Part shown: positions 1-64,000 of the stretch, piece after piece | Numbering within the stretch: position 1 is the first letter of the stretch | Layout of the letters: every line of letters begins with the position of its first letter | From: a virus | IMG/VR virus record: IMGVR_UViG_3300042564_002819 | Location: 62,001 to 126,000 of that record | Length of the DNA stretch: 64,000 nucleotides | Reading direction: 5' to 3' (one strand) | Notes under the pieces: model-generated | Databases searched by the model: none | Told to the model about the DNA's origin: nothing | The model's input: the letters and a program-made list of their open reading frames with translations, nothing else | Translations under genes and position numbers: made by a program

Positions 1-559
1 CTTTACTTAGGCTAATTGAAAACGTCTTGATAGCAGAATGTGACAAATCTATATCAATGTTTTTACACTGTCCTAGCCATGCTGCATCTATGTGAACGTC
101 GATAGAGTTTTTGTAACAAAAGTCTAAGAGTCGATCTATGTCGGGTATATTCCCTGCTGTTTTAACAGAAGGATAAGAAATAACTAGAACTGATCCTGAC
201 GGTATTGCAGAATAATGTGTTACTTTTAAAATTTTTGGATTTAATCTCCAATGATATGCATACTCGCCTTCGAATATTACTAACTTATTACTGTATCTGT
301 AATGCAGTTCGTCTATTTGCTGTGAAACACCTAATATAGCATCAGTAAATTTAAAAGACTCTAAATTTTTAATATTATTTAATTTAGAATTTTTAATCCA
401 AGCTGTAACTTTTTCTATAAAGTATTTTGTATATTGATTGCTATCTGTTGGATATTCTTTCATATCTAGAGAATCTCGAAACCCAATAATTTTACCAACT
501 AACATAGGAGGAATTCTAGATGTTAAAAACTTTTCTACACTTAAGTTATTATAATCCAT
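1..559 (-). CDS. PLP-dependent aminotransferase-like protein, C-terminus cut by window edge
   Basis: An open frame starts at an ATG (559) and runs off the left edge, giving 186 residues. Near the edge it reads VHIDAAWLG, then about 20 residues later TFSISLSK. This is the pattern of fold-type I PLP enzymes: an Asp that contacts the pyridine nitrogen, and a Lys in an S-x-S-K context that forms the Schiff base. The N-terminal part has no motif I can name. The first 11 bases overlap the end of the upstream radical SAM gene, so it is probably translationally coupled to it. The subgroup (class I/II aminotransferase, class V, decarboxylase) cannot be decided without the missing C-terminal half. The PLP fold is well supported; the substrate is unknown. 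Confidence 0.65.
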   Translation of the reverse strand, partial: MDYNNLSVEKFLTSRIPPMLVGKIIGFRDSLDMKEYPTDSNQYTKYFIEKVTAWIKNSKLNNIKNLESFKFTDAILGVSQQIDELHYRYSNKLVIFEGEYAYHWRLNPKILKVTHYSAIPSGSVLVISYPSVKTAGNIPDIDRLLDFCYKNSIDVHIDAAWLGQCKNIDIDLSHSAIKTFSISLSK

Positions 560-1916
560 ATACATCGCCTTTTAACAATGCCCATGTTTTTTCGCATACA
601 TCTTTTAGTTTTTCTTTTCTTGACTTATCTAATGTATTTGTATAATACCAAAACTTTTCTAAATCTTTAGAATGATCTTCTGAGTTCATAAATTTTATAT
701 ATTGATCTAATATCTTACAAAAATACTTAAAGTTTTCCGATTTTTCTTTTTCGGTTAAATCTAGCAACGAAATCTCTGCTTTAGCTTCAATCTTTTTTTG
801 TTCAAAGTAATTTTCTATCCACTGCTTACTTTCTTTTGGAAATATTTGAATATTTAAGAACTTTGGATTATGTAAAGGATGCGGACTTATTACCGGCTTG
901 TGTTGCACCTCAACATTAATTCTTTTAAATTTTTGTTTGATTTTCCAAAGCATCATATCAGGCAAGTGAACTAGATTATATGCTTGTATAGTAGCAGCCC
1001 ACCATATTTTAAAATCTCCTTCAGCAGCGTCTAATTTTCGCATATTTTCTTCTATCTTGTGCCATTTGCTAGGATTTCTTATATAATCGTTTATTGGTCC
1101 TACAGCATCAACACTCATTCCAATTTGTATACGTTCAAAATGCTTCCAAATATTCCAAGCACGTTCTGGAATATTAGTAATATTTGTATTGTATTCTATC
1201 ACAATAGATTTAGATCTTCCGGCATCTATGCACTTTTGTAAAAACTCGTAATGTTGGTCTATTAATAAAGGTTCCCCTCCAACGATGTATAATCGTTCTA
1301 TTGTAGGAATTTCTTGTTCCATTTCCTTCCAAAAAGCAGGCTTTTCGTACCAAGAATAGATATCAACTTCGGGTTTATGCTTTCCGTTTGCTGTTTTTAT
1401 TAATTTTACAGTTTGCCCGCTATCTTTATATTGATTTCCCCAAAGCAATACGTTGTCATCGTACCACTGACTGCTATCTGTAGGCCCACACATTCTACAT
1501 TTTAAATTGCAAAGATTTCCAAAACGAAGATCCATGTATTTTATAGGATTTTCTTCTAAATCAATTGATCCATCTTGCTTCGTTTTTGATATGGCATCTT
1601 CTTTATTAATTACATGAGCCCATATATCTCTTTCCCAACTAGCTCTACTTTCCATTCCTGATTCTGCTTCACGTTTACATCTAATGCATGATTCGTGATA
1701 TTCATTATTTAACATAGCTAATCTAACTTCTTTCATTAGATTGCTGTTTCTAAATCCGTGTATAGTTTCAGTTGATAGGTTGTAATTCGATCCTGTTTCT
1801 GTTTTTACTAATCCCTGATTAATACTAACATTTGCATTACAACATATTCTTACATCGCCGTTATTTCTTACATTTAAACTCATCCACGGCAGTGGACAAA
1901 ATGCGTTATTTTCCAT
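549..1916 (-). CDS. Twitch-domain radical SAM protein (group A)
   Basis: This 455-residue protein has the layout of N-terminal twitch-domain radical SAM proteins. It opens with FCPLPWMSLNV and an RICCNA cysteine pair (C25, C26), then C77-x2-C80, which could bind an auxiliary Fe-S cluster. The radical SAM core follows, with CNLKCRMC (C136, C140, C143) for the SAM-binding 4Fe-4S cluster and GGEP at 213-216 for SAM. The twitch element lies before the core instead of after it. It is a paralogue of the gene at 3627-5042. An AGGA sits 7 bases before the ATG. The gene lies 14 bases downstream of another radical SAM gene. The family assignment is firm; the substrate (peptide, sugar or other) is unknown. 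Confidence 0.85.
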   Translation of the reverse strand: MENNAFCPLPWMSLNVRNNGDVRICCNANVSINQGLVKTETGSNYNLSTETIHGFRNSNLMKEVRLAMLNNEYHESCIRCKREAESGMESRASWERDIWAHVINKEDAISKTKQDGSIDLEENPIKYMDLRFGNLCNLKCRMCGPTDSSQWYDDNVLLWGNQYKDSGQTVKLIKTANGKHKPEVDIYSWYEKPAFWKEMEQEIPTIERLYIVGGEPLLIDQHYEFLQKCIDAGRSKSIVIEYNTNITNIPERAWNIWKHFERIQIGMSVDAVGPINDYIRNPSKWHKIEENMRKLDAAEGDFKIWWAATIQAYNLVHLPDMMLWKIKQKFKRINVEVQHKPVISPHPLHNPKFLNIQIFPKESKQWIENYFEQKKIEAKAEISLLDLTEKEKSENFKYFCKILDQYIKFMNSEDHSKDLEKFWYYTNTLDKSRKEKLKDVCEKTWALLKGDVYGL

Positions 1917-1930
1917 TTATAAATCCTATA

Positions 1931-2980
1931 TTAAGAAAGTTGCTTATCGTTTTTATTTTTTCCATGTCCGCTACTAAACTCAAATTTTTTGCCACAAGTT
2001 CTACCGCATGTATATATTCTTTTAAATGTATCGTCTTGATTATTCCAGGAATTGTGTAAATATGAATTAAAAAAGTCATGTTTTAGTACATCCCAACCGT
2101 GTATTCTCATATCATTAAAACTTTCCCCATAAAGATTTTTTATATGATCAAAGCTAGGTTGTTGTTTGTTTTTATGATGGAAGTAACTTGGGGCCCCAAG
2201 CCAACAACACGGCCAAAGTTTCATCGTCATATCAACAAAAACAGTTTTATCAATTTTATATTTACAGCTAATCGGTGTTGTTAAAACATAATTTTCAAAA
2301 TCTTTAATTGAATCTTTATCTTTCTTGTTATGATTAGTAGGAGTATCCTCAACAACGTTGCCTTTTTTTGTAACAGTATTTTTTTGATCTTGATCTGCAA
2401 AACGAGCAGTATATTTAACTGTGAATTTTTTAAATCCAAGACTGTTTGCTAAGTTTTGTGCTTGTTCAATTTGATGATAGTTGTGTTGAAACTCTATAAA
2501 TGCCCATTCTGCATGGCCCCCGGCCGAAATAAATGCTTCTGCATTTTTAATTATTTTATTAAAATCACTACCAACTCTGTATAATTGATTTGTGTCTTCT
2601 AATCCGTCAATACTAAAAATAATTGACAACTTTTCTGCTGACTTTTTGGCTAATTCTGCCCACCATTCTGGCTTACGCATACTTCCATTTGTTGCAATTC
2701 TTACATGCTTTACATTTTTTGTTAAGCAATATTCATGAGCTGCGTCAAAGGTAGGACTTGCAATCACATCGCCGTAATTTCCGCAATGAAAGATTGTTAC
2801 CTGATTCTCTTTGAAAGGTTGCAAAATTATCTCATAGTCTGATACAGTTAGATCAGTTATTGGCATGCTAGGATTTAATGTATTGTTAAACATCCTAGCA
2901 CATTGAGGACATGCACAATTACATCTACTTGTATGATCTATTTGTATTTTTTGAATTTCTTCTAAATTTAAATAGTTCAC
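1931..2980 (-). CDS. Radical SAM/SPASM-type protein (group B)
   Basis: The 349-residue protein begins directly with a radical SAM core. The cluster motif is CNCACPQC, with the CxxxCxxC cysteines at 20, 24 and 27. Near the C-terminus there is a Cys-rich stretch (CKYKID, then LWPCCW, then YTCGRTCGKK), as expected for a SPASM or twitch domain holding auxiliary Fe-S clusters. SPASM enzymes commonly modify peptides, though some act on small molecules. The start codon is GTG at 2980, overlapping the stop of the PP-loop gene by four bases (GTGA); no ATG lies before the cysteine motif. It is a clear paralogue of the gene at 5051-6130, sharing the N-terminal layout, the PCCW motif and the final CG pair. 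Confidence 0.83.
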   Translation of the reverse strand: MNYLNLEEIQKIQIDHTSRCNCACPQCARMFNNTLNPSMPITDLTVSDYEIILQPFKENQVTIFHCGNYGDVIASPTFDAAHEYCLTKNVKHVRIATNGSMRKPEWWAELAKKSAEKLSIIFSIDGLEDTNQLYRVGSDFNKIIKNAEAFISAGGHAEWAFIEFQHNYHQIEQAQNLANSLGFKKFTVKYTARFADQDQKNTVTKKGNVVEDTPTNHNKKDKDSIKDFENYVLTTPISCKYKIDKTVFVDMTMKLWPCCWLGAPSYFHHKNKQQPSFDHIKNLYGESFNDMRIHGWDVLKHDFFNSYLHNSWNNQDDTFKRIYTCGRTCGKKFEFSSGHGKNKNDKQLS

Positions 2981-3630
2981 AGTCTATCAAATCCCCATCG
3001 ACGTTCAGCACAAAACCAGCAATTACCACAATGTTTTTCAAAGTTGTCAGTGTATTTCTCACAACTTCTAGTCATAGGAAATAATGTATCAAAGACATTA
3101 AAATAACGGTACAATTCTGCTACATCTCTTTTATTAAAGTTAATCAATGGATGACATGCCGTTCCTTCGTAGATGTTTTTTAGTCTTTCTCTGTCTGGTG
3201 GATCAGTCCATCCTCGCCAATATACACTTCTCGGTATTGCGTTTTTTGGAGGATTTTGTGTTATTCCAGCAAAATGAAATTGAATTTTATTGTTTTTATA
3301 TAAGTTATTAGTTAATAGTTGTTGTGTTTTAATATAATTTTCATCTTCTGGCAAAGGGCTATATGCTGTCTCGTGTTCCAAAAAAATATCGCCAAACTCT
3401 TTTTTATAAAACTCGACTATTTTTTTAGCAAACTGAATTTGAAAAGCTTTGCCTTCTTGATCAACAGTTATTGGAACAATTTTTAAGTCAGGCCTTTCTT
3501 CAACTACATATTTAGATAGTATGTATCCTGTAATTGCACTATCTGCACCCCCTGAGATTTTTAATCCCACAGATGAAACATTATTAAAAACTACAATATT
3601 TAGATTGTGTTTGCTATGAGGAATTATCAT
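2977..3630 (-). CDS. QueC-like PP-loop ATPase
   Basis: This 217-residue protein carries the PP-loop SGGADSA (26-32), the pyrophosphate-binding motif of the adenine nucleotide alpha-hydrolase family, whose members adenylate a substrate. The C-terminus has four cysteines (C190, C201, C204, C207) in CGNCWFC, followed by AERR. This matches the zinc-binding end of QueC, and the length is also QueC-like. The loop sequence differs from the usual QueC SGGxDS by carrying Ala, which still fits the family. It sits between two pairs of radical SAM genes and overlaps both neighbours by four bases, so it probably works with them. preQ0 synthesis is possible, but no QueD, QueE or FolE is visible in the window. 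Activation of a carboxylate or nucleobase is the safer reading. Confidence 0.7.
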   Translation of the reverse strand: MIIPHSKHNLNIVVFNNVSSVGLKISGGADSAITGYILSKYVVEERPDLKIVPITVDQEGKAFQIQFAKKIVEFYKKEFGDIFLEHETAYSPLPEDENYIKTQQLLTNNLYKNNKIQFHFAGITQNPPKNAIPRSVYWRGWTDPPDRERLKNIYEGTACHPLINFNKRDVAELYRYFNVFDTLFPMTRSCEKYTDNFEKHCGNCWFCAERRWGFDRL

Positions 3631-5042
3631 TGTAAAATCTCGGTAAAGATAGGAAAAACTTTTAAAAATTTATCTTCCCATTGTCGTTGTTTGTTAATAA
3701 GAGATATGTATTCTTTTGTTTCTGGTAATCTTTCCGACCAATCTTCACTGTTCATAAAATTTATAATACCTTTGAATCTTTTAATTCCGTAAGGATTTTC
3801 TAAAAACTGTTCTTTAGAAATGTTGTTTTCTTTTACTCCAGTAAACTGTTGCCAATTGTCTTCTATCCATGGATAAAAATCGTTTTCGTATTTGTCTGTA
3901 ATTTGTTTTTTAACATTTTTCGGCAATACTTTTACATTTAATTGAGGAGGCCAGTACGCAAAGTGCATGTTTATGCCGCCGGCTCCTAGTGGCCAAGAAT
4001 TTATCTTTTTAAAACCTTGTTGAGTTTTCCATTTTACAAACTCCGGTATATAAGCAATATTAAGAGCCATTATAGTAGTTGCCGTTGTTACTTCAACTTG
4101 AGGTGCAGTATTGTCTAGTTTCCAAAACACTTCTTCCTGGTGTTGCCACTGACTAGGATATCGAATATAATCATTGTGTTCTCCGTGTGCATCTATACTA
4201 TAATGAAATCTAACACGTTTAAACTCTGCCCATAGATCAAATAAATCACTACGCCATTCAACTGCATTGCTATTGTAACGTAACTCTATATTCTTTGCAT
4301 ACCCACGTCTAATGCATTCTTCTAATAGATCATAATGTTCATCTATAATAAGACTTTCGCCTCCGGCAAAGTATAGTTGATACATATGAGGAATTTGTTC
4401 AAACAAGTCTTGCCAGAATTTTGGATTATTTTTATGCCAATTATAGCTAGCACCGTGTACTCTGCCTTTATTTTCCCACTGACTAGTACCTTTTAATCTT
4501 TCATTTGTTATTTGAGGGTACAAAGAATTCCATTCTTTTACCCAGCCGCTCGAATCGTGAGGACTACACATTACACAAGCAAGCTGACACTTTGTACCCA
4601 TACGCAAGTCAATATACCGTATTTTCGGGGGTATAGAACCGTCAGCGGCAGTTTCATTAACTAATTCTTGTAGGTCAAAGCGGCTTGCCCAATAATCGGT
4701 TTCCCAATTTCTTTTACTAAGATGTCCAGCTTCTTCTTCTTTGTAACACTTTAGACAACTAGCAGGCTTTTCGCCACGAAGCATCATCTTACGAACATTA
4801 CGCATATATCCGCTGTTCCATGCTTCTTCTAGGCTAGTATGATTAAAATTAGCAGGAACGCCCGAGTCGTTCTTTACGACTCCAACTTCGCCACCACCGA
4901 TTTTGTTACTGCTGTCTGGATCTTGAACACTGCTGGCGTTACTTGTGCAACATGTTCGCATTTTTCCATCCGGTCTACTTGATAAGTGTAGCCACGGCAA
5001 TGCACAAAAGGTAGGCGAAATATGATTGTATTTTTCTGACAT
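3627..5042 (-). CDS. Twitch-domain radical SAM protein (group A)
   Basis: This 471-residue paralogue of the gene at 549-1916 has the same order of parts. An N-terminal twitch element reads TFCALPWLHL with C31-C32, then C96-x2-C99. The core motif CQLACVMC (C152, C156, C159) is followed by DSSGW, and GGES near 227-230 stands where most relatives have GGEP. The C-terminal 150 residues resemble its paralogue but show no further cysteine cluster. The start ATG at 5042 lies 8 bases after the stop of the 5051-6130 gene. The conserved partner order (a group B gene upstream of each group A gene) suggests each A and B protein act as a pair. The substrate is unknown. Confidence 0.84.
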   Translation of the reverse strand: MSEKYNHISPTFCALPWLHLSSRPDGKMRTCCTSNASSVQDPDSSNKIGGGEVGVVKNDSGVPANFNHTSLEEAWNSGYMRNVRKMMLRGEKPASCLKCYKEEEAGHLSKRNWETDYWASRFDLQELVNETAADGSIPPKIRYIDLRMGTKCQLACVMCSPHDSSGWVKEWNSLYPQITNERLKGTSQWENKGRVHGASYNWHKNNPKFWQDLFEQIPHMYQLYFAGGESLIIDEHYDLLEECIRRGYAKNIELRYNSNAVEWRSDLFDLWAEFKRVRFHYSIDAHGEHNDYIRYPSQWQHQEEVFWKLDNTAPQVEVTTATTIMALNIAYIPEFVKWKTQQGFKKINSWPLGAGGINMHFAYWPPQLNVKVLPKNVKKQITDKYENDFYPWIEDNWQQFTGVKENNISKEQFLENPYGIKRFKGIINFMNSEDWSERLPETKEYISLINKQRQWEDKFLKVFPIFTEILQ

Positions 5043-5050
5043 GTTAATAC

Positions 5051-6130
5051 TTATTTAAACTGTTCTGCAAAAGGATCAAACTCGATACCACATTTCATAG
5101 CACAAACTTTTAATTTTCCATTTTCGTAACTGTTTTCATGCCACGACGCTTCTATAAGATCAAAAATTTCTGTAGAAAATACACGTTCTAAACCATGTAT
5201 CTTAGCATTTATTGCATCTTTGCCGCCGGCAAAATTAATAAATTGCCATATTTGTTCTTGTTTAGGATCTTTTTGCCACCATTTGTACATTCGACCAGCA
5301 GTCCAACAACAAGGCATTGCTATCCCTTCTGCTGTAATAAACAAACTGCCTTCGTCTTTTACCTTGCATCTGATAGGAGTTTGTTGATAGTAAGCATCCA
5401 TGCTTCCGTATTTTATTTCTAACAATGTTTGCTTCTTTAATGCATTGTTTACATATTTGTCATCGGGCTTTTTAAGTTCGGTTGTTTGATTACCTTTTCG
5501 ATCAATTGCTTGGTGTGATTCTTTTTTCTTGCTATCTTGCGTAATAAATCTACCAGTTTTTTTAGCAACAAACTTTTCAAAGCCTAATTCCTTTGACAAC
5601 GCTTCTGCGTCTTCGACCTGATGTTGGTTATGTTCAAATATTAAAAAATCCCAACGTGCTCTGCCGCCGGCTGCAATAAATGCTCGCATACTACGTTCGA
5701 CTATATTCCAGTTAACACCTTGACGATACAAATGATTTGTATCACCGAGTCCGTCTACACTAAAAATAACAGTACCTGCTCTTCCAAGTATAGTTGCAAG
5801 TTCTTGCCACCATTCGGGATCACGGGCGCCAGCATTTGTATTCATGCTTAACCACATCTTAGGATTATTTTGTCTAAAATAGCGAAATATTTCTAGTGTG
5901 TCTCGAGCAACAATTGGATCTCCTAAATTACCGCACATATACATGGTGTTTAGCTGTGCTATAAATTCCGGTGTGAATATTTTTTTACAATCATCGAGTG
6001 TTAGTTCACTTAAATCTATATGAGGATTTAGTGCTCCGCCGTTTTGATTACGGTCACACATAGGGCAACTAGCTTGACAGTTTTGTGTTACTTCTAAGTG
6101 TATGGTTTTTATATCTTTATATTCATACAT
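5051..6130 (-). CDS. Radical SAM/SPASM-type protein (group B)
   Basis: The 359-residue protein starts with the radical SAM core: IHLEVTQNCQASCPMCDRN, with cysteines at 18, 22 and 25. The C-terminal region has a cysteine in IRCKV, a PCCW pair and a final CAMKCG, consistent with auxiliary Fe-S binding in a SPASM or twitch domain. It is a paralogue of the gene at 1931-2980. The ATG overlaps the end of the small upstream gene by eight bases. Together with the following group A gene it repeats the A/B arrangement seen further downstream, which suggests an ancestral two-gene unit was duplicated. Family certain, reaction unknown. Confidence 0.83.
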   Translation of the reverse strand: MYEYKDIKTIHLEVTQNCQASCPMCDRNQNGGALNPHIDLSELTLDDCKKIFTPEFIAQLNTMYMCGNLGDPIVARDTLEIFRYFRQNNPKMWLSMNTNAGARDPEWWQELATILGRAGTVIFSVDGLGDTNHLYRQGVNWNIVERSMRAFIAAGGRARWDFLIFEHNQHQVEDAEALSKELGFEKFVAKKTGRFITQDSKKKESHQAIDRKGNQTTELKKPDDKYVNNALKKQTLLEIKYGSMDAYYQQTPIRCKVKDEGSLFITAEGIAMPCCWTAGRMYKWWQKDPKQEQIWQFINFAGGKDAINAKIHGLERVFSTEIFDLIEASWHENSYENGKLKVCAMKCGIEFDPFAEQFK

Positions 6131-6350
6131 CGTATATTAACTCTACATCCTTTCCTGGACCTATTTTACTAGGAAGATCACCGTATTGCTCTATGTACCA
6201 TTTAATTACAGCTATATACCAATTTTGACTATTATGATGTGCCTGTTTATTAAATTGAAAAATATTATTATTAGTTGCTTGTATTGTGCTTAACGCACGG
6301 GCACTTTCTTTTTGTAAATCTCTTAAACTTAACTTTGTTAAATCATTCAT
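6123..6350 (-). CDS. Small protein of unknown function
   Basis: This is a 75-residue reading frame, mostly predicted helical and polar, with an N-terminal region rich in Asn and Gln and a C-terminal part containing WYIAVIKWYIEQYGDLP. No signal peptide, membrane segment or metal motif is visible. I count it as a real gene because it fills the space exactly between two genes on the same strand: its ATG at 6350 overlaps the upstream sulfotransferase stop by four bases, and its stop overlaps the next start by eight. It could be an accessory or substrate-like protein for the neighbouring radical SAM enzymes, but nothing in the sequence shows that. Confidence 0.6.
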   Translation of the reverse strand: MNDLTKLSLRDLQKESARALSTIQATNNNIFQFNKQAHHNSQNWYIAVIKWYIEQYGDLPSKIGPGKDVELIYDV

Positions 6351-7030
6351 TCTAATTCTAACATCCCATTAATGTTTTTAATGCCTTCGCTTGAAAAATT
6401 AAACATTCTTTCATTAAAAATTTCTTGTAGTTTGTCTTTATTTAAAACGTTTATTATTTTATATGGAGTTTTTCCAGGTTCGAATGTAGGACGTGGCGGA
6501 GAATCTTCAAATGGTAAATTTAATTTTTTATAATCAGTATAACTATCAAAAGAAAGATCTTCAAAATAAATTATGTCGTTATGAATGTTATTTTTTTTTA
6601 ATTCAGCAAACTTTGTCCAAAGATCAATTTTTCTTTCTAAAACTTCTGTAAATTGATACTCGTCTATACTAATAGTTGTTTTTTCGTAAGGAAAATCGTT
6701 AAAATTTTGTAATTTATTAGCTACAACATGACTAAATGTATTTTGAAACAGATCTTTTCTTAAAAGAAAGATTTTATACCAAATGTTGTTATTTAAAAAA
6801 AATTTAATAGTCTTAGGTCTCTTAATCTCATATATTTGATTTAAGTGAGTTTTTAATATAACATTTTTATGTAACAAACAGGTTTTAATTATACCTTTTA
6901 CATACGTGTCTGGCTGTTCAGTCATAAAGGGTTCTGTAAGAAAAAACGTATTCCTATAAAAATAACGATAGATGGTTCTAGCAAAATAACTACTTCCTGT
7001 TCTTGTACTAGATATTATAAGTATTTTCAT
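6347..7030 (-). CDS. Sulfotransferase-like P-loop protein
   Basis: The 227-residue protein begins MKILIISSTRTGSSYFA, the 5'-phosphosulfate-binding loop of PAPS-dependent sulfotransferases (S/T-R-T-G-S-S, residues 8-14). A downstream acidic stretch, IIYFEDLSF, is in the place of the conserved strand seen in this family. The size is in the range of small bacterial and phage members. By family knowledge it would move a sulfuryl group from PAPS to a hydroxyl or amine, likely on a sugar or lipid. It overlaps both neighbours by one to four bases, so it belongs to the same operon as the radical SAM and glycosyltransferase-like genes. The acceptor is unknown, and a non-sulfating P-loop role is possible. 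Confidence 0.65.
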   Translation of the reverse strand: MKILIISSTRTGSSYFARTIYRYFYRNTFFLTEPFMTEQPDTYVKGIIKTCLLHKNVILKTHLNQIYEIKRPKTIKFFLNNNIWYKIFLLRKDLFQNTFSHVVANKLQNFNDFPYEKTTISIDEYQFTEVLERKIDLWTKFAELKKNNIHNDIIYFEDLSFDSYTDYKKLNLPFEDSPPRPTFEPGKTPYKIINVLNKDKLQEIFNERMFNFSSEGIKNINGMLELE

Positions 7031-7875
7031 TATTTTATTCCAATTTTCATAAATCTTGTATACTTAGGTAAAACTAATTCACCCTTAAAAAGTGTATTAG
7101 TCATAGGTGCTTTTTTATCAAACTCGTCTAAATCTGTTGAACAATTAACATGTTCTGCAACTTCAAAATAATTATTTCCTTGTAAAATTACTAATTTTCC
7201 TGTTGGAATTTTTTCATACCAATCTTTAAAATTTTCTATATGCTCGCAACTAGTATTAATAATTGTATTAGGGATATCAGTTATAGGATAACTCATCCTG
7301 TTATTTGCATTGCTCCAATATTGCCAAGTATGTTCTCTGTAATCAATGTCTTGTATATTTTGTATTAATGACTTAAATCTCCACTGATCTGTAAACCAAG
7401 GTTTGTTAAAAACTTCTGCAATATCTACTGTGGTAGGATCAATATCAAAACTTCTAATTTTGTCAATTTTAATTCCGCTTTCAAACAACATTACTGCAAG
7501 TGTACCATACCACCCTGCACATAAAAAAACTGTACCTAACTCAACATCTAGTTTTTTTAATTCATTAACCAACCATAGTTTACTTTGTAATTGACCTCTA
7601 CTAAAACAATCGTTGTCAATCTTTAAATTGTTAACATAAAAGTTTTTGAATGCTGAGACAAATTGAGTATCAACGTAATTGTCTAATAATGGCCAAAGTT
7701 TCCATGCATTGTCTTCTAGAATTAGTTTTCTTAAATCTTCTTTGTTTTGATCATTAACTATGCGAAAAATACTGTTTAAATCTCGGTCAATATAAGCTCT
7801 ACGCAGGTCTGATAATTTATTATTATCAGAATAGAGTAATTCAAATCTATCTAATATCTCAAATATTTCTAGCAT
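7030..7875 (-). CDS. Class I SAM-dependent methyltransferase-like protein
   Basis: With the ATG at 7875 the protein has 281 residues; an in-frame TTG lies one codon earlier but is less likely. An AAGGA precedes the ATG by eight bases. A Rossmann-like core is seen in the middle: VFLCAGWYGTLAVML (about 116-130) takes the place of motif I, followed by IRSFDIDP with acidic residues that would hold the SAM ribose. Later NTSCEHIENF and LVILQGNNYF fit the post-core strands. The N-terminal 100 residues are helical and unassigned. The start overlaps the upstream repeat protein by 17 bases. The methyl acceptor is unknown; N-, O- and C-methylation are all open. Confidence 0.6.
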   Translation of the reverse strand: MLEIFEILDRFELLYSDNNKLSDLRRAYIDRDLNSIFRIVNDQNKEDLRKLILEDNAWKLWPLLDNYVDTQFVSAFKNFYVNNLKIDNDCFSRGQLQSKLWLVNELKKLDVELGTVFLCAGWYGTLAVMLFESGIKIDKIRSFDIDPTTVDIAEVFNKPWFTDQWRFKSLIQNIQDIDYREHTWQYWSNANNRMSYPITDIPNTIINTSCEHIENFKDWYEKIPTGKLVILQGNNYFEVAEHVNCSTDLDEFDKKAPMTNTLFKGELVLPKYTRFMKIGIK

Positions 7876-10432
7876 CAAACTGTTCCTTTAACCAATTAAA
7901 GTCGTTAATTTTTTTCAAAGTTTCGATGCTGTCTTTATTTCTTGCACCAAAAAGTGCACCAAATTTAGCACCATCTATTGCATATTTGCCAAACGGTCTA
8001 TCTTTGCCTGTTGTACACCATGTTTGCAATCTGTTTTGCGTTTCTGTATCTTTTTGCCTATCGATAATTTTACTGCTTAATTTAGTGCATTCTCTAAAAG
8101 CACTTTTCCAAGTATTAAACGGGTCTGTGTTAAATCCTGTGACATTAGAGATTTCTTGCACTGCTTTAAACTTGCTGCTAATGCTAGTTGTCATATCAGG
8201 CTTTGATGTATCCATATTAATAGTTAGTTCTGTAGGAAATAGTTTTATGCCGCCGTATCCATATACAAGATCATTAATCGGATTTACAGATCGCCATACA
8301 TGCACCATTTCTTTATCCCAACGAGGAACTTGATAATCAAATTTAAAATTAGATTCTACAAGTGCGTCGCCGTCGACAATCCAAAACATATCAGTTGAAC
8401 ATAGTTTAGCTGCCTCTATATGTGCCTGATGAATTCCTTTAACTCCGTGAACACGCTTTGCTCTAGGAAATCTGGCTATCAAATATTTGTAATACTCGTC
8501 TGCGTTGGGTTCTTGATAACTAATAAAAACAATGTCGTATAGTGCAGGTGTTGATATAACCACGTTGACTTCTTTTTTATGAGCAATAAATCTATAATCT
8601 AATTCTCTTTTACTGAATTTTGCCTGTTTACTGCAAAGAAGAATACCGTCATTGTACTTTCCATTTAAATATGCATGATTTATTGTTCTGTCATACGTAT
8701 TATCATGCGTAAAATATGTGTCGTATTTAAATCGTGTTGTTGGATTTACATAACTAGGAATAATCCAAAACATTTCAGTTTTAGAATTTTCAAGTGCATA
8801 CAAGTATTCGTCATAAGTGTCAACATTAAACTTTTCGTATTGTACAGGACCACTTGCTACAACAGGCCATTCTTTTCGGTTAAGTATAAACTTATGATTA
8901 ATTTCTTTTTCAGAAATTTTTCTATTTTTACTAAACAAGAAAACACCGTTATAATAGTCTTTATCATTTACTCGATGTATAAACGAATGATTTGTTGTTC
9001 TGTCATATTCGTTATCATGAGTAAAATAGATGTTAAACAAAAAGTTATCATCTATTTTTATATTATTGCTTGTACCCCAAAACATTTCAGTTTTAGAATT
9101 TTCAAGTGCATACAAGTATTCATCATACGTATCTATATTAAATCTGTCATATTGCACAGGACCACTTGCTACAATGGGCCATTCTTTTCTATTTACAATA
9201 AACCTATGTTCTATTTCTCGTTGAGTAAGTTTCTTATTTTTAGATAGTAAAAACACACCATTATATAAGTCATTGCCATCAACACGGTGTATAAAAGCGT
9301 GATTTATTGTTCTGTCATATTCGTTGTCATGAGTAAAGTATACATCAAAATCGAAAGAACTAAAGTCAATGTTATTACTAGTACCCCAGAACATTTCAGT
9401 TTTAGAATTTTCAAGTGCATACAAGTATTCGTTATAAGTGTCAACATTAAACTTTTCGTACTGTATAGGTCCACTTGCTACAATGGGCCATTCTTTTCTA
9501 TTAATAATAAATCTATGTTCTATTTCTTTTTTTGTCAAAACACAATGCTTACTACATAAGAAAACTCCATTGTATAAGTCTTGGTCTTTAACTCTGTGTA
9601 TAAAAGCGTGATTTGTCTTAGAGTCATAATTATCATGAGAAACATATATACGGTTTAACACACTGTCGTCAACACAAATGTTTCTCGACAACATCCAAAA
9701 CATATCAGTATTAGAATTTTTAAGTGCATACAAATATTCATCATACGTATCTATATTAAATTTGTCATATTGCACAGGACCACTTGCTACAATGGGCCAT
9801 TCTTTTCTATTAATAATAAATCTATGTTCTATTTCTTTTTTTGTTAAAGGTCTGTTTTTACTACAAAGAAATATTCCGTTATAGTAATCTGTTCCGTCAA
9901 CGCGGTGTATAAAAGCATGATTTTCATTTCTGTCATAGCTGTTATGATGAGAAATATAAAAATTGATTATTAGTTCGTTATTTTCTTTTACATTTCTTGA
10001 CAACATCCAAAACATTTCAGTTTTAGAATTTTCAAGTGCATACAAATATTCGTCGTAAGTGTCAATATAAAACTTGTCGTATTGTATCGGACTACTAGCT
10101 TTTATATCGACTTCTTTTTTATTAATAAAAAATCTATGAGAGATTTCTTTATTTGATATGTTAGAATTTTTTGGAACTAAACAAATTCCGTCGTAGTCTG
10201 TTCCGTTTAAAAAAACATGAATGTAATCTTTACTCCATTCATCTGGAGTATAAGAAAAATCAAAACTTTCTAATACATCACAGTCGTCCCAAATTACCCA
10301 AAACATTTCAGTCATAGAAATGTTTTGTGCTTGTCGAAAATCCACTGCTACTTTTGCTATAGGAAAACGAGCTTTTATTTTTTTAAAGTTTTCATTTGAA
10401 AACTTTTGTTTAATGTAAATTATGTCATACAT
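7859..10432 (-). CDS. Glycosyltransferase-like protein with tandem decayed domain repeats
   Basis: The 857-residue protein ends in a domain (about 631-857) that matches the product of the gene at 27367-28299: YDIVFISYQEPNADEYY, then RAKRVHGVKG, then TDMFWIVDGD at 680-689, then YGYGGIKLFP. The DGD stands where a GT-A DxD metal motif would be. In front lies an array of about 103-residue repeats, each with YDEYLYALENSKTEMFW, HAFIHRV, a YNG.FL.SK motif, and RKEWPIVASGP. The TEMFW motif recurs at about 41, 138, 242, 345, 448, 552 and 680. Only the last copy has DGD; the first has WDDCD and the middle ones have SRN, SNN or PSY. The repeats look like inactive copies of the C-terminal core. They may act as a binding or spacing scaffold. 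Confidence 0.65.
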   Translation of the reverse strand: MYDIIYIKQKFSNENFKKIKARFPIAKVAVDFRQAQNISMTEMFWVIWDDCDVLESFDFSYTPDEWSKDYIHVFLNGTDYDGICLVPKNSNISNKEISHRFFINKKEVDIKASSPIQYDKFYIDTYDEYLYALENSKTEMFWMLSRNVKENNELIINFYISHHNSYDRNENHAFIHRVDGTDYYNGIFLCSKNRPLTKKEIEHRFIINRKEWPIVASGPVQYDKFNIDTYDEYLYALKNSNTDMFWMLSRNICVDDSVLNRIYVSHDNYDSKTNHAFIHRVKDQDLYNGVFLCSKHCVLTKKEIEHRFIINRKEWPIVASGPIQYEKFNVDTYNEYLYALENSKTEMFWGTSNNIDFSSFDFDVYFTHDNEYDRTINHAFIHRVDGNDLYNGVFLLSKNKKLTQREIEHRFIVNRKEWPIVASGPVQYDRFNIDTYDEYLYALENSKTEMFWGTSNNIKIDDNFLFNIYFTHDNEYDRTTNHSFIHRVNDKDYYNGVFLFSKNRKISEKEINHKFILNRKEWPVVASGPVQYEKFNVDTYDEYLYALENSKTEMFWIIPSYVNPTTRFKYDTYFTHDNTYDRTINHAYLNGKYNDGILLCSKQAKFSKRELDYRFIAHKKEVNVVISTPALYDIVFISYQEPNADEYYKYLIARFPRAKRVHGVKGIHQAHIEAAKLCSTDMFWIVDGDALVESNFKFDYQVPRWDKEMVHVWRSVNPINDLVYGYGGIKLFPTELTINMDTSKPDMTTSISSKFKAVQEISNVTGFNTDPFNTWKSAFRECTKLSSKIIDRQKDTETQNRLQTWCTTGKDRPFGKYAIDGAKFGALFGARNKDSIETLKKINDFNWLKEQFDARNI
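8543..10322 (-). repeat. Tandem ~309-bp direct repeats inside the glycosyltransferase-like gene
   Basis: Segments of this gene recur about every 309 bases. The plus-strand string tttagaattttcaagtgcat is seen near 8781, 9089, 9400 and 10021, with a variant near 9710. A second string, ccattcttttctatt, recurs near 9179, 9488 and 9797, with a variant near 8868. The central copies are close to identical at the DNA level over long runs, which points to recent duplication or ongoing recombination. The copy number may therefore differ between related phages. Confidence 0.85.
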
Positions 10433-10435
10433 AAA

Positions 10436-11962
10436 TCACCAATTGTAACGAGAATCTAGAAATATGCTAGCAAATTCCGGAAATGTGTCAATAAAGTTTG
10501 TGCCGCGACGCTGATCGTGTTGCAATACATATTTTACAAAATTTATTTTATTTATATGCATTTCGTTGGGTGAAATATTTGACCTATCTCGAAAAATATC
10601 TAAATTTCTTTCTGCTTTTGCTATTTCAAAATCGTAAAATCCTGCAAAGTTAGATACGTCGGAATTTTTTTTCATAAAGTCAATTCCTTCTTCAAGGTAT
10701 GAAGAAAATTCTAACGGAAGCACATTCATGTTTTGCCATGCAGGATTTCTTAAAATAGGAATGTCAAACCAAATTCTTTGTCTGGGATGAATTTCGTAAT
10801 CCGGATGAGTATAATACGGATCATATATTGGTATGAATTGTATGCCCTGCTTGTCTTTGCTAAATTCCGTTCTTAAATCGAGTATATATTGTAAGTAATC
10901 CTTAAATTTAGGAAAACTTAATGCATTAAATGTATTAATAAATGTAACTGTAGTATTCTTAGTTTCATTTAAAAATCTACTAACGTTTTCTTGCATATAA
11001 GAATAGTTTAAACCTGTACGAATATACTCCGCTTGGGTTCCTACCGAGTCAACACTTACAAATAATGCAAGATTTTTTAGTGCCATATTTACATACCAAT
11101 GATTGTTAGCACCCGGGTTAAAGCGTTCTTTGTCTTCCCATATTTGTATTTCCTCGAGTTTCTTAATTTTTTCTATAAACTTGTCCATTAACTCAGGCTT
11201 TGGAGGAGAAAAATTACTAGTGATACTTAACTCTAACCAAGTGTTAGGATTTTCATATATGTAATCTAAAACTTTAAAAGTATTTGCATCCATAAGAGGC
11301 TCACCGCCTGTAATTCTAAACACTTCTAATTTTTTATATAACTCAGGCCACCATTTCCAAAAAGCAGATATATAAGGATTTTCCGATTGTTTTGATTTTA
11401 AAGGCATTAACCCTGCAGATGCAAGGGCATCTAAATTGTTATGCCCAACTTCATTATTGTTAATATCTAAAATTTTAAACTCGCCTAACTTTTTAACTTC
11501 GTCTTCCCACTCAGTGCTTAAATGCGGAGAACAATACATGCATTTTAAATTACATGCTTGATTAAAGTTAACTTCCATATATCTAGGATTTATGTTACTA
11601 GTGTCAAGAGAATCTATAATATCACTGCGAGAATTTTGTGCCCAATATTCTCCTGATCGATATATCCTGTCACTTCTATTTCCAGAATCTTCAATTTTCC
11701 AGCAATACGAGCATCCTGCCGGTCTTTCGCCTTTGAGCATTAAAGATCGTTCTGCTTTTTTTTCTTGTGTATTATGAAGAGCACTAGGATTTTTTTCTAT
11801 TTCAGGAATACTTATTTTATGTAACGGCGGATGATAGCAGCTATGTGTTGTTCCATTGGTTAAGTGCATCGACACTTGTGCCCATTTAGCATAACACATT
11901 GTTTTACTTATTTTTTTAAGTTGATTTTCGGCTATATCTGCAGATTGGTTATAATCACTCAT
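10436..11962 (-). CDS. Twitch-domain radical SAM protein (group C)
   Basis: The 508-residue protein has an N-terminal twitch element: TMCYAKWAQVSMHL, then SCYHPPLH, NPSALHNT and GCSYCWKIED (C84, C87). The radical SAM core motif is CNLKCMYC (C137, C141, C144), with GGEP at 219-222. It is clearly paralogous to the gene at 25994-27370, which shares the SCYHP, NPSALHNT and GEPLM motifs, and is more distant from the group A genes. It is the first gene after a near-perfect sigma70-type promoter (-10 at 11981-11986), with AAGGA ahead of the ATG. This suggests that it and everything to its left can be transcribed independently of the rest of the block. Reaction unknown. Confidence 0.85.
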   Translation of the reverse strand: MSDYNQSADIAENQLKKISKTMCYAKWAQVSMHLTNGTTHSCYHPPLHKISIPEIEKNPSALHNTQEKKAERSLMLKGERPAGCSYCWKIEDSGNRSDRIYRSGEYWAQNSRSDIIDSLDTSNINPRYMEVNFNQACNLKCMYCSPHLSTEWEDEVKKLGEFKILDINNNEVGHNNLDALASAGLMPLKSKQSENPYISAFWKWWPELYKKLEVFRITGGEPLMDANTFKVLDYIYENPNTWLELSITSNFSPPKPELMDKFIEKIKKLEEIQIWEDKERFNPGANNHWYVNMALKNLALFVSVDSVGTQAEYIRTGLNYSYMQENVSRFLNETKNTTVTFINTFNALSFPKFKDYLQYILDLRTEFSKDKQGIQFIPIYDPYYTHPDYEIHPRQRIWFDIPILRNPAWQNMNVLPLEFSSYLEEGIDFMKKNSDVSNFAGFYDFEIAKAERNLDIFRDRSNISPNEMHINKINFVKYVLQHDQRRGTNFIDTFPEFASIFLDSRYNW

Positions 11963-11980
11963 AGGTAATCCTTTTTTACA

Positions 11981-12008
11981 ATTATAACTAATTTATTAAA
12001 AATGTCAA
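11981..12008 (-). promoter_or_regulatory. Sigma70-type promoter upstream of the 11962 gene
   Basis: On the minus strand TTGACA (12003-12008) and TATAAT (11981-11986) are separated by 16 bases. Both hexamers match the consensus exactly. The -35 overlaps the stop codon of the upstream SGNH gene, and the remainder lies in the 42-base gap before the radical SAM gene. The start point would fall about 10 bases ahead of its Shine-Dalgarno. It would be read by host sigma70 polymerase without phage factors, consistent with early or middle expression of this sub-block. Confidence 0.75.
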
Positions 12009-12850
12009 GCGTTAGGGTATTTTTCTTTAATAAAATTTGCTAGTTCTTCTGCTATTACTTTATATCCATCAACATTAGGATGAATACAATTGGTTAAATG
12101 TTTCTTTGGATAATCTAAATTGCTGTAATGGTTATAGTATTGCGGCTGCATTTCATCTGAAAGCCAGTTATCTTTTCTAACTAATAATTCTACAAATGTC
12201 TTATAATCTCTAAAATTGTGTATATAACATGACCAATCTACTTTATTTGCTAATTTGTCGCAATGCTCATATAAAAAGTCTTTGCCACGGTCATCAAATG
12301 CGTTTGCTAAAACAAATTTTAAATTGTTGGCTTTACAAAAAGTTTGCACTTCTAAAATATTACATAAAGTTTCGATTGCAGTTGCATCCTCGGCATAAAC
12401 TTGTCTTGTGTATATATCCCATAATTTACTGTTGCCTAGGTGCGGCCACACTGTTTGAAAATTATAATGACCTGCATCTTTAGTATCACTTTTATAACAA
12501 ATTTTAGTATTTTTCCAAGAATCTCTAAAAAAATCAAATCGTTCATACCCACTCATCATGAACACTACAATTCCGTTTTCAACTTTTGAAAAATCTATAT
12601 TTGTAAGATACAGACTTCTTGCACTGCCTCTATTTCCTATGCCGCGTTGTCCGAGATTGTAAGGAATGTATTCTGACAAATAATCTCTACATAATACATT
12701 AACCCAACTATTTCTGTGTTCGTGTTCTATAAGATGATAACTTTTGTGCATTGGAAGATTAATTTTTCCATTGTATTCTTTCCAGATCTCTTCTGGATAA
12801 CCGCCTTCGCCTTGTGTCCAACTACATCCTAAGCCAAATAAAACATTCAT
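12005..12850 (-). CDS. SGNH-hydrolase-like protein
   Basis: The 281-residue protein starts with FGLGCSWTQGEG, carrying the G-x-S nucleophile block (Ser10) of SGNH/GDSL hydrolases. RGIGNRGSA follows with the G-x-N block, and near the C-terminus CIHPNVDGYKVIAEEL carries the catalytic His (about 257). The usual block V is D-x-x-H; here the residue three before His is Asn, so the triad may use only Ser and His, as some family members do. Family members remove acyl groups from sugars, lipids or peptides. No signal peptide is present, so a cytoplasmic role is likely. It overlaps the amidinotransferase gene by one base. Substrate unknown; an O-acetylesterase of a modified glycan is an inference from the context. 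Confidence 0.65.
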   Translation of the reverse strand: MNVLFGLGCSWTQGEGGYPEEIWKEYNGKINLPMHKSYHLIEHEHRNSWVNVLCRDYLSEYIPYNLGQRGIGNRGSARSLYLTNIDFSKVENGIVVFMMSGYERFDFFRDSWKNTKICYKSDTKDAGHYNFQTVWPHLGNSKLWDIYTRQVYAEDATAIETLCNILEVQTFCKANNLKFVLANAFDDRGKDFLYEHCDKLANKVDWSCYIHNFRDYKTFVELLVRKDNWLSDEMQPQYYNHYSNLDYPKKHLTNCIHPNVDGYKVIAEELANFIKEKYPNA

Positions 12851-13890
12851 TATCTAAAATCCTCGTATTTGTCATCACGTACAGTATCTAATGTAACACA
12901 GTGTGGGCCACCGCTTAATGTTCTTGCATGTCGCATTTGTACTGGCATTACATCAAAACCACGTGACTCTAATTGTTTGATTAAAGGAATTTGATTTTTT
13001 TCAACTGCAACTAAATTTTCGCTAATACTTAGCACATTCATACTTAACCAAGGACTTGCAGGAGCCCAGTGATCTATAAATGGTGTAGGAATTGGATCTT
13101 CTGCCCAAATTTTATCCCAAGATTTAAAATAGGCAGGAATGTTATTATTGTTAACTCTGCTCGGATTTAACAATACCTTTCCTGGAGCCAAAGGTAATAT
13201 TGTTGTATCGACATGAACATAAGCATATATGTTATCCATAATATGTACATTATATTTTTCACCCAATGTTGATTGTAACCATTGAGATCCTAATTTATTA
13301 CCAGAATTTGAAACAAGATAAAAAATGTCTCGACCGCATTTAATAACGTTGGCTGCGTCGAACGCAATTTCGTATTCGGTTAAAGTAGGTTTAGACAAAT
13401 CTGATCTGTCATAAAGGTCATCTAACAGTTCAGGTTTTGGAGCAGATATCCATCTGCTACCTTTAGAAAAGTATTCCTTAAAAAGTTTTCTATAACCTAA
13501 GGTTTCAAAGTATCTAGATCTTAACGGCATCGGAGTTTCTATTAGCATATCTCCAATTACTAAAACACTATCTCTAGGACAATACATGTAGTATCCATCA
13601 GACGTCCAGTCCGGTGTTGCACATAGCAACCCTAAGTTTTTTATTTCAGGACGATGAACTGTAACATTAACAGATTCTAATTGTTTTTGAAATGCATCTA
13701 AATCTTCTACAGTTTCGTCTATAACTTGTTCAGGGTATTTTCCTGCTGGCAATCCGGAAACTGTATCGTAATTTGCATAGTCAACACAATGAATGTCATG
13801 TTTTTTTGTTTTAGGTATTTGTGCATTTTCTGCCCGACCTAATATTACTTCTTTTAGAGTTCCCCATTCTGTGTTCGAGTTAACTTTCAT
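12850..13890 (-). CDS. Glycine/inosamine amidinotransferase family protein
   Basis: The 346-residue protein has the five-bladed GME-fold layout of amidinotransferases. The visible triad is Asp178 in EIAFDAAN, His226 in YVHVDTTILPL, and the nucleophile Cys331 in GGPHCVTLDT. The N-terminus SNTEWGTLKEVILG is also typical. Family members transfer an amidino group from arginine to an amine (glycine in creatine synthesis, inosamine phosphate in streptomycin synthesis). All catalytic residues are intact, so it is probably active. It overlaps the end of the DegT-like aminotransferase gene by 11 bases and is followed directly by the SGNH gene. The neighbouring aminotransferase could supply the acceptor amine. 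Glycine as acceptor cannot be excluded. Confidence 0.85.
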   Translation of the reverse strand: MKVNSNTEWGTLKEVILGRAENAQIPKTKKHDIHCVDYANYDTVSGLPAGKYPEQVIDETVEDLDAFQKQLESVNVTVHRPEIKNLGLLCATPDWTSDGYYMYCPRDSVLVIGDMLIETPMPLRSRYFETLGYRKLFKEYFSKGSRWISAPKPELLDDLYDRSDLSKPTLTEYEIAFDAANVIKCGRDIFYLVSNSGNKLGSQWLQSTLGEKYNVHIMDNIYAYVHVDTTILPLAPGKVLLNPSRVNNNNIPAYFKSWDKIWAEDPIPTPFIDHWAPASPWLSMNVLSISENLVAVEKNQIPLIKQLESRGFDVMPVQMRHARTLSGGPHCVTLDTVRDDKYEDFR

Positions 13891-14536
13891 ATATTCTGTA
13901 AGGCCAAAAGACCTTTTGCTCCTTTAAATCTTTATAGGTTAAGTTACTGCCGGTATCTGGATTTTCATCAGGTAGATTTTCTAAAAGTAATAATCCCGAA
14001 GCTGCTTCTTCCGGAGTCATGTACATGTGATAACCAATACATTCATAATCGTCCTCGTCGTGCTTAACGTATTTGTGACGACCATCGTAAATCATTGGTC
14101 TGCACCAATTTATAAAATCATAATCGTCGGTTAAAATGACACCACCTTTTCCTATTTTAAGAGTTTTTCTATGATGGAAACTAACACAGTAATAAGAACC
14201 TTTTACATACATGCCTCTTTTAAACCTAGTAGCACCATCTATAATAGGGGTAGGTTCTAAGTAATATTCTCCACTCCATTCTTTTTCAACAAATTTAATC
14301 CTATTTCCTGCATGTATTATTTGCATAGGTGTACTTGCGTAAGTATGCGAAGGTATGCTAATTATTTGATTTTTTATGCCTAAGTATTTCATACAAAGAA
14401 ACATAGCATTTGAACAACTGTCAACACAAACAGCGTATTTTGATCCTGCATATTCTGCTAATTTGTTTTCAAAAAGTGTTACTGCATCCCAAGGATCGTT
14501 AATTTCATATCCTTTATTTTTCAGTTGGGATATCAT
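13880..14536 (-). CDS. Short DegT/DnrJ/EryC1/StrS-type aminotransferase
   Basis: I place the start at ATG 14536 (218 residues). AGGGGA lies six bases upstream, and an earlier ATG at 14608 would only add sequence read out of frame with the preceding gene. The family signatures are present: WDAVTLFENKLAEYAGSKYA, VDSCSNAMFL, IPSHTYASTPM, IIDGA (Asp100 contacting PLP), and SFHHRKTLKIGKGG with Lys124 as Schiff base. Members normally have 360-400 residues; this one stops after about 218 and lacks the C-terminal small domain. The end is clean and overlaps the next start by 11 bases, so this is a compact form, not an obvious frameshift. It would add an amino group to a keto sugar or cyclitol. Activity of the short form is uncertain. 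Confidence 0.75.
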   Translation of the reverse strand: MISQLKNKGYEINDPWDAVTLFENKLAEYAGSKYAVCVDSCSNAMFLCMKYLGIKNQIISIPSHTYASTPMQIIHAGNRIKFVEKEWSGEYYLEPTPIIDGATRFKRGMYVKGSYYCVSFHHRKTLKIGKGGVILTDDYDFINWCRPMIYDGRHKYVKHDEDDYECIGYHMYMTPEEAASGLLLLENLPDENPDTGSNLTYKDLKEQKVFWPYRIYES

Positions 14537-15254
14537 AAGGTTCCCCTGTTTCTTCGTCAAACCAATAAAGGCTTCTATGAGGCAAGTCTTTTGAATCGTA
14601 TGCTGCATTGCTTACATAAAAGAAAAGTCTAAATGCATTTCTTGTTATTCCTTCAGGGCATGTTAACGGATCTGGAAATCCATGAAATCCTTTTTTATGG
14701 TGTCTCCATAATACTGCTCTGTTGAATAGCGGAGGTACTCTTTGTATTATATTTTTATTTTGAAAATCATTAAACTGTAAGTGGCCGCCCCACTCATCTT
14801 TCCAGTCACTATTTAAATATATAATAAACGAAAGCATACGATGAACTTTCATTGTATCGTTCCAATTAAAGTCAGTATGTATTTTTAACGACGACCCGGT
14901 TTTAATTTTGCTATATCCGGCTCCAACTAAGTAAGGGTCCGGAATTAAATCTTTAATCCCAGTTATTTCTGTAAGCCATTTCATAAATTGTTGACTATGA
15001 AACTGATTTACAAAATTTTCTGCTACAGGTGCAACATCCATGTTTATACATTCTTTCATGCTGCTACCGCGTCTAGTAAATTCTGTCCAATAATAATCTG
15101 GAATATTATTGCATTCTTTTTCTAAATCGTAGGCTAACTCTAGTGGAAGAAAGTCGTCAAGCACAATCATAGGAAATGGAGGAGTGCCTACAAATGTGTC
15201 ATTTAATTTTTTAGTATTGTTAAATTTTGTTCTAACGTGATCGATTAATTTCAT
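14514..15254 (-). CDS. 2-oxoglutarate/Fe(II)-dependent oxygenase (prolyl-4-hydroxylase type)
   Basis: The 246-residue protein carries the Fe(II) triad H-x-D...H: KIHTDFNW gives His126 and Asp128, and FHGFPDPL gives His191. TRNAFRLFFY supplies the Arg (205) that binds 2-oxoglutarate. EWGGHLQFND between them is typical of the double-stranded beta-helix core of P4H-like enzymes. Such proteins hydroxylate proteins or small molecules and are frequent in marine T4-like phages. It lies between the TEKT-family gene at 15268 (13-base gap) and the DegT-like gene (23-base overlap with the chosen start), so it may hydroxylate the same product. The substrate is unknown. Confidence 0.85.
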   Translation of the reverse strand: MKLIDHVRTKFNNTKKLNDTFVGTPPFPMIVLDDFLPLELAYDLEKECNNIPDYYWTEFTRRGSSMKECINMDVAPVAENFVNQFHSQQFMKWLTEITGIKDLIPDPYLVGAGYSKIKTGSSLKIHTDFNWNDTMKVHRMLSFIIYLNSDWKDEWGGHLQFNDFQNKNIIQRVPPLFNRAVLWRHHKKGFHGFPDPLTCPEGITRNAFRLFFYVSNAAYDSKDLPHRSLYWFDEETGEPYDIPTEK

Positions 15255-15267
15255 CTTAGTACTTTCT

Positions 15268-16506
15268 TTAATATGCGTTGTTAAACCAATGGTCAGGTGG
15301 ATTATTTAATAATAAATTATCAAAATCTTTATTAAATTTTTTGTATGTTATACCCGACTTTATATTAGCTAGTCTATTCATAACAACATTATAATTATGA
15401 GTTGTTTCAGGAATAGTTTTGTAAATAATTTTTTTAAATTCGTTGTCGGACATTCTGTTAAGATGATCTACTTGGTTATGAATATGATAAATTCTTTCCC
15501 ACGCTGTATTTAGTGTATCGTATGATTCATCAAAAACATTAGAAAATGTCTTAAACCCATGTTGACGTGTACGAGATAAATGATTTTCTGTTGCATATAC
15601 AAAAAATGGATGTCTATACATCATAGATTTATAAGTTTTTTCTGTACATTGAAAATGAGATGAGATGTCATAGTTGTTTGTTTCTACTAATAAACTCATA
15701 GCAGAATTTATAAATGCATCTTGAAGTGTATTAGAAATAAATTGTTGCCCTGGCGGTATTTCTTTAGACTCATTTTCTAAGAGACACGGCATAGATCTTA
15801 CAATTTCTGTTTTTTCGTCGTTCCAGTATTCGTTTAATTCATTTCCCCAGATAGGATTTTTTGCAGATATATCAGCTATGCTATTTTTAAAAATAGTATC
15901 AATTTCTTCTAAAGAATAGTATTGGCGAGGTTCTATTCTATTATCAGCATATATATTTTTAACATTAAAAAATGAATAATAAGAATTGTTTAATATTCCT
16001 CGGCGTCGTAAATCAACAAATGATACAAGTCTTGTGTTATGCCAATTTCTACTTAAAAATAGAAAACGTTTTTTAAATTTTTTAGTTAAAAATTCATGTA
16101 ATACAATTAGTAAAGGTCCCGGTACTATAGCAAAATTTATGTTTGTTTTTATTATACTTTTTATTAAATCTACATCATGCTCAGAATGAGCCATTACTAG
16201 TATCTTTTCTTCAGAAATTTGATTTATTTCTATCCATTTTTTTAATTTTTCAATAGTGTAAATTGACGTGCCATCAGAGAAATTTACTAAAAATAATGCA
16301 TTTAATTTTTTAAATCTTTCGTCATTAAACAACGAATCATTGGCTACTTTATGTTCTTCTAAATAAACAACCTTTTTTAAAGAACTCGAATCTTTAACAA
16401 ATTTTTTAAAATCGTATATTATTTCTACTTTTTCCATGTCAAAGTGTCGCTGAAACGGAGGAGTTGCCTCCGAAGCTAACACTGTATAGAATAAGTATTC
16501 TTTCAT
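15268..16506 (-). CDS. TEKT-motif family protein, glycosyltransferase-like candidate
   Basis: This 412-residue protein has no named domain that I recognise, but it shares two conserved blocks with three other genes here (17675, 21650 and 23871). The first is FLFLSRNWHNTRLVSFVDL (148-166), matching the F-N-R-x-x-x-H-R stretch of the others. The second is CTEKTYKSMMYRHPFFV (287-303) followed by HGFKTFSNVFDESYD (316-330). The second block resembles the E-K-T/L plus P-F/V-x-x-G donor-binding region of fucosyltransferase-like GT-B enzymes, which suggests a sugar-transfer role; this is an inference. The His-Arg of the first block is not conserved in this copy. It overlaps the dehydrogenase stop by four bases. 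Confidence 0.45.
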   Translation of the reverse strand: MKEYLFYTVLASEATPPFQRHFDMEKVEIIYDFKKFVKDSSSLKKVVYLEEHKVANDSLFNDERFKKLNALFLVNFSDGTSIYTIEKLKKWIEINQISEEKILVMAHSEHDVDLIKSIIKTNINFAIVPGPLLIVLHEFLTKKFKKRFLFLSRNWHNTRLVSFVDLRRRGILNNSYYSFFNVKNIYADNRIEPRQYYSLEEIDTIFKNSIADISAKNPIWGNELNEYWNDEKTEIVRSMPCLLENESKEIPPGQQFISNTLQDAFINSAMSLLVETNNYDISSHFQCTEKTYKSMMYRHPFFVYATENHLSRTRQHGFKTFSNVFDESYDTLNTAWERIYHIHNQVDHLNRMSDNEFKKIIYKTIPETTHNYNVVMNRLANIKSGITYKKFNKDFDNLLLNNPPDHWFNNAY

Positions 16507-17678
16507 TTTCTTGTATTTCCATAATGTATTGTATAATAATTATTGCACGGTGCAATATGTCTCCATGGATCTATCACTGTGCAACCTTCGGGCCACAATA
16601 TGTTTTCAACCCATTCTTCCCAATACCCGATTAAATAAACATCTGCGATAGGAAAAATAGTATCTCCTGTGTTTGGATCATAATACTGCACTGTACCACC
16701 GTGCTTTTCAATATAATGTCCTGTTAACATACTCGACGAGCCTATAGTATAAGAAACTCCCGGTTTATAAGCTTTGCCTACAATGCATACATTGTTTCCA
16801 ACAGTTAAACAACGTTTAGCTATATTTTCTGCTTGAATCTCTCTTGCTGTCATAATAGAATCAAAAAGATCATAACCTAAATCAAGTTTTTCAGCAAGAT
16901 ATCTAAGAGCAATGTTGTCTCTAGGATGACAAGCACCTCCGTCGCCCATTCCTGCTTTCATATATCCAGGGCCCATAATCCTGCGTGTTGACTTTGTTAA
17001 TGCATCTGTGACTATATCTACATTGATGTTACCGTTGCGTTCAGCAACATCCTGTATCATATTAACTAACCCTAATTTTGCAGAAATAAAAGTATTATAA
17101 AAAATCTTAATACTTTCTGCTTCATCCCATGTTCCTACTTCATATCTAGGATTATTTTCCATTATAGGTTTATAAAATTCAATTAATTCTTGTGCGTCAG
17201 TTGTTAGACTGCCATCTTTGGTACCGATAATAACCATTTCAGGATTTATCATATCCCATTTTACAGTACCCATTGCTATTAAATACGGATTATATATAAA
17301 TCTTGCATTGTTTATTAAATCTATAAAATGCGTTCTAACAGTTCCTGGTAAAACTGTGCTTATTAACACTACTAGTTGAGATTTGTTAACATATCTATTA
17401 ACTTCTGTTAATACTTCTTTAACTATAGTATAGTCAAAGTCTTTATTAGGTAAATGACTAGTCGGAGTTTCGCCGCCGTATTCAGATTCATGCGGGGTAG
17501 GAACAGCAATAAAAATTATATCACGATCTGCAACTGCTTCTTTAATAGTCGATGCCATATTGAAATTTTTAGGAGATCTTGTTTCAATGTCATATCCTAT
17601 TACATTGTAAAATTCGGCTATTACTTCGGCACAATCTTGTCCGAGCTTGCCACATCCTATCATTGCTACGTTCTTCAT
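16503..17678 (-). CDS. UDP-glucose/GDP-mannose dehydrogenase family protein
   Basis: The 391-residue protein begins with an NAD-binding Rossmann motif, VAMIGCGKLGQDCAEVI. It continues with IFIAVPTP (55-62), a STVLPGTV stretch, and the central ESIKIFYNTFISAKLGLVN helix. The catalytic Cys250 is in GGACHPRDN, corresponding to the G-G-x-C-x-P-K-D motif of the family. The length is slightly below the usual 430, with a short C-terminal domain. The enzyme would oxidise C6 of a nucleotide sugar twice to the uronic acid, using two NAD+. UDP-glucose is the commonest substrate; UDP-N-acetylhexosamines and GDP-mannose are also used. It is coupled by four-base overlaps to two TEKT-family genes, consistent with making a sugar donor for them. 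Confidence 0.85.
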   Translation of the reverse strand: MKNVAMIGCGKLGQDCAEVIAEFYNVIGYDIETRSPKNFNMASTIKEAVADRDIIFIAVPTPHESEYGGETPTSHLPNKDFDYTIVKEVLTEVNRYVNKSQLVVLISTVLPGTVRTHFIDLINNARFIYNPYLIAMGTVKWDMINPEMVIIGTKDGSLTTDAQELIEFYKPIMENNPRYEVGTWDEAESIKIFYNTFISAKLGLVNMIQDVAERNGNINVDIVTDALTKSTRRIMGPGYMKAGMGDGGACHPRDNIALRYLAEKLDLGYDLFDSIMTAREIQAENIAKRCLTVGNNVCIVGKAYKPGVSYTIGSSSMLTGHYIEKHGGTVQYYDPNTGDTIFPIADVYLIGYWEEWVENILWPEGCTVIDPWRHIAPCNNYYTIHYGNTRK

Positions 17679-19738
17679 TTTTGTTCCTCGTTTATGTTAG
17701 TGTTTAAAATACAAAAATACTTGTTTAATCTTCCGTGATCAGTAAGTGGTGCCGGTTGAATTTTTTTGAGACAGTTTTTTATTTCACTAGGTATAAAACT
17801 TCTATCGTTAATTATTTTTAGAAAATTTCGATAATTAAATTCTATTTTTGGTTTTAACAAATCATATACTTCTCTGAAGTTAGTTATTTTACTAACTGTT
17901 TCTATATTTTTTACATATAAATGAGCACGCTCATCTATATCAGCTACATCATCGAAGGTATAATCTATTATTTCGTCGTACAAAACAAATCCTAACTTTT
18001 GTAAATACTTATTAAAATGCATCGACGAAAGTGTTACAAACGGTTTTTCTAAAATAATAGGCGTTATAGTTTTTTCACTAATCATTATTGTTTCATGTGA
18101 GCATTCTGTAACAAAATCAAATAAACTTTCGTGGTACTGATGCGGAAGTAAAAACGAGTCAAGTTTTGTATCAAAATCGTCATCAATTTTTTTAACAGTA
18201 TTATCAAAATATTTAAATTCAAAATTAGAATTTTCTTTTAAAAAGTTATGCCAAGTTACAATTCCTTTATCAAATAAATTATATTTCGAAATGTAATCTA
18301 TTGTATAGCATCGATGTAAGTGCCCACGATTATTAAAACACACAAACGGATACAAAAAATTCTTATTGTTTTTTAATTCTTTTATATTACGAGGTTTTAA
18401 TACTGATAAAGTATAATTAAACCAATATGTAGGATAATGTTTTAATTTAAAATTTTTAATGCCAAAACTATTTACTAGATCTGTAAGATATTTGGATTCA
18501 GGTGCACCTGTAATCCAAATAACACTAACATTATAGGAATTTACTACGTCAACAAATTCTTTAGTAACCCAAGGGTGCCATTCGTTTTCTCCATAGATCG
18601 TAACTAATTCAGGTTTTGTATTTTTAATACTTTGAATTAAATTGTCATAGTTAAAGTTATGCCACAAGTCTGCTTCGAGCTCGTAAACTTTGTGTTTATA
18701 GTGATCTATATTAATATTATAAATTTTAAACTTAGAAAAAAACTCTAAAAGTTCTCTGTTATATTCGCTTACTTGAGTTTGTTTTTTAAGATTAATATTA
18801 ACAAATGTTTTTACAATCTTAGGAACATAGTTGTCTGATTTTGTTATATCCAATGCTAGACTTTTATTGTAATCAATTTTCTCTTTTATTTTATTATATA
18901 AGTCATTCAAGTTATTTTTTTGATCAATAACGTTAGTTACATTTACCATTAACTTTTGTATGCGTTTTTCAACATCGGGTTCTGAATCGAACGAATAATC
19001 AAAAATTTCGTCATATAGTTTAAATCCTAGATCTTCAAGATTTTTATGATAGTACTGAGACCCAAGAGTTAATGTAGGTAATCCACATAAGATAGGATTA
19101 GCAGTTTTTTCAGACAAAAGAAATGTATCAGTAGTAGTTTCTGTTGGAATATGCAAAAAAGATTCCAAAAAAGTTTTATTAAAATGATAACTAGAAAAAT
19201 GATTTTCAAACCCGTCTCCGGATAGTAATATCTCCCCTGTATAATATTTCCAATTTTCTTTTAACTCGTTATTAGGAATTTGCTGGTACGATACTATGCC
19301 TTTATCAAGATAGTTATTTTTTGCTAATTCATCTATCCATTGTGTTCTATGAAGTCGAGTACGACCATTAAACGTTAAAAAAGGATTTACAAAATTAAAT
19401 TTGTAATTTTCAATATTATTAAAAAGATCATTATTTTTTTCAAGTTCTTTAGCAGTTTTTAAAAACCAAAACGTCGGCCATGTAATAACTTTTTTTATTA
19501 AATCCTTATTAATTCCGGTCTTAAGTACATTAGAAAAAAGCCATTTTTTGTCTTTTACACAAACTACAACAGTTATTGTAATTAAATTTTCATTGATATA
19601 ATCAACTATTTTTTTTGTTAGATTTAATTCATATTCGTGCATATAAAAAAAATTTATATGTTTTAAATTTTTTATTTTTATATAGTTGTATAATTCGTCA
19701 TCGACAAATTCCCATGCATAAATTGTATTATCGATCAT
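17675..19738 (-). CDS. Two-domain TEKT-motif family protein, glycosyltransferase-like candidate
   Basis: This 687-residue protein is an internal duplication. The N-terminal half has ITWPTFWF (85-92), FLTFNGRTRLHRTQWIDEL (120-138), LDKGIVSY, SEKT (209-212) and LGFKLYDEIFDYSFD. The C-terminal half repeats each in order: KHYPTYWF, VCFNNRGHLHRCYTIDY (466-482), FDKGIVTW, SEKT (554-557) and LGFVLYDEIIDYTFD. The halves have diverged strongly at the protein level, so the duplication is old. It is a full-length double version of the family at 15268, 21650 and 23871. Both halves keep the conserved residues, so both may be active, possibly making two linkages. A glycosyltransferase role is inferred from context and the E-K-T/P-F pattern only. 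It overlaps both neighbours by 4 and 11 bases. Confidence 0.5.
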   Translation of the reverse strand: MIDNTIYAWEFVDDELYNYIKIKNLKHINFFYMHEYELNLTKKIVDYINENLITITVVVCVKDKKWLFSNVLKTGINKDLIKKVITWPTFWFLKTAKELEKNNDLFNNIENYKFNFVNPFLTFNGRTRLHRTQWIDELAKNNYLDKGIVSYQQIPNNELKENWKYYTGEILLSGDGFENHFSSYHFNKTFLESFLHIPTETTTDTFLLSEKTANPILCGLPTLTLGSQYYHKNLEDLGFKLYDEIFDYSFDSEPDVEKRIQKLMVNVTNVIDQKNNLNDLYNKIKEKIDYNKSLALDITKSDNYVPKIVKTFVNINLKKQTQVSEYNRELLEFFSKFKIYNINIDHYKHKVYELEADLWHNFNYDNLIQSIKNTKPELVTIYGENEWHPWVTKEFVDVVNSYNVSVIWITGAPESKYLTDLVNSFGIKNFKLKHYPTYWFNYTLSVLKPRNIKELKNNKNFLYPFVCFNNRGHLHRCYTIDYISKYNLFDKGIVTWHNFLKENSNFEFKYFDNTVKKIDDDFDTKLDSFLLPHQYHESLFDFVTECSHETIMISEKTITPIILEKPFVTLSSMHFNKYLQKLGFVLYDEIIDYTFDDVADIDERAHLYVKNIETVSKITNFREVYDLLKPKIEFNYRNFLKIINDRSFIPSEIKNCLKKIQPAPLTDHGRLNKYFCILNTNINEEQK

Positions 19739-21653
19739 TTACTTTTGTTATCCACGATTTTCCAAAATTTCGCCGTCTAGCAAAAAATATTTGTTCACAA
19801 AACTTTTGTAGACTAATATCTTTATCCTCAGGAAAATCAAATTTGTATCTTACTTTATTTTTTAAAATTTCGTTAGATTGTATGTATCCTATAAAGTCAA
19901 AGTCAAAATTTAAAATCTTTGGATAGTGTGTTGTTTGAGAATAGTCAATAATATAATTTCTTTGCAATTGTATTAATTGATCCGAGAGTTCTTTATCTAA
20001 GTCGAAATTTTCTTTTAAAAATTTATCTATTAAATCAAATACATGTTGACTTTTATTTTCGCTATGAATATTAATTATGGTACTGTGAATCAAATTCCAA
20101 CCATGTATTTCAATTCCTTGAATAGGAACATGATTTATTAAACCGTAATCTGACCAATTTTTATAATGTTTTCTAATTCTATTAATTTCAGAATTAAGCC
20201 AAGGATCTTGTTTTATATAATCAAAAAGCTTTTCATAAAAATCTTCGTACAAAACATTTGAATGCTTATAAAGAAATCTGCTAATATAATTAGTTATACC
20301 GTTGATGTGAAAGGTATTCATAAACCAACTAAAAACTTGAGCATCTAGCATTGTTTCTATTGGTAAATCTTTAGTAGAAATTACAACTTCTACTCCTTCT
20401 TTTAATTCATTTTCATTATATGTTCCAACAAGATAATCGTAAACAATTCTACCTTTTAAATTGTACTCTTCTCTTTGTACCAGATTCATTTCAGCATTTT
20501 CAAGAAGCTGTGCTTGATAGATTGTTATTCCTGTGTGATTTCCTGCTCTATATAGTTTATAAAAGTTGTCTTTCCAAGATTTTAGTGTTTCGCCAGGTAG
20601 GCCTAGAATTAATTCTGTGTACAGAGGAATGTTGCTTTCTTCGCAAAGTTCAAAAACTTCTTCAATTTTGTTTGTATCGAGATTTTTTCTTTTTATGATT
20701 TCAAGAACATTTTCATCCATAGTTTGTACACTTAGATTTAACCCTATCTTAGCACCGCCATCATAGATTAATTTTTTAACAATATCAACTATTTCTTTTT
20801 TTTGATTTTTTGCCCAGCTTATTGTATAAGCTTTTGGATTATTATAGGTTTTTTGAACTTCTATTAATTTGTCGGCTATTAACGAATCTCTGTCTGGAAA
20901 TATTCCAAAATTGGCATCGGTTATACTAACAAAATCGCATCGATTTTCGCCGATCCATTCGAGCTCCTTGTAAACCCTTTCAAGGTCAAACTTTTTAACT
21001 TTGTTGTATGTTAAACTACCCCAGTCACAGAATGTACAAGCATACGGACAGCCTCTATTAGTTTCTAAAGTTGCGTTCCATGTTATCTCAGGATACTTTT
21101 TCATTAAGTTGTCAAATATCCCAATTAAATAAGGACTAGGAATTTCGTCTAATTCATTTATTCTTAAACTCGGCCCTGTGTCAATTGTTTTATTATCAAC
21201 ATTAACTAAGAGTCCTGGTATTTTTAATATTTCTTCTTTGCTGCTAGCTTCTAACAACTTCTTAAAAGATATTTCGCCTTCTTGTTTAAAACAAACGTCA
21301 ATATAAGGATAAATTTCAAAAAAATTAGGATTTTCAATTGACGGTTCAGGCCCGCCGAACAATATCATTATATCAGGATTTATTTTTTTTAGTTCTCTTG
21401 CTAAAACATTATTATAGCTTTTATTCCATATATAAGTGCTAAATCCTACTATAGAAGAATCTTTTAACTGTTCAACTGCTTCTTCTATAGGGTCTCTTCT
21501 CCAAATAAAGTCACCCAAGTAATAATTATTTTTTATACTTTCAAATTGTTGTGCATATGCCCATACAACCGCAGGACTGTATGGAAGATAATATGCATTA
21601 AATTCCTTAGGACCTTGCTGAAAGTTCGGGCTTACAAAACTTACTTTTTTCAT
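19728..21653 (-). CDS. B12-binding-domain radical SAM protein
   Basis: The 641-residue protein has an N-terminal Rossmann-like domain of the B12-binding type (1-140: VSFVSPNFQQGP, IVGFSTYIWN, ILFGGPEPS, GEISFKKLL). A radical SAM core follows, with RGCPYACTFCDWGS (C202, C206, C209). The usual DxHxxG cobalamin-coordinating motif is absent; YIWNKS occupies that place, so cobalamin, if bound, would lack the lower His ligand. The C-terminal 200 residues are helical and unassigned. Such proteins perform C-methylations, rearrangements or oxidations on antibiotics, lipids and sugars. Its ATG overlaps the upstream TEKT gene by four bases and its end overlaps the next start by 11, so it is embedded in the glycosylation-like operon. 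Confidence 0.8.
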   Translation of the reverse strand: MKKVSFVSPNFQQGPKEFNAYYLPYSPAVVWAYAQQFESIKNNYYLGDFIWRRDPIEEAVEQLKDSSIVGFSTYIWNKSYNNVLARELKKINPDIMILFGGPEPSIENPNFFEIYPYIDVCFKQEGEISFKKLLEASSKEEILKIPGLLVNVDNKTIDTGPSLRINELDEIPSPYLIGIFDNLMKKYPEITWNATLETNRGCPYACTFCDWGSLTYNKVKKFDLERVYKELEWIGENRCDFVSITDANFGIFPDRDSLIADKLIEVQKTYNNPKAYTISWAKNQKKEIVDIVKKLIYDGGAKIGLNLSVQTMDENVLEIIKRKNLDTNKIEEVFELCEESNIPLYTELILGLPGETLKSWKDNFYKLYRAGNHTGITIYQAQLLENAEMNLVQREEYNLKGRIVYDYLVGTYNENELKEGVEVVISTKDLPIETMLDAQVFSWFMNTFHINGITNYISRFLYKHSNVLYEDFYEKLFDYIKQDPWLNSEINRIRKHYKNWSDYGLINHVPIQGIEIHGWNLIHSTIINIHSENKSQHVFDLIDKFLKENFDLDKELSDQLIQLQRNYIIDYSQTTHYPKILNFDFDFIGYIQSNEILKNKVRYKFDFPEDKDISLQKFCEQIFFARRRNFGKSWITKVNDR

Positions 21654-22912
21654 CGTTGTTTATATTTTCCTGAAAATATTTCTTCTACAGTATTAAACAA
21701 TCTTTTGTGAGATTCATATACATAATCATGTTGCATATAATTTAGTTGATTTTGTTTTACCATTTTTAATGATTCTCTAATAAAAGACTCTTTGTGTTTT
21801 CTACTTGTATTTACCCACTTGGTCAACGACTCATGTGCTGCATAAAATCTATCAACTGGACTTTGAATATCATCATACGATTGATCTAACCCAGGAAAGT
21901 CTGTTTGATAGCCCATACTTCTTAATTCTTTTAAAATATTGTATTGTCCTAGAATTATAAACGGATGACCGGCAACAATCGGTTTAAATGTTTTTTCAGT
22001 AATAAACATTCCCGGTTGTTGAAATGCTGTTTCTGTTACAAAACTTAATAAACTATTTTTATAAATAGAATGATTAAAAATTGTTTCGTTGTTAAAGTCT
22101 GGATTTTCTACTGTAAAATCTTTGTCAACAATTAACGGTAAGTTTTTTGTTAACGTATTTTTATATTGATCATCATCTATATTTAACACTGTACTCGGAG
22201 GTACTTGAGTACTATTAGGATCATTACGATAATTACCGCTTACTAATCCATGTTGTGCAAGATTTTTTGTAATCAAATAATACAAATGATCAATTCTATG
22301 ATTTCTAGCTGTTCTATTTAAACTATTAAAGTCTTTTGAGTCCGATGACTTTAAAGCATCAAGTATCAATGGTTGCTTTGGAATGCGATCTTGAAAATAG
22401 AAAAATCCTGTTAAAAAGTATACATGTGCAACACTTTGTTTCTGTCTATTATTAATACACCATTGCTCGTATTGACTTGAGAACCATGAATTATTGTCTA
22501 CTAATATCACGCTGTATCTAGGAAGATGTAAATTTTTTATTGCCTCATGAAGTTCAAAAAATCCATCAACTAATCCGTTAATTGTTTCTCTAATTAAAGG
22601 AAACCCTTCTGACTGATTGTCAATGACTATAAGAACTTTTCCTTTTCTAGCTGCCTGAATAACGTCTAAAGGTATTTCATATAATACATGTCTAGGAGGA
22701 CCGTAGCGTTCTTTTCCAGACCAAGTTTCAGCATAACATCTTACACTAACAAGATATATACCCGGATTATCGTATTCATTTGTTTCTGCAATTTCAAAAC
22801 CTGCTTGCTTAAAAGAATGAAATGCGTTAGTATTGTCAAACGTAAGAGGGTGCGGTCCATCTGATAATTCATGCAAGTTGCTATGATTTAGGTCGTCGAC
22901 ATAGAATCTCAT
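21650..22912 (-). CDS. TEKT-motif family protein, glycosyltransferase-like candidate
   Basis: The 420-residue protein has an N-terminal region with KVLIVIDNQSEGFPLI (about 90-105), followed by the family blocks: LNRTARNHRIDHLYYLI (first block), then FVTETAF, FITEKTFKPIVAGHPFII, LRSMGYQTDFPG and LDQSYDD (second block). HPFIILG after the TEKT motif is the best match in this window to the donor-binding P-x-x-x-G pattern of fucosyltransferase-like enzymes. It is coupled to the epimerase gene by a one-base TAATG overlap and to the B12 radical SAM gene by ATGA. The epimerase neighbour makes a GDP-sugar donor plausible. No experimental family name is known to me. Confidence 0.5.
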   Translation of the reverse strand: MRFYVDDLNHSNLHELSDGPHPLTFDNTNAFHSFKQAGFEIAETNEYDNPGIYLVSVRCYAETWSGKERYGPPRHVLYEIPLDVIQAARKGKVLIVIDNQSEGFPLIRETINGLVDGFFELHEAIKNLHLPRYSVILVDNNSWFSSQYEQWCINNRQKQSVAHVYFLTGFFYFQDRIPKQPLILDALKSSDSKDFNSLNRTARNHRIDHLYYLITKNLAQHGLVSGNYRNDPNSTQVPPSTVLNIDDDQYKNTLTKNLPLIVDKDFTVENPDFNNETIFNHSIYKNSLLSFVTETAFQQPGMFITEKTFKPIVAGHPFIILGQYNILKELRSMGYQTDFPGLDQSYDDIQSPVDRFYAAHESLTKWVNTSRKHKESFIRESLKMVKQNQLNYMQHDYVYESHKRLFNTVEEIFSGKYKQR

Positions 22913-23874
22913 TATTTACTTTTTTCTATTTGTTCAAGTATCCACTTGTAAGTTTTTAACAATCCGTTTTCTAAATTATCCGGAGGAGACCAATTTAGTT
23001 GTTCTTTGATTAACTGATTATGACTTGTTCTTCCTGCTACTCCTATAGGACCGTCAACGTTTTTTATTTGTATATTTTTGTTTGTTAGTCTTCCTACTAG
23101 CATTGCTAACTCGTTAATGGAAATCATTCTTTCGCTACCTAAGTTTAAAGGAAGACTGTAATCTCCGTCTACAATTTTTTTAATTCCAACAATACATTCA
23201 TCTATATACAAATAACTACGAGTTTGTGTTCCTGGGCCCCATACTTCGATCTCTCCTGTTTCTGTTTCAGCAACTTTTCTACATATTGCAGCAGGAGACT
23301 TTTCTTTGCCACCAGTCCAAGAACTTTCTGGACCAAAGACATTATGAAATCTTGCTATTCGAACACGTATTCCATAGTTTTTAGCAAATGACAAAAACAA
23401 ACGCTCACTAAACAACTTTTCCCAGCCGTATTCGGAATCAGGATTTGCAGGATATGCACTGTCTTCACTTAAAAGAGGATTGGACGGATCTGCTTGATTA
23501 TGTTCAGGATACATGCAGGCACTGCTAGAATAAAAAATTCTGTTAACTCCCTTTTCTACCATTTCTCTAAGTATATTAAGATTAATTATAGAACTATTAT
23601 ACATAATATTTGCATCGTTGTCGCCTGTAAATATGTATCCAGCACCACCCATATCGGCTGCAAGTTGATAAATTTCATATAAATCGCTTGTAACTATCTT
23701 ACTTACATGTTCTTGATTTCTTAAATCAGCTATATGAAATTCGTCGGCAGTTGTTTGAGAAAATTCAGGATATCTTAAATCTACTCCTATTACATAAAAA
23801 CCTTGACTTTTTAAATCATTGACTAAGTGTACACCGATAAACCCGCCTGCACCGCAGACTAAAACTTTTTTCAT
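22912..23874 (-). CDS. GDP-mannose 3,5-epimerase-like short-chain dehydrogenase
   Basis: The 320-residue extended SDR protein has KVLVCGAGGFIGVHLV at the N-terminus, YSSSACMYPEHNQ (Ser and Cys near the active site), YGWEKL (the Tyr-x-x-x-Lys pair), RFHNVFGP, WTGGKEKSPAAICRKV and QTRSYLYIDE. The SSACMYPE and GGKEKSPAA stretches are diagnostic of GDP-mannose 3',5'-epimerase, known from plants and some bacteria, rather than of UDP-glucose 4-epimerase or GDP-fucose synthase. The enzyme converts GDP-D-mannose to GDP-L-galactose (and GDP-L-gulose) using bound NAD+. It lies between two TEKT-family genes that could use the product. The subfamily call rests on recognised motifs, with a related NDP-sugar epimerase as the alternative. 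Confidence 0.82.
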   Translation of the reverse strand: MKKVLVCGAGGFIGVHLVNDLKSQGFYVIGVDLRYPEFSQTTADEFHIADLRNQEHVSKIVTSDLYEIYQLAADMGGAGYIFTGDNDANIMYNSSIINLNILREMVEKGVNRIFYSSSACMYPEHNQADPSNPLLSEDSAYPANPDSEYGWEKLFSERLFLSFAKNYGIRVRIARFHNVFGPESSWTGGKEKSPAAICRKVAETETGEIEVWGPGTQTRSYLYIDECIVGIKKIVDGDYSLPLNLGSERMISINELAMLVGRLTNKNIQIKNVDGPIGVAGRTSHNQLIKEQLNWSPPDNLENGLLKTYKWILEQIEKSK

Positions 23875-25169
23875 ATATTTGCACCGTACTTTTCTACAAA
23901 GTTATTTAATTCAATAGGTTTTAAATTTGCAAGATTTTTGAAATTATATTCTCTTATTTCTTTCGTTCTTGCATAAAATGTGTGTAATTCCATAGGACTC
24001 CATTTTGAAATAGTTCTACAGAGCGAAATTATCTTTTTCATTCTTTTTTTAGGGTCTGATTCATTATCGTAGCCTTCATCCCAGAAATCCGAAAACGTTT
24101 GAAATCCTAATTTTCTTAAAGATTCTAAAGTTTTTGCTGGACCAACAATAATAAAAGGTTGTTTAAAAATTATAGGTTTAATAGTTTTTTCAGTCATATG
24201 TATGATGTTATTCTCAAAGTTAGTTTCAGAAACTATACTTATATAAGTTTTATCATACCAACTTATTGTGTCCTCAAGTCGATCTTCCATAGGAAATCTT
24301 GAAAAGTCGTGAGTATCTAAAACATAGGGCAACGAATCGTACACTTGGTATAACTCGTCAATCTTTAATCTTATATCGTATTCTGCTACTGCCCGTTGTG
24401 CGTCGTGAATCCAATGTTCCACTGGAACATCTCTTGAAAAACTCATATGTGTACGTTTTAGCAAATCATGCTCAAAAAACTTTAATAATAAAATGTATCT
24501 ATGCAATCTGTGACGTCTATTGAAATTTAGAAATAATTTTTCTTTTTTAACATTTGCATCTGTTCTCTTTGAGAATACAGGATCTTTGCATACCACACGT
24601 TGCTGCAAGACATATAATCCTGCATATTCACAGTTTATTCTTTCTTCGATACAATATTTATTGCAATATTTTTCATAAATTTCTTGTGAATTTGCACAAT
24701 TATTTAAGTATATTACTTTATTCAAAGGTATTTGATTTTCTTTAAAATAATCATGTATACTTTTAAAAGTTGCATTATCAACAAAGCTTTCATATTTGTT
24801 AGAAAGTAAAATAAAACCATTCCTATTTCTTACAGCATCTAAAACAGTTTGGCTTACAGGAGTTGTTTGAAAAACACCCAAGTGACTGTTTAATGTAATT
24901 TCTGTAAAAAACTTTCTAGGAGAAAGTAATATTTCATACATAAATGGAGTGTCTCCAAGACTTTCAACGTCGTACGAAGGAACAAATCTACATTTAACAT
25001 AATCTTTTATTAACATCGAAATCGGATCTTGCTCATCTGTTACAGAATTGCTGTCCCATCTTAAATACGGCAATCGTTTTATTAAATCATACAGGTCCGG
25101 TACCTTGTAGTTATTCAACGGACCTTCTGGTCCTATCCAGTCATATACAAAAACCAGTTCTTTATTCAT
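23871..25169 (-). CDS. TEKT-motif family protein, glycosyltransferase-like candidate
   Basis: I choose the ATG at 25169 (432 residues), six bases after an AGGA; a TTG at 25187 and an ATG at 25175 lie just upstream and are less well placed. The family blocks are present: FLNFNRRHRLHRYILLLKF and, later, IVSETNFENN, HMTEKTIKPIIFKQPFII, VGPAKTLESLRKLGFQTF and DFWDEGYDNE. The first block has the clearest R-R-x-R-L-H-R sequence in the family. The N-terminal part begins with a short beta strand, LVFVYDWIGPEGPL. The start overlaps the upstream SGNH gene by eight bases and the end overlaps the epimerase start by four. The sugar-transfer role is inferred. Confidence 0.5.
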   Translation of the reverse strand: MNKELVFVYDWIGPEGPLNNYKVPDLYDLIKRLPYLRWDSNSVTDEQDPISMLIKDYVKCRFVPSYDVESLGDTPFMYEILLSPRKFFTEITLNSHLGVFQTTPVSQTVLDAVRNRNGFILLSNKYESFVDNATFKSIHDYFKENQIPLNKVIYLNNCANSQEIYEKYCNKYCIEERINCEYAGLYVLQQRVVCKDPVFSKRTDANVKKEKLFLNFNRRHRLHRYILLLKFFEHDLLKRTHMSFSRDVPVEHWIHDAQRAVAEYDIRLKIDELYQVYDSLPYVLDTHDFSRFPMEDRLEDTISWYDKTYISIVSETNFENNIIHMTEKTIKPIIFKQPFIIVGPAKTLESLRKLGFQTFSDFWDEGYDNESDPKKRMKKIISLCRTISKWSPMELHTFYARTKEIREYNFKNLANLKPIELNNFVEKYGANI

Positions 25170-26004
25170 AGTCATTCCTACAGTCAAGTGCTTTTTTAAA
25201 ATTTAATAATTTTTGATTTGTTGAAAGTCTTTTTTCTAACATAATTAAATTAATCTGTGTTTGAAAGTCAAAATTTGTCATTACTTCGTCGACATATTCT
25301 TCCATTTTTACAATATTTAAATCTAATATTTTTAAAGATACTATTTCTTTAATATACATTAGTGTGTAATTTGTTAATGGGTGATCGTCGTGATAGTGTT
25401 GCATTTTTTTATCATTGTCTACATAGTAACAATTTTTTATTGGCATTTTTTTACTACGAAAAAAAACCGTCATTGTTTTACTATCAATAAAATGATTTTT
25501 ATATAATGAGAGCTTTTTAATTAACGAATTATAAAAATAAGAAAGAGTTGTATCTATAAACAATTTTGAAATTTCGTTAGAATAAACCATACTATCAGGA
25601 GACATAAACATAAAATACCATTTACAACCTGTATTTTCTAATAAATTTATTAAATTAACCATATACGTTAGTGTTTTTATTATTGAAGTTTTATCTGAAA
25701 TTAAAAAATCTAATTTAGCTTTTGTTAACTGTTCAGATGTTAAACTTCCTAAACACACCCAATCTCCATTTTCATTGATGTAATCAGTTCTGTTTGGTTC
25801 TGTCCACTGTATTATTACCGTATCAGTATTTTTTACTTTATTACTGAGTAATACGTTGGTTGCTTTGTGAAATATATAAAAATTTCCACATCCTGGATTT
25901 CCATAATTTTTTGTCACATTGTAACTTTGTGCCACAATGTCTGGCCACATCGGCCACGAATATTGAGCAAAACTGCATCCAAACGTATATAGGTTACCCT
26001 GCAT
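25162..26004 (-). CDS. SGNH-hydrolase-like protein
   Basis: The 280-residue protein opens with LYTFGCSFAQYSW, placing the nucleophile Ser11 in a G-x-S block, and follows with NPGCGNFYIF, the G-x-N block. A C-terminal HYHDDHPLTNYTLMYI contains the candidate catalytic His; the acidic residues lie one and two before it rather than three, so block V is atypical. VIIQWTEPNRTDYI fits the central strand. It shares only the family layout with the gene at 12005. It lies between a radical SAM gene (11-base overlap) and a TEKT-family gene (8-base overlap). Deacylation or transfer of an acyl group on the block's product is possible, but the substrate is unknown. Confidence 0.55.
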   Translation of the reverse strand: MQGNLYTFGCSFAQYSWPMWPDIVAQSYNVTKNYGNPGCGNFYIFHKATNVLLSNKVKNTDTVIIQWTEPNRTDYINENGDWVCLGSLTSEQLTKAKLDFLISDKTSIIKTLTYMVNLINLLENTGCKWYFMFMSPDSMVYSNEISKLFIDTTLSYFYNSLIKKLSLYKNHFIDSKTMTVFFRSKKMPIKNCYYVDNDKKMQHYHDDHPLTNYTLMYIKEIVSLKILDLNIVKMEEYVDEVMTNFDFQTQINLIMLEKRLSTNQKLLNFKKALDCRNDYE

Positions 26005-27370
26005 TGGTAGTAGTATCCTTACATAGATTATAAAAATTTTCCATTTCAGGAAATGTTTCTAAAAAGTTTACATTTCTTCTTCTATCGTACTCTTTAAACC
26101 AGTTATAAAAGTCTTTTCTACCTTCGACAATTTTATTTTCTTCGTATGCTACCGATGCAAAATAGTTTCTAACACGACGAAATCTTTCATATTCTAAATC
26201 AGAGAATTTAGTAGTATCTTTTTCGTCTGTATTGTCTTCTATAAATTTTAATATTTTATCAAAATAAGGAAGAAATTCTTCCTTAGGAAGAATATGCATA
26301 TCATATTGCAACGGTTCTTTTAAATACGGAGTATCAAACCTAATTCTTCTTCTCGACGGATGATGATATTGTTTACGCCATTCTAGTATTTTTTCTAAAA
26401 ACAAAGTAAAACTAGTAACACTTAAAATATTAAAGGTACACATGAAAGTAATATCTGCACCAGTAACGTCTAAGTAGTTTTTCATATTTGATTCCCACAA
26501 ATCGACATCTAATCCGGTTCTCATATACTCAGCACGTTTTCCAAAAGAATCTATACTTGAATAAAGTTTAAACTTTTTTATGGAGTTTGTTTCTAATAGC
26601 TCGTTAACACTGGTTGATAACTTTGTTACTAATCTCGGACTTATACCCAAGTTACTATTTAAATTAAGTTCAAGGTGAGGACGGGGATCTTTTTTCAATC
26701 TCTCAAATAAATTCCATGTGCTTTTATGCATCAACGGTTCGCCACCTGTAATTCTTAAAATATTTAGAGTTTTTGAAAGCTCAGGCCACCATTCCCACCA
26801 TGCTTTAATGTAAGGATTGTTATCTTCTTCCATTGGCTTAAACCAGTCAATGTCTAGTGCATGGTTGTTAACACCTTCGACTTTTCCAAACTTTTTAATT
26901 TCAGCATGATAAGAACTACTTGCCATTGGGTGGCAATATCCACATTTAAAATTGCATTCATTTGAAAATGCAACTTCAACATATTCAGGATTAACGTTAA
27001 AATCCCACGGCTTTGTTAGAATTTCTTCAACTCTCTCAGGCTTATAAATTGATTGGTTTCTAATCATTCTATCTGAGATGTGATCGTTACCAAGAGATTC
27101 TACATTCCAACAGTATTTACAGCCTTCAGGTTTTTCACCAATAAGCATCTTTGCACGTTCTTTTTTCTTTGTTAGAGTGTTGTGCAAAGCACTAGGATTA
27201 TTTTTTATTTCCGACAAAGAAATAGCGTGAGGAGCAGGATGATAACAACTGTGGGTATCACCTGTGTGCAAGTATATTGTTGTATGATGCCATTTAGCTA
27301 AACAAAACGTTGGACTTATTTTGTCCATTTCTGTATTTTGTTGCTTGATTAAGTCTGTTTCTGAAGTCAT
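25994..27370 (-). CDS. Twitch-domain radical SAM protein (group C)
   Basis: This 458-residue protein is a paralogue of the one at 10436. The N-terminal twitch element has TFCLAKWHHTTIYLHTGDTH, SCYHPAPH, NPSALHNT and GCKYCWNVES (C84, C87). The core motif CNFKCGYC (C139, C143, C146) is followed by HPMASSSYH, and GGEP lies at 209-212. In this group the auxiliary cysteines are only those of the N-terminal element, with no SPASM at the end. The ATG overlaps the upstream glycosyltransferase-like gene by four bases. The partner of the 10436 paralogue is likewise a VDGD-type glycosyltransferase-like gene, in the reverse order, which suggests the two families work together. Confidence 0.85.
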   Translation of the reverse strand: MTSETDLIKQQNTEMDKISPTFCLAKWHHTTIYLHTGDTHSCYHPAPHAISLSEIKNNPSALHNTLTKKKERAKMLIGEKPEGCKYCWNVESLGNDHISDRMIRNQSIYKPERVEEILTKPWDFNVNPEYVEVAFSNECNFKCGYCHPMASSSYHAEIKKFGKVEGVNNHALDIDWFKPMEEDNNPYIKAWWEWWPELSKTLNILRITGGEPLMHKSTWNLFERLKKDPRPHLELNLNSNLGISPRLVTKLSTSVNELLETNSIKKFKLYSSIDSFGKRAEYMRTGLDVDLWESNMKNYLDVTGADITFMCTFNILSVTSFTLFLEKILEWRKQYHHPSRRRIRFDTPYLKEPLQYDMHILPKEEFLPYFDKILKFIEDNTDEKDTTKFSDLEYERFRRVRNYFASVAYEENKIVEGRKDFYNWFKEYDRRRNVNFLETFPEMENFYNLCKDTTTNAG

Positions 27371-28299
27371 TGTTCTCTATCTATAAATTGTTGATCGAAT
27401 GTCCTTGCAGGATTTTGATATACTGTTTTAAAAAACTTACTTTGTTCTGCTTCTAGTGGATAAGCCGCAATAGGTAAATCCAACACCGGAATAAGTGCAT
27501 CAGCTAAGTCCTCGCATTTACGGATAATGTTTTCTTCATTGACATTTTTAGTAACAGTATTGTTCCAGTAATCATTAAGCCAGTCAAAGTCTCTAACATT
27601 TACATAATCCCAATCGGATAACATTGTCTTATGTAATCCTTCTCGAGCACCGTAAATAGCCCACATACCGTTTTCTACATCAGCACCTATCATTAACCAA
27701 ATATAAAGTCTGTGTAAATTTTTCCAATGGTTCTTTTTAAAATCTTCTATCGATGGCTTAATGCCGCGGTCGAGCGACATTTTAACGCCTTCGCGAAAAC
27801 CTGCACGCCATGCTTGTTGTGGAGTTGCGTTATTAAAAATTTCACTGTAACAGCTATTCATTTGAATGTATTCTACATCCCAACAAAAATCTACTTGTGC
27901 GTGAGGGTTGTTTGGGTCTGCATTTTCATGAGTTTTCATGTTAAGAACGTATTCTTTTGGCCAGCATTTAAGGCCGCCGTTTCCGTACATAAGACCATTA
28001 ATAGTATTTCGAGCAGTCCAACTAATAACGCACTTTTCTAAATCTTTATTTTCATCAAAGTCAAACTCCTTTGTTAAAAACTCCGATTTAATAGTGTTGT
28101 CGCCGTCAACGGTGATAAATCTATCCGTTTCAGAGAGTTTAGCACATGCCTTATGTGCTGCATCTGAGCCTTTGACTCCGTGAACACGTTTTGCCCATGG
28201 AATTTTTTTGCACAAGTCTGCATAATTTTTTTCTGCATTAGGTTCATCATAACTTAAGTATATAATGTCGTAATCAAGAACTCTAAATTTATTTCCCAT
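27367..28299 (-). CDS. Glycosyltransferase-like protein with VDGD motif
   Basis: With ATG 28299 (GAGG six bases upstream) the protein has 310 residues; a GTG at 28347 would add 16 residues without a good ribosome site. The sequence YDIIYLSYDEPNAEKNY, RVHGVKGSDAAH, TDRFITVDGD (DGD at 65-67), MYGNGGLKCWP and AWRAGFREGVKMSL lines up with the C-terminal domain of the repeat protein at 7859-10432. The strand-then-DGD pattern fits a GT-A glycosyltransferase that binds a metal and a nucleotide sugar. It would be the single-domain, intact version of that family. It overlaps both the upstream unknown gene (11 bases) and the radical SAM gene (4 bases). The donor and acceptor are unknown. Confidence 0.6.
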   Translation of the reverse strand: MGNKFRVLDYDIIYLSYDEPNAEKNYADLCKKIPWAKRVHGVKGSDAAHKACAKLSETDRFITVDGDNTIKSEFLTKEFDFDENKDLEKCVISWTARNTINGLMYGNGGLKCWPKEYVLNMKTHENADPNNPHAQVDFCWDVEYIQMNSCYSEIFNNATPQQAWRAGFREGVKMSLDRGIKPSIEDFKKNHWKNLHRLYIWLMIGADVENGMWAIYGAREGLHKTMLSDWDYVNVRDFDWLNDYWNNTVTKNVNEENIIRKCEDLADALIPVLDLPIAAYPLEAEQSKFFKTVYQNPARTFDQQFIDREQ

Positions 28300-28882
28300 T
28301 AATAACCTCGTGATAATATGTTTCAAGTCGTTTAATAGTATATACACTTAATAATCCAACAGTGTGTTCTATTTGATTTTCAAATAAAATTTCATAGTCA
28401 TTGTAAATTAAATCTGTTAAATTAACAATAATGCATCTTTCCAATTGATGCGGATCATTAAATCTAGTAATGCTAAACATTAAGGGTCTGTCTAAAGATA
28501 CTTTTTTTGTTTTTAAGTTTTCTTTTATAGACTCATCTAGTTTAAAAACCCATTTTTTATTTTCAATGTCTTGTACTATAGTTAAGTCTGGCCTAGAACT
28601 ACTCTTATATTCTGGTATTTTATGTACCTGTGTATTAATATCAAAGACAACTTCTTCGTTGTTAAATCTATGCTTTAATATATAGTTCTTTTTTATTGTA
28701 TCAAAGATTACTTGATAAGTGTGAAACTGTTCCTGACCTGTGATTAAATTATAAACTTCGTCAACGTCTACCTCAATATACAATCCTTCGCTGTCGTTAG
28801 AATTTCCTACTGAGAGTAAATTTCCCAAATCGTCAAAATAAACAAATTTTTTGTTTGAAACATATAGATTATCTGTGTTCAC
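28289..28882 (-). CDS. Unknown phage protein in the glycosylation-like block
   Basis: This is a 197-residue protein with a GTG start, preceded by AGGA seven bases upstream; no early ATG is available. It is rich in beta-type sequence (FVYFDDLGNLLSV, YQVIFDTIKKNYIL, LMFSITRFN) and ends in a helix, VYTIKRLETYYHEV. There is no signal peptide, membrane segment or cysteine motif. It lies one base downstream of a GT-A-like gene and overlaps the next one by 11. It is probably a soluble accessory or structural partner in the same pathway, but I do not recognise its family. Confidence 0.55.
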   Translation of the reverse strand: MNTDNLYVSNKKFVYFDDLGNLLSVGNSNDSEGLYIEVDVDEVYNLITGQEQFHTYQVIFDTIKKNYILKHRFNNEEVVFDINTQVHKIPEYKSSSRPDLTIVQDIENKKWVFKLDESIKENLKTKKVSLDRPLMFSITRFNDPHQLERCIIVNLTDLIYNDYEILFENQIEHTVGLLSVYTIKRLETYYHEVINGK

Positions 28883-28883
28883 G

Positions 28884-29726
28884 CTATATTCCTAAAAACT
28901 TTTCGTATATAGATATTATTTCGTCCGAAGCAAAATCTTTTTCTGTATAATGAAATATACCCGATTGCTTGTAATTACCAATTTTTAAGTTTAAATTTTT
29001 ATCTAAATACACGCCAACTTTGTCTTGCCATCGGTCAGTCTGAATTAATTTCCAATCTTGACACCTAGCTTTCATGTGAACGAAGTACGGATAACTAGTA
29101 TTCGGACTAGCTATTTTATTTTCGCAATTCAAAATCTTTGTTACAATTGCTGCACTTAAATCAACACTAGGAAATTTTTGAAAATATTTTCCGCCGGCGT
29201 ATTGTCCATAAAATAATTCCCAATTGTTCATCACTAATTCTAACCACTTGTAAAAGTTATGTGCTTCGTCACTTTTTTCAAAATAGTTAAATGCACTATA
29301 CAAGTTTGGCAAATTATGATTTATAAAGGCTTTACGATAATAAGGACTGGTAATTTCGTCGCCGCGATAAGTGATAACTTTTTTTGTAAAAAATACATTG
29401 TATCCTTTTAAAAAGTCCCACCAATGACTTATGTTTTCTAATACTAATACATCAGAATCAAGAACTATTGTGCGAGAATATGGAGTAGCATGATATATTT
29501 TCCATCTATTTTCTATTTTCCAGCTTGATGATTGTGCAGTATCTTCCCAAGGAATATTAACTATGTCATCAAAAACAGACTTTGTTTTAGTATCAATGCT
29601 ATCGTTAGTAATTAAGCAGATTTTGCTATCTGGATTTGTTGATCGTATGCTTAATGCTGCTAAGTATGCCTGTTTAACATAATTATGCTCACTGTTTTGT
29701 GCTAAAATAGTAAAATTAAGACTCAT
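28884..29726 (-). CDS. GT-A-fold glycosyltransferase-like protein (DSD)
   Basis: The 280-residue protein starts with a Rossmann-like half: FTILAQNSEHNYVKQAYLAA, then SKICLITND. RTIVLDSDVLVLENI follows, with a D-S-D motif where GT8-type and related GT-A glycosyltransferases bind a divalent metal and the nucleotide sugar. GGKYFQKFPSVDLSAAIV and YPYFVHMKAR fit the later acceptor half. It is a paralogue of the upstream gene at 29716-30564, with which it overlaps by 11 bases, so the pair may add successive sugars. The sugar is unknown. Confidence 0.65.
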   Translation of the reverse strand: MSLNFTILAQNSEHNYVKQAYLAALSIRSTNPDSKICLITNDSIDTKTKSVFDDIVNIPWEDTAQSSSWKIENRWKIYHATPYSRTIVLDSDVLVLENISHWWDFLKGYNVFFTKKVITYRGDEITSPYYRKAFINHNLPNLYSAFNYFEKSDEAHNFYKWLELVMNNWELFYGQYAGGKYFQKFPSVDLSAAIVTKILNCENKIASPNTSYPYFVHMKARCQDWKLIQTDRWQDKVGVYLDKNLNLKIGNYKQSGIFHYTEKDFASDEIISIYEKFLGI

Positions 29727-30564
29727 TGTCGATAATCCTATTTAAGTTTATCTTATTCATTATGTGTACATTACTTTGTTTAATCTTAACAGGAAAATAA
29801 TTAGTCGAACTTTTATTGTTTTCGACTAAAAATAAAAACTCCTCGTCTTTAATTTCAAGAATCAAATCTCTGTCAAGTGTATAATACATAGTGCCTGGTA
29901 AACTTTTTACAAAGTTTCCTGATTTATATCCATTCATAACATGTACAGCTATACTAAATGCATAGTCATTCCTAAACGTAGCATAAGGCAACTGATAAAT
30001 GTTTTTGTAATGATACCAATTTTCTTGTATGTGCTGAATTAAATTAAAAAATATTTTATTTTTTTCTGTTTTTCTAAAAAAAACTACAGTTGCCCAATAA
30101 AAGTTAGGGCCTGTTTCACTAATTTTAGAAAATTCACTAACATCTCTCCATCCTGACAATTCAACTGCGTCTTTGTACATCATTAAATCGTGAGGTTGAT
30201 TGAAACAGTTTAGTAAGTCTGCGTTAGAAATTATAAAATCTGTATCAAGTAAAATAGTTTCGTCGTACGGAGACAGATCATATGCACGACTTCTAGAATC
30301 ATTTTTATACTCTAAATTTTTTCTTACATAAATCCCGTCATTGTATTTTTTATATTGAATCGTTTTTTCGTTTTTTATTTCGATAACTTGATCAAAGATT
30401 GTTTTGTAATTGCTAAACGATTTTTTTAAATACGCTGCATTGTCTGTAATAATGCTAACAGGTAAATTTAAATATTTTTTAATACGATTTGCAGCATAAA
30501 CCGCTTGTTTTGTATAATCTACTTCGCTATTATTTCTTGCTATTAATAATGCTCCGCTAGTCAT
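29716..30564 (-). CDS. GT-A-fold glycosyltransferase-like protein (DTD)
   Basis: The 282-residue protein has the same layout as its downstream neighbour: GALLIARNNSEVDYTKQAVY and VSIITDNAAY at the N-terminus, then ETILLDTDFIIS with a D-T-D motif at about 106-108. It continues with FYWATVVFFRKTEKNKIFF, which parallels the neighbour's middle region. The D-x-D context predicts a metal-dependent nucleotide-sugar transferase. It is the second gene of the accessory block and overlaps the small first gene by four bases (ATGA). Acceptor unknown; a GT8/GT-A fold assignment is stronger than any substrate guess. Confidence 0.6.
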   Translation of the reverse strand: MTSGALLIARNNSEVDYTKQAVYAANRIKKYLNLPVSIITDNAAYLKKSFSNYKTIFDQVIEIKNEKTIQYKKYNDGIYVRKNLEYKNDSRSRAYDLSPYDETILLDTDFIISNADLLNCFNQPHDLMMYKDAVELSGWRDVSEFSKISETGPNFYWATVVFFRKTEKNKIFFNLIQHIQENWYHYKNIYQLPYATFRNDYAFSIAVHVMNGYKSGNFVKSLPGTMYYTLDRDLILEIKDEEFLFLVENNKSSTNYFPVKIKQSNVHIMNKINLNRIIDNES

Positions 30565-30908
30565 AAATCAATAATACCTTCAATACTTCTATTGCTTCGT
30601 AACTTATTGTATGCAACTAGATAAGTATTGGCAGCTTTCCAGTAAACATTAACAATATCGCTTGTAAACTTTTCAAGATCTTCGACCTCGATAGGAATGT
30701 CGTTGTCATCTATCAAAATAGTGTTGTTTTGATTCAATTGTTTCAAACTTTGACAAAAGCTTAACAATTGTTGAGTTACTGTAAACCTACCGCCACTAAA
30801 ATAAAATATAATATTGTCTTGATACTGTTCTTTTAAAATTCTTTTTTGATTTTCAAGAGTAATCATGTAATTACTAAAATCAAGTGCTTTTTCTAAACGT
30901 TCATCCAT
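30561..30908 (-). CDS. Small conserved-looking protein of unknown function
   Basis: This 115-residue helical protein is the first gene of the accessory block. The middle contains IIFYFSGGRFTVTQQLLSF, and there is an acidic stretch, DDNDIPIEVEDLEKF. It has no transmembrane or export signal. AGGAG lies just before the ATG, and a sigma70-type promoter with an inverted repeat lies directly upstream. Its position between the fibre genes and the glycosyltransferases could make it a tail-associated or regulatory protein. I do not recognise a family. Confidence 0.65.
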   Translation of the reverse strand: MDERLEKALDFSNYMITLENQKRILKEQYQDNIIFYFSGGRFTVTQQLLSFCQSLKQLNQNNTILIDDNDIPIEVEDLEKFTSDIVNVYWKAANTYLVAYNKLRSNRSIEGIIDL

Positions 30909-30920
30909 AGAAAACTCCTA

Positions 30921-30941
30921 TTGTATCTTTTAATGATACAA
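30921..30941. repeat. Inverted repeat overlapping the -10 of the 30933 promoter
   Basis: TTGTATC (30921-30927) and GATACAA (30935-30941) form a perfect 7-base inverted repeat with a 7-base loop. On the minus strand it overlaps the -10 hexamer and lies between it and the ribosome site, so it could be an operator or a 5' hairpin. On the plus strand it is followed by TATTTTTTT, which looks terminator-like, but no plus-strand gene leads into it. Confidence 0.5.
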
Positions 30942-30961
30942 TATTTTTTTAAAAAAGTCAA
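30933..30961 (-). promoter_or_regulatory. Sigma70-type promoter at the head of the accessory block
   Basis: On the minus strand TTGACT (30956-30961) and TATCAT (30933-30938) are separated by 17 bases, each one mismatch from consensus. It lies in the 60-base gap between the last fibre gene and the 30561-30908 gene, followed by AGGAG and ATG. There is no NATAAATA motif in this gap, unlike the gaps in the tail region, so the accessory block may be read by host sigma70 polymerase early rather than only late. Confidence 0.65.
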
Positions 30962-30968
30962 TGTAAAT

Positions 30969-31973
30969 TTATGCTGGTGGGCTAGCATTATCCGCTGTCA
31001 TAGCAACTGCTGTTGCAATTGTCGGTGCAGCTATGCTAACTGCTGTATATGTGACAGTATTGTATACAAAAGAACTATCGGGTTGAAATGTATTAACGCT
31101 ACTAGTAACCGTACCGTTGACTGATTCGTCTACCGATACTCCAGTGTTGTCGTCGTTTAACGAGATTCTAAAGCGTAACACTGTGCTACTAACTGTTCTG
31201 CCTTCTATAATATAATCGTTACTTGCATATAACCCAGAACCGGCTTTAATAAATAGTTGACGGTATGAAGATGTTAAGCTATCGTATCCACTTCCGCCCG
31301 AGCCAGACGGAGTTGGTGTACCCGAACTTGCTGTTAATGCATATTTTCCAAATCTTACTGTTCCCATAGCTGACAACAAAGATGCCCAATCAGTAGACTT
31401 CGAACCCGAACCTCCGGTAAGTGTACTAGAAAATCTTATTTCTCCGCCAGCATTAAAAAAACAGTTCATTACGGTTGAACTTGAAAAAGTTACAGTAATT
31501 ACATGATAGATTGACTTAGCAACATCTGCTGACCCACCCCACGAAGTGCTTCTTGCACTACTTGTAGCAGTTCCAAGTGTAAAATTTCCTATCGGAAATG
31601 CTGTTGTGCTCGGATTAAAATTTGAAATATTAGTAATTAACGTCGAATAATCATTTACACCTTGTTTTGTTCCATCTGCCGGAGTTGCTTTTGCCCCAGT
31701 TGATTGGTTAAACGTTTGCGATGTGTCTGCTCCAATAGTTTGTCCAGAAGGAGGTACAGCTATAGCTGTACTAATTGCTCCTTGTTGATGCACATATGCA
31801 CCTTGTGCATCTAAAAATAAGTTAAGCATTTGTTGTGATGTAACAGAATTAACCGATGCGGTAACTGCCGATGATCGCATAGTTTGTCCATACAATGTAG
31901 AATAAACAGATGCTAGAGATGTTCTCACATTGTTATATTGTGCGGCAGTAATAGAATCACCTACTAACGGCAT
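30969..31973 (-). CDS. Fibre-like virion protein, GGEIRF family
   Basis: The 334-residue Ser/Thr/Gly-rich protein starts with VGDSITAAQYNNVRTSLASV and ends in beta-rich sequence with SSFVYNTVTYTAVSIAAP. The central CFFNAGGEIRFSSTLTGGSG and DWASLLSAMGTVRFG blocks match the next gene upstream at 32021, which makes the two paralogues. The low Cys/Lys content and repeated beta strands are typical of phage fibres and tail decoration proteins. It is the last of the virion-type genes in reading order, with AGGAG ahead of the ATG. A NATAAATA motif lies 20 bases upstream. A receptor-binding or tail-tip role is likely but not shown. Confidence 0.6.
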   Translation of the reverse strand: MPLVGDSITAAQYNNVRTSLASVYSTLYGQTMRSSAVTASVNSVTSQQMLNLFLDAQGAYVHQQGAISTAIAVPPSGQTIGADTSQTFNQSTGAKATPADGTKQGVNDYSTLITNISNFNPSTTAFPIGNFTLGTATSSARSTSWGGSADVAKSIYHVITVTFSSSTVMNCFFNAGGEIRFSSTLTGGSGSKSTDWASLLSAMGTVRFGKYALTASSGTPTPSGSGGSGYDSLTSSYRQLFIKAGSGLYASNDYIIEGRTVSSTVLRFRISLNDDNTGVSVDESVNGTVTSSVNTFQPDSSFVYNTVTYTAVSIAAPTIATAVAMTADNASPPA

Positions 31974-31992
31974 TAAACTCTCCTAATAGCAT

Positions 31993-32000
31993 TATTTATT
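31993..32000 (-). promoter_or_regulatory. T4-like late promoter motif AATAAATA
   Basis: AATAAATA on the minus strand lies in the 47-base gap before the fibre gene starting at 31973, with AGGAG between the motif and the ATG. It fits the NATAAATA late-promoter consensus of T4-like cyanophages. Confidence 0.5.
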
Positions 32001-32020
32001 AAAATAAATTGCTATTTAAA

Positions 32021-32938
32021 TTAGCTTGACAAATTGATAGTTGTTTGATATGTAGGTGTTGGAACACTAACATAATTACCTGTAGGTCGTAATTGAGTAA
32101 TTGTACTAGTAATTGTTCCTACTACTTGTTCGTCAAGACCGCCTACATTTGCATCGTCAAAAATAACTAAAAATGTTATAACATTTGCGTTTTGAGCACC
32201 TTTGGCTCGAATTCTTATATAGTTTTGAGAATATAAACCAGAACCATATTTTTCAAATACTGTTTGATATGTTGACGTTAAGTCAAAGTTTCCTAAATTG
32301 AAAGATGTACCAGATCCTGTTGCTATTGCAGTGGTGTAGTTAAATTTTACTGTGCCCATGTTTGATAGCATAGTAACCCAGTCATTAAACTTAACACCCG
32401 ACCCTCCGGTTGCCGAAGCTGCAAATCTTATTTCGCCGCCACCATTAAAAAAGTGTCTTCTATGATCAACTCCAGTAGATAACACATTGTTTCCAGAAGT
32501 GTTAGTTGTTTGATAACCGCCTGGAAATGTAACTGTAAACTCATGCATGATTGGGCCCGAGGTTCCCCAAGGAGACGATCTTACACTGCTTGCTTTCGAT
32601 TCTGCTGTTACTCTACTAGGATGTACTGAATTTTTTGCAGCATATACAGTATCAACTTCTGATTCGTATGCGGCATACACTGCTTCAGTTATTTGATCTG
32701 TTGCTGCAACTGTTGGCACTGTGGTAGATATGTTTGTTTGATGAACTTTTGCTATATTGATGTCGGATTTTAAATTATTAATATGTTGAGCTTCAACTAT
32801 GTCAACAGGCGGCGTGTTTCTTACTTGTCGACTCGACAAGGCTTGTCCGTAACCAAACTCCCCCGAACCATTACCTAAAATGGTTCGTATTTTTGCTTGC
32901 ATACTGTTATAGCGACTTGCCTCAATGTTACGTGCCAT
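32021..32938 (-). CDS. Fibre-like virion protein, GGEIRF family
   Basis: The 305-residue protein opens with a helical N-terminal part (RNIEASRYNSMQAKIRTIL) and has a beta-rich C-terminal half. HFFNGGGEIRFAASATGGSG and DWVTMLSNMGTVKFN, then YGSGLYSQNYIRIR, match the neighbour at 30969 in the same order. These blocks are common in small virion proteins of marine T4-like phages. It has its own NATAAATA motif and is followed by its paralogue after 47 bases. A structural role at the tail tip is likely. Confidence 0.6.
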   Translation of the reverse strand: MARNIEASRYNSMQAKIRTILGNGSGEFGYGQALSSRQVRNTPPVDIVEAQHINNLKSDINIAKVHQTNISTTVPTVAATDQITEAVYAAYESEVDTVYAAKNSVHPSRVTAESKASSVRSSPWGTSGPIMHEFTVTFPGGYQTTNTSGNNVLSTGVDHRRHFFNGGGEIRFAASATGGSGVKFNDWVTMLSNMGTVKFNYTTAIATGSGTSFNLGNFDLTSTYQTVFEKYGSGLYSQNYIRIRAKGAQNANVITFLVIFDDANVGGLDEQVVGTITSTITQLRPTGNYVSVPTPTYQTTINLSS

Positions 32939-32963
32939 TAAATACCTCTTAAACTTATAGTTT

Positions 32964-32971
32964 TATTTATA
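32964..32971 (-). promoter_or_regulatory. T4-like late promoter motif TATAAATA
   Basis: An exact TATAAATA on the minus strand overlaps the stop codon of the 32967-34457 gene, 26 bases before the ATG at 32938. It is the exact T4 late -10 element, recognised in T4 by the gp55/gp33/gp45 system. AGAGG follows before the start codon. Confidence 0.6.
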
Positions 32972-34457
32972 CCTTTAAAACGCATTCAACTAGCTTTTCT
33001 TCATTCGATTCATTAGTCTCTAGTGCAACACCAACTAATCCGTTAGTTGCTAATGTTGAGCAAACTCCGTCTTGCCATGCATATACTGCTTGTCCTTTTT
33101 TTACAGGACCAGTTATTCTAACCGGAACTCTTCCTTTAAGAGCAATAGCTTGCCCGTCGATATGAGAATTCATTAAATACGCCGGTTTTTCTGATATGAC
33201 ACCTATACAAACATTACTTGAGTTTGCAGGGCATGTTTCATGCTCACCGTTATAAGAAACTGCCATTGCAGTTCCAACTGGATGTGAAAATTCAACTGTA
33301 TACTTTTCAGCTAAGTCGGCATATTGTGCAACTGTGGCTGTTCCTACAAAGAAAGTTGCCTTTAATGCACCAGCTGTGATAGTTTGGCCGCCAATTGTTT
33401 CATTTGCTGCTGTTCTAGATGCAACAGTATCTGCTGTTGCAGATACAGATGCAGTTTTGTAAGATGAACCTACCTTTAATGTATCAGCTTGTGTTGCAAT
33501 TCCATTAAAAGTAGTTGCATATACAGTTTGCCACTTTTCGGAAGACTTTCCTAAGTCAAAAGTATTTGTTGCACCTGGATGTATACCTGTACTGTCAATA
33601 TAGGATATTAAGCTATTGCTTGCATTTTTAATTCTTAATAAATTTCTAACTAACTTTATAACCGGAGTTTGTAAGTCAGTATCTATATTAATAATTAAAT
33701 CGTTATCACTTCCGAGTGTGATACCGCTGTCATCAAAACTTACTACGCTAGCAAACGATGTGTTGTCAGTAGTTAGGTAATCCGATGCTGCTCTTCCGTT
33801 TAGTTTTACAGCATTTGATGCTGTTCCCCAAAATCTATAATTTGATGATGTGACCCCTGCGGTGCTTGCTCTTGTGTCTATTAATGTAACACCTTGCTTA
33901 ATTACATCAAAGCCTGTTATAGCAGTGCCAGTTGAGTTGGTAAAGTCGGCATCTTTACTAATAACAAAAACAACTGTATCGTTAATGGTGCCCGTAATTA
34001 CGTTGTGTGATGCGGCTCCAGTGTCTGTTAGCGTTATACTTTTCATTTGTGTTTCGCCAACACCCGGTGCTGTTTGTGGTCCAACTAATATCCATTCATT
34101 TAATGAATTTTTTACATATAGTTGTTCTGTTGAATTATTCCACCAAAACTCGCCCTCAACAAATCCAGATGGTTGTGTCGCACTTATTTCTGTACCACCT
34201 GTAGTTTTCCATTTTGTTCCATCGTAGACTTTTAATTTACTTACGGAGGTGTCAAACCAGATCATTCCAGAAACTGGTTTTGGTGGAGCAGATGATCCTG
34301 CAAAATTTTCTAATAAAAACATAAAGTTTTCATTTTGAGCTTCACCGTACCCAGCATAGTTTTTGCCGATGAATTTTAATTCAGTTGATGTATTTACTGT
34401 ACCATCGTCAACTGTTGTTTGTACTGTACCGTTATATTTGTTAATAATGTATGCCAT
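32967..34457 (-). CDS. Tail fibre protein with shared N-terminal module and YADLAE-type C-terminus
   Basis: The 496-residue protein carries the N-terminal module seen in three successive genes: NENFMFLLENFAGS, PVSGMIWFDTS, LKVYDGTKWKTTGG, then WILVGP (about 1-135). The middle is beta-rich. The C-terminal 120 residues start AQYADLAEKYTVE and contain CIGVISEKPAYLMN, GQAIALKGRVPVRITGPV and VGVALETN; this is a recurrent fibre-end domain in marine phages. The C-terminus differs from those of its two paralogues, which suggests different receptors or roles. The gene is separate from the upstream one, with a GATAAATA motif in the gap. Confidence 0.7.
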   Translation of the reverse strand: MAYIINKYNGTVQTTVDDGTVNTSTELKFIGKNYAGYGEAQNENFMFLLENFAGSSAPPKPVSGMIWFDTSVSKLKVYDGTKWKTTGGTEISATQPSGFVEGEFWWNNSTEQLYVKNSLNEWILVGPQTAPGVGETQMKSITLTDTGAASHNVITGTINDTVVFVISKDADFTNSTGTAITGFDVIKQGVTLIDTRASTAGVTSSNYRFWGTASNAVKLNGRAASDYLTTDNTSFASVVSFDDSGITLGSDNDLIINIDTDLQTPVIKLVRNLLRIKNASNSLISYIDSTGIHPGATNTFDLGKSSEKWQTVYATTFNGIATQADTLKVGSSYKTASVSATADTVASRTAANETIGGQTITAGALKATFFVGTATVAQYADLAEKYTVEFSHPVGTAMAVSYNGEHETCPANSSNVCIGVISEKPAYLMNSHIDGQAIALKGRVPVRITGPVKKGQAVYAWQDGVCSTLATNGLVGVALETNESNEEKLVECVLKV

Positions 34458-34484
34458 TATGGAAGAACCCCTAGTGCTTTATGT

Positions 34485-34492
34485 TATTTATC
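34485..34492 (-). promoter_or_regulatory. T4-like late promoter motif GATAAATA
   Basis: GATAAATA on the minus strand lies in the 38-base gap before the fibre gene starting at 34457. It matches NATAAATA, with the ribosome site following before the ATG. Confidence 0.5.
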
Positions 34493-34495
34493 GCA

Positions 34496-36307
34496 TTATG
34501 GATAAACTGAAGTTGACACATAAGTCCATTGATAGGCCCCGTCAACTTGAAATACTTTTAATGATCTAGCTACAGTCAATGACACAGATTCAACTGTGTC
34601 CGAAAAACCGACATCTTGTAAAACAGATTGATTTTCAACACCGTTTTTATCAACTGCAACAAATGTTTTATTAATTCCATCGGCCCCATTGTATGAGATT
34701 GTTCCAGAATATGCAGTGCAATGAACGTATGCATAAACTCCAACATTTTTAGTAATACCTGGTACTAAATCTTCTATAAATGATGCTAATTGAGTATTGT
34801 TTACTCCTGTAATGTCAAATGTTAAGTATACATTTTGATCTTGGAATTTTTCATCTACGTATGTTTTATTTGCTATAGAACTTCCTGGATCGCTTACATC
34901 TGGTGTTGCTACCCCTGTTATTTTAACGTCTGCTAACAACGGATCACTAAAAACTACTGTGCCATCGCTAACAATGTATAATGGATACCCTGTAGTAGTG
35001 ATTGTTGCACCGTTTAAGTTTATATAATCAACATTTAAATTAGTTAAAACTCCTATAGATGTTAGACCTGGGGCCGAAGTAACCGAAGAACCTAGTGCAG
35101 TAGCAGACAACACTAAAGAATTATTAATTTTGTATTGATATCCAGTAGGTATGTTAAAGTGACTAGTTGCATTCCAATTATTATTTGCATTGTCCCATGT
35201 TAACGATTTATCGCTAACTCCAGATTTTACAACTATACCAGCACCATCGAGTTCTATTTCTGAAAAAGTTGTGCCACCCGAAGTTATACCAAGTTCTATT
35301 GTTTTATCTTCAACTCGTATGTTAGTAACATCAAAATATGATGCTGAGCCGCCTACAATTAAGTCTCCGGTAATTCTCATACTGCCTGTTAAATCTAAAG
35401 AGTATTGCGGAGTTGATTGCCATATACCTATTCTTGAGTTTAAGTTGTCTATCTTAATTGCATCAACATTTGACGAGCCTTGGCGCACTTGTATTTTAAA
35501 ATCAGATCCAGAGATTTGAGATCTCTGTACAACAGTGTTGCTTTCTACTTTAACAGTAAAATCCGAATCGTCTCCAACAACTAGTCCTGTATCATTTTTT
35601 ACATGTAGCCAGCCAGTAGTAGTATTGTTAGATGCAATTTTTAAAAAACTGTTTGGAGTATATAAGTTTCCTAAGCTGTCTATTAATTGTGTTGTTGAGC
35701 TAGCAGGACCGTTAAATTTAAAGTCTGTGTGCTCAGAACTCATATTCCAACCAGCTAGAATGCTTGTTCCAAAGTTAGTAATAGATGTTGCTGCTGTAAA
35801 ACTTTCGCTACTAACAATAGCGACAGTAGTATTTCCGATTAAAAATCTTGCTACAACTCTAGGTTGTCCTGTATTATCTGTAATAGTTGTTATACTAAAT
35901 CCCGATTCTCCTTGCGAATCAGTGTATATAGGACCGGCTAGTATTAAATTGCTTCCATCACTAAAGTAAATCTGTTTATTATTAGTGTCTACCCATATGT
36001 CTCCTGCTAACATTGTTGGTTGAGTTGCAGAAACAATTGTTGCATCAGTTGATCTAAAAATAGATCCATCAAATATTTTTAATCTGTTTTCAGATGTATC
36101 ATACCATAGCTGACCTCTAATAGGATTAGCAGGTGGAGAGGAATTAGAAAAGTTTTCCAATAACTTTATAAAGTTTTCATTAAAATATTCGCCGTATCCT
36201 GTATAATTGCGACCTACTAGTACCAAGTCAGTTGTATCGGTATCTATTCGTCCATCGACCAAGTCAACTAAGAGTGTACCGTCGGCTGTATTAATTTTAT
36301 AACTCAT
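34496..36307 (-). CDS. Tail fibre protein with shared N-terminal module
   Basis: The 603-residue protein begins with the shared module: YTGYGEYFNENFIKLLENF, PIRGQLWYDTS, LKIFDGSIFRSTD, ATQPTMLAGDIWVDTNNKQ, then LAGPIY (about 1-135). The middle carries beta repeats, including SLDLTGSMRITGDLIVGGSA and NKTYVDEKFQDQN, and the C-terminus is unlike those of the neighbouring paralogues, with SVSLTVARSLKVFQVDGAY. It overlaps the upstream fibre gene by one base (TAATG), so the two are probably made in fixed proportion. Fibre identity is good; the receptor is unknown. Confidence 0.7.
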   Translation of the reverse strand: MSYKINTADGTLLVDLVDGRIDTDTTDLVLVGRNYTGYGEYFNENFIKLLENFSNSSPPANPIRGQLWYDTSENRLKIFDGSIFRSTDATIVSATQPTMLAGDIWVDTNNKQIYFSDGSNLILAGPIYTDSQGESGFSITTITDNTGQPRVVARFLIGNTTVAIVSSESFTAATSITNFGTSILAGWNMSSEHTDFKFNGPASSTTQLIDSLGNLYTPNSFLKIASNNTTTGWLHVKNDTGLVVGDDSDFTVKVESNTVVQRSQISGSDFKIQVRQGSSNVDAIKIDNLNSRIGIWQSTPQYSLDLTGSMRITGDLIVGGSASYFDVTNIRVEDKTIELGITSGGTTFSEIELDGAGIVVKSGVSDKSLTWDNANNNWNATSHFNIPTGYQYKINNSLVLSATALGSSVTSAPGLTSIGVLTNLNVDYINLNGATITTTGYPLYIVSDGTVVFSDPLLADVKITGVATPDVSDPGSSIANKTYVDEKFQDQNVYLTFDITGVNNTQLASFIEDLVPGITKNVGVYAYVHCTAYSGTISYNGADGINKTFVAVDKNGVENQSVLQDVGFSDTVESVSLTVARSLKVFQVDGAYQWTYVSTSVYP

Positions 36308-38334
36308 TAAAAGACTCCGTGATAAATGATGTATGTTACAGTAGCAAACGGTGGAACTGTGGTGAATTCGATTTGCGATGTATAATTATAGATACCTTCA
36401 GTCCTTGTAAGTCCAGATCCTGGGTCGCCGCCAACTATCGATACACTTGATGATCCACCGTCAGCAACTCCAGTTACGTTGGTAGTTGCATAGAATTGTG
36501 TACCATCATCGCCCATTAAGCTATGTTTGTGTTCCGGTAATTGATTTTCAATGATAAAATCACTTTCTGATCCACCATATTGTCCTACCGATTCAGACGC
36601 TATATCTTGTAATACTCTGTTTCCGCTTACTGCATCAGCTTTATGACCTAGTAGGAATCTTCCTCTAAGATCCGGTATTTTAAAAAATGCAGTTGAGGAA
36701 CCTGCTCCAAAGTTTGTTCCTATTGCTGTAAATAATGCGGCATAAGAAACTTTTGATTTTTCTGTTCCGTCACAAATAAACCAACCCGGAGGTGCAGTGG
36801 TACCTGCATATGACATAATTGAGCCAACAGGTATAACCGGACCTACAGCAGTATTAGGAATTTTACTAGTCAATGTTTCTTGACTTACTCTTTTTAAACC
36901 TATATCAGCACCGGCTAATCTTCTAATAACAATTTGATCTGTTGAATCAATTGTTGATATAAGTGTTTTTGAAGTAAAATAGCTATCGCTAAGTGTAGTT
37001 GTAAAAGTTTTTGTTGTGCCGCCAGTCTGGCCGTCAAAAACAAAGCTCGGAGCCGTTATGTCTCCTGTCATTACAAACGTAGTAGGACTATTTAATCTTC
37101 CTGTAGTTGTTGAGGATCCTGTAACGTTTCCAGTTAAACTTCCGACAAATGTTCCATAAAAGTTTGTAGCATAAACATTGTTAAATCTTGACAACGATGA
37201 GCCTATGTTCTTGCCTGTTGTTTCTGGCAATATATTACCATTAACAGTTAAAGAACCTTCTAAATCTATGTTACCACCAACATTTAAATTTTTAGCTATG
37301 CCTGCACCACCAGGTACAATTAAAGCACCATTTGAAATCGTTGTGCTTTCTGTAGTACCTCCTAATGTTAGTGTACCAGATGCAACTATATTTCCAACAA
37401 CATCAAGTGCTTCTGTTGGAATTTTAGTTGGACTACCTATTGCAACTTTAGTATCATTATATACTCTAATTGCAGTTGTCGAAACACCTGCATTATTAAC
37501 TTTAAAGTCAATACTTCCGTCACTTGCTTTATGTGAAATTTCACCTACGCTACCACTAACAGAAAACACAAGAGTTTGTGTTTCACCGATGTCAAGGCCG
37601 CCGTTATTTCTTATTCTCAGTGTTCTAGATAAAATATTTTCTGTACTTTTTCTAACAAAGTCTGTTCCTGGAACATTTGTATTAGAAATAACTAAATTTT
37701 CTGCTTTTTCAGCAAGACCATAATACTTTGCAGCTTGGCCGCCGATGTTGCCACTTATGTTAATTCCTGGATATATTGTGCTATATCCTTGAATTACAGC
37801 TTTAGGAATAAATTCTACTGAACTTATTATCGACACCGGAATGTCGCTAACATAATTTATAATAACCGGTATTTCTTGATTTGTAGTCGAAGTAACGGTA
37901 ACAAATTTTGATCCAGTGCTAGCACCTTCGCTATAATCCGGGCCTACTAAAATCCAACCAGAACCGCTATACAAGTATACTTGCTGATTTGCTGTATCTA
38001 CCCACAGGTCACCTATTGTACTTGTTGAAGCTTCGGGTTCTGTAGTAGCTTTTTTTAAGCCGCCGGCACTAACCCATTGTGTACCATCGTAAACTTTGAG
38101 TTGGTCAATACCGTCAGTTGTATCGTACCAAAGTTGTCCTTCGACCGGATTTTCAGGCGATGTAGTATTAGCAAAATTTTCTAACAAATGTAAAAAGTTT
38201 TCTAAAACAATATTTCCAAAATCTGAAAGATTTCTTCCAGGTAGTTGAAGAGAAGTGTCTGTGTTAACAGTATTATCTTCAACTGTTATAGAACCTTTGT
38301 TAACACTGTCAGTAAAGTTTACTTCATATGCCAT
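36307..38334 (-). CDS. Tail fibre protein with C-terminal tail-collar domain
   Basis: The 675-residue protein has the same N-terminal module as the next two genes (LENFLHLLENFANT, PVEGQLWYDTT, LKVYDGTQWVSAGG, GSGWILVGP). The C-terminal 180 residues form a phage tail-collar domain: VIPVGSIMSYAGTTAPPGWF, CDGTEKSKVSYAALF, FFKIPDLRGRFLLG, then NQLPEHKHSL, where H-x-H is typical of the metal-binding tips of collar fibres such as T4 gp12. It ends in FATVTYIIYHGVF, also typical. It is the long, receptor-binding type of fibre. It starts two bases after the stop of the 38337 gene and ends one base into the next. Confidence 0.8.
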   Translation of the reverse strand: MAYEVNFTDSVNKGSITVEDNTVNTDTSLQLPGRNLSDFGNIVLENFLHLLENFANTTSPENPVEGQLWYDTTDGIDQLKVYDGTQWVSAGGLKKATTEPEASTSTIGDLWVDTANQQVYLYSGSGWILVGPDYSEGASTGSKFVTVTSTTNQEIPVIINYVSDIPVSIISSVEFIPKAVIQGYSTIYPGINISGNIGGQAAKYYGLAEKAENLVISNTNVPGTDFVRKSTENILSRTLRIRNNGGLDIGETQTLVFSVSGSVGEISHKASDGSIDFKVNNAGVSTTAIRVYNDTKVAIGSPTKIPTEALDVVGNIVASGTLTLGGTTESTTISNGALIVPGGAGIAKNLNVGGNIDLEGSLTVNGNILPETTGKNIGSSLSRFNNVYATNFYGTFVGSLTGNVTGSSTTTGRLNSPTTFVMTGDITAPSFVFDGQTGGTTKTFTTTLSDSYFTSKTLISTIDSTDQIVIRRLAGADIGLKRVSQETLTSKIPNTAVGPVIPVGSIMSYAGTTAPPGWFICDGTEKSKVSYAALFTAIGTNFGAGSSTAFFKIPDLRGRFLLGHKADAVSGNRVLQDIASESVGQYGGSESDFIIENQLPEHKHSLMGDDGTQFYATTNVTGVADGGSSSVSIVGGDPGSGLTRTEGIYNYTSQIEFTTVPPFATVTYIIYHGVF

Positions 38335-38336
38335 TA

Positions 38337-38948
38337 TTAAACCTCGTTAAACCCGCTTAGGCTTTGTACTCTTACAGTATAATCAATCTGGATTAGTCTG
38401 TTTAAACTCTTTTGGACAGGGTGAAAAATTACGTGAGTAATTAATCTTCCTGTACCCGATGAACTGTAGCTCTTAAGTCCTAGTTCATCAAAAACAAATA
38501 ATTGGTCAGTATTTGCTGCTGTATCAAATGCATCCTGACCGTCTGGTTCGCCGTAATCTAACAAACAACTAACTAGTATATCGGTATAGTTTGTGCCCGA
38601 TACGTGTCTTATTTCGGTCTTGTTTCTAGTAGGATCTGTATTGTTTACACTTCTATCATCAACTACTTTGTTATATGTTTGGTTATACAAACTAGCATTT
38701 GTACCAGTTGTATTAGGAGTCAAGTATGTGATTATACCAGTTGGATCTACACTTGTGCCGCCGTTTCCGAACGCCATTTCGTATATAAATCCCTGTCCAG
38801 CATTTGACAAACTTTCGGCCAATGCTAAACTCATGTTTTCGTAATGTATAGCATTACGCTTGTTAATAAATATTTCTCCTGTTTTTGGATCAAATATTTT
38901 GATGTGTCCTTCGACGTGTATTCCATTAAGATCGTTTAAATTTGTCAT
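38337..38948 (-). CDS. Tail/baseplate-associated protein
   Basis: Using ATG 38948 (AGGTG six bases upstream) the protein has 203 residues; a GTG three codons earlier is less likely. GHIKIFDPKTGEIFINKRNA, then AFGNGGT and SVNNTDPTRN, followed by VFDELGLKSYS and LITHVIFHPVQKSLNRLIQI, resemble small virion proteins that sit beside baseplate genes in T4-like marine phages. No enzyme motif is seen. It lies between the giant protein and the fibre genes and starts a transcript with its own AATAAATA motif, so it is probably co-expressed with the first fibre. Confidence 0.6.
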   Translation of the reverse strand: MTNLNDLNGIHVEGHIKIFDPKTGEIFINKRNAIHYENMSLALAESLSNAGQGFIYEMAFGNGGTSVDPTGIITYLTPNTTGTNASLYNQTYNKVVDDRSVNNTDPTRNKTEIRHVSGTNYTDILVSCLLDYGEPDGQDAFDTAANTDQLFVFDELGLKSYSSSGTGRLITHVIFHPVQKSLNRLIQIDYTVRVQSLSGFNEV

Positions 38949-38965
38949 ATGTTTCACCTATACTA

Positions 38966-38973
38966 TATTTATT
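38966..38973 (-). promoter_or_regulatory. T4-like late promoter motif AATAAATA
   Basis: AATAAATA on the minus strand overlaps the stop codon of the giant gene, 18 bases before the ATG at 38948. It fits NATAAATA, and AGGTG lies between it and the start. Confidence 0.5.
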
Positions 38974-41900
38974 TAGGTAAGAGTATTGTTGCTTCACGCA
39001 AGAATCTGCTTATATTATTATTAGAAGTTGTTAATGATTTGCCACTTTCATTCCATACTTTACCAGTTGATCTTGCAATTACTACCTTAACTCCTGCTGG
39101 CGGTGCTATTGCCAACACCAGGTTATTATCTTCTATAGAAAATTCTGGCGGAATTGTAACATCACCTTCGGGACTATCCTGTGCTATTGTTTGATCAAAC
39201 AACTGTATTGAATTTTTTCTTAGGCGTCGGCCAGCAACAAAAACTTCAATTTCGTCAACGCTTTCAGGAATCATATAATCTCTGAAAGCAAATGTTGTAG
39301 CTGTAGAACTACCATCTGCTATTTCAGTTTGTGTAAGAACAACATCTGAATAGTTAATAGTTTCTTCAGGGCCTTGTCCATAAGCAACTGTGCCAACATT
39401 ATAAAGATTTTTTACACCTGTACCAAGTGTACCTCTTCTTAATTGTTGTAACTTATTTCCAACTACTTCAAAATATTCAATTCTTTCACCGTCAATAAAA
39501 ACTACTCCCGGTATATTTTTTGATTTGTTTGGCTGGAATATACCACTTGTGCTTTCAAGTACAATTCTTAAGTCATAATAATTTAAAGGTTCTGCTAGTA
39601 CATAAGAATTACTTTGATTTAGCCTCTTATAATGTGTTCTGTTTAGCATATCTTTAAAAATTCTAAAACCGTACTTTGGTGAAACAGGTGAATTTCCAAA
39701 TTCAATAACATCTATTTTGTCATTATTAAATGGTAACGACGATAATTGTATTGCATCCATTGTAGGAACTAAAACATAATCTATGTTTGGTGTTAACAAC
39801 TCGCCATTAAGTGCTACCCAAACGTAGTTTGCACTCGATGTAGTGCCGTTTAATTTAATATATCCACTCGATGTAAGATTTCTTGTTATCCAATTTTCTG
39901 TGGTTTCGTCAACATATGTATCTCTAAGTACTTTATATAAAGTTCTCTTAAAGTTGTTAATGTCGTGGTTACTAAATTGATATATTTCAATATCTGTACC
40001 AGAGCTCGGAGGAGTAGCAAAAGTTAAACTGTCACTTAATTCGTAAGTTACATCTAAAATTGTTAACAAAGTTTCGCTTAATTCAAACTCTGGAGAAATT
40101 GTAAATGAATTTCTAATATCATTTCTAAAAGATCTTACAACAATTTCGTCCTCAGAGACTGTTTTAACATACGCAGTATAAGATGAACTGTCGTTAGTAG
40201 ATACCAAAGTAATTTCAGAGTCTGCAACAATCATGCTGTCCACTGCACTTGAAAACTTTATTCTTGAATCTATAAAATAGTAATCTGCATCAGTTATAAT
40301 ATAAACTTCAAGTGTACTTCCTGAAATTCCAATATCTTCTTGCAACAATCTTACAATGCCGACTGTTGAATCAAATGTAAATTCTTCTTTTGTTAATTGT
40401 ATGCCGTTAACAAAAACTAATACGTTTGCTTCATCTATAGTTGTTGTGTCGCTGTATTGCCAAGAATCGATTGCATATTCTCTCTCATCTGTTGTAATAA
40501 ACGACTTACTGTAACCAGGACTTAAAATCTGGTTGTTAGATTTAACAATAAGATTGTATGCTAACGGTTGCTTGTTAAACGGAACAGGATTATCTGTACC
40601 ATCAAAGTCATGATAATCTGTGCTGCCATCTGCTTCGAAAGTTCTGTCAATAATTATTTGACTATAAGTTTTTAATGGTGTATCGTATATCGAATATTGA
40701 ATTAGATCTCCATTTGCAATTGCCGACGACTCGAAAACAATCTTAAGTCTGTTTGGATATTGCTCAGTATCTTGTGTTCTAATTTGATTGTAATCTCTGC
40801 CTTTTTCTTTAACTATTCCGTTAACAGTTACAAATGTTGACAGTGTTTCACTCCAAACTGCCGAAGTTACATAACTAGTTGTACTTCCGTCTGATATAGT
40901 ATATTCAGTGTCTATTAGATTAGCACCGTTAACGCCAATAGTTAAGATTGACAATAATGATCCGGTTGGTATAGTACTATCAGAAAACGAAATTGTTTGA
41001 TCTTCGTAATCAACTGTAAACATATCTGGTTTTAAGATTTGGTTATCAACTTTAACAATTATTCCGTCAGCTGTTTGAGGAATATTAGGAAGATCAAACA
41101 CAGATCTTGTACCATCTATTTTATAGTTTGCAACAGTAACAATTCCAACACCATCTGCAGATCTATGATATACTTTTAAGTCAAGTGTGTCTAGAACTTG
41201 TCCAGGTACTAACTCTTCTGGTCCTCTCGATGATGCAGTAACGAAGCCGTCACCGTCTATAGTTATATCAGCACTTGACAAACCTGTTGCTGTAGTATAT
41301 GCAAAGTTACCTCCTGAGATAGAAGTATCGTAGCTTGTATCTGTTGGTGCAAAGCTTCCGTCACTTGTGCTTTTTCTTATTATAACTATGTCATTAGCAA
41401 CTGTTTCGATTAGCTCTTCATCGATAGTAACAGTATCTGTTACACCATCTCCAATAATAGTAGCCATTTTTGCATTTAGATTACTTAACGGTGTACTAGT
41501 GCCGTAATTCTCGTCATCAAGTCTAATATTATTTAGATAAAAGTTGTATTCAACATTTAATTCTAGTGGCTTACTTAATGTAAGTATTGAAGTACTTCCA
41601 TCTAATATAAAAATTTCATCTTCGTATGTATTGTCAAAAGTATCCCAGGGCATGGATCCGTATCCACCGACACCAAATCCTTGCTCAGTACCAAAATCGA
41701 CACTGTTAACATTTACACCTTCGAATGTAACGCCATCCATTAGTTGAGACAAATCTTTGCCAGCCATGCCTGTGGTTGGATTATAGAAAAAGTTTATTCT
41801 ATCAGCAGCATGTAATAAAGATATGTCTTTTTTATAAGTAATCGATATTTGTGATCCCAATGCTGGTGCATCAACAAATTTTATGTATCCAAGATGACGG

Positions 41901-44900
41901 TCAAATCCTTTTGATTTGTCAATGTCATTTCCGATTACAAATTTGCTACTTAATTGCTGAATTCCATTTATTGTAACAACGTAGCTATCTGTTCTAACAT
42001 TCATTGGCCATTTTAGTACAAATTTTTCTTTTGCTGCTGTTCCTACAAATGATTCTGTTTCTTCTAATTCAGTAAACAGATAAGAACTGCTAATTCTGTC
42101 AAATCTTAAAACAACGTGTGCTGATCTAACAACTCCGTTTCCTAAAATAGCAACAGCAACCGCTGGTTCTCCGCCTTCATCTTGTGTTCCGTTAATAGAT
42201 ATCAATGGTGCTTTATAATATTTTCCACCTTTATTTACTATTTCAATTTTTGACACACGGCCTCTACTTAAGTAAGCTTTTGCTGTAGTTCCGTTCTCGC
42301 CTTCAACTACAACAACCGGTGTTTCTTTGTATTTTGATCCACCGTTAGCTACTTCTATAGATACAATATCGTAACCGTTGTTTTCTGTCCAACTTCTGTA
42401 AGGGTATTGTAAGTATTTGTCAATAACATCTTGAATTTGATTGTTTTCATACTTAGCATAACTAGTTTCTATTTCTTTTGTTATTTCGTTATAGCTAGGA
42501 GGTAAGTCAAAATCTGTAACCAGTGATTCAGTAGGTTCGATAGAAGAATACGCACTTATATATTCTCTTACTTTTGTACTGTATGGCTTTACTTCGTTAA
42601 CATAATCTTGATAATTTTCGAGATTATCGTTTTGGAAGTTAACAGGTTGATGCAAGTTGCCAACATTGTGTTTTACTCTTACAAAGCTAGTTTTAAAGGC
42701 CCAGTCAAGTCCATGCTGCTCGTGTATTGCATATCTTAAACTTGCAAAGAATAGATTTATGTATTCAACTGCTAAATCGCCTATAAATATTTCATTTTTT
42801 AACGCTGATAAAATATTTCTCAATTCGTTTACAGGTTCTTTATCATAGAATGTTAAGTCAAATACGTTTGCATCATATCCGCTGTTGATAGATGCATAAT
42901 CGTATAGCCTTGTAGAAAGCTGTATAGTACCATTTTGTCTACCCACAGTTTTATAATTTACTGTATAATCTTCAGTTGTCGAATCTGCAATTTTTTCTAA
43001 CAATAGCCAACCGCCAGAACCGATGTTATTAATTTTTATAACTTCTCCGATTTCGTCGTCGAGTCCAAATAATTCATAACTTTGATCTACAACATGATCG
43101 ATTTGTGTTAGGCTTGTATAGTCCGATAGATACCAGTCAGCATAGTCCCAATATCTAGTAGTGTCGTAGTTCTGATTGTCTTTTCTATTCCAAGTTTGTG
43201 TTGCTTTGTTCCATTCATAAATTGCCCAACGGCCGCCTATTTCGGCATCAGCCTTAACTAAAACACTGTACTTTCTAACATTCAATTTTACATTGTCAGT
43301 ATAGTTTTTACCAGAAGATCTAATATATGTACTAGTAATTTGTCCAAGATTGTTTATTGTTGTTTTAACAATTGCATTAGTGCCATTGCTGTCAACTATT
43401 TCAACATTCGGTGCAACACGATAACCTCTACCTGGATTGTCAATGTTTATAGAAATAATTTTTCCATTTTCAATCACCGGTGTTAATTGAGCTTGTTCTG
43501 TTTTTGATACTCCTACAAAACGAAGATCGTCTACTGTGTCAACTATGCTGTCATATCGACCTGTAGTTATTGCTGGTTCCTCATCTTTTAAGAATAATGT
43601 AGAAATATCATAGTTGTCAACTATTTGTCTAGTAATTAAAACACTGTTTGTTCTTTCAACAAGTTGTTTGACTGCTTCTAATCTATTTACAAACATTCCT
43701 TGACGTGGAGCATTTAAAATTCCATATTTCTGTCTAACAGTTAATGACGAATCTGGAACATTTTTTGAATTTTGATCATAACCAACTAAACTGTCAACCC
43801 ATTTGTTTTCAATTTCAGAATTTAATATAACATTGTTATATCCTTCAGTTATAAGCTGATATTCTGAATGTATATTTGAATTTAATGTTTCATCTTTGGC
43901 TATAGTAAAGTGGATCGCAGTATTTTTGTCTTCTATAAAAGTTTTTACATTATACAATGCAAAACTATTATCGCTTAACAACACTGCAAAACGATATCCT
44001 TGCCCAGCCGGATCTGCTATTAGATTTTCTATTGCAGATGCAGATAGTTGACGTTTACTATTTTCTGGAACATTCTTTTTACTCTTAACCCAGAAATAGA
44101 ATCTATCTACAAACGATCCTGACACAGGATCATAAACTTTTTTAGAACTGTAAATAGTATCGTCGTATAAAGGCTGACCACTTATGCCTTCGGCAAATCC
44201 AGAAGGAGTATCTGCTAATGCAGCCCATCTTGATGGAATTACTGTTGATTCTACCCATTCATAAACATCGATTGATGCACCTGGTAACAGCTTATTCCAA
44301 TTCGAAATTCTGTATTGATCGTCTCCTTGATAAGGATTAAACCAACTAGCAGTTTCTAATTTCCACCAAAGTTTTCCAACTTGGCTTTCTGTCCAACTGT
44401 TAACTGTATCAACAACAACACCGTCTTGTTGATTTACATTAAATGAATAGATAGCAGGATCGTAGAAGGTCTTCCATGTAATTTCTTGTTCAGCAGGACC
44501 TGGTATTTTTCCTTGACGAGGATCAATTACATCAAGATTTACTAATAAATCATTGGTATTAATCGAATACAAGAAGCATCTTTGTATTTTTTCATTATTC
44601 GGTTTGCCTTCTTGTATTGTTACTTCCGTCCAGCTATTTGAATTCTTTGTAGAACGCAAGTCTGCAAATAATCCTAGAGATGAGTCTTCAGAAGACTCAT
44701 AGTTATAAATTAAAGCAGAATCTTCAGTGTTAGCAGGATTTAGTTTAGGAAAACCTATATATAGATGATTATCTATTAATTTGAAGTTACTAATGTCGTT
44801 ATACTTTGTATTTCGATTGTATGCAACATCCTCGCCATATATATAAGAATCTCCAAGTTTTTGGAATAACGCAATTCTGCCAGTATCTTTCAACACATTG

Positions 44901-47900
44901 ACAAAGTTTGTGTAACCGTTATCAAATGTTGTGTATTCTTTTCTTTCATCAGAAGTCGGGTCGTTTACATACTTCGAATACTTAATGCTTCCGGTTTCTG
45001 TTTTTCCAACCATAATACCATAAAGATTTTCAGTGTATCTGTCAAATGTTGTAACAACTCTTTTGTCTGTATTTTTTCCAGAAATAGCTAATTTATTTCC
45101 ATAAAAATCTAAACCAGTACCAAACGACTCGTTCTTTTCTTCAAACGGGCTTCTTAATGTTTGTAATAATTCATAAGTTGATACATTGTCTGTTGTTACT
45201 TGTTTATAAATGTATACGCATCCGCCGTCTATTTCAATATCATCGTTTCTCGGTGCACCGATACCAATTCTGTCTCCTGTGTCATTTATAGAAACTTTAA
45301 ATCCAAAACTTTCTGACATGTCAGACGTATCGATATGTTGAGAAAACTTCCATCTACTTAAATTATTTCTATATATCGATACTCTTTCTGATCTTATCCC
45401 CGATCCAAGATTTACTGAGCTGGAAAGAATAATGATGTCGCCAAGTGTATTAACATCAAAGTTCTTTCCTATGTTGATTGCATCGTTATACAACGAGCTA
45501 TCGCCTTCGTTGTCAATGATGTTGTTTATTCTTGGTATGTATCCTGTATATTCTACAGTTTCGTCATCAAGTAAGATCCACAATGATGACGCTTCTGGAA
45601 TTGCAGAGCCTGGAGTTATATTTGTATCAGCACGGTATACCTGTCCATTGTAGAATACTATTTCATTTAAGTTATAACTAGCAAAGTCGCTGTATACTCC
45701 TCTATACATTTTATCTTTGCTGTATTCCCATGTATTATCCGAGTTATCAATAAAATAAATTCTTCCACGTGATAATGATTCTGTACCAGGTGCTCCAACA
45801 AATAACTTTACATCTCCAGTTGCTGTTGTTCTAAGCTCAACTTTATATCCAAATCTTTCGTTGTTTTTCGGATCTGGACTTGCTATACAATGTACTAAAT
45901 TATAATATCCAGTAGTTTGTCTTTCATAAAGATATACAACACCTTGATTTGTAAGTCCTGATTCTGTACCGTCGTCAGTGGTTTCTATTATATAGACTGG
46001 TTCCCAGTCTTGATCGGTTGTGCTTATAGTACTGCTTTCATCCCAAGGTGCAAAGGAAGAAATAGCTCTCCATAGCATTCCGTTATCGTTTACAATATCT
46101 CCCATTTGATAAACTGTTCCAGGTGTTAAATCACCTTTAAATTTAGTTTTAATATTGCTTGCATATGGTGCACCTATTGCAAGATACTTACCATTACTGC
46201 TTAATGCAACATCGTATCCAAATGCAGAATATCCACTAACAGTGTCATCTTGTACAAGAGACTGTATTTCTCGTTTATCAATTGACTCTGTAGATCTTGC
46301 ATAAATTCTTACTATACCTCTTTCGAAGTCGTCAGATACAGAACCGATTGCTAGTATAGTGTTAGCTATATTTGAATCAAAGCTAGTAGCAAATCCGTCG
46401 CCGTCTAGTGTAGGATTAATAATTTCTTCTTGAAGAGAAAAAATGTTTTCGTTTGTATAAACACCCCAGGCATTATCACCTTTGTTATCTATCCAAACAG
46501 TATCATTAAATTCTTGCTTAAGAGATTTTATGCTCGAATTCAATGTAGTCGAATCAGCAAATCTTCTAGTAACAAATTTAGCTACTCCTACTTCATTGCT
46601 GTCAGGTAAGCCGACTGAAGAGTTGTTACCCTCTGTTGTTATACTGTTTAAGTTTCCTGCATTTATTACTTGAACTTTGTTTAATGAAACTGCCCAAATT
46701 TTATAAAATTTAGTAATACTATCATTGGTAGACAGTAAGCCTATGATTTCACCTTTTTGATATTGAGTTTCAATGTAATTTTCAAATACAACAGTGAATC
46801 CTTCGATTACGTTTCCGTTTTCGTCAATAACTTCATCGCTGATAAAAGCACTGTCAAAACTTAAAATCTTGTCACCAGTTTTAACTAATCTTAATACATC
46901 CCAAGTTTGATTGTAATTTGTTACCCAAATAAAATCACCTACTCTAATATTAAATGCCGACAGTTCGAGGATTGAATCGTAGCCATTAACAACTGCGGCT
47001 ACATCTTGTTCTCTAATATAACCGTTGTCTTTAGTGTATATTGTGTTTGTTGTATTAGATTCAAACGGAGCATGATTATAGTCGTCTGGTCTCAGATAGA
47101 CTTCGTAAGGTGCAATTTCTTGTACTAGATCTGTTCTAGTGCTAGATTTAGAATCTACCAGTTCGATAATTTGAGGCTCAAGTTTATATTTTAATTCGTC
47201 GATGAGATACTCTATCTCATAAATGTTATCGGTAGAACCGTATTGTCCAAGACGAACTGCCCATTCTTCGTAGAATTCTAGACTTTCTTCTCCCGCAGTG
47301 CTTAATGCATCAAACAGTTTTGTTAAAGCGTTTTTAGTACCTTTTTCGGCTATGTATCCTTGATAAAACTTATATTGGCTTACACTGTCTGTAATAATGT
47401 TTGAAAGATATTCTCTCTTTTGATATCCGATTAAATGTTGTCCAAGACGTTGTTGTTCAGTGTCAAAGTTATCTGTATCCAAATCATAGAAATCAGCAAA
47501 TTGATTAGCTTTATAATCCCAGTTTGCATACAACCTTGATTCCGGCTTTTCAGTTAATCTATTCCAATTATTAGCATCAAAGAATTCATTACTTGTATGT
47601 TTAATGTTAGCACTGTAATAAAATTCTTTATACTTTACTAAATCACCTATTGCATAATCTGTCCAGATACTCCAATTTGTAATCTTCGCTTCATCAAAAA
47701 TAAATCCAGGAATATTTAGACTTCCGTCCCAATTATCTGTTCTGTATCCAACAACTTTGATTCTCTCTTGTCTATACCCTGGAACTTTGTCATAAATTGT
47801 ATCATTAAACACTGTTTGATTATCAATTATTATAACATGTTCTTTTTGTATTAGAGGTAATTTTACTAAGAAAATTCCTTCATCGGAATTTACCGGAGTT

Positions 47901-50900
47901 ACTCCAAATGTATTCGACGAAGTTCTAAAAATATTAGAAAATTCTTTAGATATTCTACTGCCGTTACCGCTTATCAATGAATAATCGTAAAACGAGTCAA
48001 AGATATCATCTACTACAAAATAATCTCTTGAAAATTCAACCTTGTTCGCAACTGGACTTACTGTTAATACAGTTCCGTTATCCCAGTTTTGTGTAACCCA
48101 AAACATATATTCTTTAATGCAAAGTAACATATCTTCTAGGGCTTCTGTGTTTTTATTATAAAAATTAAACACAAATCCTTTACTAACAAGGTATGCTTCA
48201 TAACCTTGCATAAAATCTACAACATCTTGTACAGTTGTTAATATAGATCCGTATGGCATTGCTGTTACTTGAGTTTCAAATTCTTTTCTAAGTAACGCAG
48301 TAACCCCACCCACAACTGGCAATCCTGATAACTTTACAAACTTTAATGGATCGAAAGATTCATCACTTAAATGTGTAACTTTTGTTCTATAGTATTCACT
48401 GTTATATCTAACAACTATACCAATAGTATAATTTTTATTAGAATCCCACTCAACAAATTGCTCACTTATTCCACCAACTGCTATAGCAGAATCTGTTGAT
48501 CTTGTAATCGGTTTATTATAATAAAAAATAGGATCTTCTTTATCGTAGCCCGAAATTAAATATCCTGACTCTATCTTTTCTATAATAATTCCACTAAACA
48601 CAACTGTCTCTAAAACACTGCTCTTAGCTAGTGTAATTTGATAATTTTCGTCCGGAATAAATACAGAGGTTTTATTCAACGGATTTCTGCTATCTAATAC
48701 TAATTTTAACTTAGACTTATCAGCATACCCACTGAGTTTTAATGCTAATTGATTGTCTAAATTAGCTAATTGAGTTTTATAAGTTTCGTATTTCGATGTA
48801 ACCTTACTCGAAATATAACTACTAATATAGTTAACTAATCCAGATGTTAGAACTAAGTTTTCTGTTGTTGTAATTGTTGGGAATTTTAAATCTTTAAGAT
48901 TAATTCTTTTCTTAGTGTCCTTGTAAACCAAGTTTCCAGCATTGTCTCTCAACATTCTGCTTAAATCAAAACCAACGCCAAGCAACTTAGTCGGCTGCAA
49001 TAATACCCATGCTGTAATTAACGAAAATGGATATTCACTGCTTCTTCTCCACGCTGTTTCTACAGGCGAAATATCTCCAAAAACAAAATTATTTTTAGAT
49101 TCAAGTAAAACAAAGTCTTGTGCTAAACTTGAATCTAGAGGACTTAAAAGTTGTCCGTATTCGTTTACAGGAATGTAATCGAGCAATCCTGGGCGAGCAT
49201 ATTTTTTGTTTCTTGATACAGGTTTTCCTGGTTCTCTAATTATACCTTCGGCTAAATCATTCCATAAAATAAGATTATCTTTTGTATACGGAGCAGGACC
49301 GTACAGAGATTCCCACCAAGTTGGCTTTATGTTAAATCCGAGCATTTCCCAAGGATGCGAATGTGGGCGGTCTGTATCAAAATATTCTTTGTAAACATTT
49401 CTCCAGTAACCTTTTAGAGGGTTGCCGTTTCTATCCGACATCGACGAATAATTGTAAGTAAAGCTTACATCTTTATCCCACCAGCTATGATCTGCATAGT
49501 TCGGCGATCCAGCTAATTCTAGCCATTGTGCAAAATCTGACAATAATACATTATCAATATCGGTTTTTGAAAATCCGGTATTTCTGTTTATAGAACCTAC
49601 AAAATCATCCAAGTTAAGTTTGTCTGTATCGTAAAGTATTTTAATATTATTATAAATTCGGGTTTCAAGTTCTAGTAACAGGTCGTCTCTGTAATCGCCA
49701 AACCCAATTGTTAAACTTCCGTCGTGTCCCTGTATTACAATTTTAGGTTCACTGTAAGTATTGTCAACAAATATAGACGGTTCAAACTTCGGATAAAGTC
49801 CGAGTTTAGTTGGTGTTGGAGGGATGTTAGATCCTGCTGTTGACTCATATTCATAAATTTCAACAATATCGCCGTATTGTAAATCTCTATTAATGTACAC
49901 ATAGTTTTCAGTAAATGTGTAATCCTTACTATAAAGAAGTTGATTGCCGTTTAAATAAACTCCAACCGCATTAATAGATAAAGAATCTAAATTAAATACT
50001 TTTGACATTGAAAAATATGCAGGTCCTACATATTCTACAGTATGTATTGTTTTCTTTGCAGCACCAAATCCTAACATATCACTAAAATAGAAAGATTTAT
50101 TGCCAATGTTTTCTTTAACAATTTTATCTATAACTAAGTCAAAATGAGATTTTGTTGGACCAACATAGCCTGTTTGTTCAGATTCAAGTAAGAATTTACG
50201 CTTAAATTTTGCATACTCTTTTCTTGCATATTTTAAAGATTTAATTATATTTGCATTCTTGTCAGTTATGTGATATAGTGCAATATTTAATGGACCACTG
50301 TGTTGAACAAATCTAGTACCATACACAGATGCAGGAGACAAGTCTCTTAAGTTACTTACTCCAGGATAGCTTCCTGTAAACCCTGGAACATTTTCAACTA
50401 TAGAATTTACGTGGTCGTTAACTTCGCCTAGTGTAAAATATGTTACATTATCATTTAATGGATTTCTTTCTAAGTTTGACGGTATCTCGTAAAATCCGTT
50501 TTGATTTTTCGAAGCACTACTATAACACTTTAAAAGTACAATGTCGCCTATTGTTAGATTATTTAAAAATTCAACAAAAGCATATCCATTTTTAACAGAA
50601 ATTACGTAGTCAATATTATTTTTTTGTTTAACGCTGTTAACGTAAACTTTTACTTCTAAATCAGACAAATCACCACTGTTATTGAAAACATCTACTTTGA
50701 ATGATTCGTTAATAGACGATACTGTAAATTGTCTAATTACGTATTGTTTACTATTATTTTTAGCTTTTGTCCATCCGTTAACATATGAAAATGTATTTTC
50801 ATTAGGTTTAAATTTTTTTAAAAACGCAGTATCAGTTGGCAGATCTGTTTCAACTTGTGAATCTGTTTGATATATTATAGAATCGTTTAATAAATTAAAT

Positions 50901-52780
50901 TCAAAAATAATATCGCCAACATTATTGATATTTCTGTAACTTAAAGGAAATCCTAATTCTGGATCAACAGTACCAGTTCCTTCTTTATATGAAAATACTT
51001 TATTTCCACTAAAGTTACTAGAAGTATAAACCGATGTATCGCCGTAGCTATATCCATTTTCGTCAAACAGATCAAATCTTGGAAATTGGTTTACTGATAA
51101 TTTTTCTTGAGACTGTTTCCATGTAGATCCGTCATAATAAAACATTTTTCCTTTATATGTTAGACCATCAGTGATTAAAACTACATCCTCAAATTGAGGT
51201 ACAGAATCAGCAGCTTCTATTAATGATATCTGTCTACGACCGTTGTGTGTAATAAACTTTACTTCATAAACTCTTCCGTTAACTAGTATGTCAGTGTCAG
51301 CAGAAAATATTACACGCATGCCTTCGACTAAATCGATACCATCTATGTTATATCCTAATGCACCTTCTATTTTACTAAATGCATCTTGGGTATAAGTATC
51401 GATTAAGGTAACGTTATTTTTTGCTTTAGTTCCATGTTTCCAAAGCTTTAATCCTCCCTCAAATTCGATAATAGGTCTTTTAGCACGATTGTTTTCATCT
51501 AATTCAACAGGCAAGTTATTTGCAGTAAATGAAGTTTCAATTACTGATCTGTGAAACCAACGATTATATCTTGACCAAGGATTTTTGTCAGCACTAGCAC
51601 GATTTATTACAATATAGTCTTTTGTTCCTGGAAAACTAGTTGCATCTTCAAAAGGTAAGTTGTCAAATCCGTCGTTGTCAAACGGAACTTCGTACTCTTG
51701 AGTAAAAATTGCAGGTACTTCTAGGTTTCTTTCTGATACTAGATATATCTCAGATCCTACACCACTAATGTACCAATATCCAGTTTCGTATTCTTCAGGA
51801 ATAACCGATCCTTGGAAATAAACCTTCATCCCGTTAGAAAGTTCTACACCACTAGATGTTTTATAAGTTTTTTTACCTATTATTTCATTAGTAACATTAA
51901 TTTGTGTGTTTTCAGATATTTCAAATATTGTTACTATACCACTTGTGTTGATATCATTCTGACTAACATAATATAAAACTGCTGGAGCATCATCAGGCAC
52001 TGTAAATTCAATAACACCATTTTCAACATAATCAGAATCCGATGTTATACCTTTTTTGTAAAGAGTGCTTTGATTTAGGTAATCAGTGTTAGATGTAGGA
52101 TCAGTATCTAAGAAATTTCTAGATGTAACAAAAGCAATAGGATGACCAGGAGTATTAACTTCAAATCTATAAGTCTGTCCTTTGAACAACTTAATTGACG
52201 GATTTCTAGTTAAACCATTAGGTGTAAAAATGTATGCAGTGTTGTCACCTTCATCAGAAGTGACTACTGTATATGTACTTACAACATCTCTTGATTGTCC
52301 TGCAATACCAATAGGTTGAGGACCCATAGGCAACCAATAATATTCTCTAAAGTTTACAAACTTATCCCAACAAATATGAGGATCCCATGCATAAAATTCT
52401 TGACTATTTAATAAACTGTGGTTATCGACTGTACCTTTAAAGCTACTAATTTGTCCAATATAGTCGTTATAATTTTTAAAAAATTCAATATTGTTTAAAT
52501 CGTCTTTATACAAAAGAGATGGTTCTAATTGATAATTTTCTCTAGATGGCAAAACATCAGAAAGATAAACATCTGACGATGTTGCTGCTTTTGCATGTCT
52601 TCTTCCTGCAAATGCATTCACCTTCTCAACAACACCCGGCTTAATCATTTGATCCATGGTGCTGCTTAAAAACTTCTTGTTTACAGAAGTTCTAAAATAC
52701 TTTGGCAAAAAGTCTGAAGAAGTTGCATTATTTGATCCTCCAGTTGGAAGAGGAAAATCTGATTGATCATTATGTGCCAT
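38969..52780 (-). CDS. Giant baseplate/tail structural protein (4603 residues)
   Basis: One uninterrupted frame covers 13.8 kb. It follows gp6, where T4 has gp7, and a baseplate or tail-tip role is inferred from order. Domains visible in order: an N-terminal part with LPSRENYQLEPSLLY; a cupredoxin-like domain (about 185-290, IKLFKGQTYRFEVNTPGHPI, AVLYYV) without the Cys/Met copper ligands; four modules resembling CBM5/12 (about 1447, 1703, 2213 and 2358, e.g. YAIGDLVKYKEFYYSANI); a beta-propeller-like, FG-GAP-like region (about 2120-2700, e.g. DRIGIGAPRNDD); GxGYxxxP repeats (about 3100 and 3500); and a C-terminal array of V-x-V-N-G beta domains (about 3650-4550). No signal peptide or cysteine array is present. 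Translation is coupled to gp6 by a one-base overlap. Confidence 0.75.
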   Translation of the reverse strand: MAHNDQSDFPLPTGGSNNATSSDFLPKYFRTSVNKKFLSSTMDQMIKPGVVEKVNAFAGRRHAKAATSSDVYLSDVLPSRENYQLEPSLLYKDDLNNIEFFKNYNDYIGQISSFKGTVDNHSLLNSQEFYAWDPHICWDKFVNFREYYWLPMGPQPIGIAGQSRDVVSTYTVVTSDEGDNTAYIFTPNGLTRNPSIKLFKGQTYRFEVNTPGHPIAFVTSRNFLDTDPTSNTDYLNQSTLYKKGITSDSDYVENGVIEFTVPDDAPAVLYYVSQNDINTSGIVTIFEISENTQINVTNEIIGKKTYKTSSGVELSNGMKVYFQGSVIPEEYETGYWYISGVGSEIYLVSERNLEVPAIFTQEYEVPFDNDGFDNLPFEDATSFPGTKDYIVINRASADKNPWSRYNRWFHRSVIETSFTANNLPVELDENNRAKRPIIEFEGGLKLWKHGTKAKNNVTLIDTYTQDAFSKIEGALGYNIDGIDLVEGMRVIFSADTDILVNGRVYEVKFITHNGRRQISLIEAADSVPQFEDVVLITDGLTYKGKMFYYDGSTWKQSQEKLSVNQFPRFDLFDENGYSYGDTSVYTSSNFSGNKVFSYKEGTGTVDPELGFPLSYRNINNVGDIIFEFNLLNDSIIYQTDSQVETDLPTDTAFLKKFKPNENTFSYVNGWTKAKNNSKQYVIRQFTVSSINESFKVDVFNNSGDLSDLEVKVYVNSVKQKNNIDYVISVKNGYAFVEFLNNLTIGDIVLLKCYSSASKNQNGFYEIPSNLERNPLNDNVTYFTLGEVNDHVNSIVENVPGFTGSYPGVSNLRDLSPASVYGTRFVQHSGPLNIALYHITDKNANIIKSLKYARKEYAKFKRKFLLESEQTGYVGPTKSHFDLVIDKIVKENIGNKSFYFSDMLGFGAAKKTIHTVEYVGPAYFSMSKVFNLDSLSINAVGVYLNGNQLLYSKDYTFTENYVYINRDLQYGDIVEIYEYESTAGSNIPPTPTKLGLYPKFEPSIFVDNTYSEPKIVIQGHDGSLTIGFGDYRDDLLLELETRIYNNIKILYDTDKLNLDDFVGSINRNTGFSKTDIDNVLLSDFAQWLELAGSPNYADHSWWDKDVSFTYNYSSMSDRNGNPLKGYWRNVYKEYFDTDRPHSHPWEMLGFNIKPTWWESLYGPAPYTKDNLILWNDLAEGIIREPGKPVSRNKKYARPGLLDYIPVNEYGQLLSPLDSSLAQDFVLLESKNNFVFGDISPVETAWRRSSEYPFSLITAWVLLQPTKLLGVGFDLSRMLRDNAGNLVYKDTKKRINLKDLKFPTITTTENLVLTSGLVNYISSYISSKVTSKYETYKTQLANLDNQLALKLSGYADKSKLKLVLDSRNPLNKTSVFIPDENYQITLAKSSVLETVVFSGIIIEKIESGYLISGYDKEDPIFYYNKPITRSTDSAIAVGGISEQFVEWDSNKNYTIGIVVRYNSEYYRTKVTHLSDESFDPLKFVKLSGLPVVGGVTALLRKEFETQVTAMPYGSILTTVQDVVDFMQGYEAYLVSKGFVFNFYNKNTEALEDMLLCIKEYMFWVTQNWDNGTVLTVSPVANKVEFSRDYFVVDDIFDSFYDYSLISGNGSRISKEFSNIFRTSSNTFGVTPVNSDEGIFLVKLPLIQKEHVIIIDNQTVFNDTIYDKVPGYRQERIKVVGYRTDNWDGSLNIPGFIFDEAKITNWSIWTDYAIGDLVKYKEFYYSANIKHTSNEFFDANNWNRLTEKPESRLYANWDYKANQFADFYDLDTDNFDTEQQRLGQHLIGYQKREYLSNIITDSVSQYKFYQGYIAEKGTKNALTKLFDALSTAGEESLEFYEEWAVRLGQYGSTDNIYEIEYLIDELKYKLEPQIIELVDSKSSTRTDLVQEIAPYEVYLRPDDYNHAPFESNTTNTIYTKDNGYIREQDVAAVVNGYDSILELSAFNIRVGDFIWVTNYNQTWDVLRLVKTGDKILSFDSAFISDEVIDENGNVIEGFTVVFENYIETQYQKGEIIGLLSTNDSITKFYKIWAVSLNKVQVINAGNLNSITTEGNNSSVGLPDSNEVGVAKFVTRRFADSTTLNSSIKSLKQEFNDTVWIDNKGDNAWGVYTNENIFSLQEEIINPTLDGDGFATSFDSNIANTILAIGSVSDDFERGIVRIYARSTESIDKREIQSLVQDDTVSGYSAFGYDVALSSNGKYLAIGAPYASNIKTKFKGDLTPGTVYQMGDIVNDNGMLWRAISSFAPWDESSTISTTDQDWEPVYIIETTDDGTESGLTNQGVVYLYERQTTGYYNLVHCIASPDPKNNERFGYKVELRTTATGDVKLFVGAPGTESLSRGRIYFIDNSDNTWEYSKDKMYRGVYSDFASYNLNEIVFYNGQVYRADTNITPGSAIPEASSLWILLDDETVEYTGYIPRINNIIDNEGDSSLYNDAINIGKNFDVNTLGDIIILSSSVNLGSGIRSERVSIYRNNLSRWKFSQHIDTSDMSESFGFKVSINDTGDRIGIGAPRNDDIEIDGGCVYIYKQVTTDNVSTYELLQTLRSPFEEKNESFGTGLDFYGNKLAISGKNTDKRVVTTFDRYTENLYGIMVGKTETGSIKYSKYVNDPTSDERKEYTTFDNGYTNFVNVLKDTGRIALFQKLGDSYIYGEDVAYNRNTKYNDISNFKLIDNHLYIGFPKLNPANTEDSALIYNYESSEDSSLGLFADLRSTKNSNSWTEVTIQEGKPNNEKIQRCFLYSINTNDLLVNLDVIDPRQGKIPGPAEQEITWKTFYDPAIYSFNVNQQDGVVVDTVNSWTESQVGKLWWKLETASWFNPYQGDDQYRISNWNKLLPGASIDVYEWVESTVIPSRWAALADTPSGFAEGISGQPLYDDTIYSSKKVYDPVSGSFVDRFYFWVKSKKNVPENSKRQLSASAIENLIADPAGQGYRFAVLLSDNSFALYNVKTFIEDKNTAIHFTIAKDETLNSNIHSEYQLITEGYNNVILNSEIENKWVDSLVGYDQNSKNVPDSSLTVRQKYGILNAPRQGMFVNRLEAVKQLVERTNSVLITRQIVDNYDISTLFLKDEEPAITTGRYDSIVDTVDDLRFVGVSKTEQAQLTPVIENGKIISINIDNPGRGYRVAPNVEIVDSNGTNAIVKTTINNLGQITSTYIRSSGKNYTDNVKLNVRKYSVLVKADAEIGGRWAIYEWNKATQTWNRKDNQNYDTTRYWDYADWYLSDYTSLTQIDHVVDQSYELFGLDDEIGEVIKINNIGSGGWLLLEKIADSTTEDYTVNYKTVGRQNGTIQLSTRLYDYASINSGYDANVFDLTFYDKEPVNELRNILSALKNEIFIGDLAVEYINLFFASLRYAIHEQHGLDWAFKTSFVRVKHNVGNLHQPVNFQNDNLENYQDYVNEVKPYSTKVREYISAYSSIEPTESLVTDFDLPPSYNEITKEIETSYAKYENNQIQDVIDKYLQYPYRSWTENNGYDIVSIEVANGGSKYKETPVVVVEGENGTTAKAYLSRGRVSKIEIVNKGGKYYKAPLISINGTQDEGGEPAVAVAILGNGVVRSAHVVLRFDRISSSYLFTELEETESFVGTAAKEKFVLKWPMNVRTDSYVVTINGIQQLSSKFVIGNDIDKSKGFDRHLGYIKFVDAPALGSQISITYKKDISLLHAADRINFFYNPTTGMAGKDLSQLMDGVTFEGVNVNSVDFGTEQGFGVGGYGSMPWDTFDNTYEDEIFILDGSTSILTLSKPLELNVEYNFYLNNIRLDDENYGTSTPLSNLNAKMATIIGDGVTDTVTIDEELIETVANDIVIIRKSTSDGSFAPTDTSYDTSISGGNFAYTTATGLSSADITIDGDGFVTASSRGPEELVPGQVLDTLDLKVYHRSADGVGIVTVANYKIDGTRSVFDLPNIPQTADGIIVKVDNQILKPDMFTVDYEDQTISFSDSTIPTGSLLSILTIGVNGANLIDTEYTISDGSTTSYVTSAVWSETLSTFVTVNGIVKEKGRDYNQIRTQDTEQYPNRLKIVFESSAIANGDLIQYSIYDTPLKTYSQIIIDRTFEADGSTDYHDFDGTDNPVPFNKQPLAYNLIVKSNNQILSPGYSKSFITTDEREYAIDSWQYSDTTTIDEANVLVFVNGIQLTKEEFTFDSTVGIVRLLQEDIGISGSTLEVYIITDADYYFIDSRIKFSSAVDSMIVADSEITLVSTNDSSSYTAYVKTVSEDEIVVRSFRNDIRNSFTISPEFELSETLLTILDVTYELSDSLTFATPPSSGTDIEIYQFSNHDINNFKRTLYKVLRDTYVDETTENWITRNLTSSGYIKLNGTTSSANYVWVALNGELLTPNIDYVLVPTMDAIQLSSLPFNNDKIDVIEFGNSPVSPKYGFRIFKDMLNRTHYKRLNQSNSYVLAEPLNYYDLRIVLESTSGIFQPNKSKNIPGVVFIDGERIEYFEVVGNKLQQLRRGTLGTGVKNLYNVGTVAYGQGPEETINYSDVVLTQTEIADGSSTATTFAFRDYMIPESVDEIEVFVAGRRLRKNSIQLFDQTIAQDSPEGDVTIPPEFSIEDNNLVLAIAPPAGVKVVIARSTGKVWNESGKSLTTSNNNISRFLREATILLPK

Positions 52781-55700
52781 TAGTAAATAAAGCCTCCGGT
52801 ATTAGTAGAATTTGTTTCTGTAGAACTTTGAAGTCCTGCTGTTGTAGTTGTATAGCTTGTAACTATATTTCCTGTAGATCTTAAACGCTCTGCTGTAATT
52901 GCTGATATTACTTCAACATCATCAACTGTTGCACTGCTTATAAAAATTTCATCCGATTCTGCTTTTATTTCATGCAAACTACCAAATGAACTTTCTGAAG
53001 ATCTTGGAACAATAACAATGCTACTTAAATCTGGCGATAATTCTTTTATAATATAAGCCGACAATTCGCTCCAATAAAATGTTTCGCCAAAATCCCAGTT
53101 GTCTAATGTAAAGTATTGATTTATAGCTGTTATAACTCGAGACTTTAAATCATTATCATTTACAACTCTTTCAGGATTTTTTACTATTTTAAAAACTGCT
53201 TGCATATTTGTATCACTTTTACTACCAAACAAGACTTTATATCTAACCGAATGGTAAATTATTTCATCACTAATAGATTTTATAGCATTTATTTCAGATC
53301 CGTATGATCTGAAAAGTTGATCTGTGCTAGGTGGATACGGCATCTGAGTAGTAGTTCCTGCGAGCCACTGTCTAAAATTAGTATCATATTGTTTTGTTAA
53401 AATGTATGTATCAATTATATTTGAAGAACTAGGATCTATTCTATTGTTTTCATCACTTGCGTGTATATACTGAAATTTCAACTCCGGTCTTCCGATATAA
53501 GCATAATAATCATAAACTACAGTTAATGTTCTCGAAGCTGTTGTTAACTGATAAAAACGGTCTTCGTCGATAACATAATATATAGGATCATTTTCAACTA
53601 ACATATTTATGTCGGATTTTCTAGTCACTGTTATTATATTTTCGCTCGACGCATCAACATAAATTATAAATTCGTTGTTGTTTATAATAACTTTTTTATT
53701 AAAAATATAATTGCTTTGATTTACAATTTCAGTAAAAATTTGTGGATCGTCGATTACACCATCGTCGTCACTGTCAAAGAAGTTTACTTCTACTTTTTTA
53801 CTATCAATGTATCCGTCACCGTCTCTATAAACTCCTGAAATTTCCCAATCAAAATCTCTAGTAAATGGCGATGTTCCAGTGCCTGTGTTTATATCATTGT
53901 TAATATTAAGAACAGTAATTTTATCTTTAATTATTTTTCCAGACTTACTATCAAATATTTTTTTGTTATTGTCAAAGTAAAATCTTATTTCGTTGTTACT
54001 TTCAAAAACATATCTTAGTGTTCTATATGTTAATTCGTAAGATGATCCATTTGTTTCAAAAAGAATTATCCAACTGCTATCAAGAGACTGACCTGTTTCG
54101 TCGCCAGACAATCCTAAGTTGAAATCGTCAAGCACATTTAGGTTGTCTTGAGTAATTATTTCCCAGCTTCTTGTTTCTCTATCGTATCGTAATCCAAAAG
54201 TTCTATAAGCGAATATTTGATCAACCATAGATACTTTTACATCTTCTGATATTTCTCTTACAAACTTTGGTTTAACTAAAGTTAGAACAGAATTATTAGG
54301 AACAATATCATTAAAAATTATAGGACCTAGCCCTGTTGAAGTAACTGTTGTGCCATCACCTGTTACACTTATTACTTTAATCCACTTATAAGAAGTGGCA
54401 TTTTTTGCATTAGCATTGTTAGTTACAGTTCCGTCTGGTAAGAAATAATATCCAGCTGCTGGAACAAACTTAATCATTGCTCCTGCTTCTATGAATCTCA
54501 AAGGACCTTCTGTGAAACTACCTACTTGATACTTTATCAAGTTTGTATCAGTAAAATAACCTGTTGATCTATTTGTATCCAATGTTACAAGATTCCATTT
54601 TAAATCTAATTCTACATAGTTTTGATCAGGGAATTCTTTTAAATAAAAACTTCTTACATTGTTGTCACTGAGTATATCTGTAATTTTATTTTCAACAATG
54701 CTTTCGATATCTGTTCTAGTTACAAAATTAAAGTTATCTTTTTTATCTTTGTATTCTGTATACAATATGCCGTCGGTGCCAAACAGTGTTGTCTTACTAT
54801 ATTTTCCTGTTGCATCTAACAGATCATAATATCTACTTATACCACTTGATGTTCTGTTAACTGCTTTAACTTTAATAATATCTTGACTTACACCCAATGG
54901 TCCAACATTATAATCTTCAGCTGTTATTAAACGATTTTGAGTATAATAAGTTGACGGAGCATTTGTTTTAATACTTTCGATTGTTTCAGTACTACTTGCA
55001 TTATCAACGGCTGTTTTAAGTTCAAGTGTGCAAGTAATAGTTTCACTTCTTCCAATTTTGCTTATGTAAGGAATTCTAATTGCAACATTCTTTATACTTG
55101 CAGGAAGTATTGTGTAATCTTTATTTGCACTTGTTCTATAATATACTCTAAATTTTCCCTTAGGAAGATTTCCAAATATTCCATCAGAAAAAACGAGACT
55201 TATTCTGTCATCAACACGAGTTAACACACTGTAAATATTTTTTATTTGTTTATTTAAACTGTTATAAACAATGTTATTTCCTTCAACAGCAGAAACTTTT
55301 GTCCATAGCTCTGATTCGTTATTTGAACTGTCAAGGCTATAAAGCCAAACATCTGTGTCATTTATGTTTTGTACATCAACATCGACTTTTTGATTAGGAG
55401 TTGGAAAATCTATTAATAGATCATTTCTTTTTAAAGATCCTTGTCTAAAATGCATAAAGAATCCAGTGGAATTACTTCCTGCACCTTGTCCGTTGTCTCT
55501 GTATAAAAAGGAAAGCTGATTTCCGGGCAACGGTGGTTCTTCTGATATTTCTCCATTTGAAATAGTCGAACTAACTACTTCAAATTCAAAGTTTTGATTG
55601 TTAATCGGTTTTGAAAACGCATATACAGGGATTCCAGTTGTCAAAGACGAAAATCTATATTGTTCTGTTGGTATTCCGCCAACTACTTCGTATTTTACAG

Positions 55701-56217
55701 GACGACCAAATGTATTTTGTACTGGCAATGCTGCATTAATAACTTTAACATATTGTTCGAACCAATCTGGATTTACAGTATCATTCCAATTTATAGTTCT
55801 ATTACTTAAATTGAACCCGTTTGAATCGCTAACATTTTCTGTAGTGCTTACACTAACAATTTTTAACAAACCATTTGCTGATTGATTTCTTGTTGGATTA
55901 TATGAAAGTAATTGTGCTAATCTTAATACACTTTCTTTTCTTTCAGCTAATTCTAAAAAGTTTTCTCTTGCATTTAAGTCAACTCTAAATGCAATGTTTT
56001 GTCCTAAAAATGCAATCATATCAACTAATGCTAAGTATTCCGAAGATTCGATATAGTCGTTAAAATCTTCAGGATAGTTAGTTCGTAAATACGAAATCAT
56101 TGTTCGACGCAGGGTGTCGAAATCATAACTTTTAAAATCTGCAAACTTAAAACTTTGATAGATTTTTTTCCAATCTTCAGCAAGTAACAGTCTGTTTTGT
56201 CTGTCAGTATAAGACAT
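52780..56217 (-). CDS. gp6: Baseplate wedge protein gp6-like (J family)
   Basis: I choose ATG 56217 (1145 residues), with GAGGA seven bases upstream; a GTG two codons earlier is less likely. The N-terminal region (DWKKIYQSFKFADFKSYDFD, LRTNYPEDFNDYIESSEYLA, NIAFRVDLNARENFLELA) has the signature of gp6/J proteins of contractile baseplates. The C-terminus contains the ITAINQYFTLDNWDFGETFY stretch (about 1050), also diagnostic for the family. The middle is extended compared with T4 gp6 (660 residues). Wedge gp6 dimers tie the gp25/gp53/gp7 ring together and drive sheath contraction. Position directly after gp25 agrees. Confidence 0.9.
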   Translation of the reverse strand: MSYTDRQNRLLLAEDWKKIYQSFKFADFKSYDFDTLRRTMISYLRTNYPEDFNDYIESSEYLALVDMIAFLGQNIAFRVDLNARENFLELAERKESVLRLAQLLSYNPTRNQSANGLLKIVSVSTTENVSDSNGFNLSNRTINWNDTVNPDWFEQYVKVINAALPVQNTFGRPVKYEVVGGIPTEQYRFSSLTTGIPVYAFSKPINNQNFEFEVVSSTISNGEISEEPPLPGNQLSFLYRDNGQGAGSNSTGFFMHFRQGSLKRNDLLIDFPTPNQKVDVDVQNINDTDVWLYSLDSSNNESELWTKVSAVEGNNIVYNSLNKQIKNIYSVLTRVDDRISLVFSDGIFGNLPKGKFRVYYRTSANKDYTILPASIKNVAIRIPYISKIGRSETITCTLELKTAVDNASSTETIESIKTNAPSTYYTQNRLITAEDYNVGPLGVSQDIIKVKAVNRTSSGISRYYDLLDATGKYSKTTLFGTDGILYTEYKDKKDNFNFVTRTDIESIVENKITDILSDNNVRSFYLKEFPDQNYVELDLKWNLVTLDTNRSTGYFTDTNLIKYQVGSFTEGPLRFIEAGAMIKFVPAAGYYFLPDGTVTNNANAKNATSYKWIKVISVTGDGTTVTSTGLGPIIFNDIVPNNSVLTLVKPKFVREISEDVKVSMVDQIFAYRTFGLRYDRETRSWEIITQDNLNVLDDFNLGLSGDETGQSLDSSWIILFETNGSSYELTYRTLRYVFESNNEIRFYFDNNKKIFDSKSGKIIKDKITVLNINNDINTGTGTSPFTRDFDWEISGVYRDGDGYIDSKKVEVNFFDSDDDGVIDDPQIFTEIVNQSNYIFNKKVIINNNEFIIYVDASSENIITVTRKSDINMLVENDPIYYVIDEDRFYQLTTASRTLTVVYDYYAYIGRPELKFQYIHASDENNRIDPSSSNIIDTYILTKQYDTNFRQWLAGTTTQMPYPPSTDQLFRSYGSEINAIKSISDEIIYHSVRYKVLFGSKSDTNMQAVFKIVKNPERVVNDNDLKSRVITAINQYFTLDNWDFGETFYWSELSAYIIKELSPDLSSIVIVPRSSESSFGSLHEIKAESDEIFISSATVDDVEVISAITAERLRSTGNIVTSYTTTTAGLQSSTETNSTNTGGFIY

Positions 56218-56240
56218 TAGCACTTCCTCAGTTTATGTTA

Positions 56241-56248
56241 TATTTATG
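56241..56248 (-). promoter_or_regulatory. T4-like late promoter motif CATAAATA
   Basis: CATAAATA on the minus strand lies in the gap between gp25 and gp6, 24 bases before the gp6 ATG at 56217, with GAGGA between them. It fits NATAAATA. A weaker GGTAAATA at 56720-56727 precedes gp25. Confidence 0.5.
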
Positions 56249-56268
56249 AGAATTAATAAGTGCGTAGT

Positions 56269-56712
56269 TTAAATAATACTATTATTTCTATCAAATCTAA
56301 ATTGTAAATATTCCGAAATACTATAATCTAAATAGGTTAATTCACACTGTATTTGTATACCGTATTCGTAACTATCTACTACAATTTTATCTACAGTTAC
56401 CCTAGGATCATAGTTAATAATTTCAGTTACGTTTTTTACAATAACTTCTTTTAAGGAATCAGTAAAAGGCTCATACAACACATCCCATATAATAGTTCCA
56501 AAGCTAGGATTTTCTAATTTTTCACCTAATCTTATATGAAAATGATTTACAATGTCCTGTTTTATTAGTGCAATATCAAAAAGTTTATATTCTTTTGTGT
56601 CAGGATCAGTAGTGCTTATTCCTCTATAAGTTCTATTTTCAACAGGACTTACAACCACATTTTGTGGTTGTATTTTTAAATTTTTATATAAATTTTTTTC
56701 TAAAGAACTCAT
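56269..56712 (-). CDS. gp25: Baseplate wedge protein gp25-like
   Basis: The 147-residue protein matches gp25/W of contractile tails. FDIALIKQDIVNHFHIRLGE is the N-terminal helix; ENPSFGTIIWDVLYEPFT contains the conserved FGT and the E-P-x-T stretch; and EIINYDPRVTVDKIVVDS gives the D-P-R-V motif that is the clearest mark of the family. The size is normal. gp25 forms the wedge core with gp6 and nucleates the sheath. It lies 22 bases downstream of the muramidase gene, in the order (lysozyme, gp25, gp6) typical of these tails. Confidence 0.92.
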   Translation of the reverse strand: MSSLEKNLYKNLKIQPQNVVVSPVENRTYRGISTTDPDTKEYKLFDIALIKQDIVNHFHIRLGEKLENPSFGTIIWDVLYEPFTDSLKEVIVKNVTEIINYDPRVTVDKIVVDSYEYGIQIQCELTYLDYSISEYLQFRFDRNNSII

Positions 56713-56733
56713 AGTACTATATTTACCTTAACA

Positions 56734-57879
56734 TTATTTGCGAACAGCATCCGACGGTGAAATAAACCTCCTTGACGTTGTTGTGACTGTTTGCACCTTA
56801 GGTGCTGTAACAGAGGATGCCGATGCGGTTGTTTGAGCCGGTGCTGTATAATTAGACAACCTCGGGCCACCTGGAGTTTCTACGACTTTATATTGTTGAG
56901 TAACTGTTACCAGACCTTTAGGTGTGTCGATTGTTTTTACACCTGTTACTATGTCGCCAACTTGAGCAACTCTATTTGCTACTGCATCATTGAGCTGTTC
57001 TTCAGTTAAGGGTTGTCCGCCAATGTCGGCAACCGGGGGTCTTCCGTTGTTTGATAACGTTCCACTATTTGCAACTGGATTTACTCCATTAATTAATAAG
57101 TCTCTTACTTTTTCACCTGTTCTAAAATCATATCTGTTATCCAGTGCATTTATAAGTTTGTAAGCATAGGGATCGCCAACTGGCGGCAATGACGAATTAG
57201 GTAATGGCTGAAATCCTGCTGATCCGCCAAAAACACGCTGGCCGCCGCCTGCTGCAATTTCTGCTTGAGTTTTTAGAGATGTACCAGTTGGTTGATAAGG
57301 TGCACTTCCATTTTCAATATCAACCGTTGAAAGATTTCCTGGGCCTCCATTTCTAATATCTGCAAGATTGTATGAAAAAACATCGGCATTATGTCCCGAC
57401 GAATTAAGTCCGTCTCCTGAATAATAGCTTTGTCCTTTTCTAACAAACCCATTTGGTCCTTGCGTATCATAAGGTACCGGAACAGATGCAAATTCTCTAG
57501 CTAATTCTAACTGAAAATCTAAATCTGATAAAGATCCAGACTTCCATTGATCGAGCTTTCTTAGATCTTTTAATCTTAAAATAATTAGATAATCTTGAAC
57601 GTCGGGACTAAATCTTATTGTGCCCGGTAGTCCAGAAAGAGTAACAACTTCTCTTAGTGTGCCTCTAATAAATTGATATCTTCCTATTGCCGATGATTTA
57701 AATCCTGCTCTAATTCTATCCGTTTGATATTGATCGATTTGTGCAAGTGTATATTCAGGAATCATTGGATCAGCAGTGCTTGGCCAAAGTGACGAATAAG
57801 GATCTGCTCCCCGAACTGCTTCTCCTTTAGCAACAAGGTCTAATAATTTTCTTTCTTGATCGGAAATCTGTATTGCCAT
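56734..57879 (-). CDS. Lambda-lysozyme-type muramidase, tail-associated
   Basis: The 381-residue protein starts with a lysozyme domain (about 1-170). ISDQERKLLDLVAKGEAVRG has the likely catalytic Glu20. PYSSLWP follows, then SSAIGRYQFIRGTLREVV, the S-x-x-G-R-Y-Q motif of lambda-R-type lysozymes and transglycosylases, then FSPDVQDYLIILRL. The remaining 210 residues are low-complexity and Gly/Thr/Pro-rich, ending VTAPKVQTVTTTSRR, and are probably a linker that attaches it to the baseplate. No signal peptide or holin is nearby, and the gene sits between the gp5-like spike and gp25, so the enzyme likely acts during entry, cutting peptidoglycan. A role in lysis is less likely. Confidence 0.72.
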   Translation of the reverse strand: MAIQISDQERKLLDLVAKGEAVRGADPYSSLWPSTADPMIPEYTLAQIDQYQTDRIRAGFKSSAIGRYQFIRGTLREVVTLSGLPGTIRFSPDVQDYLIILRLKDLRKLDQWKSGSLSDLDFQLELAREFASVPVPYDTQGPNGFVRKGQSYYSGDGLNSSGHNADVFSYNLADIRNGGPGNLSTVDIENGSAPYQPTGTSLKTQAEIAAGGGQRVFGGSAGFQPLPNSSLPPVGDPYAYKLINALDNRYDFRTGEKVRDLLINGVNPVANSGTLSNNGRPPVADIGGQPLTEEQLNDAVANRVAQVGDIVTGVKTIDTPKGLVTVTQQYKVVETPGGPRLSNYTAPAQTTASASSVTAPKVQTVTTTSRRFISPSDAVRK

Positions 57880-57888
57880 GTTAAATCC

Positions 57889-60387
57889 TTACTGTGGTCC
57901 ACTAGATGGTTGTTCTTTAGATATATAATCAGAGTTTTTAGGAGCCATAGGAATTATACCGTTTGCAGGAATATCTATAGTCCCGCCTTCGGCTCTAGCA
58001 ACACTAAAATGCATTGCATCATCGATGTTTGGCCAATTGCCTCCCCAACCAAGACCCCATTTTGCAATTAATTGTCTAACTATAGCAACTGGCATATCTG
58101 TTCTTGGCGCATCTGGCGGGCGTGGTGAAAAATACCCGTTAGGATATCCATTTATTATAGGTGTCGGTTTGTTAATATCAAGAGCTGCACCCGATGCATG
58201 ATACGAGAACCCTGTTCCGCCTGTTACACTTCTGTAAGCATATCCGTCTAGTCGTTTTATTACATAACCAGTTGCTTCTAGGTCATCAATAAATCCTTGG
58301 AAAGTATCTTTAAACACCTCTGCAACTTGTGCAGTTAATCCTCTTTTTGACCTAATAGTTGCAAGAGGACCTTGCCCTTCTGCTGGTATAGCTACTGAAC
58401 CGCCAGCGGTTCTAGGATATTCAAGATCTCCGGAATTGCCAAGGCCGACACCTCCACTACCAGGAACCGTCACACTGGATTTTCTTCCAGTTACACTCTT
58501 TTGGAAAGTATCAGGTGTTAACACTCGATCATTCGTCGGCAATTCTCCAGGTAATTCTCTATCTGTTTGTTCGGGTTTAAATGCATATGGGTTCATGTTT
58601 TCGTGTTGAGTCCACGGTTCTCTTTGTGGTGCTCTAGTTACAATACTATCATATGGAACTGGAACTGTTGCACCAGGAAAGTTATAAGGCAAAATTACTG
58701 TAGGCAAAGGTTTTCCTGCATATGCACTTGTTGGTGCTGTAGGAGTGTTGCCGCCGATTGGTTTAATAGCCGGAGCAGGCGCTGTTGAGGTACCGCTGTT
58801 TAAATTAATAGATCCGCTGCCGTCAACATCGAACTTACTGGAAAGAACACTAAACGCATCTTTCGCTTCATTGAGAACTGTGTTGCCAATTTGGTGTACT
58901 TTATCTTTTGCCTGTGAATAAATGCTTGCTTGAGATGTAACGTGTACTTCGCCCGACGCTTGTGTAAAATACGAACCTGCAATGTCGTCAACCATGTCAG
59001 CAAAAGATTTTCTAAACCAACTTCCGACCGCAGTTTGATGTACAGATCCTTCTGCTCTTGAATACATGTTTTGATTAGTATTCATGCTTATATCACCACT
59101 AGCTGTTACCTTAAGTTCTCTAGAGGAATTTATATCTATGCTTTCAACAGATCTAACAGATGTATTTCTTCCTGCATACAAACTTAGATCGTATAAAGAT
59201 TCGATGTGTACGCGGCCACTTTCTTTTCCATCCATGATAGGAGCACCGTCACTCCAACGTGCTGCGGCTTTCATATTGATATTTCTACCAGCTTCGAGAT
59301 TTATGTCTCTTTCTGCTGTTATATTTAGATCCTGGTTGGTCATTATACTAATACTGTCATCAGCATGAATATCTATTTTACCGTCTGAAGTTAATTCTAT
59401 CCATGCAGTGCCTCTGCTGTTTGCAATATAAATCAAATCTTCTGAATTGTGCAATAATATTTGATGTCCAGTTCTAGTTCTAATTCTAATACACTCGTTT
59501 TGAGGAATTGTTTCGTCGCCTCCGGGTTCTCCTGCTTCTTTGTTTATATAAAAAGGAGGACCATCAGCAGCATGTGTAGCTCTAATAAACTTATCATCGC
59601 CGTCGTCCATAACAATAGAACTTCCACCTAATCTACTCTTTGGTAAAGAAACTTCGTTGTTTGTTGTACCAGATTTTTTAGTAGGTGATTTTAATCTTTT
59701 ATCTAAAGGTCCCGGAGTGTTTATACCAAACACTGCACTCGGAACTTCACGTCTTGCCGAACTAGTAGTTAAACCTCTAACTTCGTCATACAGTAATCCC
59801 TGAACTTCTAGTATTTCAGTAAAATCTTTATTATAAGGTTTAGTATATTGTGTAGGATCGTTGTTGACTTTGGTTTCTAAAGCCTTGTTATATTCGCCAA
59901 CTGGTAGCTTTTTTCCTTTTAAGTTTTGAGGTGTTGCTGGAGATGTTAACTCAGTTGCTGCTCGACCGTCCGGAACCATAAAATTCATGTACGGCTCAGG
60001 AACACAGGCAAACCAATATCCTAAGTCTCGTCGACCTTCCACAAACATAACTAGTACTTTCGATCCTACATCTGGAGGAACTGCCCAAAAACCGTAACTT
60101 TGCTGAGTATGACGATATGCGTCTACACCTTCTGTATCAGTATATGGGGTTACTCCGTAAAACGGTGTTGCATAACTTACAACTACTGTTTCGTTTTCTG
60201 CTTTTTCACTGCGGAAGTCAGCATCACCAAACATACTTGTTTTTAAGAGCCTTACTTTTAAGGCTCCCATATAATTTCTATCTAAATGTCCAACAACTTC
60301 GGCAATAAATGGGCCAGGATTTCCAGACATTACTGCATCATTCGGAGAACGCGAAGTCTTGTTTGTTACTCTATTATTTACGCTCAT
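57889..60387 (-). CDS. gp5: gp5-like baseplate spike with C-terminal M15 peptidase
   Basis: The 832-residue protein has an N-terminal OB-like domain of the gp5/VgrG kind (FIAEVVGHLDRNYMGALKVR, FWAVPPDVGSKVLVMFVEGR, then GYWFACVPE). A beta-helix-like stretch follows, with short repeats (DINLEAGRNINMKA, SLYAGRNTSVRS, DISMNTNQNM), typical of the trimeric needle. Unlike T4 gp5, the lysozyme is not in the middle; instead the C-terminal 150 residues are an M15 peptidase, with FSYHASGAALDIN (His730, Asp737) and AMHFSV (His793) as zinc ligands. It would cut peptide bridges in peptidoglycan as the tail punctures the cell. It lies directly before the muramidase, so both bonds could be broken. Confidence 0.82.
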   Translation of the reverse strand: MSVNNRVTNKTSRSPNDAVMSGNPGPFIAEVVGHLDRNYMGALKVRLLKTSMFGDADFRSEKAENETVVVSYATPFYGVTPYTDTEGVDAYRHTQQSYGFWAVPPDVGSKVLVMFVEGRRDLGYWFACVPEPYMNFMVPDGRAATELTSPATPQNLKGKKLPVGEYNKALETKVNNDPTQYTKPYNKDFTEILEVQGLLYDEVRGLTTSSARREVPSAVFGINTPGPLDKRLKSPTKKSGTTNNEVSLPKSRLGGSSIVMDDGDDKFIRATHAADGPPFYINKEAGEPGGDETIPQNECIRIRTRTGHQILLHNSEDLIYIANSRGTAWIELTSDGKIDIHADDSISIMTNQDLNITAERDINLEAGRNINMKAAARWSDGAPIMDGKESGRVHIESLYDLSLYAGRNTSVRSVESIDINSSRELKVTASGDISMNTNQNMYSRAEGSVHQTAVGSWFRKSFADMVDDIAGSYFTQASGEVHVTSQASIYSQAKDKVHQIGNTVLNEAKDAFSVLSSKFDVDGSGSINLNSGTSTAPAPAIKPIGGNTPTAPTSAYAGKPLPTVILPYNFPGATVPVPYDSIVTRAPQREPWTQHENMNPYAFKPEQTDRELPGELPTNDRVLTPDTFQKSVTGRKSSVTVPGSGGVGLGNSGDLEYPRTAGGSVAIPAEGQGPLATIRSKRGLTAQVAEVFKDTFQGFIDDLEATGYVIKRLDGYAYRSVTGGTGFSYHASGAALDINKPTPIINGYPNGYFSPRPPDAPRTDMPVAIVRQLIAKWGLGWGGNWPNIDDAMHFSVARAEGGTIDIPANGIIPMAPKNSDYISKEQPSSGPQ

Positions 60388-60396
60388 TGTTATCCT

Positions 60397-62781
60397 TTAA
60401 AATAATTTAAATTTGCCGAGCGAACTTTGAATAGTGTTCGGCAAAGACTTTACAGTACCTGATATTTGATTTATTGAGGTGGAAATTGCACCTATATTTT
60501 CCGAAAAGGATGAAAGTCCTGAAATAACTCCAGGAAAGCCGCCCGTTTTTATTTGATTTATACTATTTTGTAAATTTCGAAAATCTGACTGTATTTGGTT
60601 AAACGGTGCAGCAATACCGTTAATGGTACTTATAAAATTGTTTTGTATTAATTGAAAACTATTAATAAAATTGTTCGCCGATTCTATTGCTTGAAATATA
60701 GAAGTTTCTCCTAACGACTGGAATAATTCTACTTTCATTAAGTCTAAATTAAAACTTTGATATTGTTCGGGCAAGATTTGTAAAAATGGTTGTATTATCT
60801 GACTTACAGATTGTATAGATTGATTTAATGCAAATTCTGCTGCTTCAAGATTAATTGCCGATACAAACGCACTCGTTACCATGTTTGAAGTATCAATTGA
60901 TTCCGATGTTTGATTCGGTCTTCTAAGTAAAGACAACTCTTGTGTAAATTGACCTTTTGAAAAAGTTGATGTTAGAGTAACTACTCTGTATATTCCATTA
61001 AAACCGTTTGCAGGATCTAATGTCATTAAACCTGTATTTTTATTATAATCTATTCCACTTTTAATTTGTAATAAAACATCAACCTCTGACGATATATAAT
61101 CCACTGTGCCATCTTCGTTTAAGTATATAGAATCTGGGCCTGATCTATAATTTCCAGCATCGCTGTCATTTAGATAATAAGGGTCGCCTAGTATTTTTAA
61201 ATTTAAAGACACGTTATCAACACTGCTGTTTAATATCATATCATTAAATGCTCTAGCAATTATATTTTTTCTGTCAAACGACCCTAGACCACCTGCTAAC
61301 ATTATTTCTTTAGCTGTTTTTTCAACTCTTTTGTAGATATTAAAAGCTATCCAGGATACAGACGATTCTAACGGAACTATTTCCGGAGGTAATGTGTTTT
61401 CTCCGATAATGTTTTTCATATAAGCATCTTGTCCTGCTTCTGTATTAAACGAAGGATTATAAAACCCGTTATCAATTGAAAATTCAAAATCAAGTACTTC
61501 GGTATTTTTGCCTGTATACGAATAATAATAAGCTTTAACACAATCTGCAATGTTTGAAGCGTAGTTAAATGGTGTAGTAGATGTACTAAATTTAGAAAAA
61601 TGAACTTTGTAAGGAATTACAATATATTCAATTTCATATGCTGGTCGACTTGATATCGATTCGTCTCCTAAAGTTAAAATTCTAACCTTAGAATCAATTC
61701 TAAACCAGTTTACCATTCCTCTGCCATCTGGTTGTGACAAACTCTGTGTTAAGTTTTTTCCCCATGCACTACTTAAAATAACTTCTTTTATTACTTCTTC
61801 TATTTTTGTTCCTTCATTAAAAGTATAAACTTTTTCACTAGGGTCAATAGTAATCGGTCCTCGTTGTGCTATATTATCAACTACTACATCTTCATCATTT
61901 GCAACGTTGTCTTTTGCAAAATCATTTAAATTTTCAATGATATAAGAATTACCAAGTTCGTTTACATCTGTATTAAATGACGCACCTGTAGGTGTCGATA
62001 TTATTCTTGTAGAATTACCGTTATTAGGAAAACTTATAATATATCGATCTCCAGTTTTTTGATTTTTTTGTGCGGCAGCAGCTAGACCTGGGTCAACAGT
62101 GCCTTCGCCGTATCCTACTGGAATTATTTCTCTTCTGTTAAGTTCGTTTGCCAAACTATTCTCAGCAGAACTTAACATTTCACCAACTGTTGTTCCTTTA
62201 ATAGATGTAGTCTTCTTTAATCTTGATATTTCATCCGTATACGCAAGATGATTGTAAGAAATAGCACTTACGTTATAAATTGTGCCGCCGGCGTCAACTT
62301 TAAAAGTAACATTTGTTAACTTTATAACAAAGCAGCGTCTTGAAACAAATTTTTCAATATTATTTTCTGAATCCCATCCTATAAAATCTAAAGATAACAA
62401 AAATGGTGCTTCGATATAATTTTTATAACCAGCTGCATCTGCTGCAACAAACAAAGACTGAAAAAACAATCCAACGCTGTATGGCTCAGTAACTGTAAAT
62501 TCCATTGTCGTAACTGTAGTAACCCCAGTACCTGGGTTAGGAGAAACCAATGACGAAATCATAACATCGTCAATAAAATACTCTACATTTATTCCTAAGC
62601 TAGATTCTATTGCTGTCTTGGTTGGTTTATCTGGAAGACCCCCTGACCTTATTATAGGCAAATTTCCTCCAGTAGATCTATACAAATCAGGATTGTTAAG
62701 TTCGTCTGGTCTAAGCGGTCCAAAAGTCCACCGATAGTTGTAAGATCTAAACTTACTTAACTCGTTTTTTTGTACAGCCAT
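60397..62781 (-). CDS. Baseplate hub protein, gp27/gpD-like candidate
   Basis: The 794-residue protein starts with RWTFGPLRPDELNNP and IDDVMISSLVSPNPGTG, then MEFTVTEPYSVGLFFQSL and FLLSLDFIGWDSEN. This is the beta-barrel region expected of the hub proteins on which the spike sits. The C-terminal 200 residues are rich in Asn, Gln and Ile (SIQSVSQIIQPFLQIL, then INQIKTGGFPGVISGLS) and look coiled. Position just before the gp5-like spike and after the gp53-like gene is the position of gp27/gpD in contractile tails. It is longer than T4 gp27 (391 residues), so the identity is an inference from order and the N-terminal pattern. Confidence 0.5.
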   Translation of the reverse strand: MAVQKNELSKFRSYNYRWTFGPLRPDELNNPDLYRSTGGNLPIIRSGGLPDKPTKTAIESSLGINVEYFIDDVMISSLVSPNPGTGVTTVTTMEFTVTEPYSVGLFFQSLFVAADAAGYKNYIEAPFLLSLDFIGWDSENNIEKFVSRRCFVIKLTNVTFKVDAGGTIYNVSAISYNHLAYTDEISRLKKTTSIKGTTVGEMLSSAENSLANELNRREIIPVGYGEGTVDPGLAAAAQKNQKTGDRYIISFPNNGNSTRIISTPTGASFNTDVNELGNSYIIENLNDFAKDNVANDEDVVVDNIAQRGPITIDPSEKVYTFNEGTKIEEVIKEVILSSAWGKNLTQSLSQPDGRGMVNWFRIDSKVRILTLGDESISSRPAYEIEYIVIPYKVHFSKFSTSTTPFNYASNIADCVKAYYYSYTGKNTEVLDFEFSIDNGFYNPSFNTEAGQDAYMKNIIGENTLPPEIVPLESSVSWIAFNIYKRVEKTAKEIMLAGGLGSFDRKNIIARAFNDMILNSSVDNVSLNLKILGDPYYLNDSDAGNYRSGPDSIYLNEDGTVDYISSEVDVLLQIKSGIDYNKNTGLMTLDPANGFNGIYRVVTLTSTFSKGQFTQELSLLRRPNQTSESIDTSNMVTSAFVSAINLEAAEFALNQSIQSVSQIIQPFLQILPEQYQSFNLDLMKVELFQSLGETSIFQAIESANNFINSFQLIQNNFISTINGIAAPFNQIQSDFRNLQNSINQIKTGGFPGVISGLSSFSENIGAISTSINQISGTVKSLPNTIQSSLGKFKLF

Positions 62782-62782
62782 A

Positions 62783-63085
62783 TTAAATCCCTATAACAGT
62801 AGTAAGTGTTGATTTTTTAGGCAAGTATATTTGAGTTCCTGCAACAAAGTCAAATATAGGATCTTTAATTACTTCGATGTTTCTTACTGAAAATACCCAC
62901 CAAAGTTTAGAACTTCCGTATAAGTCAAATGCTAACAAGTCAGGTCTATATGTGTATTGTGGTTGTATAGAATACACAATGTCATCTGCTTGTGGCGGTA
63001 TTGATCTTTTAACATAAAAATCTAAATAGTTACCAATATTTACTTTTGTATTTGCCCAAGGACTTGATTTTGAATACACCGACAT
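62783..63085 (-). CDS. gp53: Baseplate wedge protein gp53-like (LysM-like)
   Basis: The 100-residue protein contains DDIVYSIQPQYTYRPDLLAF, LYGSSKLWWVFSVRN and FVAGTQIYLP, the layout of the small LysM-like gp53 protein of T4-like baseplates (Y-x-x-R-P-D-x-L-A near the centre and a GTxIxLP end). The size fits the compact family form. It is one base from the hub gene downstream and one base into the gene upstream, consistent with a fixed stoichiometry. In T4, gp53 joins wedge subunits. The gene order gp53, hub, gp5, gp25, gp6 supports the call. Confidence 0.82.
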   Translation of the reverse strand: MSVYSKSSPWANTKVNIGNYLDFYVKRSIPPQADDIVYSIQPQYTYRPDLLAFDLYGSSKLWWVFSVRNIEVIKDPIFDFVAGTQIYLPKKSTLTTVIGI

Positions 63086-64000
63086 TAAATAAATCCTTTA
63101 TTTGTTGTACTTTGTTGACCTATATAACCACCTTGTGCAAATTCATCAAGGTTAAATTTGCTAACATCGTCTCTGCTGTATATTGGTTGGAGTGTTACGT
63201 TTAGATTACTTAAAACCGGAACATAAGAATAGGACGACGAGTTGTTGTCTGTTGAAAAACCGCCATTTATAGGAACTTTAATATAGTCAACGTCGTTTCT
63301 TAAATCTAATGTAAATAATTTTACGACACACGGTACTTTGTTAAAAATAAAATCTCCGTATCCACTCAAATAAACAATAGGTGGCGGTGCTCCTAGGTTT
63401 GTTGAGCTTCCATAAAACATTTTTGTTATAGATCTTAAAAAATGAACCGATGCAATCCAGTAGCGTCCATCCGATTCGTTCTCAACTGGAAACTCGCCAG
63501 TTATAGTGATATCTTCAACTGCCGAGTTTTGGTATTGTAAGAATGGATAATTTGTATGTGTCGGCGATAATGTATTATAATTTGCCGAGTGTGCAACAGT
63601 AATTTGAGGAGTAGTTGGCCATACCATTGCATTACCCGAAAATTTCAATGGTGCAAACATAGAAGAATTTAAAAATTCAGGAGTATTAGGTAAACTTAAT
63701 CTAACACGCCAATCAGCACCTGATGTTTGTGATGCTGCACTGTATGATCCATACGCTCTAGTTTGTTCTGTATATTCTGCACCGGCGGGCAAATTTCCAA
63801 GTCTGATTTGAGATATATATGTTACAGGATTAGAAATATTTTGTATATTAGATGTAAAATTTCCTTGTCTTACGTTACTAAATGTATTTTGAAAATTATT
63901 TTGTAAATTTTGAAAACTATCAACTACTCCGCCAACGGTGTTAGCAAAAGAACTTATTCTATTTGCTGTAGAACTAATACTTTGTGTAATTTGTGTTAAC
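63085..64000 (-). CDS. Tail-tube/baseplate protein, N-terminus cut by the window edge
   Basis: The frame runs from the stop at 63085 to the right edge without a start codon that I would accept. The first ATG/TTG/GTG candidate in the visible part is a TTG at 63792, but 69 more open codons precede it inside the window, so the real start lies outside. The N-terminal visible part is Asn/Gln/Ser-rich (ITQSISSTANRISSFANTVG). The C-terminal part has WRVRLSLPNTPEF, ITVAHSANYNTL, then TGEFPVEN and PIVYLSGYGDFIFNKVPCVV. In T4-like cyanophages the gene before gp53 is the tail-tube cap gp48, so that is the best guess, but it is not shown by a motif. It overlaps gp53 by one base. Confidence 0.55.
   Translation of the reverse strand, partial: LTQITQSISSTANRISSFANTVGGVVDSFQNLQNNFQNTFSNVRQGNFTSNIQNISNPVTYISQIRLGNLPAGAEYTEQTRAYGSYSAASQTSGADWRVRLSLPNTPEFLNSSMFAPLKFSGNAMVWPTTPQITVAHSANYNTLSPTHTNYPFLQYQNSAVEDITITGEFPVENESDGRYWIASVHFLRSITKMFYGSSTNLGAPPPIVYLSGYGDFIFNKVPCVVKLFTLDLRNDVDYIKVPINGGFSTDNNSSSYSYVPVLSNLNVTLQPIYSRDDVSKFNLDEFAQGGYIGQQSTTNKGFI

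Follow-up and report, generated by a model that had tools for sequence, protein, structure and literature searches.

A modular radical SAM island with a conserved core in a giant marine T4-like phage

Radical SAM clusters in T4-like phages

Clusters of radical SAM genes have been described in T4-like phages before. The Campylobacter phages CP220 and CPt10 (Firehammervirus) carry 11 and 12 radical SAM genes, respectively, with an interchangeable cluster of five accompanied by an amidinotransferase gene (PMC2853527, 2010). In marine T4-like phages, the pelagimyophages and cyanomyophages, a hypervariable host recognition cluster beside the tail-fibre genes holds glycosyltransferases and radical SAM cassettes (PMC7029224). 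The marine T4-like genome TARA_ERS488813_N000010 has 12 radical SAM genes, which are read as part of Fe-S cluster metabolism (PMC5332604). Here we describe an island in a giant (jumbo) marine T4-like phage of 330 kb. Dense radical SAM clusters of phages are already known; the conserved core, its spread and its bacterial counterpart appear to be undescribed.

We analysed a window of 64,000 nucleotides of this phage; coordinates refer to the window and to its minus strand unless a contig is named. Seven ORFs encode a CxxxCxxC motif (549, 1931, 3627, 5051, 10436, 19728 and 25994), exactly where the preliminary description had placed them. Since only 0.012 such motifs are expected across the proteins of the window, a chance origin was rejected, and an identical block (100% identity) in two further metagenome contigs led us to reject misassembly. 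The genes of the block formerly delimited as 549-27370 are present, but these limits are too narrow: the island runs 15 kb further to the left and comprises 17 motif genes within 42.6 kb (contig 46,744-89,370), of which ten lie beyond the left edge of the window. Radical SAM genes are thus even denser than had been claimed, although the 11/12 genes of CP220/CPt10 (PMC2853527) and the 12 of the TARA genome (PMC5332604) are precedents. The description as a tightly overlapping operon holds: the first 31 kb of the window contain 30 genes, every one on the same strand, 21 of 28 gene junctions overlap and only two gaps exceed 30 nt (42 and 60 nt). We attempted an assignment of early and late promoters: TATAAATA was counted four times versus 14 expected, and one perfect sigma-70-like site was found at 12008-11981 (0.18 expected).

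Tail-fibre-like structural genes (32967..38334, matching PHROG tail fibre and collar families) adjoin the island, and the baseplate wedge of the phage is 37% identical to that of PA5oct. By these PHROG matches, the wedge and the variable cassettes, the locus is a hypervariable island beside tail-fibre genes of a T4-like phage, as in host recognition clusters, whose description, in contrast, includes no conserved radical SAM core (PMC7029224). Three genes of Pelagibacter phage Mosig carry a MoaA-like annotation, and the stretch searched held no orthologue of the core proteins N65, s68, G89 and O47796 introduced below. CP220 resembles the island in combining radical SAM, amidinotransferase and nucleotide-sugar-transferase-fold genes in an interchangeable cluster. 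Its amidinotransferase is 32% identical to that at 12850 over 366 columns and its radical SAM enzymes match the profile of our W type, but are only about 22–28% identical to it. CP220 and CPt10 also have fewer radical SAM genes, their cluster is not ordered around the core of the island, and in the 41-kb stretch of CP220 searched, neither N65 and s68 nor the GT-A core and the B12 radical SAM enzymes had an orthologue. In contrast to the Fe-S assignment made for the TARA genome, no A-type Fe-S carrier (PF01521) was found in the phage studied here.

Radical SAM enzymes and the conserved core

Four of the seven enzymes pass the curated cut-off of NF033640 (170 bits) over the whole model and so belong to this N-terminal-twitch subfamily: N62 (549..1916, 368 bits, SPASM at 7-81 plus Radical_SAM), N65 (3627..5042, 414 bits), 10436..11962 (311 bits) and 25994..27370 (313 bits). 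In the alignment of N65 (A4) the CxxxCxxC cysteines C152, C156 and C159 are invariant, as are the N-terminal C13, C31, C32, C96 and C99. The subfamily is named by its domain only, a characterised member was not found in it, and we know of no substrate or product for any N-terminal-twitch radical SAM enzyme. The W-type enzymes at 1931..2980 and 5051..6130 (W67) have twitch-like cysteines, in the former C-terminal, in W67 C255, C274, C343 and C347 in addition to C18/C22/C25. Both are SPASM/twitch-like yet remain under all curated cut-offs; against TIGR04317, the tungsten cofactor maturase (cut-off 380), they reach 50 and 44 bits, respectively. Six twitch/SPASM enzymes had been proposed, four of which pass a curated cut-off. 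BLASTP recovered the three proposed paralogous pairs 549/3627 (34%), 1931/5051 (33%) and 10436/25994 (36%). The seventh enzyme (19728..21653) does contain the B12-binding domain ascribed to it, in one chain with the radical SAM domain (PF02310 and PF04055). It is close to solved members of the KedN5/TokK class (phmmer, TokK E 9e-81, CysS E 8e-56) and is predicted to be a B12-dependent C-methyltransferase resembling TokK, CysS and KedN5, while scoring below the KedN5 family proper (NF033712, 242 bits versus a cut-off of 700).

Across IMG/VR a fixed core is surrounded by changing cassettes. The core consists of two GT-A-like proteins, a methyltransferase-like protein, a 75-aa protein and the radical SAM enzymes W67, N65 and O47796. 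N65 was found in 78/78 loci with a median identity of 80%, W67 in 77/78, preceding N65 in all 77. The order GT-A-like, methyltransferase-like, 75-aa protein, 5051 and 3627, with the third radical SAM gene at the far end, is kept in 77/77 loci. N62 is a recurrent accessory beside the core (orthologues in 31/78 loci). The cassettes comprise 66 radical SAM clusters, with up to 13 radical SAM genes per 21 kb, and accessory genes turn over strongly between relatives. This turnover would suit unrelated metabolic genes that were inserted as passengers and share no function, but the constant core order, purifying selection (dN/dS 0.05–0.14), universal motif retention, gene fusions and the recurrence of both modules on chromosomes of bacteria make that scarcely credible. 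CxxxCxxC is retained in 760/760 full-length homologues of all classes in one locus set and in 573/573 in a second, and catalytic decay was rejected. Neither a lack of conserved neighbourhood nor a loss of catalytic cysteines in most relatives, either of which would have spoken against the preliminary description, was observed. The dedicated pathway suggested there stands insofar as core order, motif retention, selection and a fusion of radical SAM and GT-A domains support a dedicated, conserved biosynthetic system; it is a core with swappable cassettes, not one fixed pathway.

The 75-aa core protein s68 (6123..6350) occurs in 59 loci with a median identity of 74% and in all 59 sits before W67. 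SPASM/twitch radical SAM enzymes mostly modify peptides, and among solved structures N65 has a single sequence relative, SkfB, which also modifies a peptide. The radical SAM enzymes might therefore crosslink, epimerise or methylate a peptide, the target being either this small conserved protein, in the role of a RiPP-like precursor, or the fibre proteins encoded next to the island. However, s68 is absent (six frames) from all Bdellovibrionota loci with the radical SAM trio, whereas a RiPP precursor should stand beside its radical SAM enzyme in every locus, which weakens this candidate. It contains no cysteine and is conserved along its full length without a variable core, and inspection of the gaps in the block revealed no other small ORF that fits. 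As the fusion partner of the radical SAM enzyme is a GT-A domain and the neighbours are mostly sugar-type enzymes, we judge peptide modification to be unlikely.

Sugar-type enzymes and accessory genes

Profile searches of the PDB with the GT-A-like, GT-B-like and methyltransferase-like alignments gave no match, so that glycosyltransferase assignment required predicted folds. The matches of these models (TM 0.3–0.4, probability 0.99–1.0) indicate the fold class only. The core protein G89 (27367..28347, DGDN motif at 81-84) was modelled with AF2 (pLDDT 84.9) and its top Foldseek matches were mostly GT-A; the large GT-A-like repeat protein of the core (7859..10432, in 61/78 loci) shares 35% identity with it over 239 aa. 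The core member MT69 (7030..7878, in 64/78 loci) is a putative Rossmann methyltransferase-like protein by motif, with no match in Pfam or the PDB. In other phages it is joined to the two GT-A-like domains, with G89-X227-MT69 fused in 12 phage loci. For 23871..25187 a GT-B-like glycosyltransferase is predicted (pLDDT 85.3, top Foldseek matches mostly GT-B). The protein at 21650..22912 belongs to alignment A3, whose model matches GT-B enzymes, and 15268..16506 and 17675..19738 are relatives of 23871-25187 by BLASTP (E 3e-9 and 6e-8). Two paralogous proteins at 28884..30564 without a Pfam family look GT8-like on inspection; several loci have such genes upstream of the core.

The amidinotransferase at 12850..13890 is nearest to the inosamine-phosphate amidinotransferase StrB1 (phmmer, 1bwd, E 2.6e-101 over 4-343). 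Homology is full-length, and D178, H226 and C331 align with the catalytic Asp, His and Cys of StrB1. Next to it are a short DegT/StrS-family sugar aminotransferase (13880..14608, PF01041, 77 bits), whose relatives among solved structures are sugar and scyllo-inositol transaminases, and a 2OG-Fe(II) oxygenase (14514..15254, PF13640, 56 bits). The block further encodes a UDP-glucose/GDP-mannose dehydrogenase family protein (16503..17678, PF03721/PF00984) and an NAD-dependent sugar epimerase/dehydratase (22912..23874, PF01370, 130 bits). Two proteins are SGNH-hydrolase-like by motif only (12005..12850 with GCSWTQ, and 25162..26004) and have no Pfam family. The accessory protein at 6347..7030 has no Pfam family either, and its earlier label of sulfotransferase is unsupported. 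Among the transferases said to be interleaved with the radical SAM genes, the amidinotransferase is confirmed; the glycosyltransferase-like proteins are predicted from fold or sequence, and the methyltransferase is a candidate by the MT69 motif. Sister loci add a carbamoyltransferase, a cytidylyltransferase and a UDP-sugar dehydrogenase.

The StrB1-like, TokK/KedN5-like and DegT enzymes are related to enzymes of antibiotic pathways, and the phage encodes its own SAM synthetase (MetK). These genes would fit a small molecule that diffuses, akin to an aminoglycoside or another natural product, instead of a polymer; produced within infected cells, it would act on rival phages, defences or grazers. 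Against this stand the many glycosyltransferase-like genes, the fibre and GT8-like genes nearby in several loci and the lack of any recognised transporter or self-resistance gene. Unlike antibiotic pathways, the island lies in a phage and has about 16 further radical SAM genes, and no complete antibiotic pathway was seen. Such a product therefore seems to us quite improbable.

The protein at 2977..3630 is a QueC-like PP-loop ATPase (SGGADS and a C-terminal CxxC, PF06508, 28 bits); a solved relative with E <0.1 was not found. Because the island holds three such paralogues and the phage encodes FolE and a QueE-like protein at other sites, modification of nucleic acid, or via 7-deazaguanine, by QueC-like and radical SAM enzymes was considered. 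QueD is absent, QueC is marginal (22.9 bits), and the full FolE/QueD/QueE/QueC set is therefore missing, which weakens 7-deazaguanine modification of DNA. Since the QueE-like protein is encoded outside the island and the core partners are GT-A-like, we consider this route very improbable.

Bacterial counterparts and a proposed function

The core radical SAM trio is also present on chromosomes of Bdellovibrionota, relatives of predatory bacteria. Their islands contain the trio and module 2, with 44–68% identity to the phage (N65, 54–60%; the module-2 enzyme at 1931, 54–56%). In contrast to the phage, these genes are found on both strands among ordinary chromosomal genes and without s68. The trio has GT2 genes in its vicinity, as well as a gene of the flavin amine-oxidase family. 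One bacterial protein (L220:13365-15272) fuses a W-type radical SAM enzyme (4-385, E 2e-105) to a G89 GT-A domain (398-630, E 4e-45). The phage copies of the core radical SAM enzymes appear to descend from Bdellovibrionota. A query with the module-2 B12 radical SAM enzyme yielded only four viral loci, so close relatives are rare in phages.

We lean towards a modular island whose enzymes assemble a glycan of the surface or the virion and edit it by radical chemistry, a reading to which we give slightly better than an even chance. GT-A, GT-B and GT8-like enzymes would assemble an oligosaccharide from nucleotide sugars supplied by the epimerase, the UDP-sugar dehydrogenase and the DegT aminotransferase. 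Twitch radical SAM enzymes may then oxidise, epimerise or deaminate carbons of single sugars or aminocyclitols, as in BtrN/AprD4-type chemistry, with the phage SAM synthetase providing SAM. The B12 enzyme would add C-methyl groups and the amidinotransferase guanidino groups, cassette swaps would alter the final structure, and the product might be either a coat on the infected host that keeps out rival phages or a decoration of the virion. Conserved core order, motif retention and purifying selection are consistent with this glycan reading, as are the L220 and G89-X227-MT69 fusions and the predicted GT-A-like and GT-B-like folds. It is also suggested by the StrB1-like amidinotransferase beside the DegT aminotransferase, the TokK-like enzyme, sugar dehydrogenase and epimerase, by the additional sugar genes of sister loci, by the GT2 and flavin amine-oxidase-family genes near the bacterial trio, by MetK and by the same recipe in CP220. 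Arguing against it are the relationship of N65 to SkfB, the N-terminal-twitch enzymes with neither substrate nor product assigned, the class-level fold matches and the failure to identify a flippase, polymerase or lipid-carrier enzyme within the window. The PP-loop ATPases also count against it, as QueC-like enzymes are unusual in glycan pathways.

More tentatively, and with some doubt, the island may represent an undescribed class of biosynthesis, in which an engine of GT-A and three radical SAM enzymes of Bdellovibrionota origin was captured by marine phages. A sugar scaffold would be rewritten carbon by carbon by at least 66 cassette clusters, giving each phage its particular surface chemistry, a combinatorial code in an arms race.

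The core is carried by hundreds of IMG/VR contigs, whereas a close match is missing from all 50,697 deposited phage records, which makes it a common phage trait almost invisible to culture. The minimal bacterial version, three radical SAM enzymes with GT-A-like proteins, makes the substrate question of the N-terminal-twitch enzymes directly testable. The trait would offer radical SAM tailoring enzymes at an exceptional natural density, and their substrates are probably sugars, for which few such enzymes have been characterised.

Radical SAM genes in the phage and its relatives

All seven radical SAM (rSAM) genes listed for the window in the preliminary description are present, and the three pairs among them are true paralogues with 33–36% identity. 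By chance, 0.012 CxxxCxxC motifs are expected in the window proteins. In a profile search of the entire 330,024-base IMG/VR record PF04055 gave 16 matches, all located at 47–89 kb (the window starts at 62 kb). Gene calling, with start codons set by the longest ORF, yielded 17 CxxxCxxC genes at 46,744–89,370, ten in the 15 kb left of the window and seven inside. N-terminal-twitch rSAMs above the NF033640 cut-off are 549, 3627, 10436 and 25994 (window gene starts) and three left of the window, where a fourth scores below it. The short W type has four members including 1931 and 5051, and the B12 type has three including 19728; two rSAMs fall outside these types. The phage nature of the record is evident from PHROGs for baseplate, tail-fibre and endolysin, and the baseplate wedge protein is 36–37% identical to jumbo-phage counterparts, e.g. 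of Atu_ph07 and PA5oct.

Left of the window the record encodes a complete SAM synthetase with all three Pfam domains (L010:11860-12954, contig 31,860-32,954), which could plausibly provide the rSAM array with SAM. At L010:9948-11793 (contig 29,948-31,793) a QueE-like protein comes after GTP cyclohydrolase I; CxxxCxxF replaces CxxxCxxC in the QueE-like protein, and no QueD was detected in the phage record. A perfect TTGACA-16-TATAAT (0.18 expected per window) lies on the minus strand at 11981-12008, within and around the 42-nt gap that precedes gene 10436-11962.

Scans of IMG/VR retrieved 221 stretches with relatives of 3627, 165 with relatives of 19728 and 253 with relatives of O47796, an rSAM encoded left of the window. 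We compared 78 loci holding a 3627 relative (median identity 80%), leaving out two contigs identical to this phage; many loci end at contig ends. Also present were 5051 (77 loci, median identity 70%), the methyltransferase-like 7030 (64, 54%), the large GT-A-like 7859 (61, 59%) and the 75-aa protein 6123 (59, 74%). The core order 6123 - 5051 - 3627 is constant in every locus: 5051 precedes 3627 on one strand in 77 of 77 with 0–6 genes in between, 6123 precedes 5051 in 59 of 59 with 0–5 genes in between, and O47796 lies downstream of 3627 in all ten loci with a close 3627 relative in reach. At 35% identity the accessory rSAMs that surround the core group into 66 clusters. The number of rSAMs per locus, counted over no more than about 21 kb, has a median of 7.5 and a maximum of 13, accessory-gene counts depending on where contigs end.

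CxxxCxxC was kept in 760 of 760 full-length homologues from the first 160 loci and in 573 of 573 from 84 further loci, the two sets having some contigs in common. For the window rSAMs compared with their best orthologues dN/dS was 0.05–0.14, with dS near saturation and one of the seven not computable. The fixed order, the universal motif and the low dN/dS therefore speak against a missing conserved neighbourhood and against cysteine loss, the two outcomes named in the preliminary description as contradicting a dedicated pathway. In about half of the 19728-type loci (L067-L104, 51–54% identity group) the B12 rSAM is the only rSAM found within reach; these loci, some of which have a DegT gene, are like a simpler cousin of the island.

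Clusters rich in rSAMs are as a kind already known, since earlier accounts precede ours. The Campylobacter phages CP220 and CPt10 were described in 2010 with 11 and 12 rSAM proteins, each with an interchangeable five-rSAM cluster and an amidinotransferase (PMC2853527); PMC5332604 mentions 12 rSAMs in the genome of a marine T4-like phage, and PMC7029224 mentions rSAM cassettes in the pelagimyophage host recognition cluster. The CP220 amidinotransferase is 32% identical to that of the window (12850), and two genes near it are annotated with nucleotide-sugar-transferase folds. Our literature search found no account of the fixed core or its spread in uncultivated phages, nor of an rSAM-glycosyltransferase fusion, a StrB1/DegT link or a Bdellovibrionota counterpart. 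Close relatives of 3627, 6123, 5051, O47796, 27367 and 19728 were absent from 50,697 deposited phage records.

The counterpart in Bdellovibrionota

Among 84,980 prokaryote genomes scanned, nearly full-length relatives of 3627 with 54–60% identity were found in MAGs of Bdellovibrionales, Bacteriovoracaceae and Oligoflexia, on contigs of up to 937 kb. Bacterial relatives of 3627, 5051 and O47796 co-occur, along with GT-A-like and methyltransferase-like proteins, and one island (L196) is flanked on both sides by ordinary chromosomal genes. A single 26-kb island (L257-L258) combines the core with a second module that the phage carries left of the window (B12 rSAM 64%, N-twitch rSAM 57% and QueC-like protein 42% identical). 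Each of six island-bearing genomes has 10–33 NF033640 matches, with as many as a dozen or so packed into 30 kb; 14 control genomes yielded none above the cut-off. Gene content suggests that a few other matches (L185, L186, L190 and L207) are phage contigs that were placed in bacterial bins.

In the 3627 tree Bdellovibrionota form a basal grade with the phage sequences nested within, which suggests transfer from bacteria to phages; because the root is the paralogue 549, a long outgroup, we regard this direction as likely and not more.

On one Bdellovibrionota chromosome (G001:C1:745-775 kb, L254-L255), 30 kb hold about a dozen rSAMs alongside one amidinotransferase-like gene and one that resembles 2OG oxygenases. 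Next to the bacterial rSAM islands, hydrophobic proteins that appear to be membrane proteins and match no Pfam family are found repeatedly (L257:4580-5563, L258:4404-5285, L259:3914-5464). One Elusimicrobia contig (L250:403-11188) encodes three proteins in which a long N-terminal extension, a TPR array in the two checked, precedes an N-terminal-twitch rSAM.

Predicted function of the island

The GT-A-like core protein 27367, confidently modeled by AF2 (pLDDT 84.9), has its best PDB matches mainly among GT-A glycosyltransferases, and its motif D81/D83/N84 is invariant. The 23871/21650 family is modeled as GT-B (pLDDT 85.3), with matches including SenB, TarM and a phage glycosyltransferase; TM-scores of 0.3–0.4 for both models support no more than the fold class. 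In a protein from Oligoflexia, residues 4–385 are a W-type rSAM and residues 398–630, fused to it, the GT-A domain of the core protein, and in 12 phage loci both GT-A-like domains and the methyltransferase-like domain are fused. In the GT-A-like protein 7859-10432 the C-terminal GT-A-like domain is preceded by a tandem array of about five repeats, each some 105 aa long.

Among the neighboring genes, homologues of sugar enzymes prevail. Over its full length 12850 is related to StrB1, an enzyme of the streptomycin pathway (E 2.6e-101), and its catalytic residues are in register; 13880 is a member of the DegT/StrS sugar aminotransferases, and 19728 has TokK and CysS as its nearest relatives. The island also has a UDP-sugar dehydrogenase, an epimerase and a 2OG oxygenase; a carbamoyltransferase and a cytidylyltransferase occur additionally in sister loci. 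The aminotransferase (13880-14608) and likewise its relatives span only about 240 aa, two thirds of the usual length.

Aminoglycoside pathways contain twitch and SPASM-type or related rSAMs, BtrN and AprD4 among them, that target sugar and aminocyclitol carbons. Together with this precedent the glycosyltransferase folds, the rSAM-GT-A fusion and the StrB1-, DegT- and TokK-type enzymes point to a glycan, which the glycosyltransferase core would build and the rSAMs would edit; judged by homology and fold, this is the best-supported reading.

The stretch 30969-38334 of the window has three paralogous fibre genes and, at 30969-32938, codes for two paralogous proteins (that at 30969 Ser/Thr/Gly-rich); a single 4603-aa ORF (38969-52780) lies between the baseplate and fibre genes. 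The T4 late-promoter-like TATAAATA is rarer than expected in the whole window (4 versus 14); the structural gene at 32021-32938 has a copy some 26 nt upstream. The fibre genes and paralogous proteins of 30969-38334 are possible targets of glycosylation, and the predicted glycan may coat the host or the virion.
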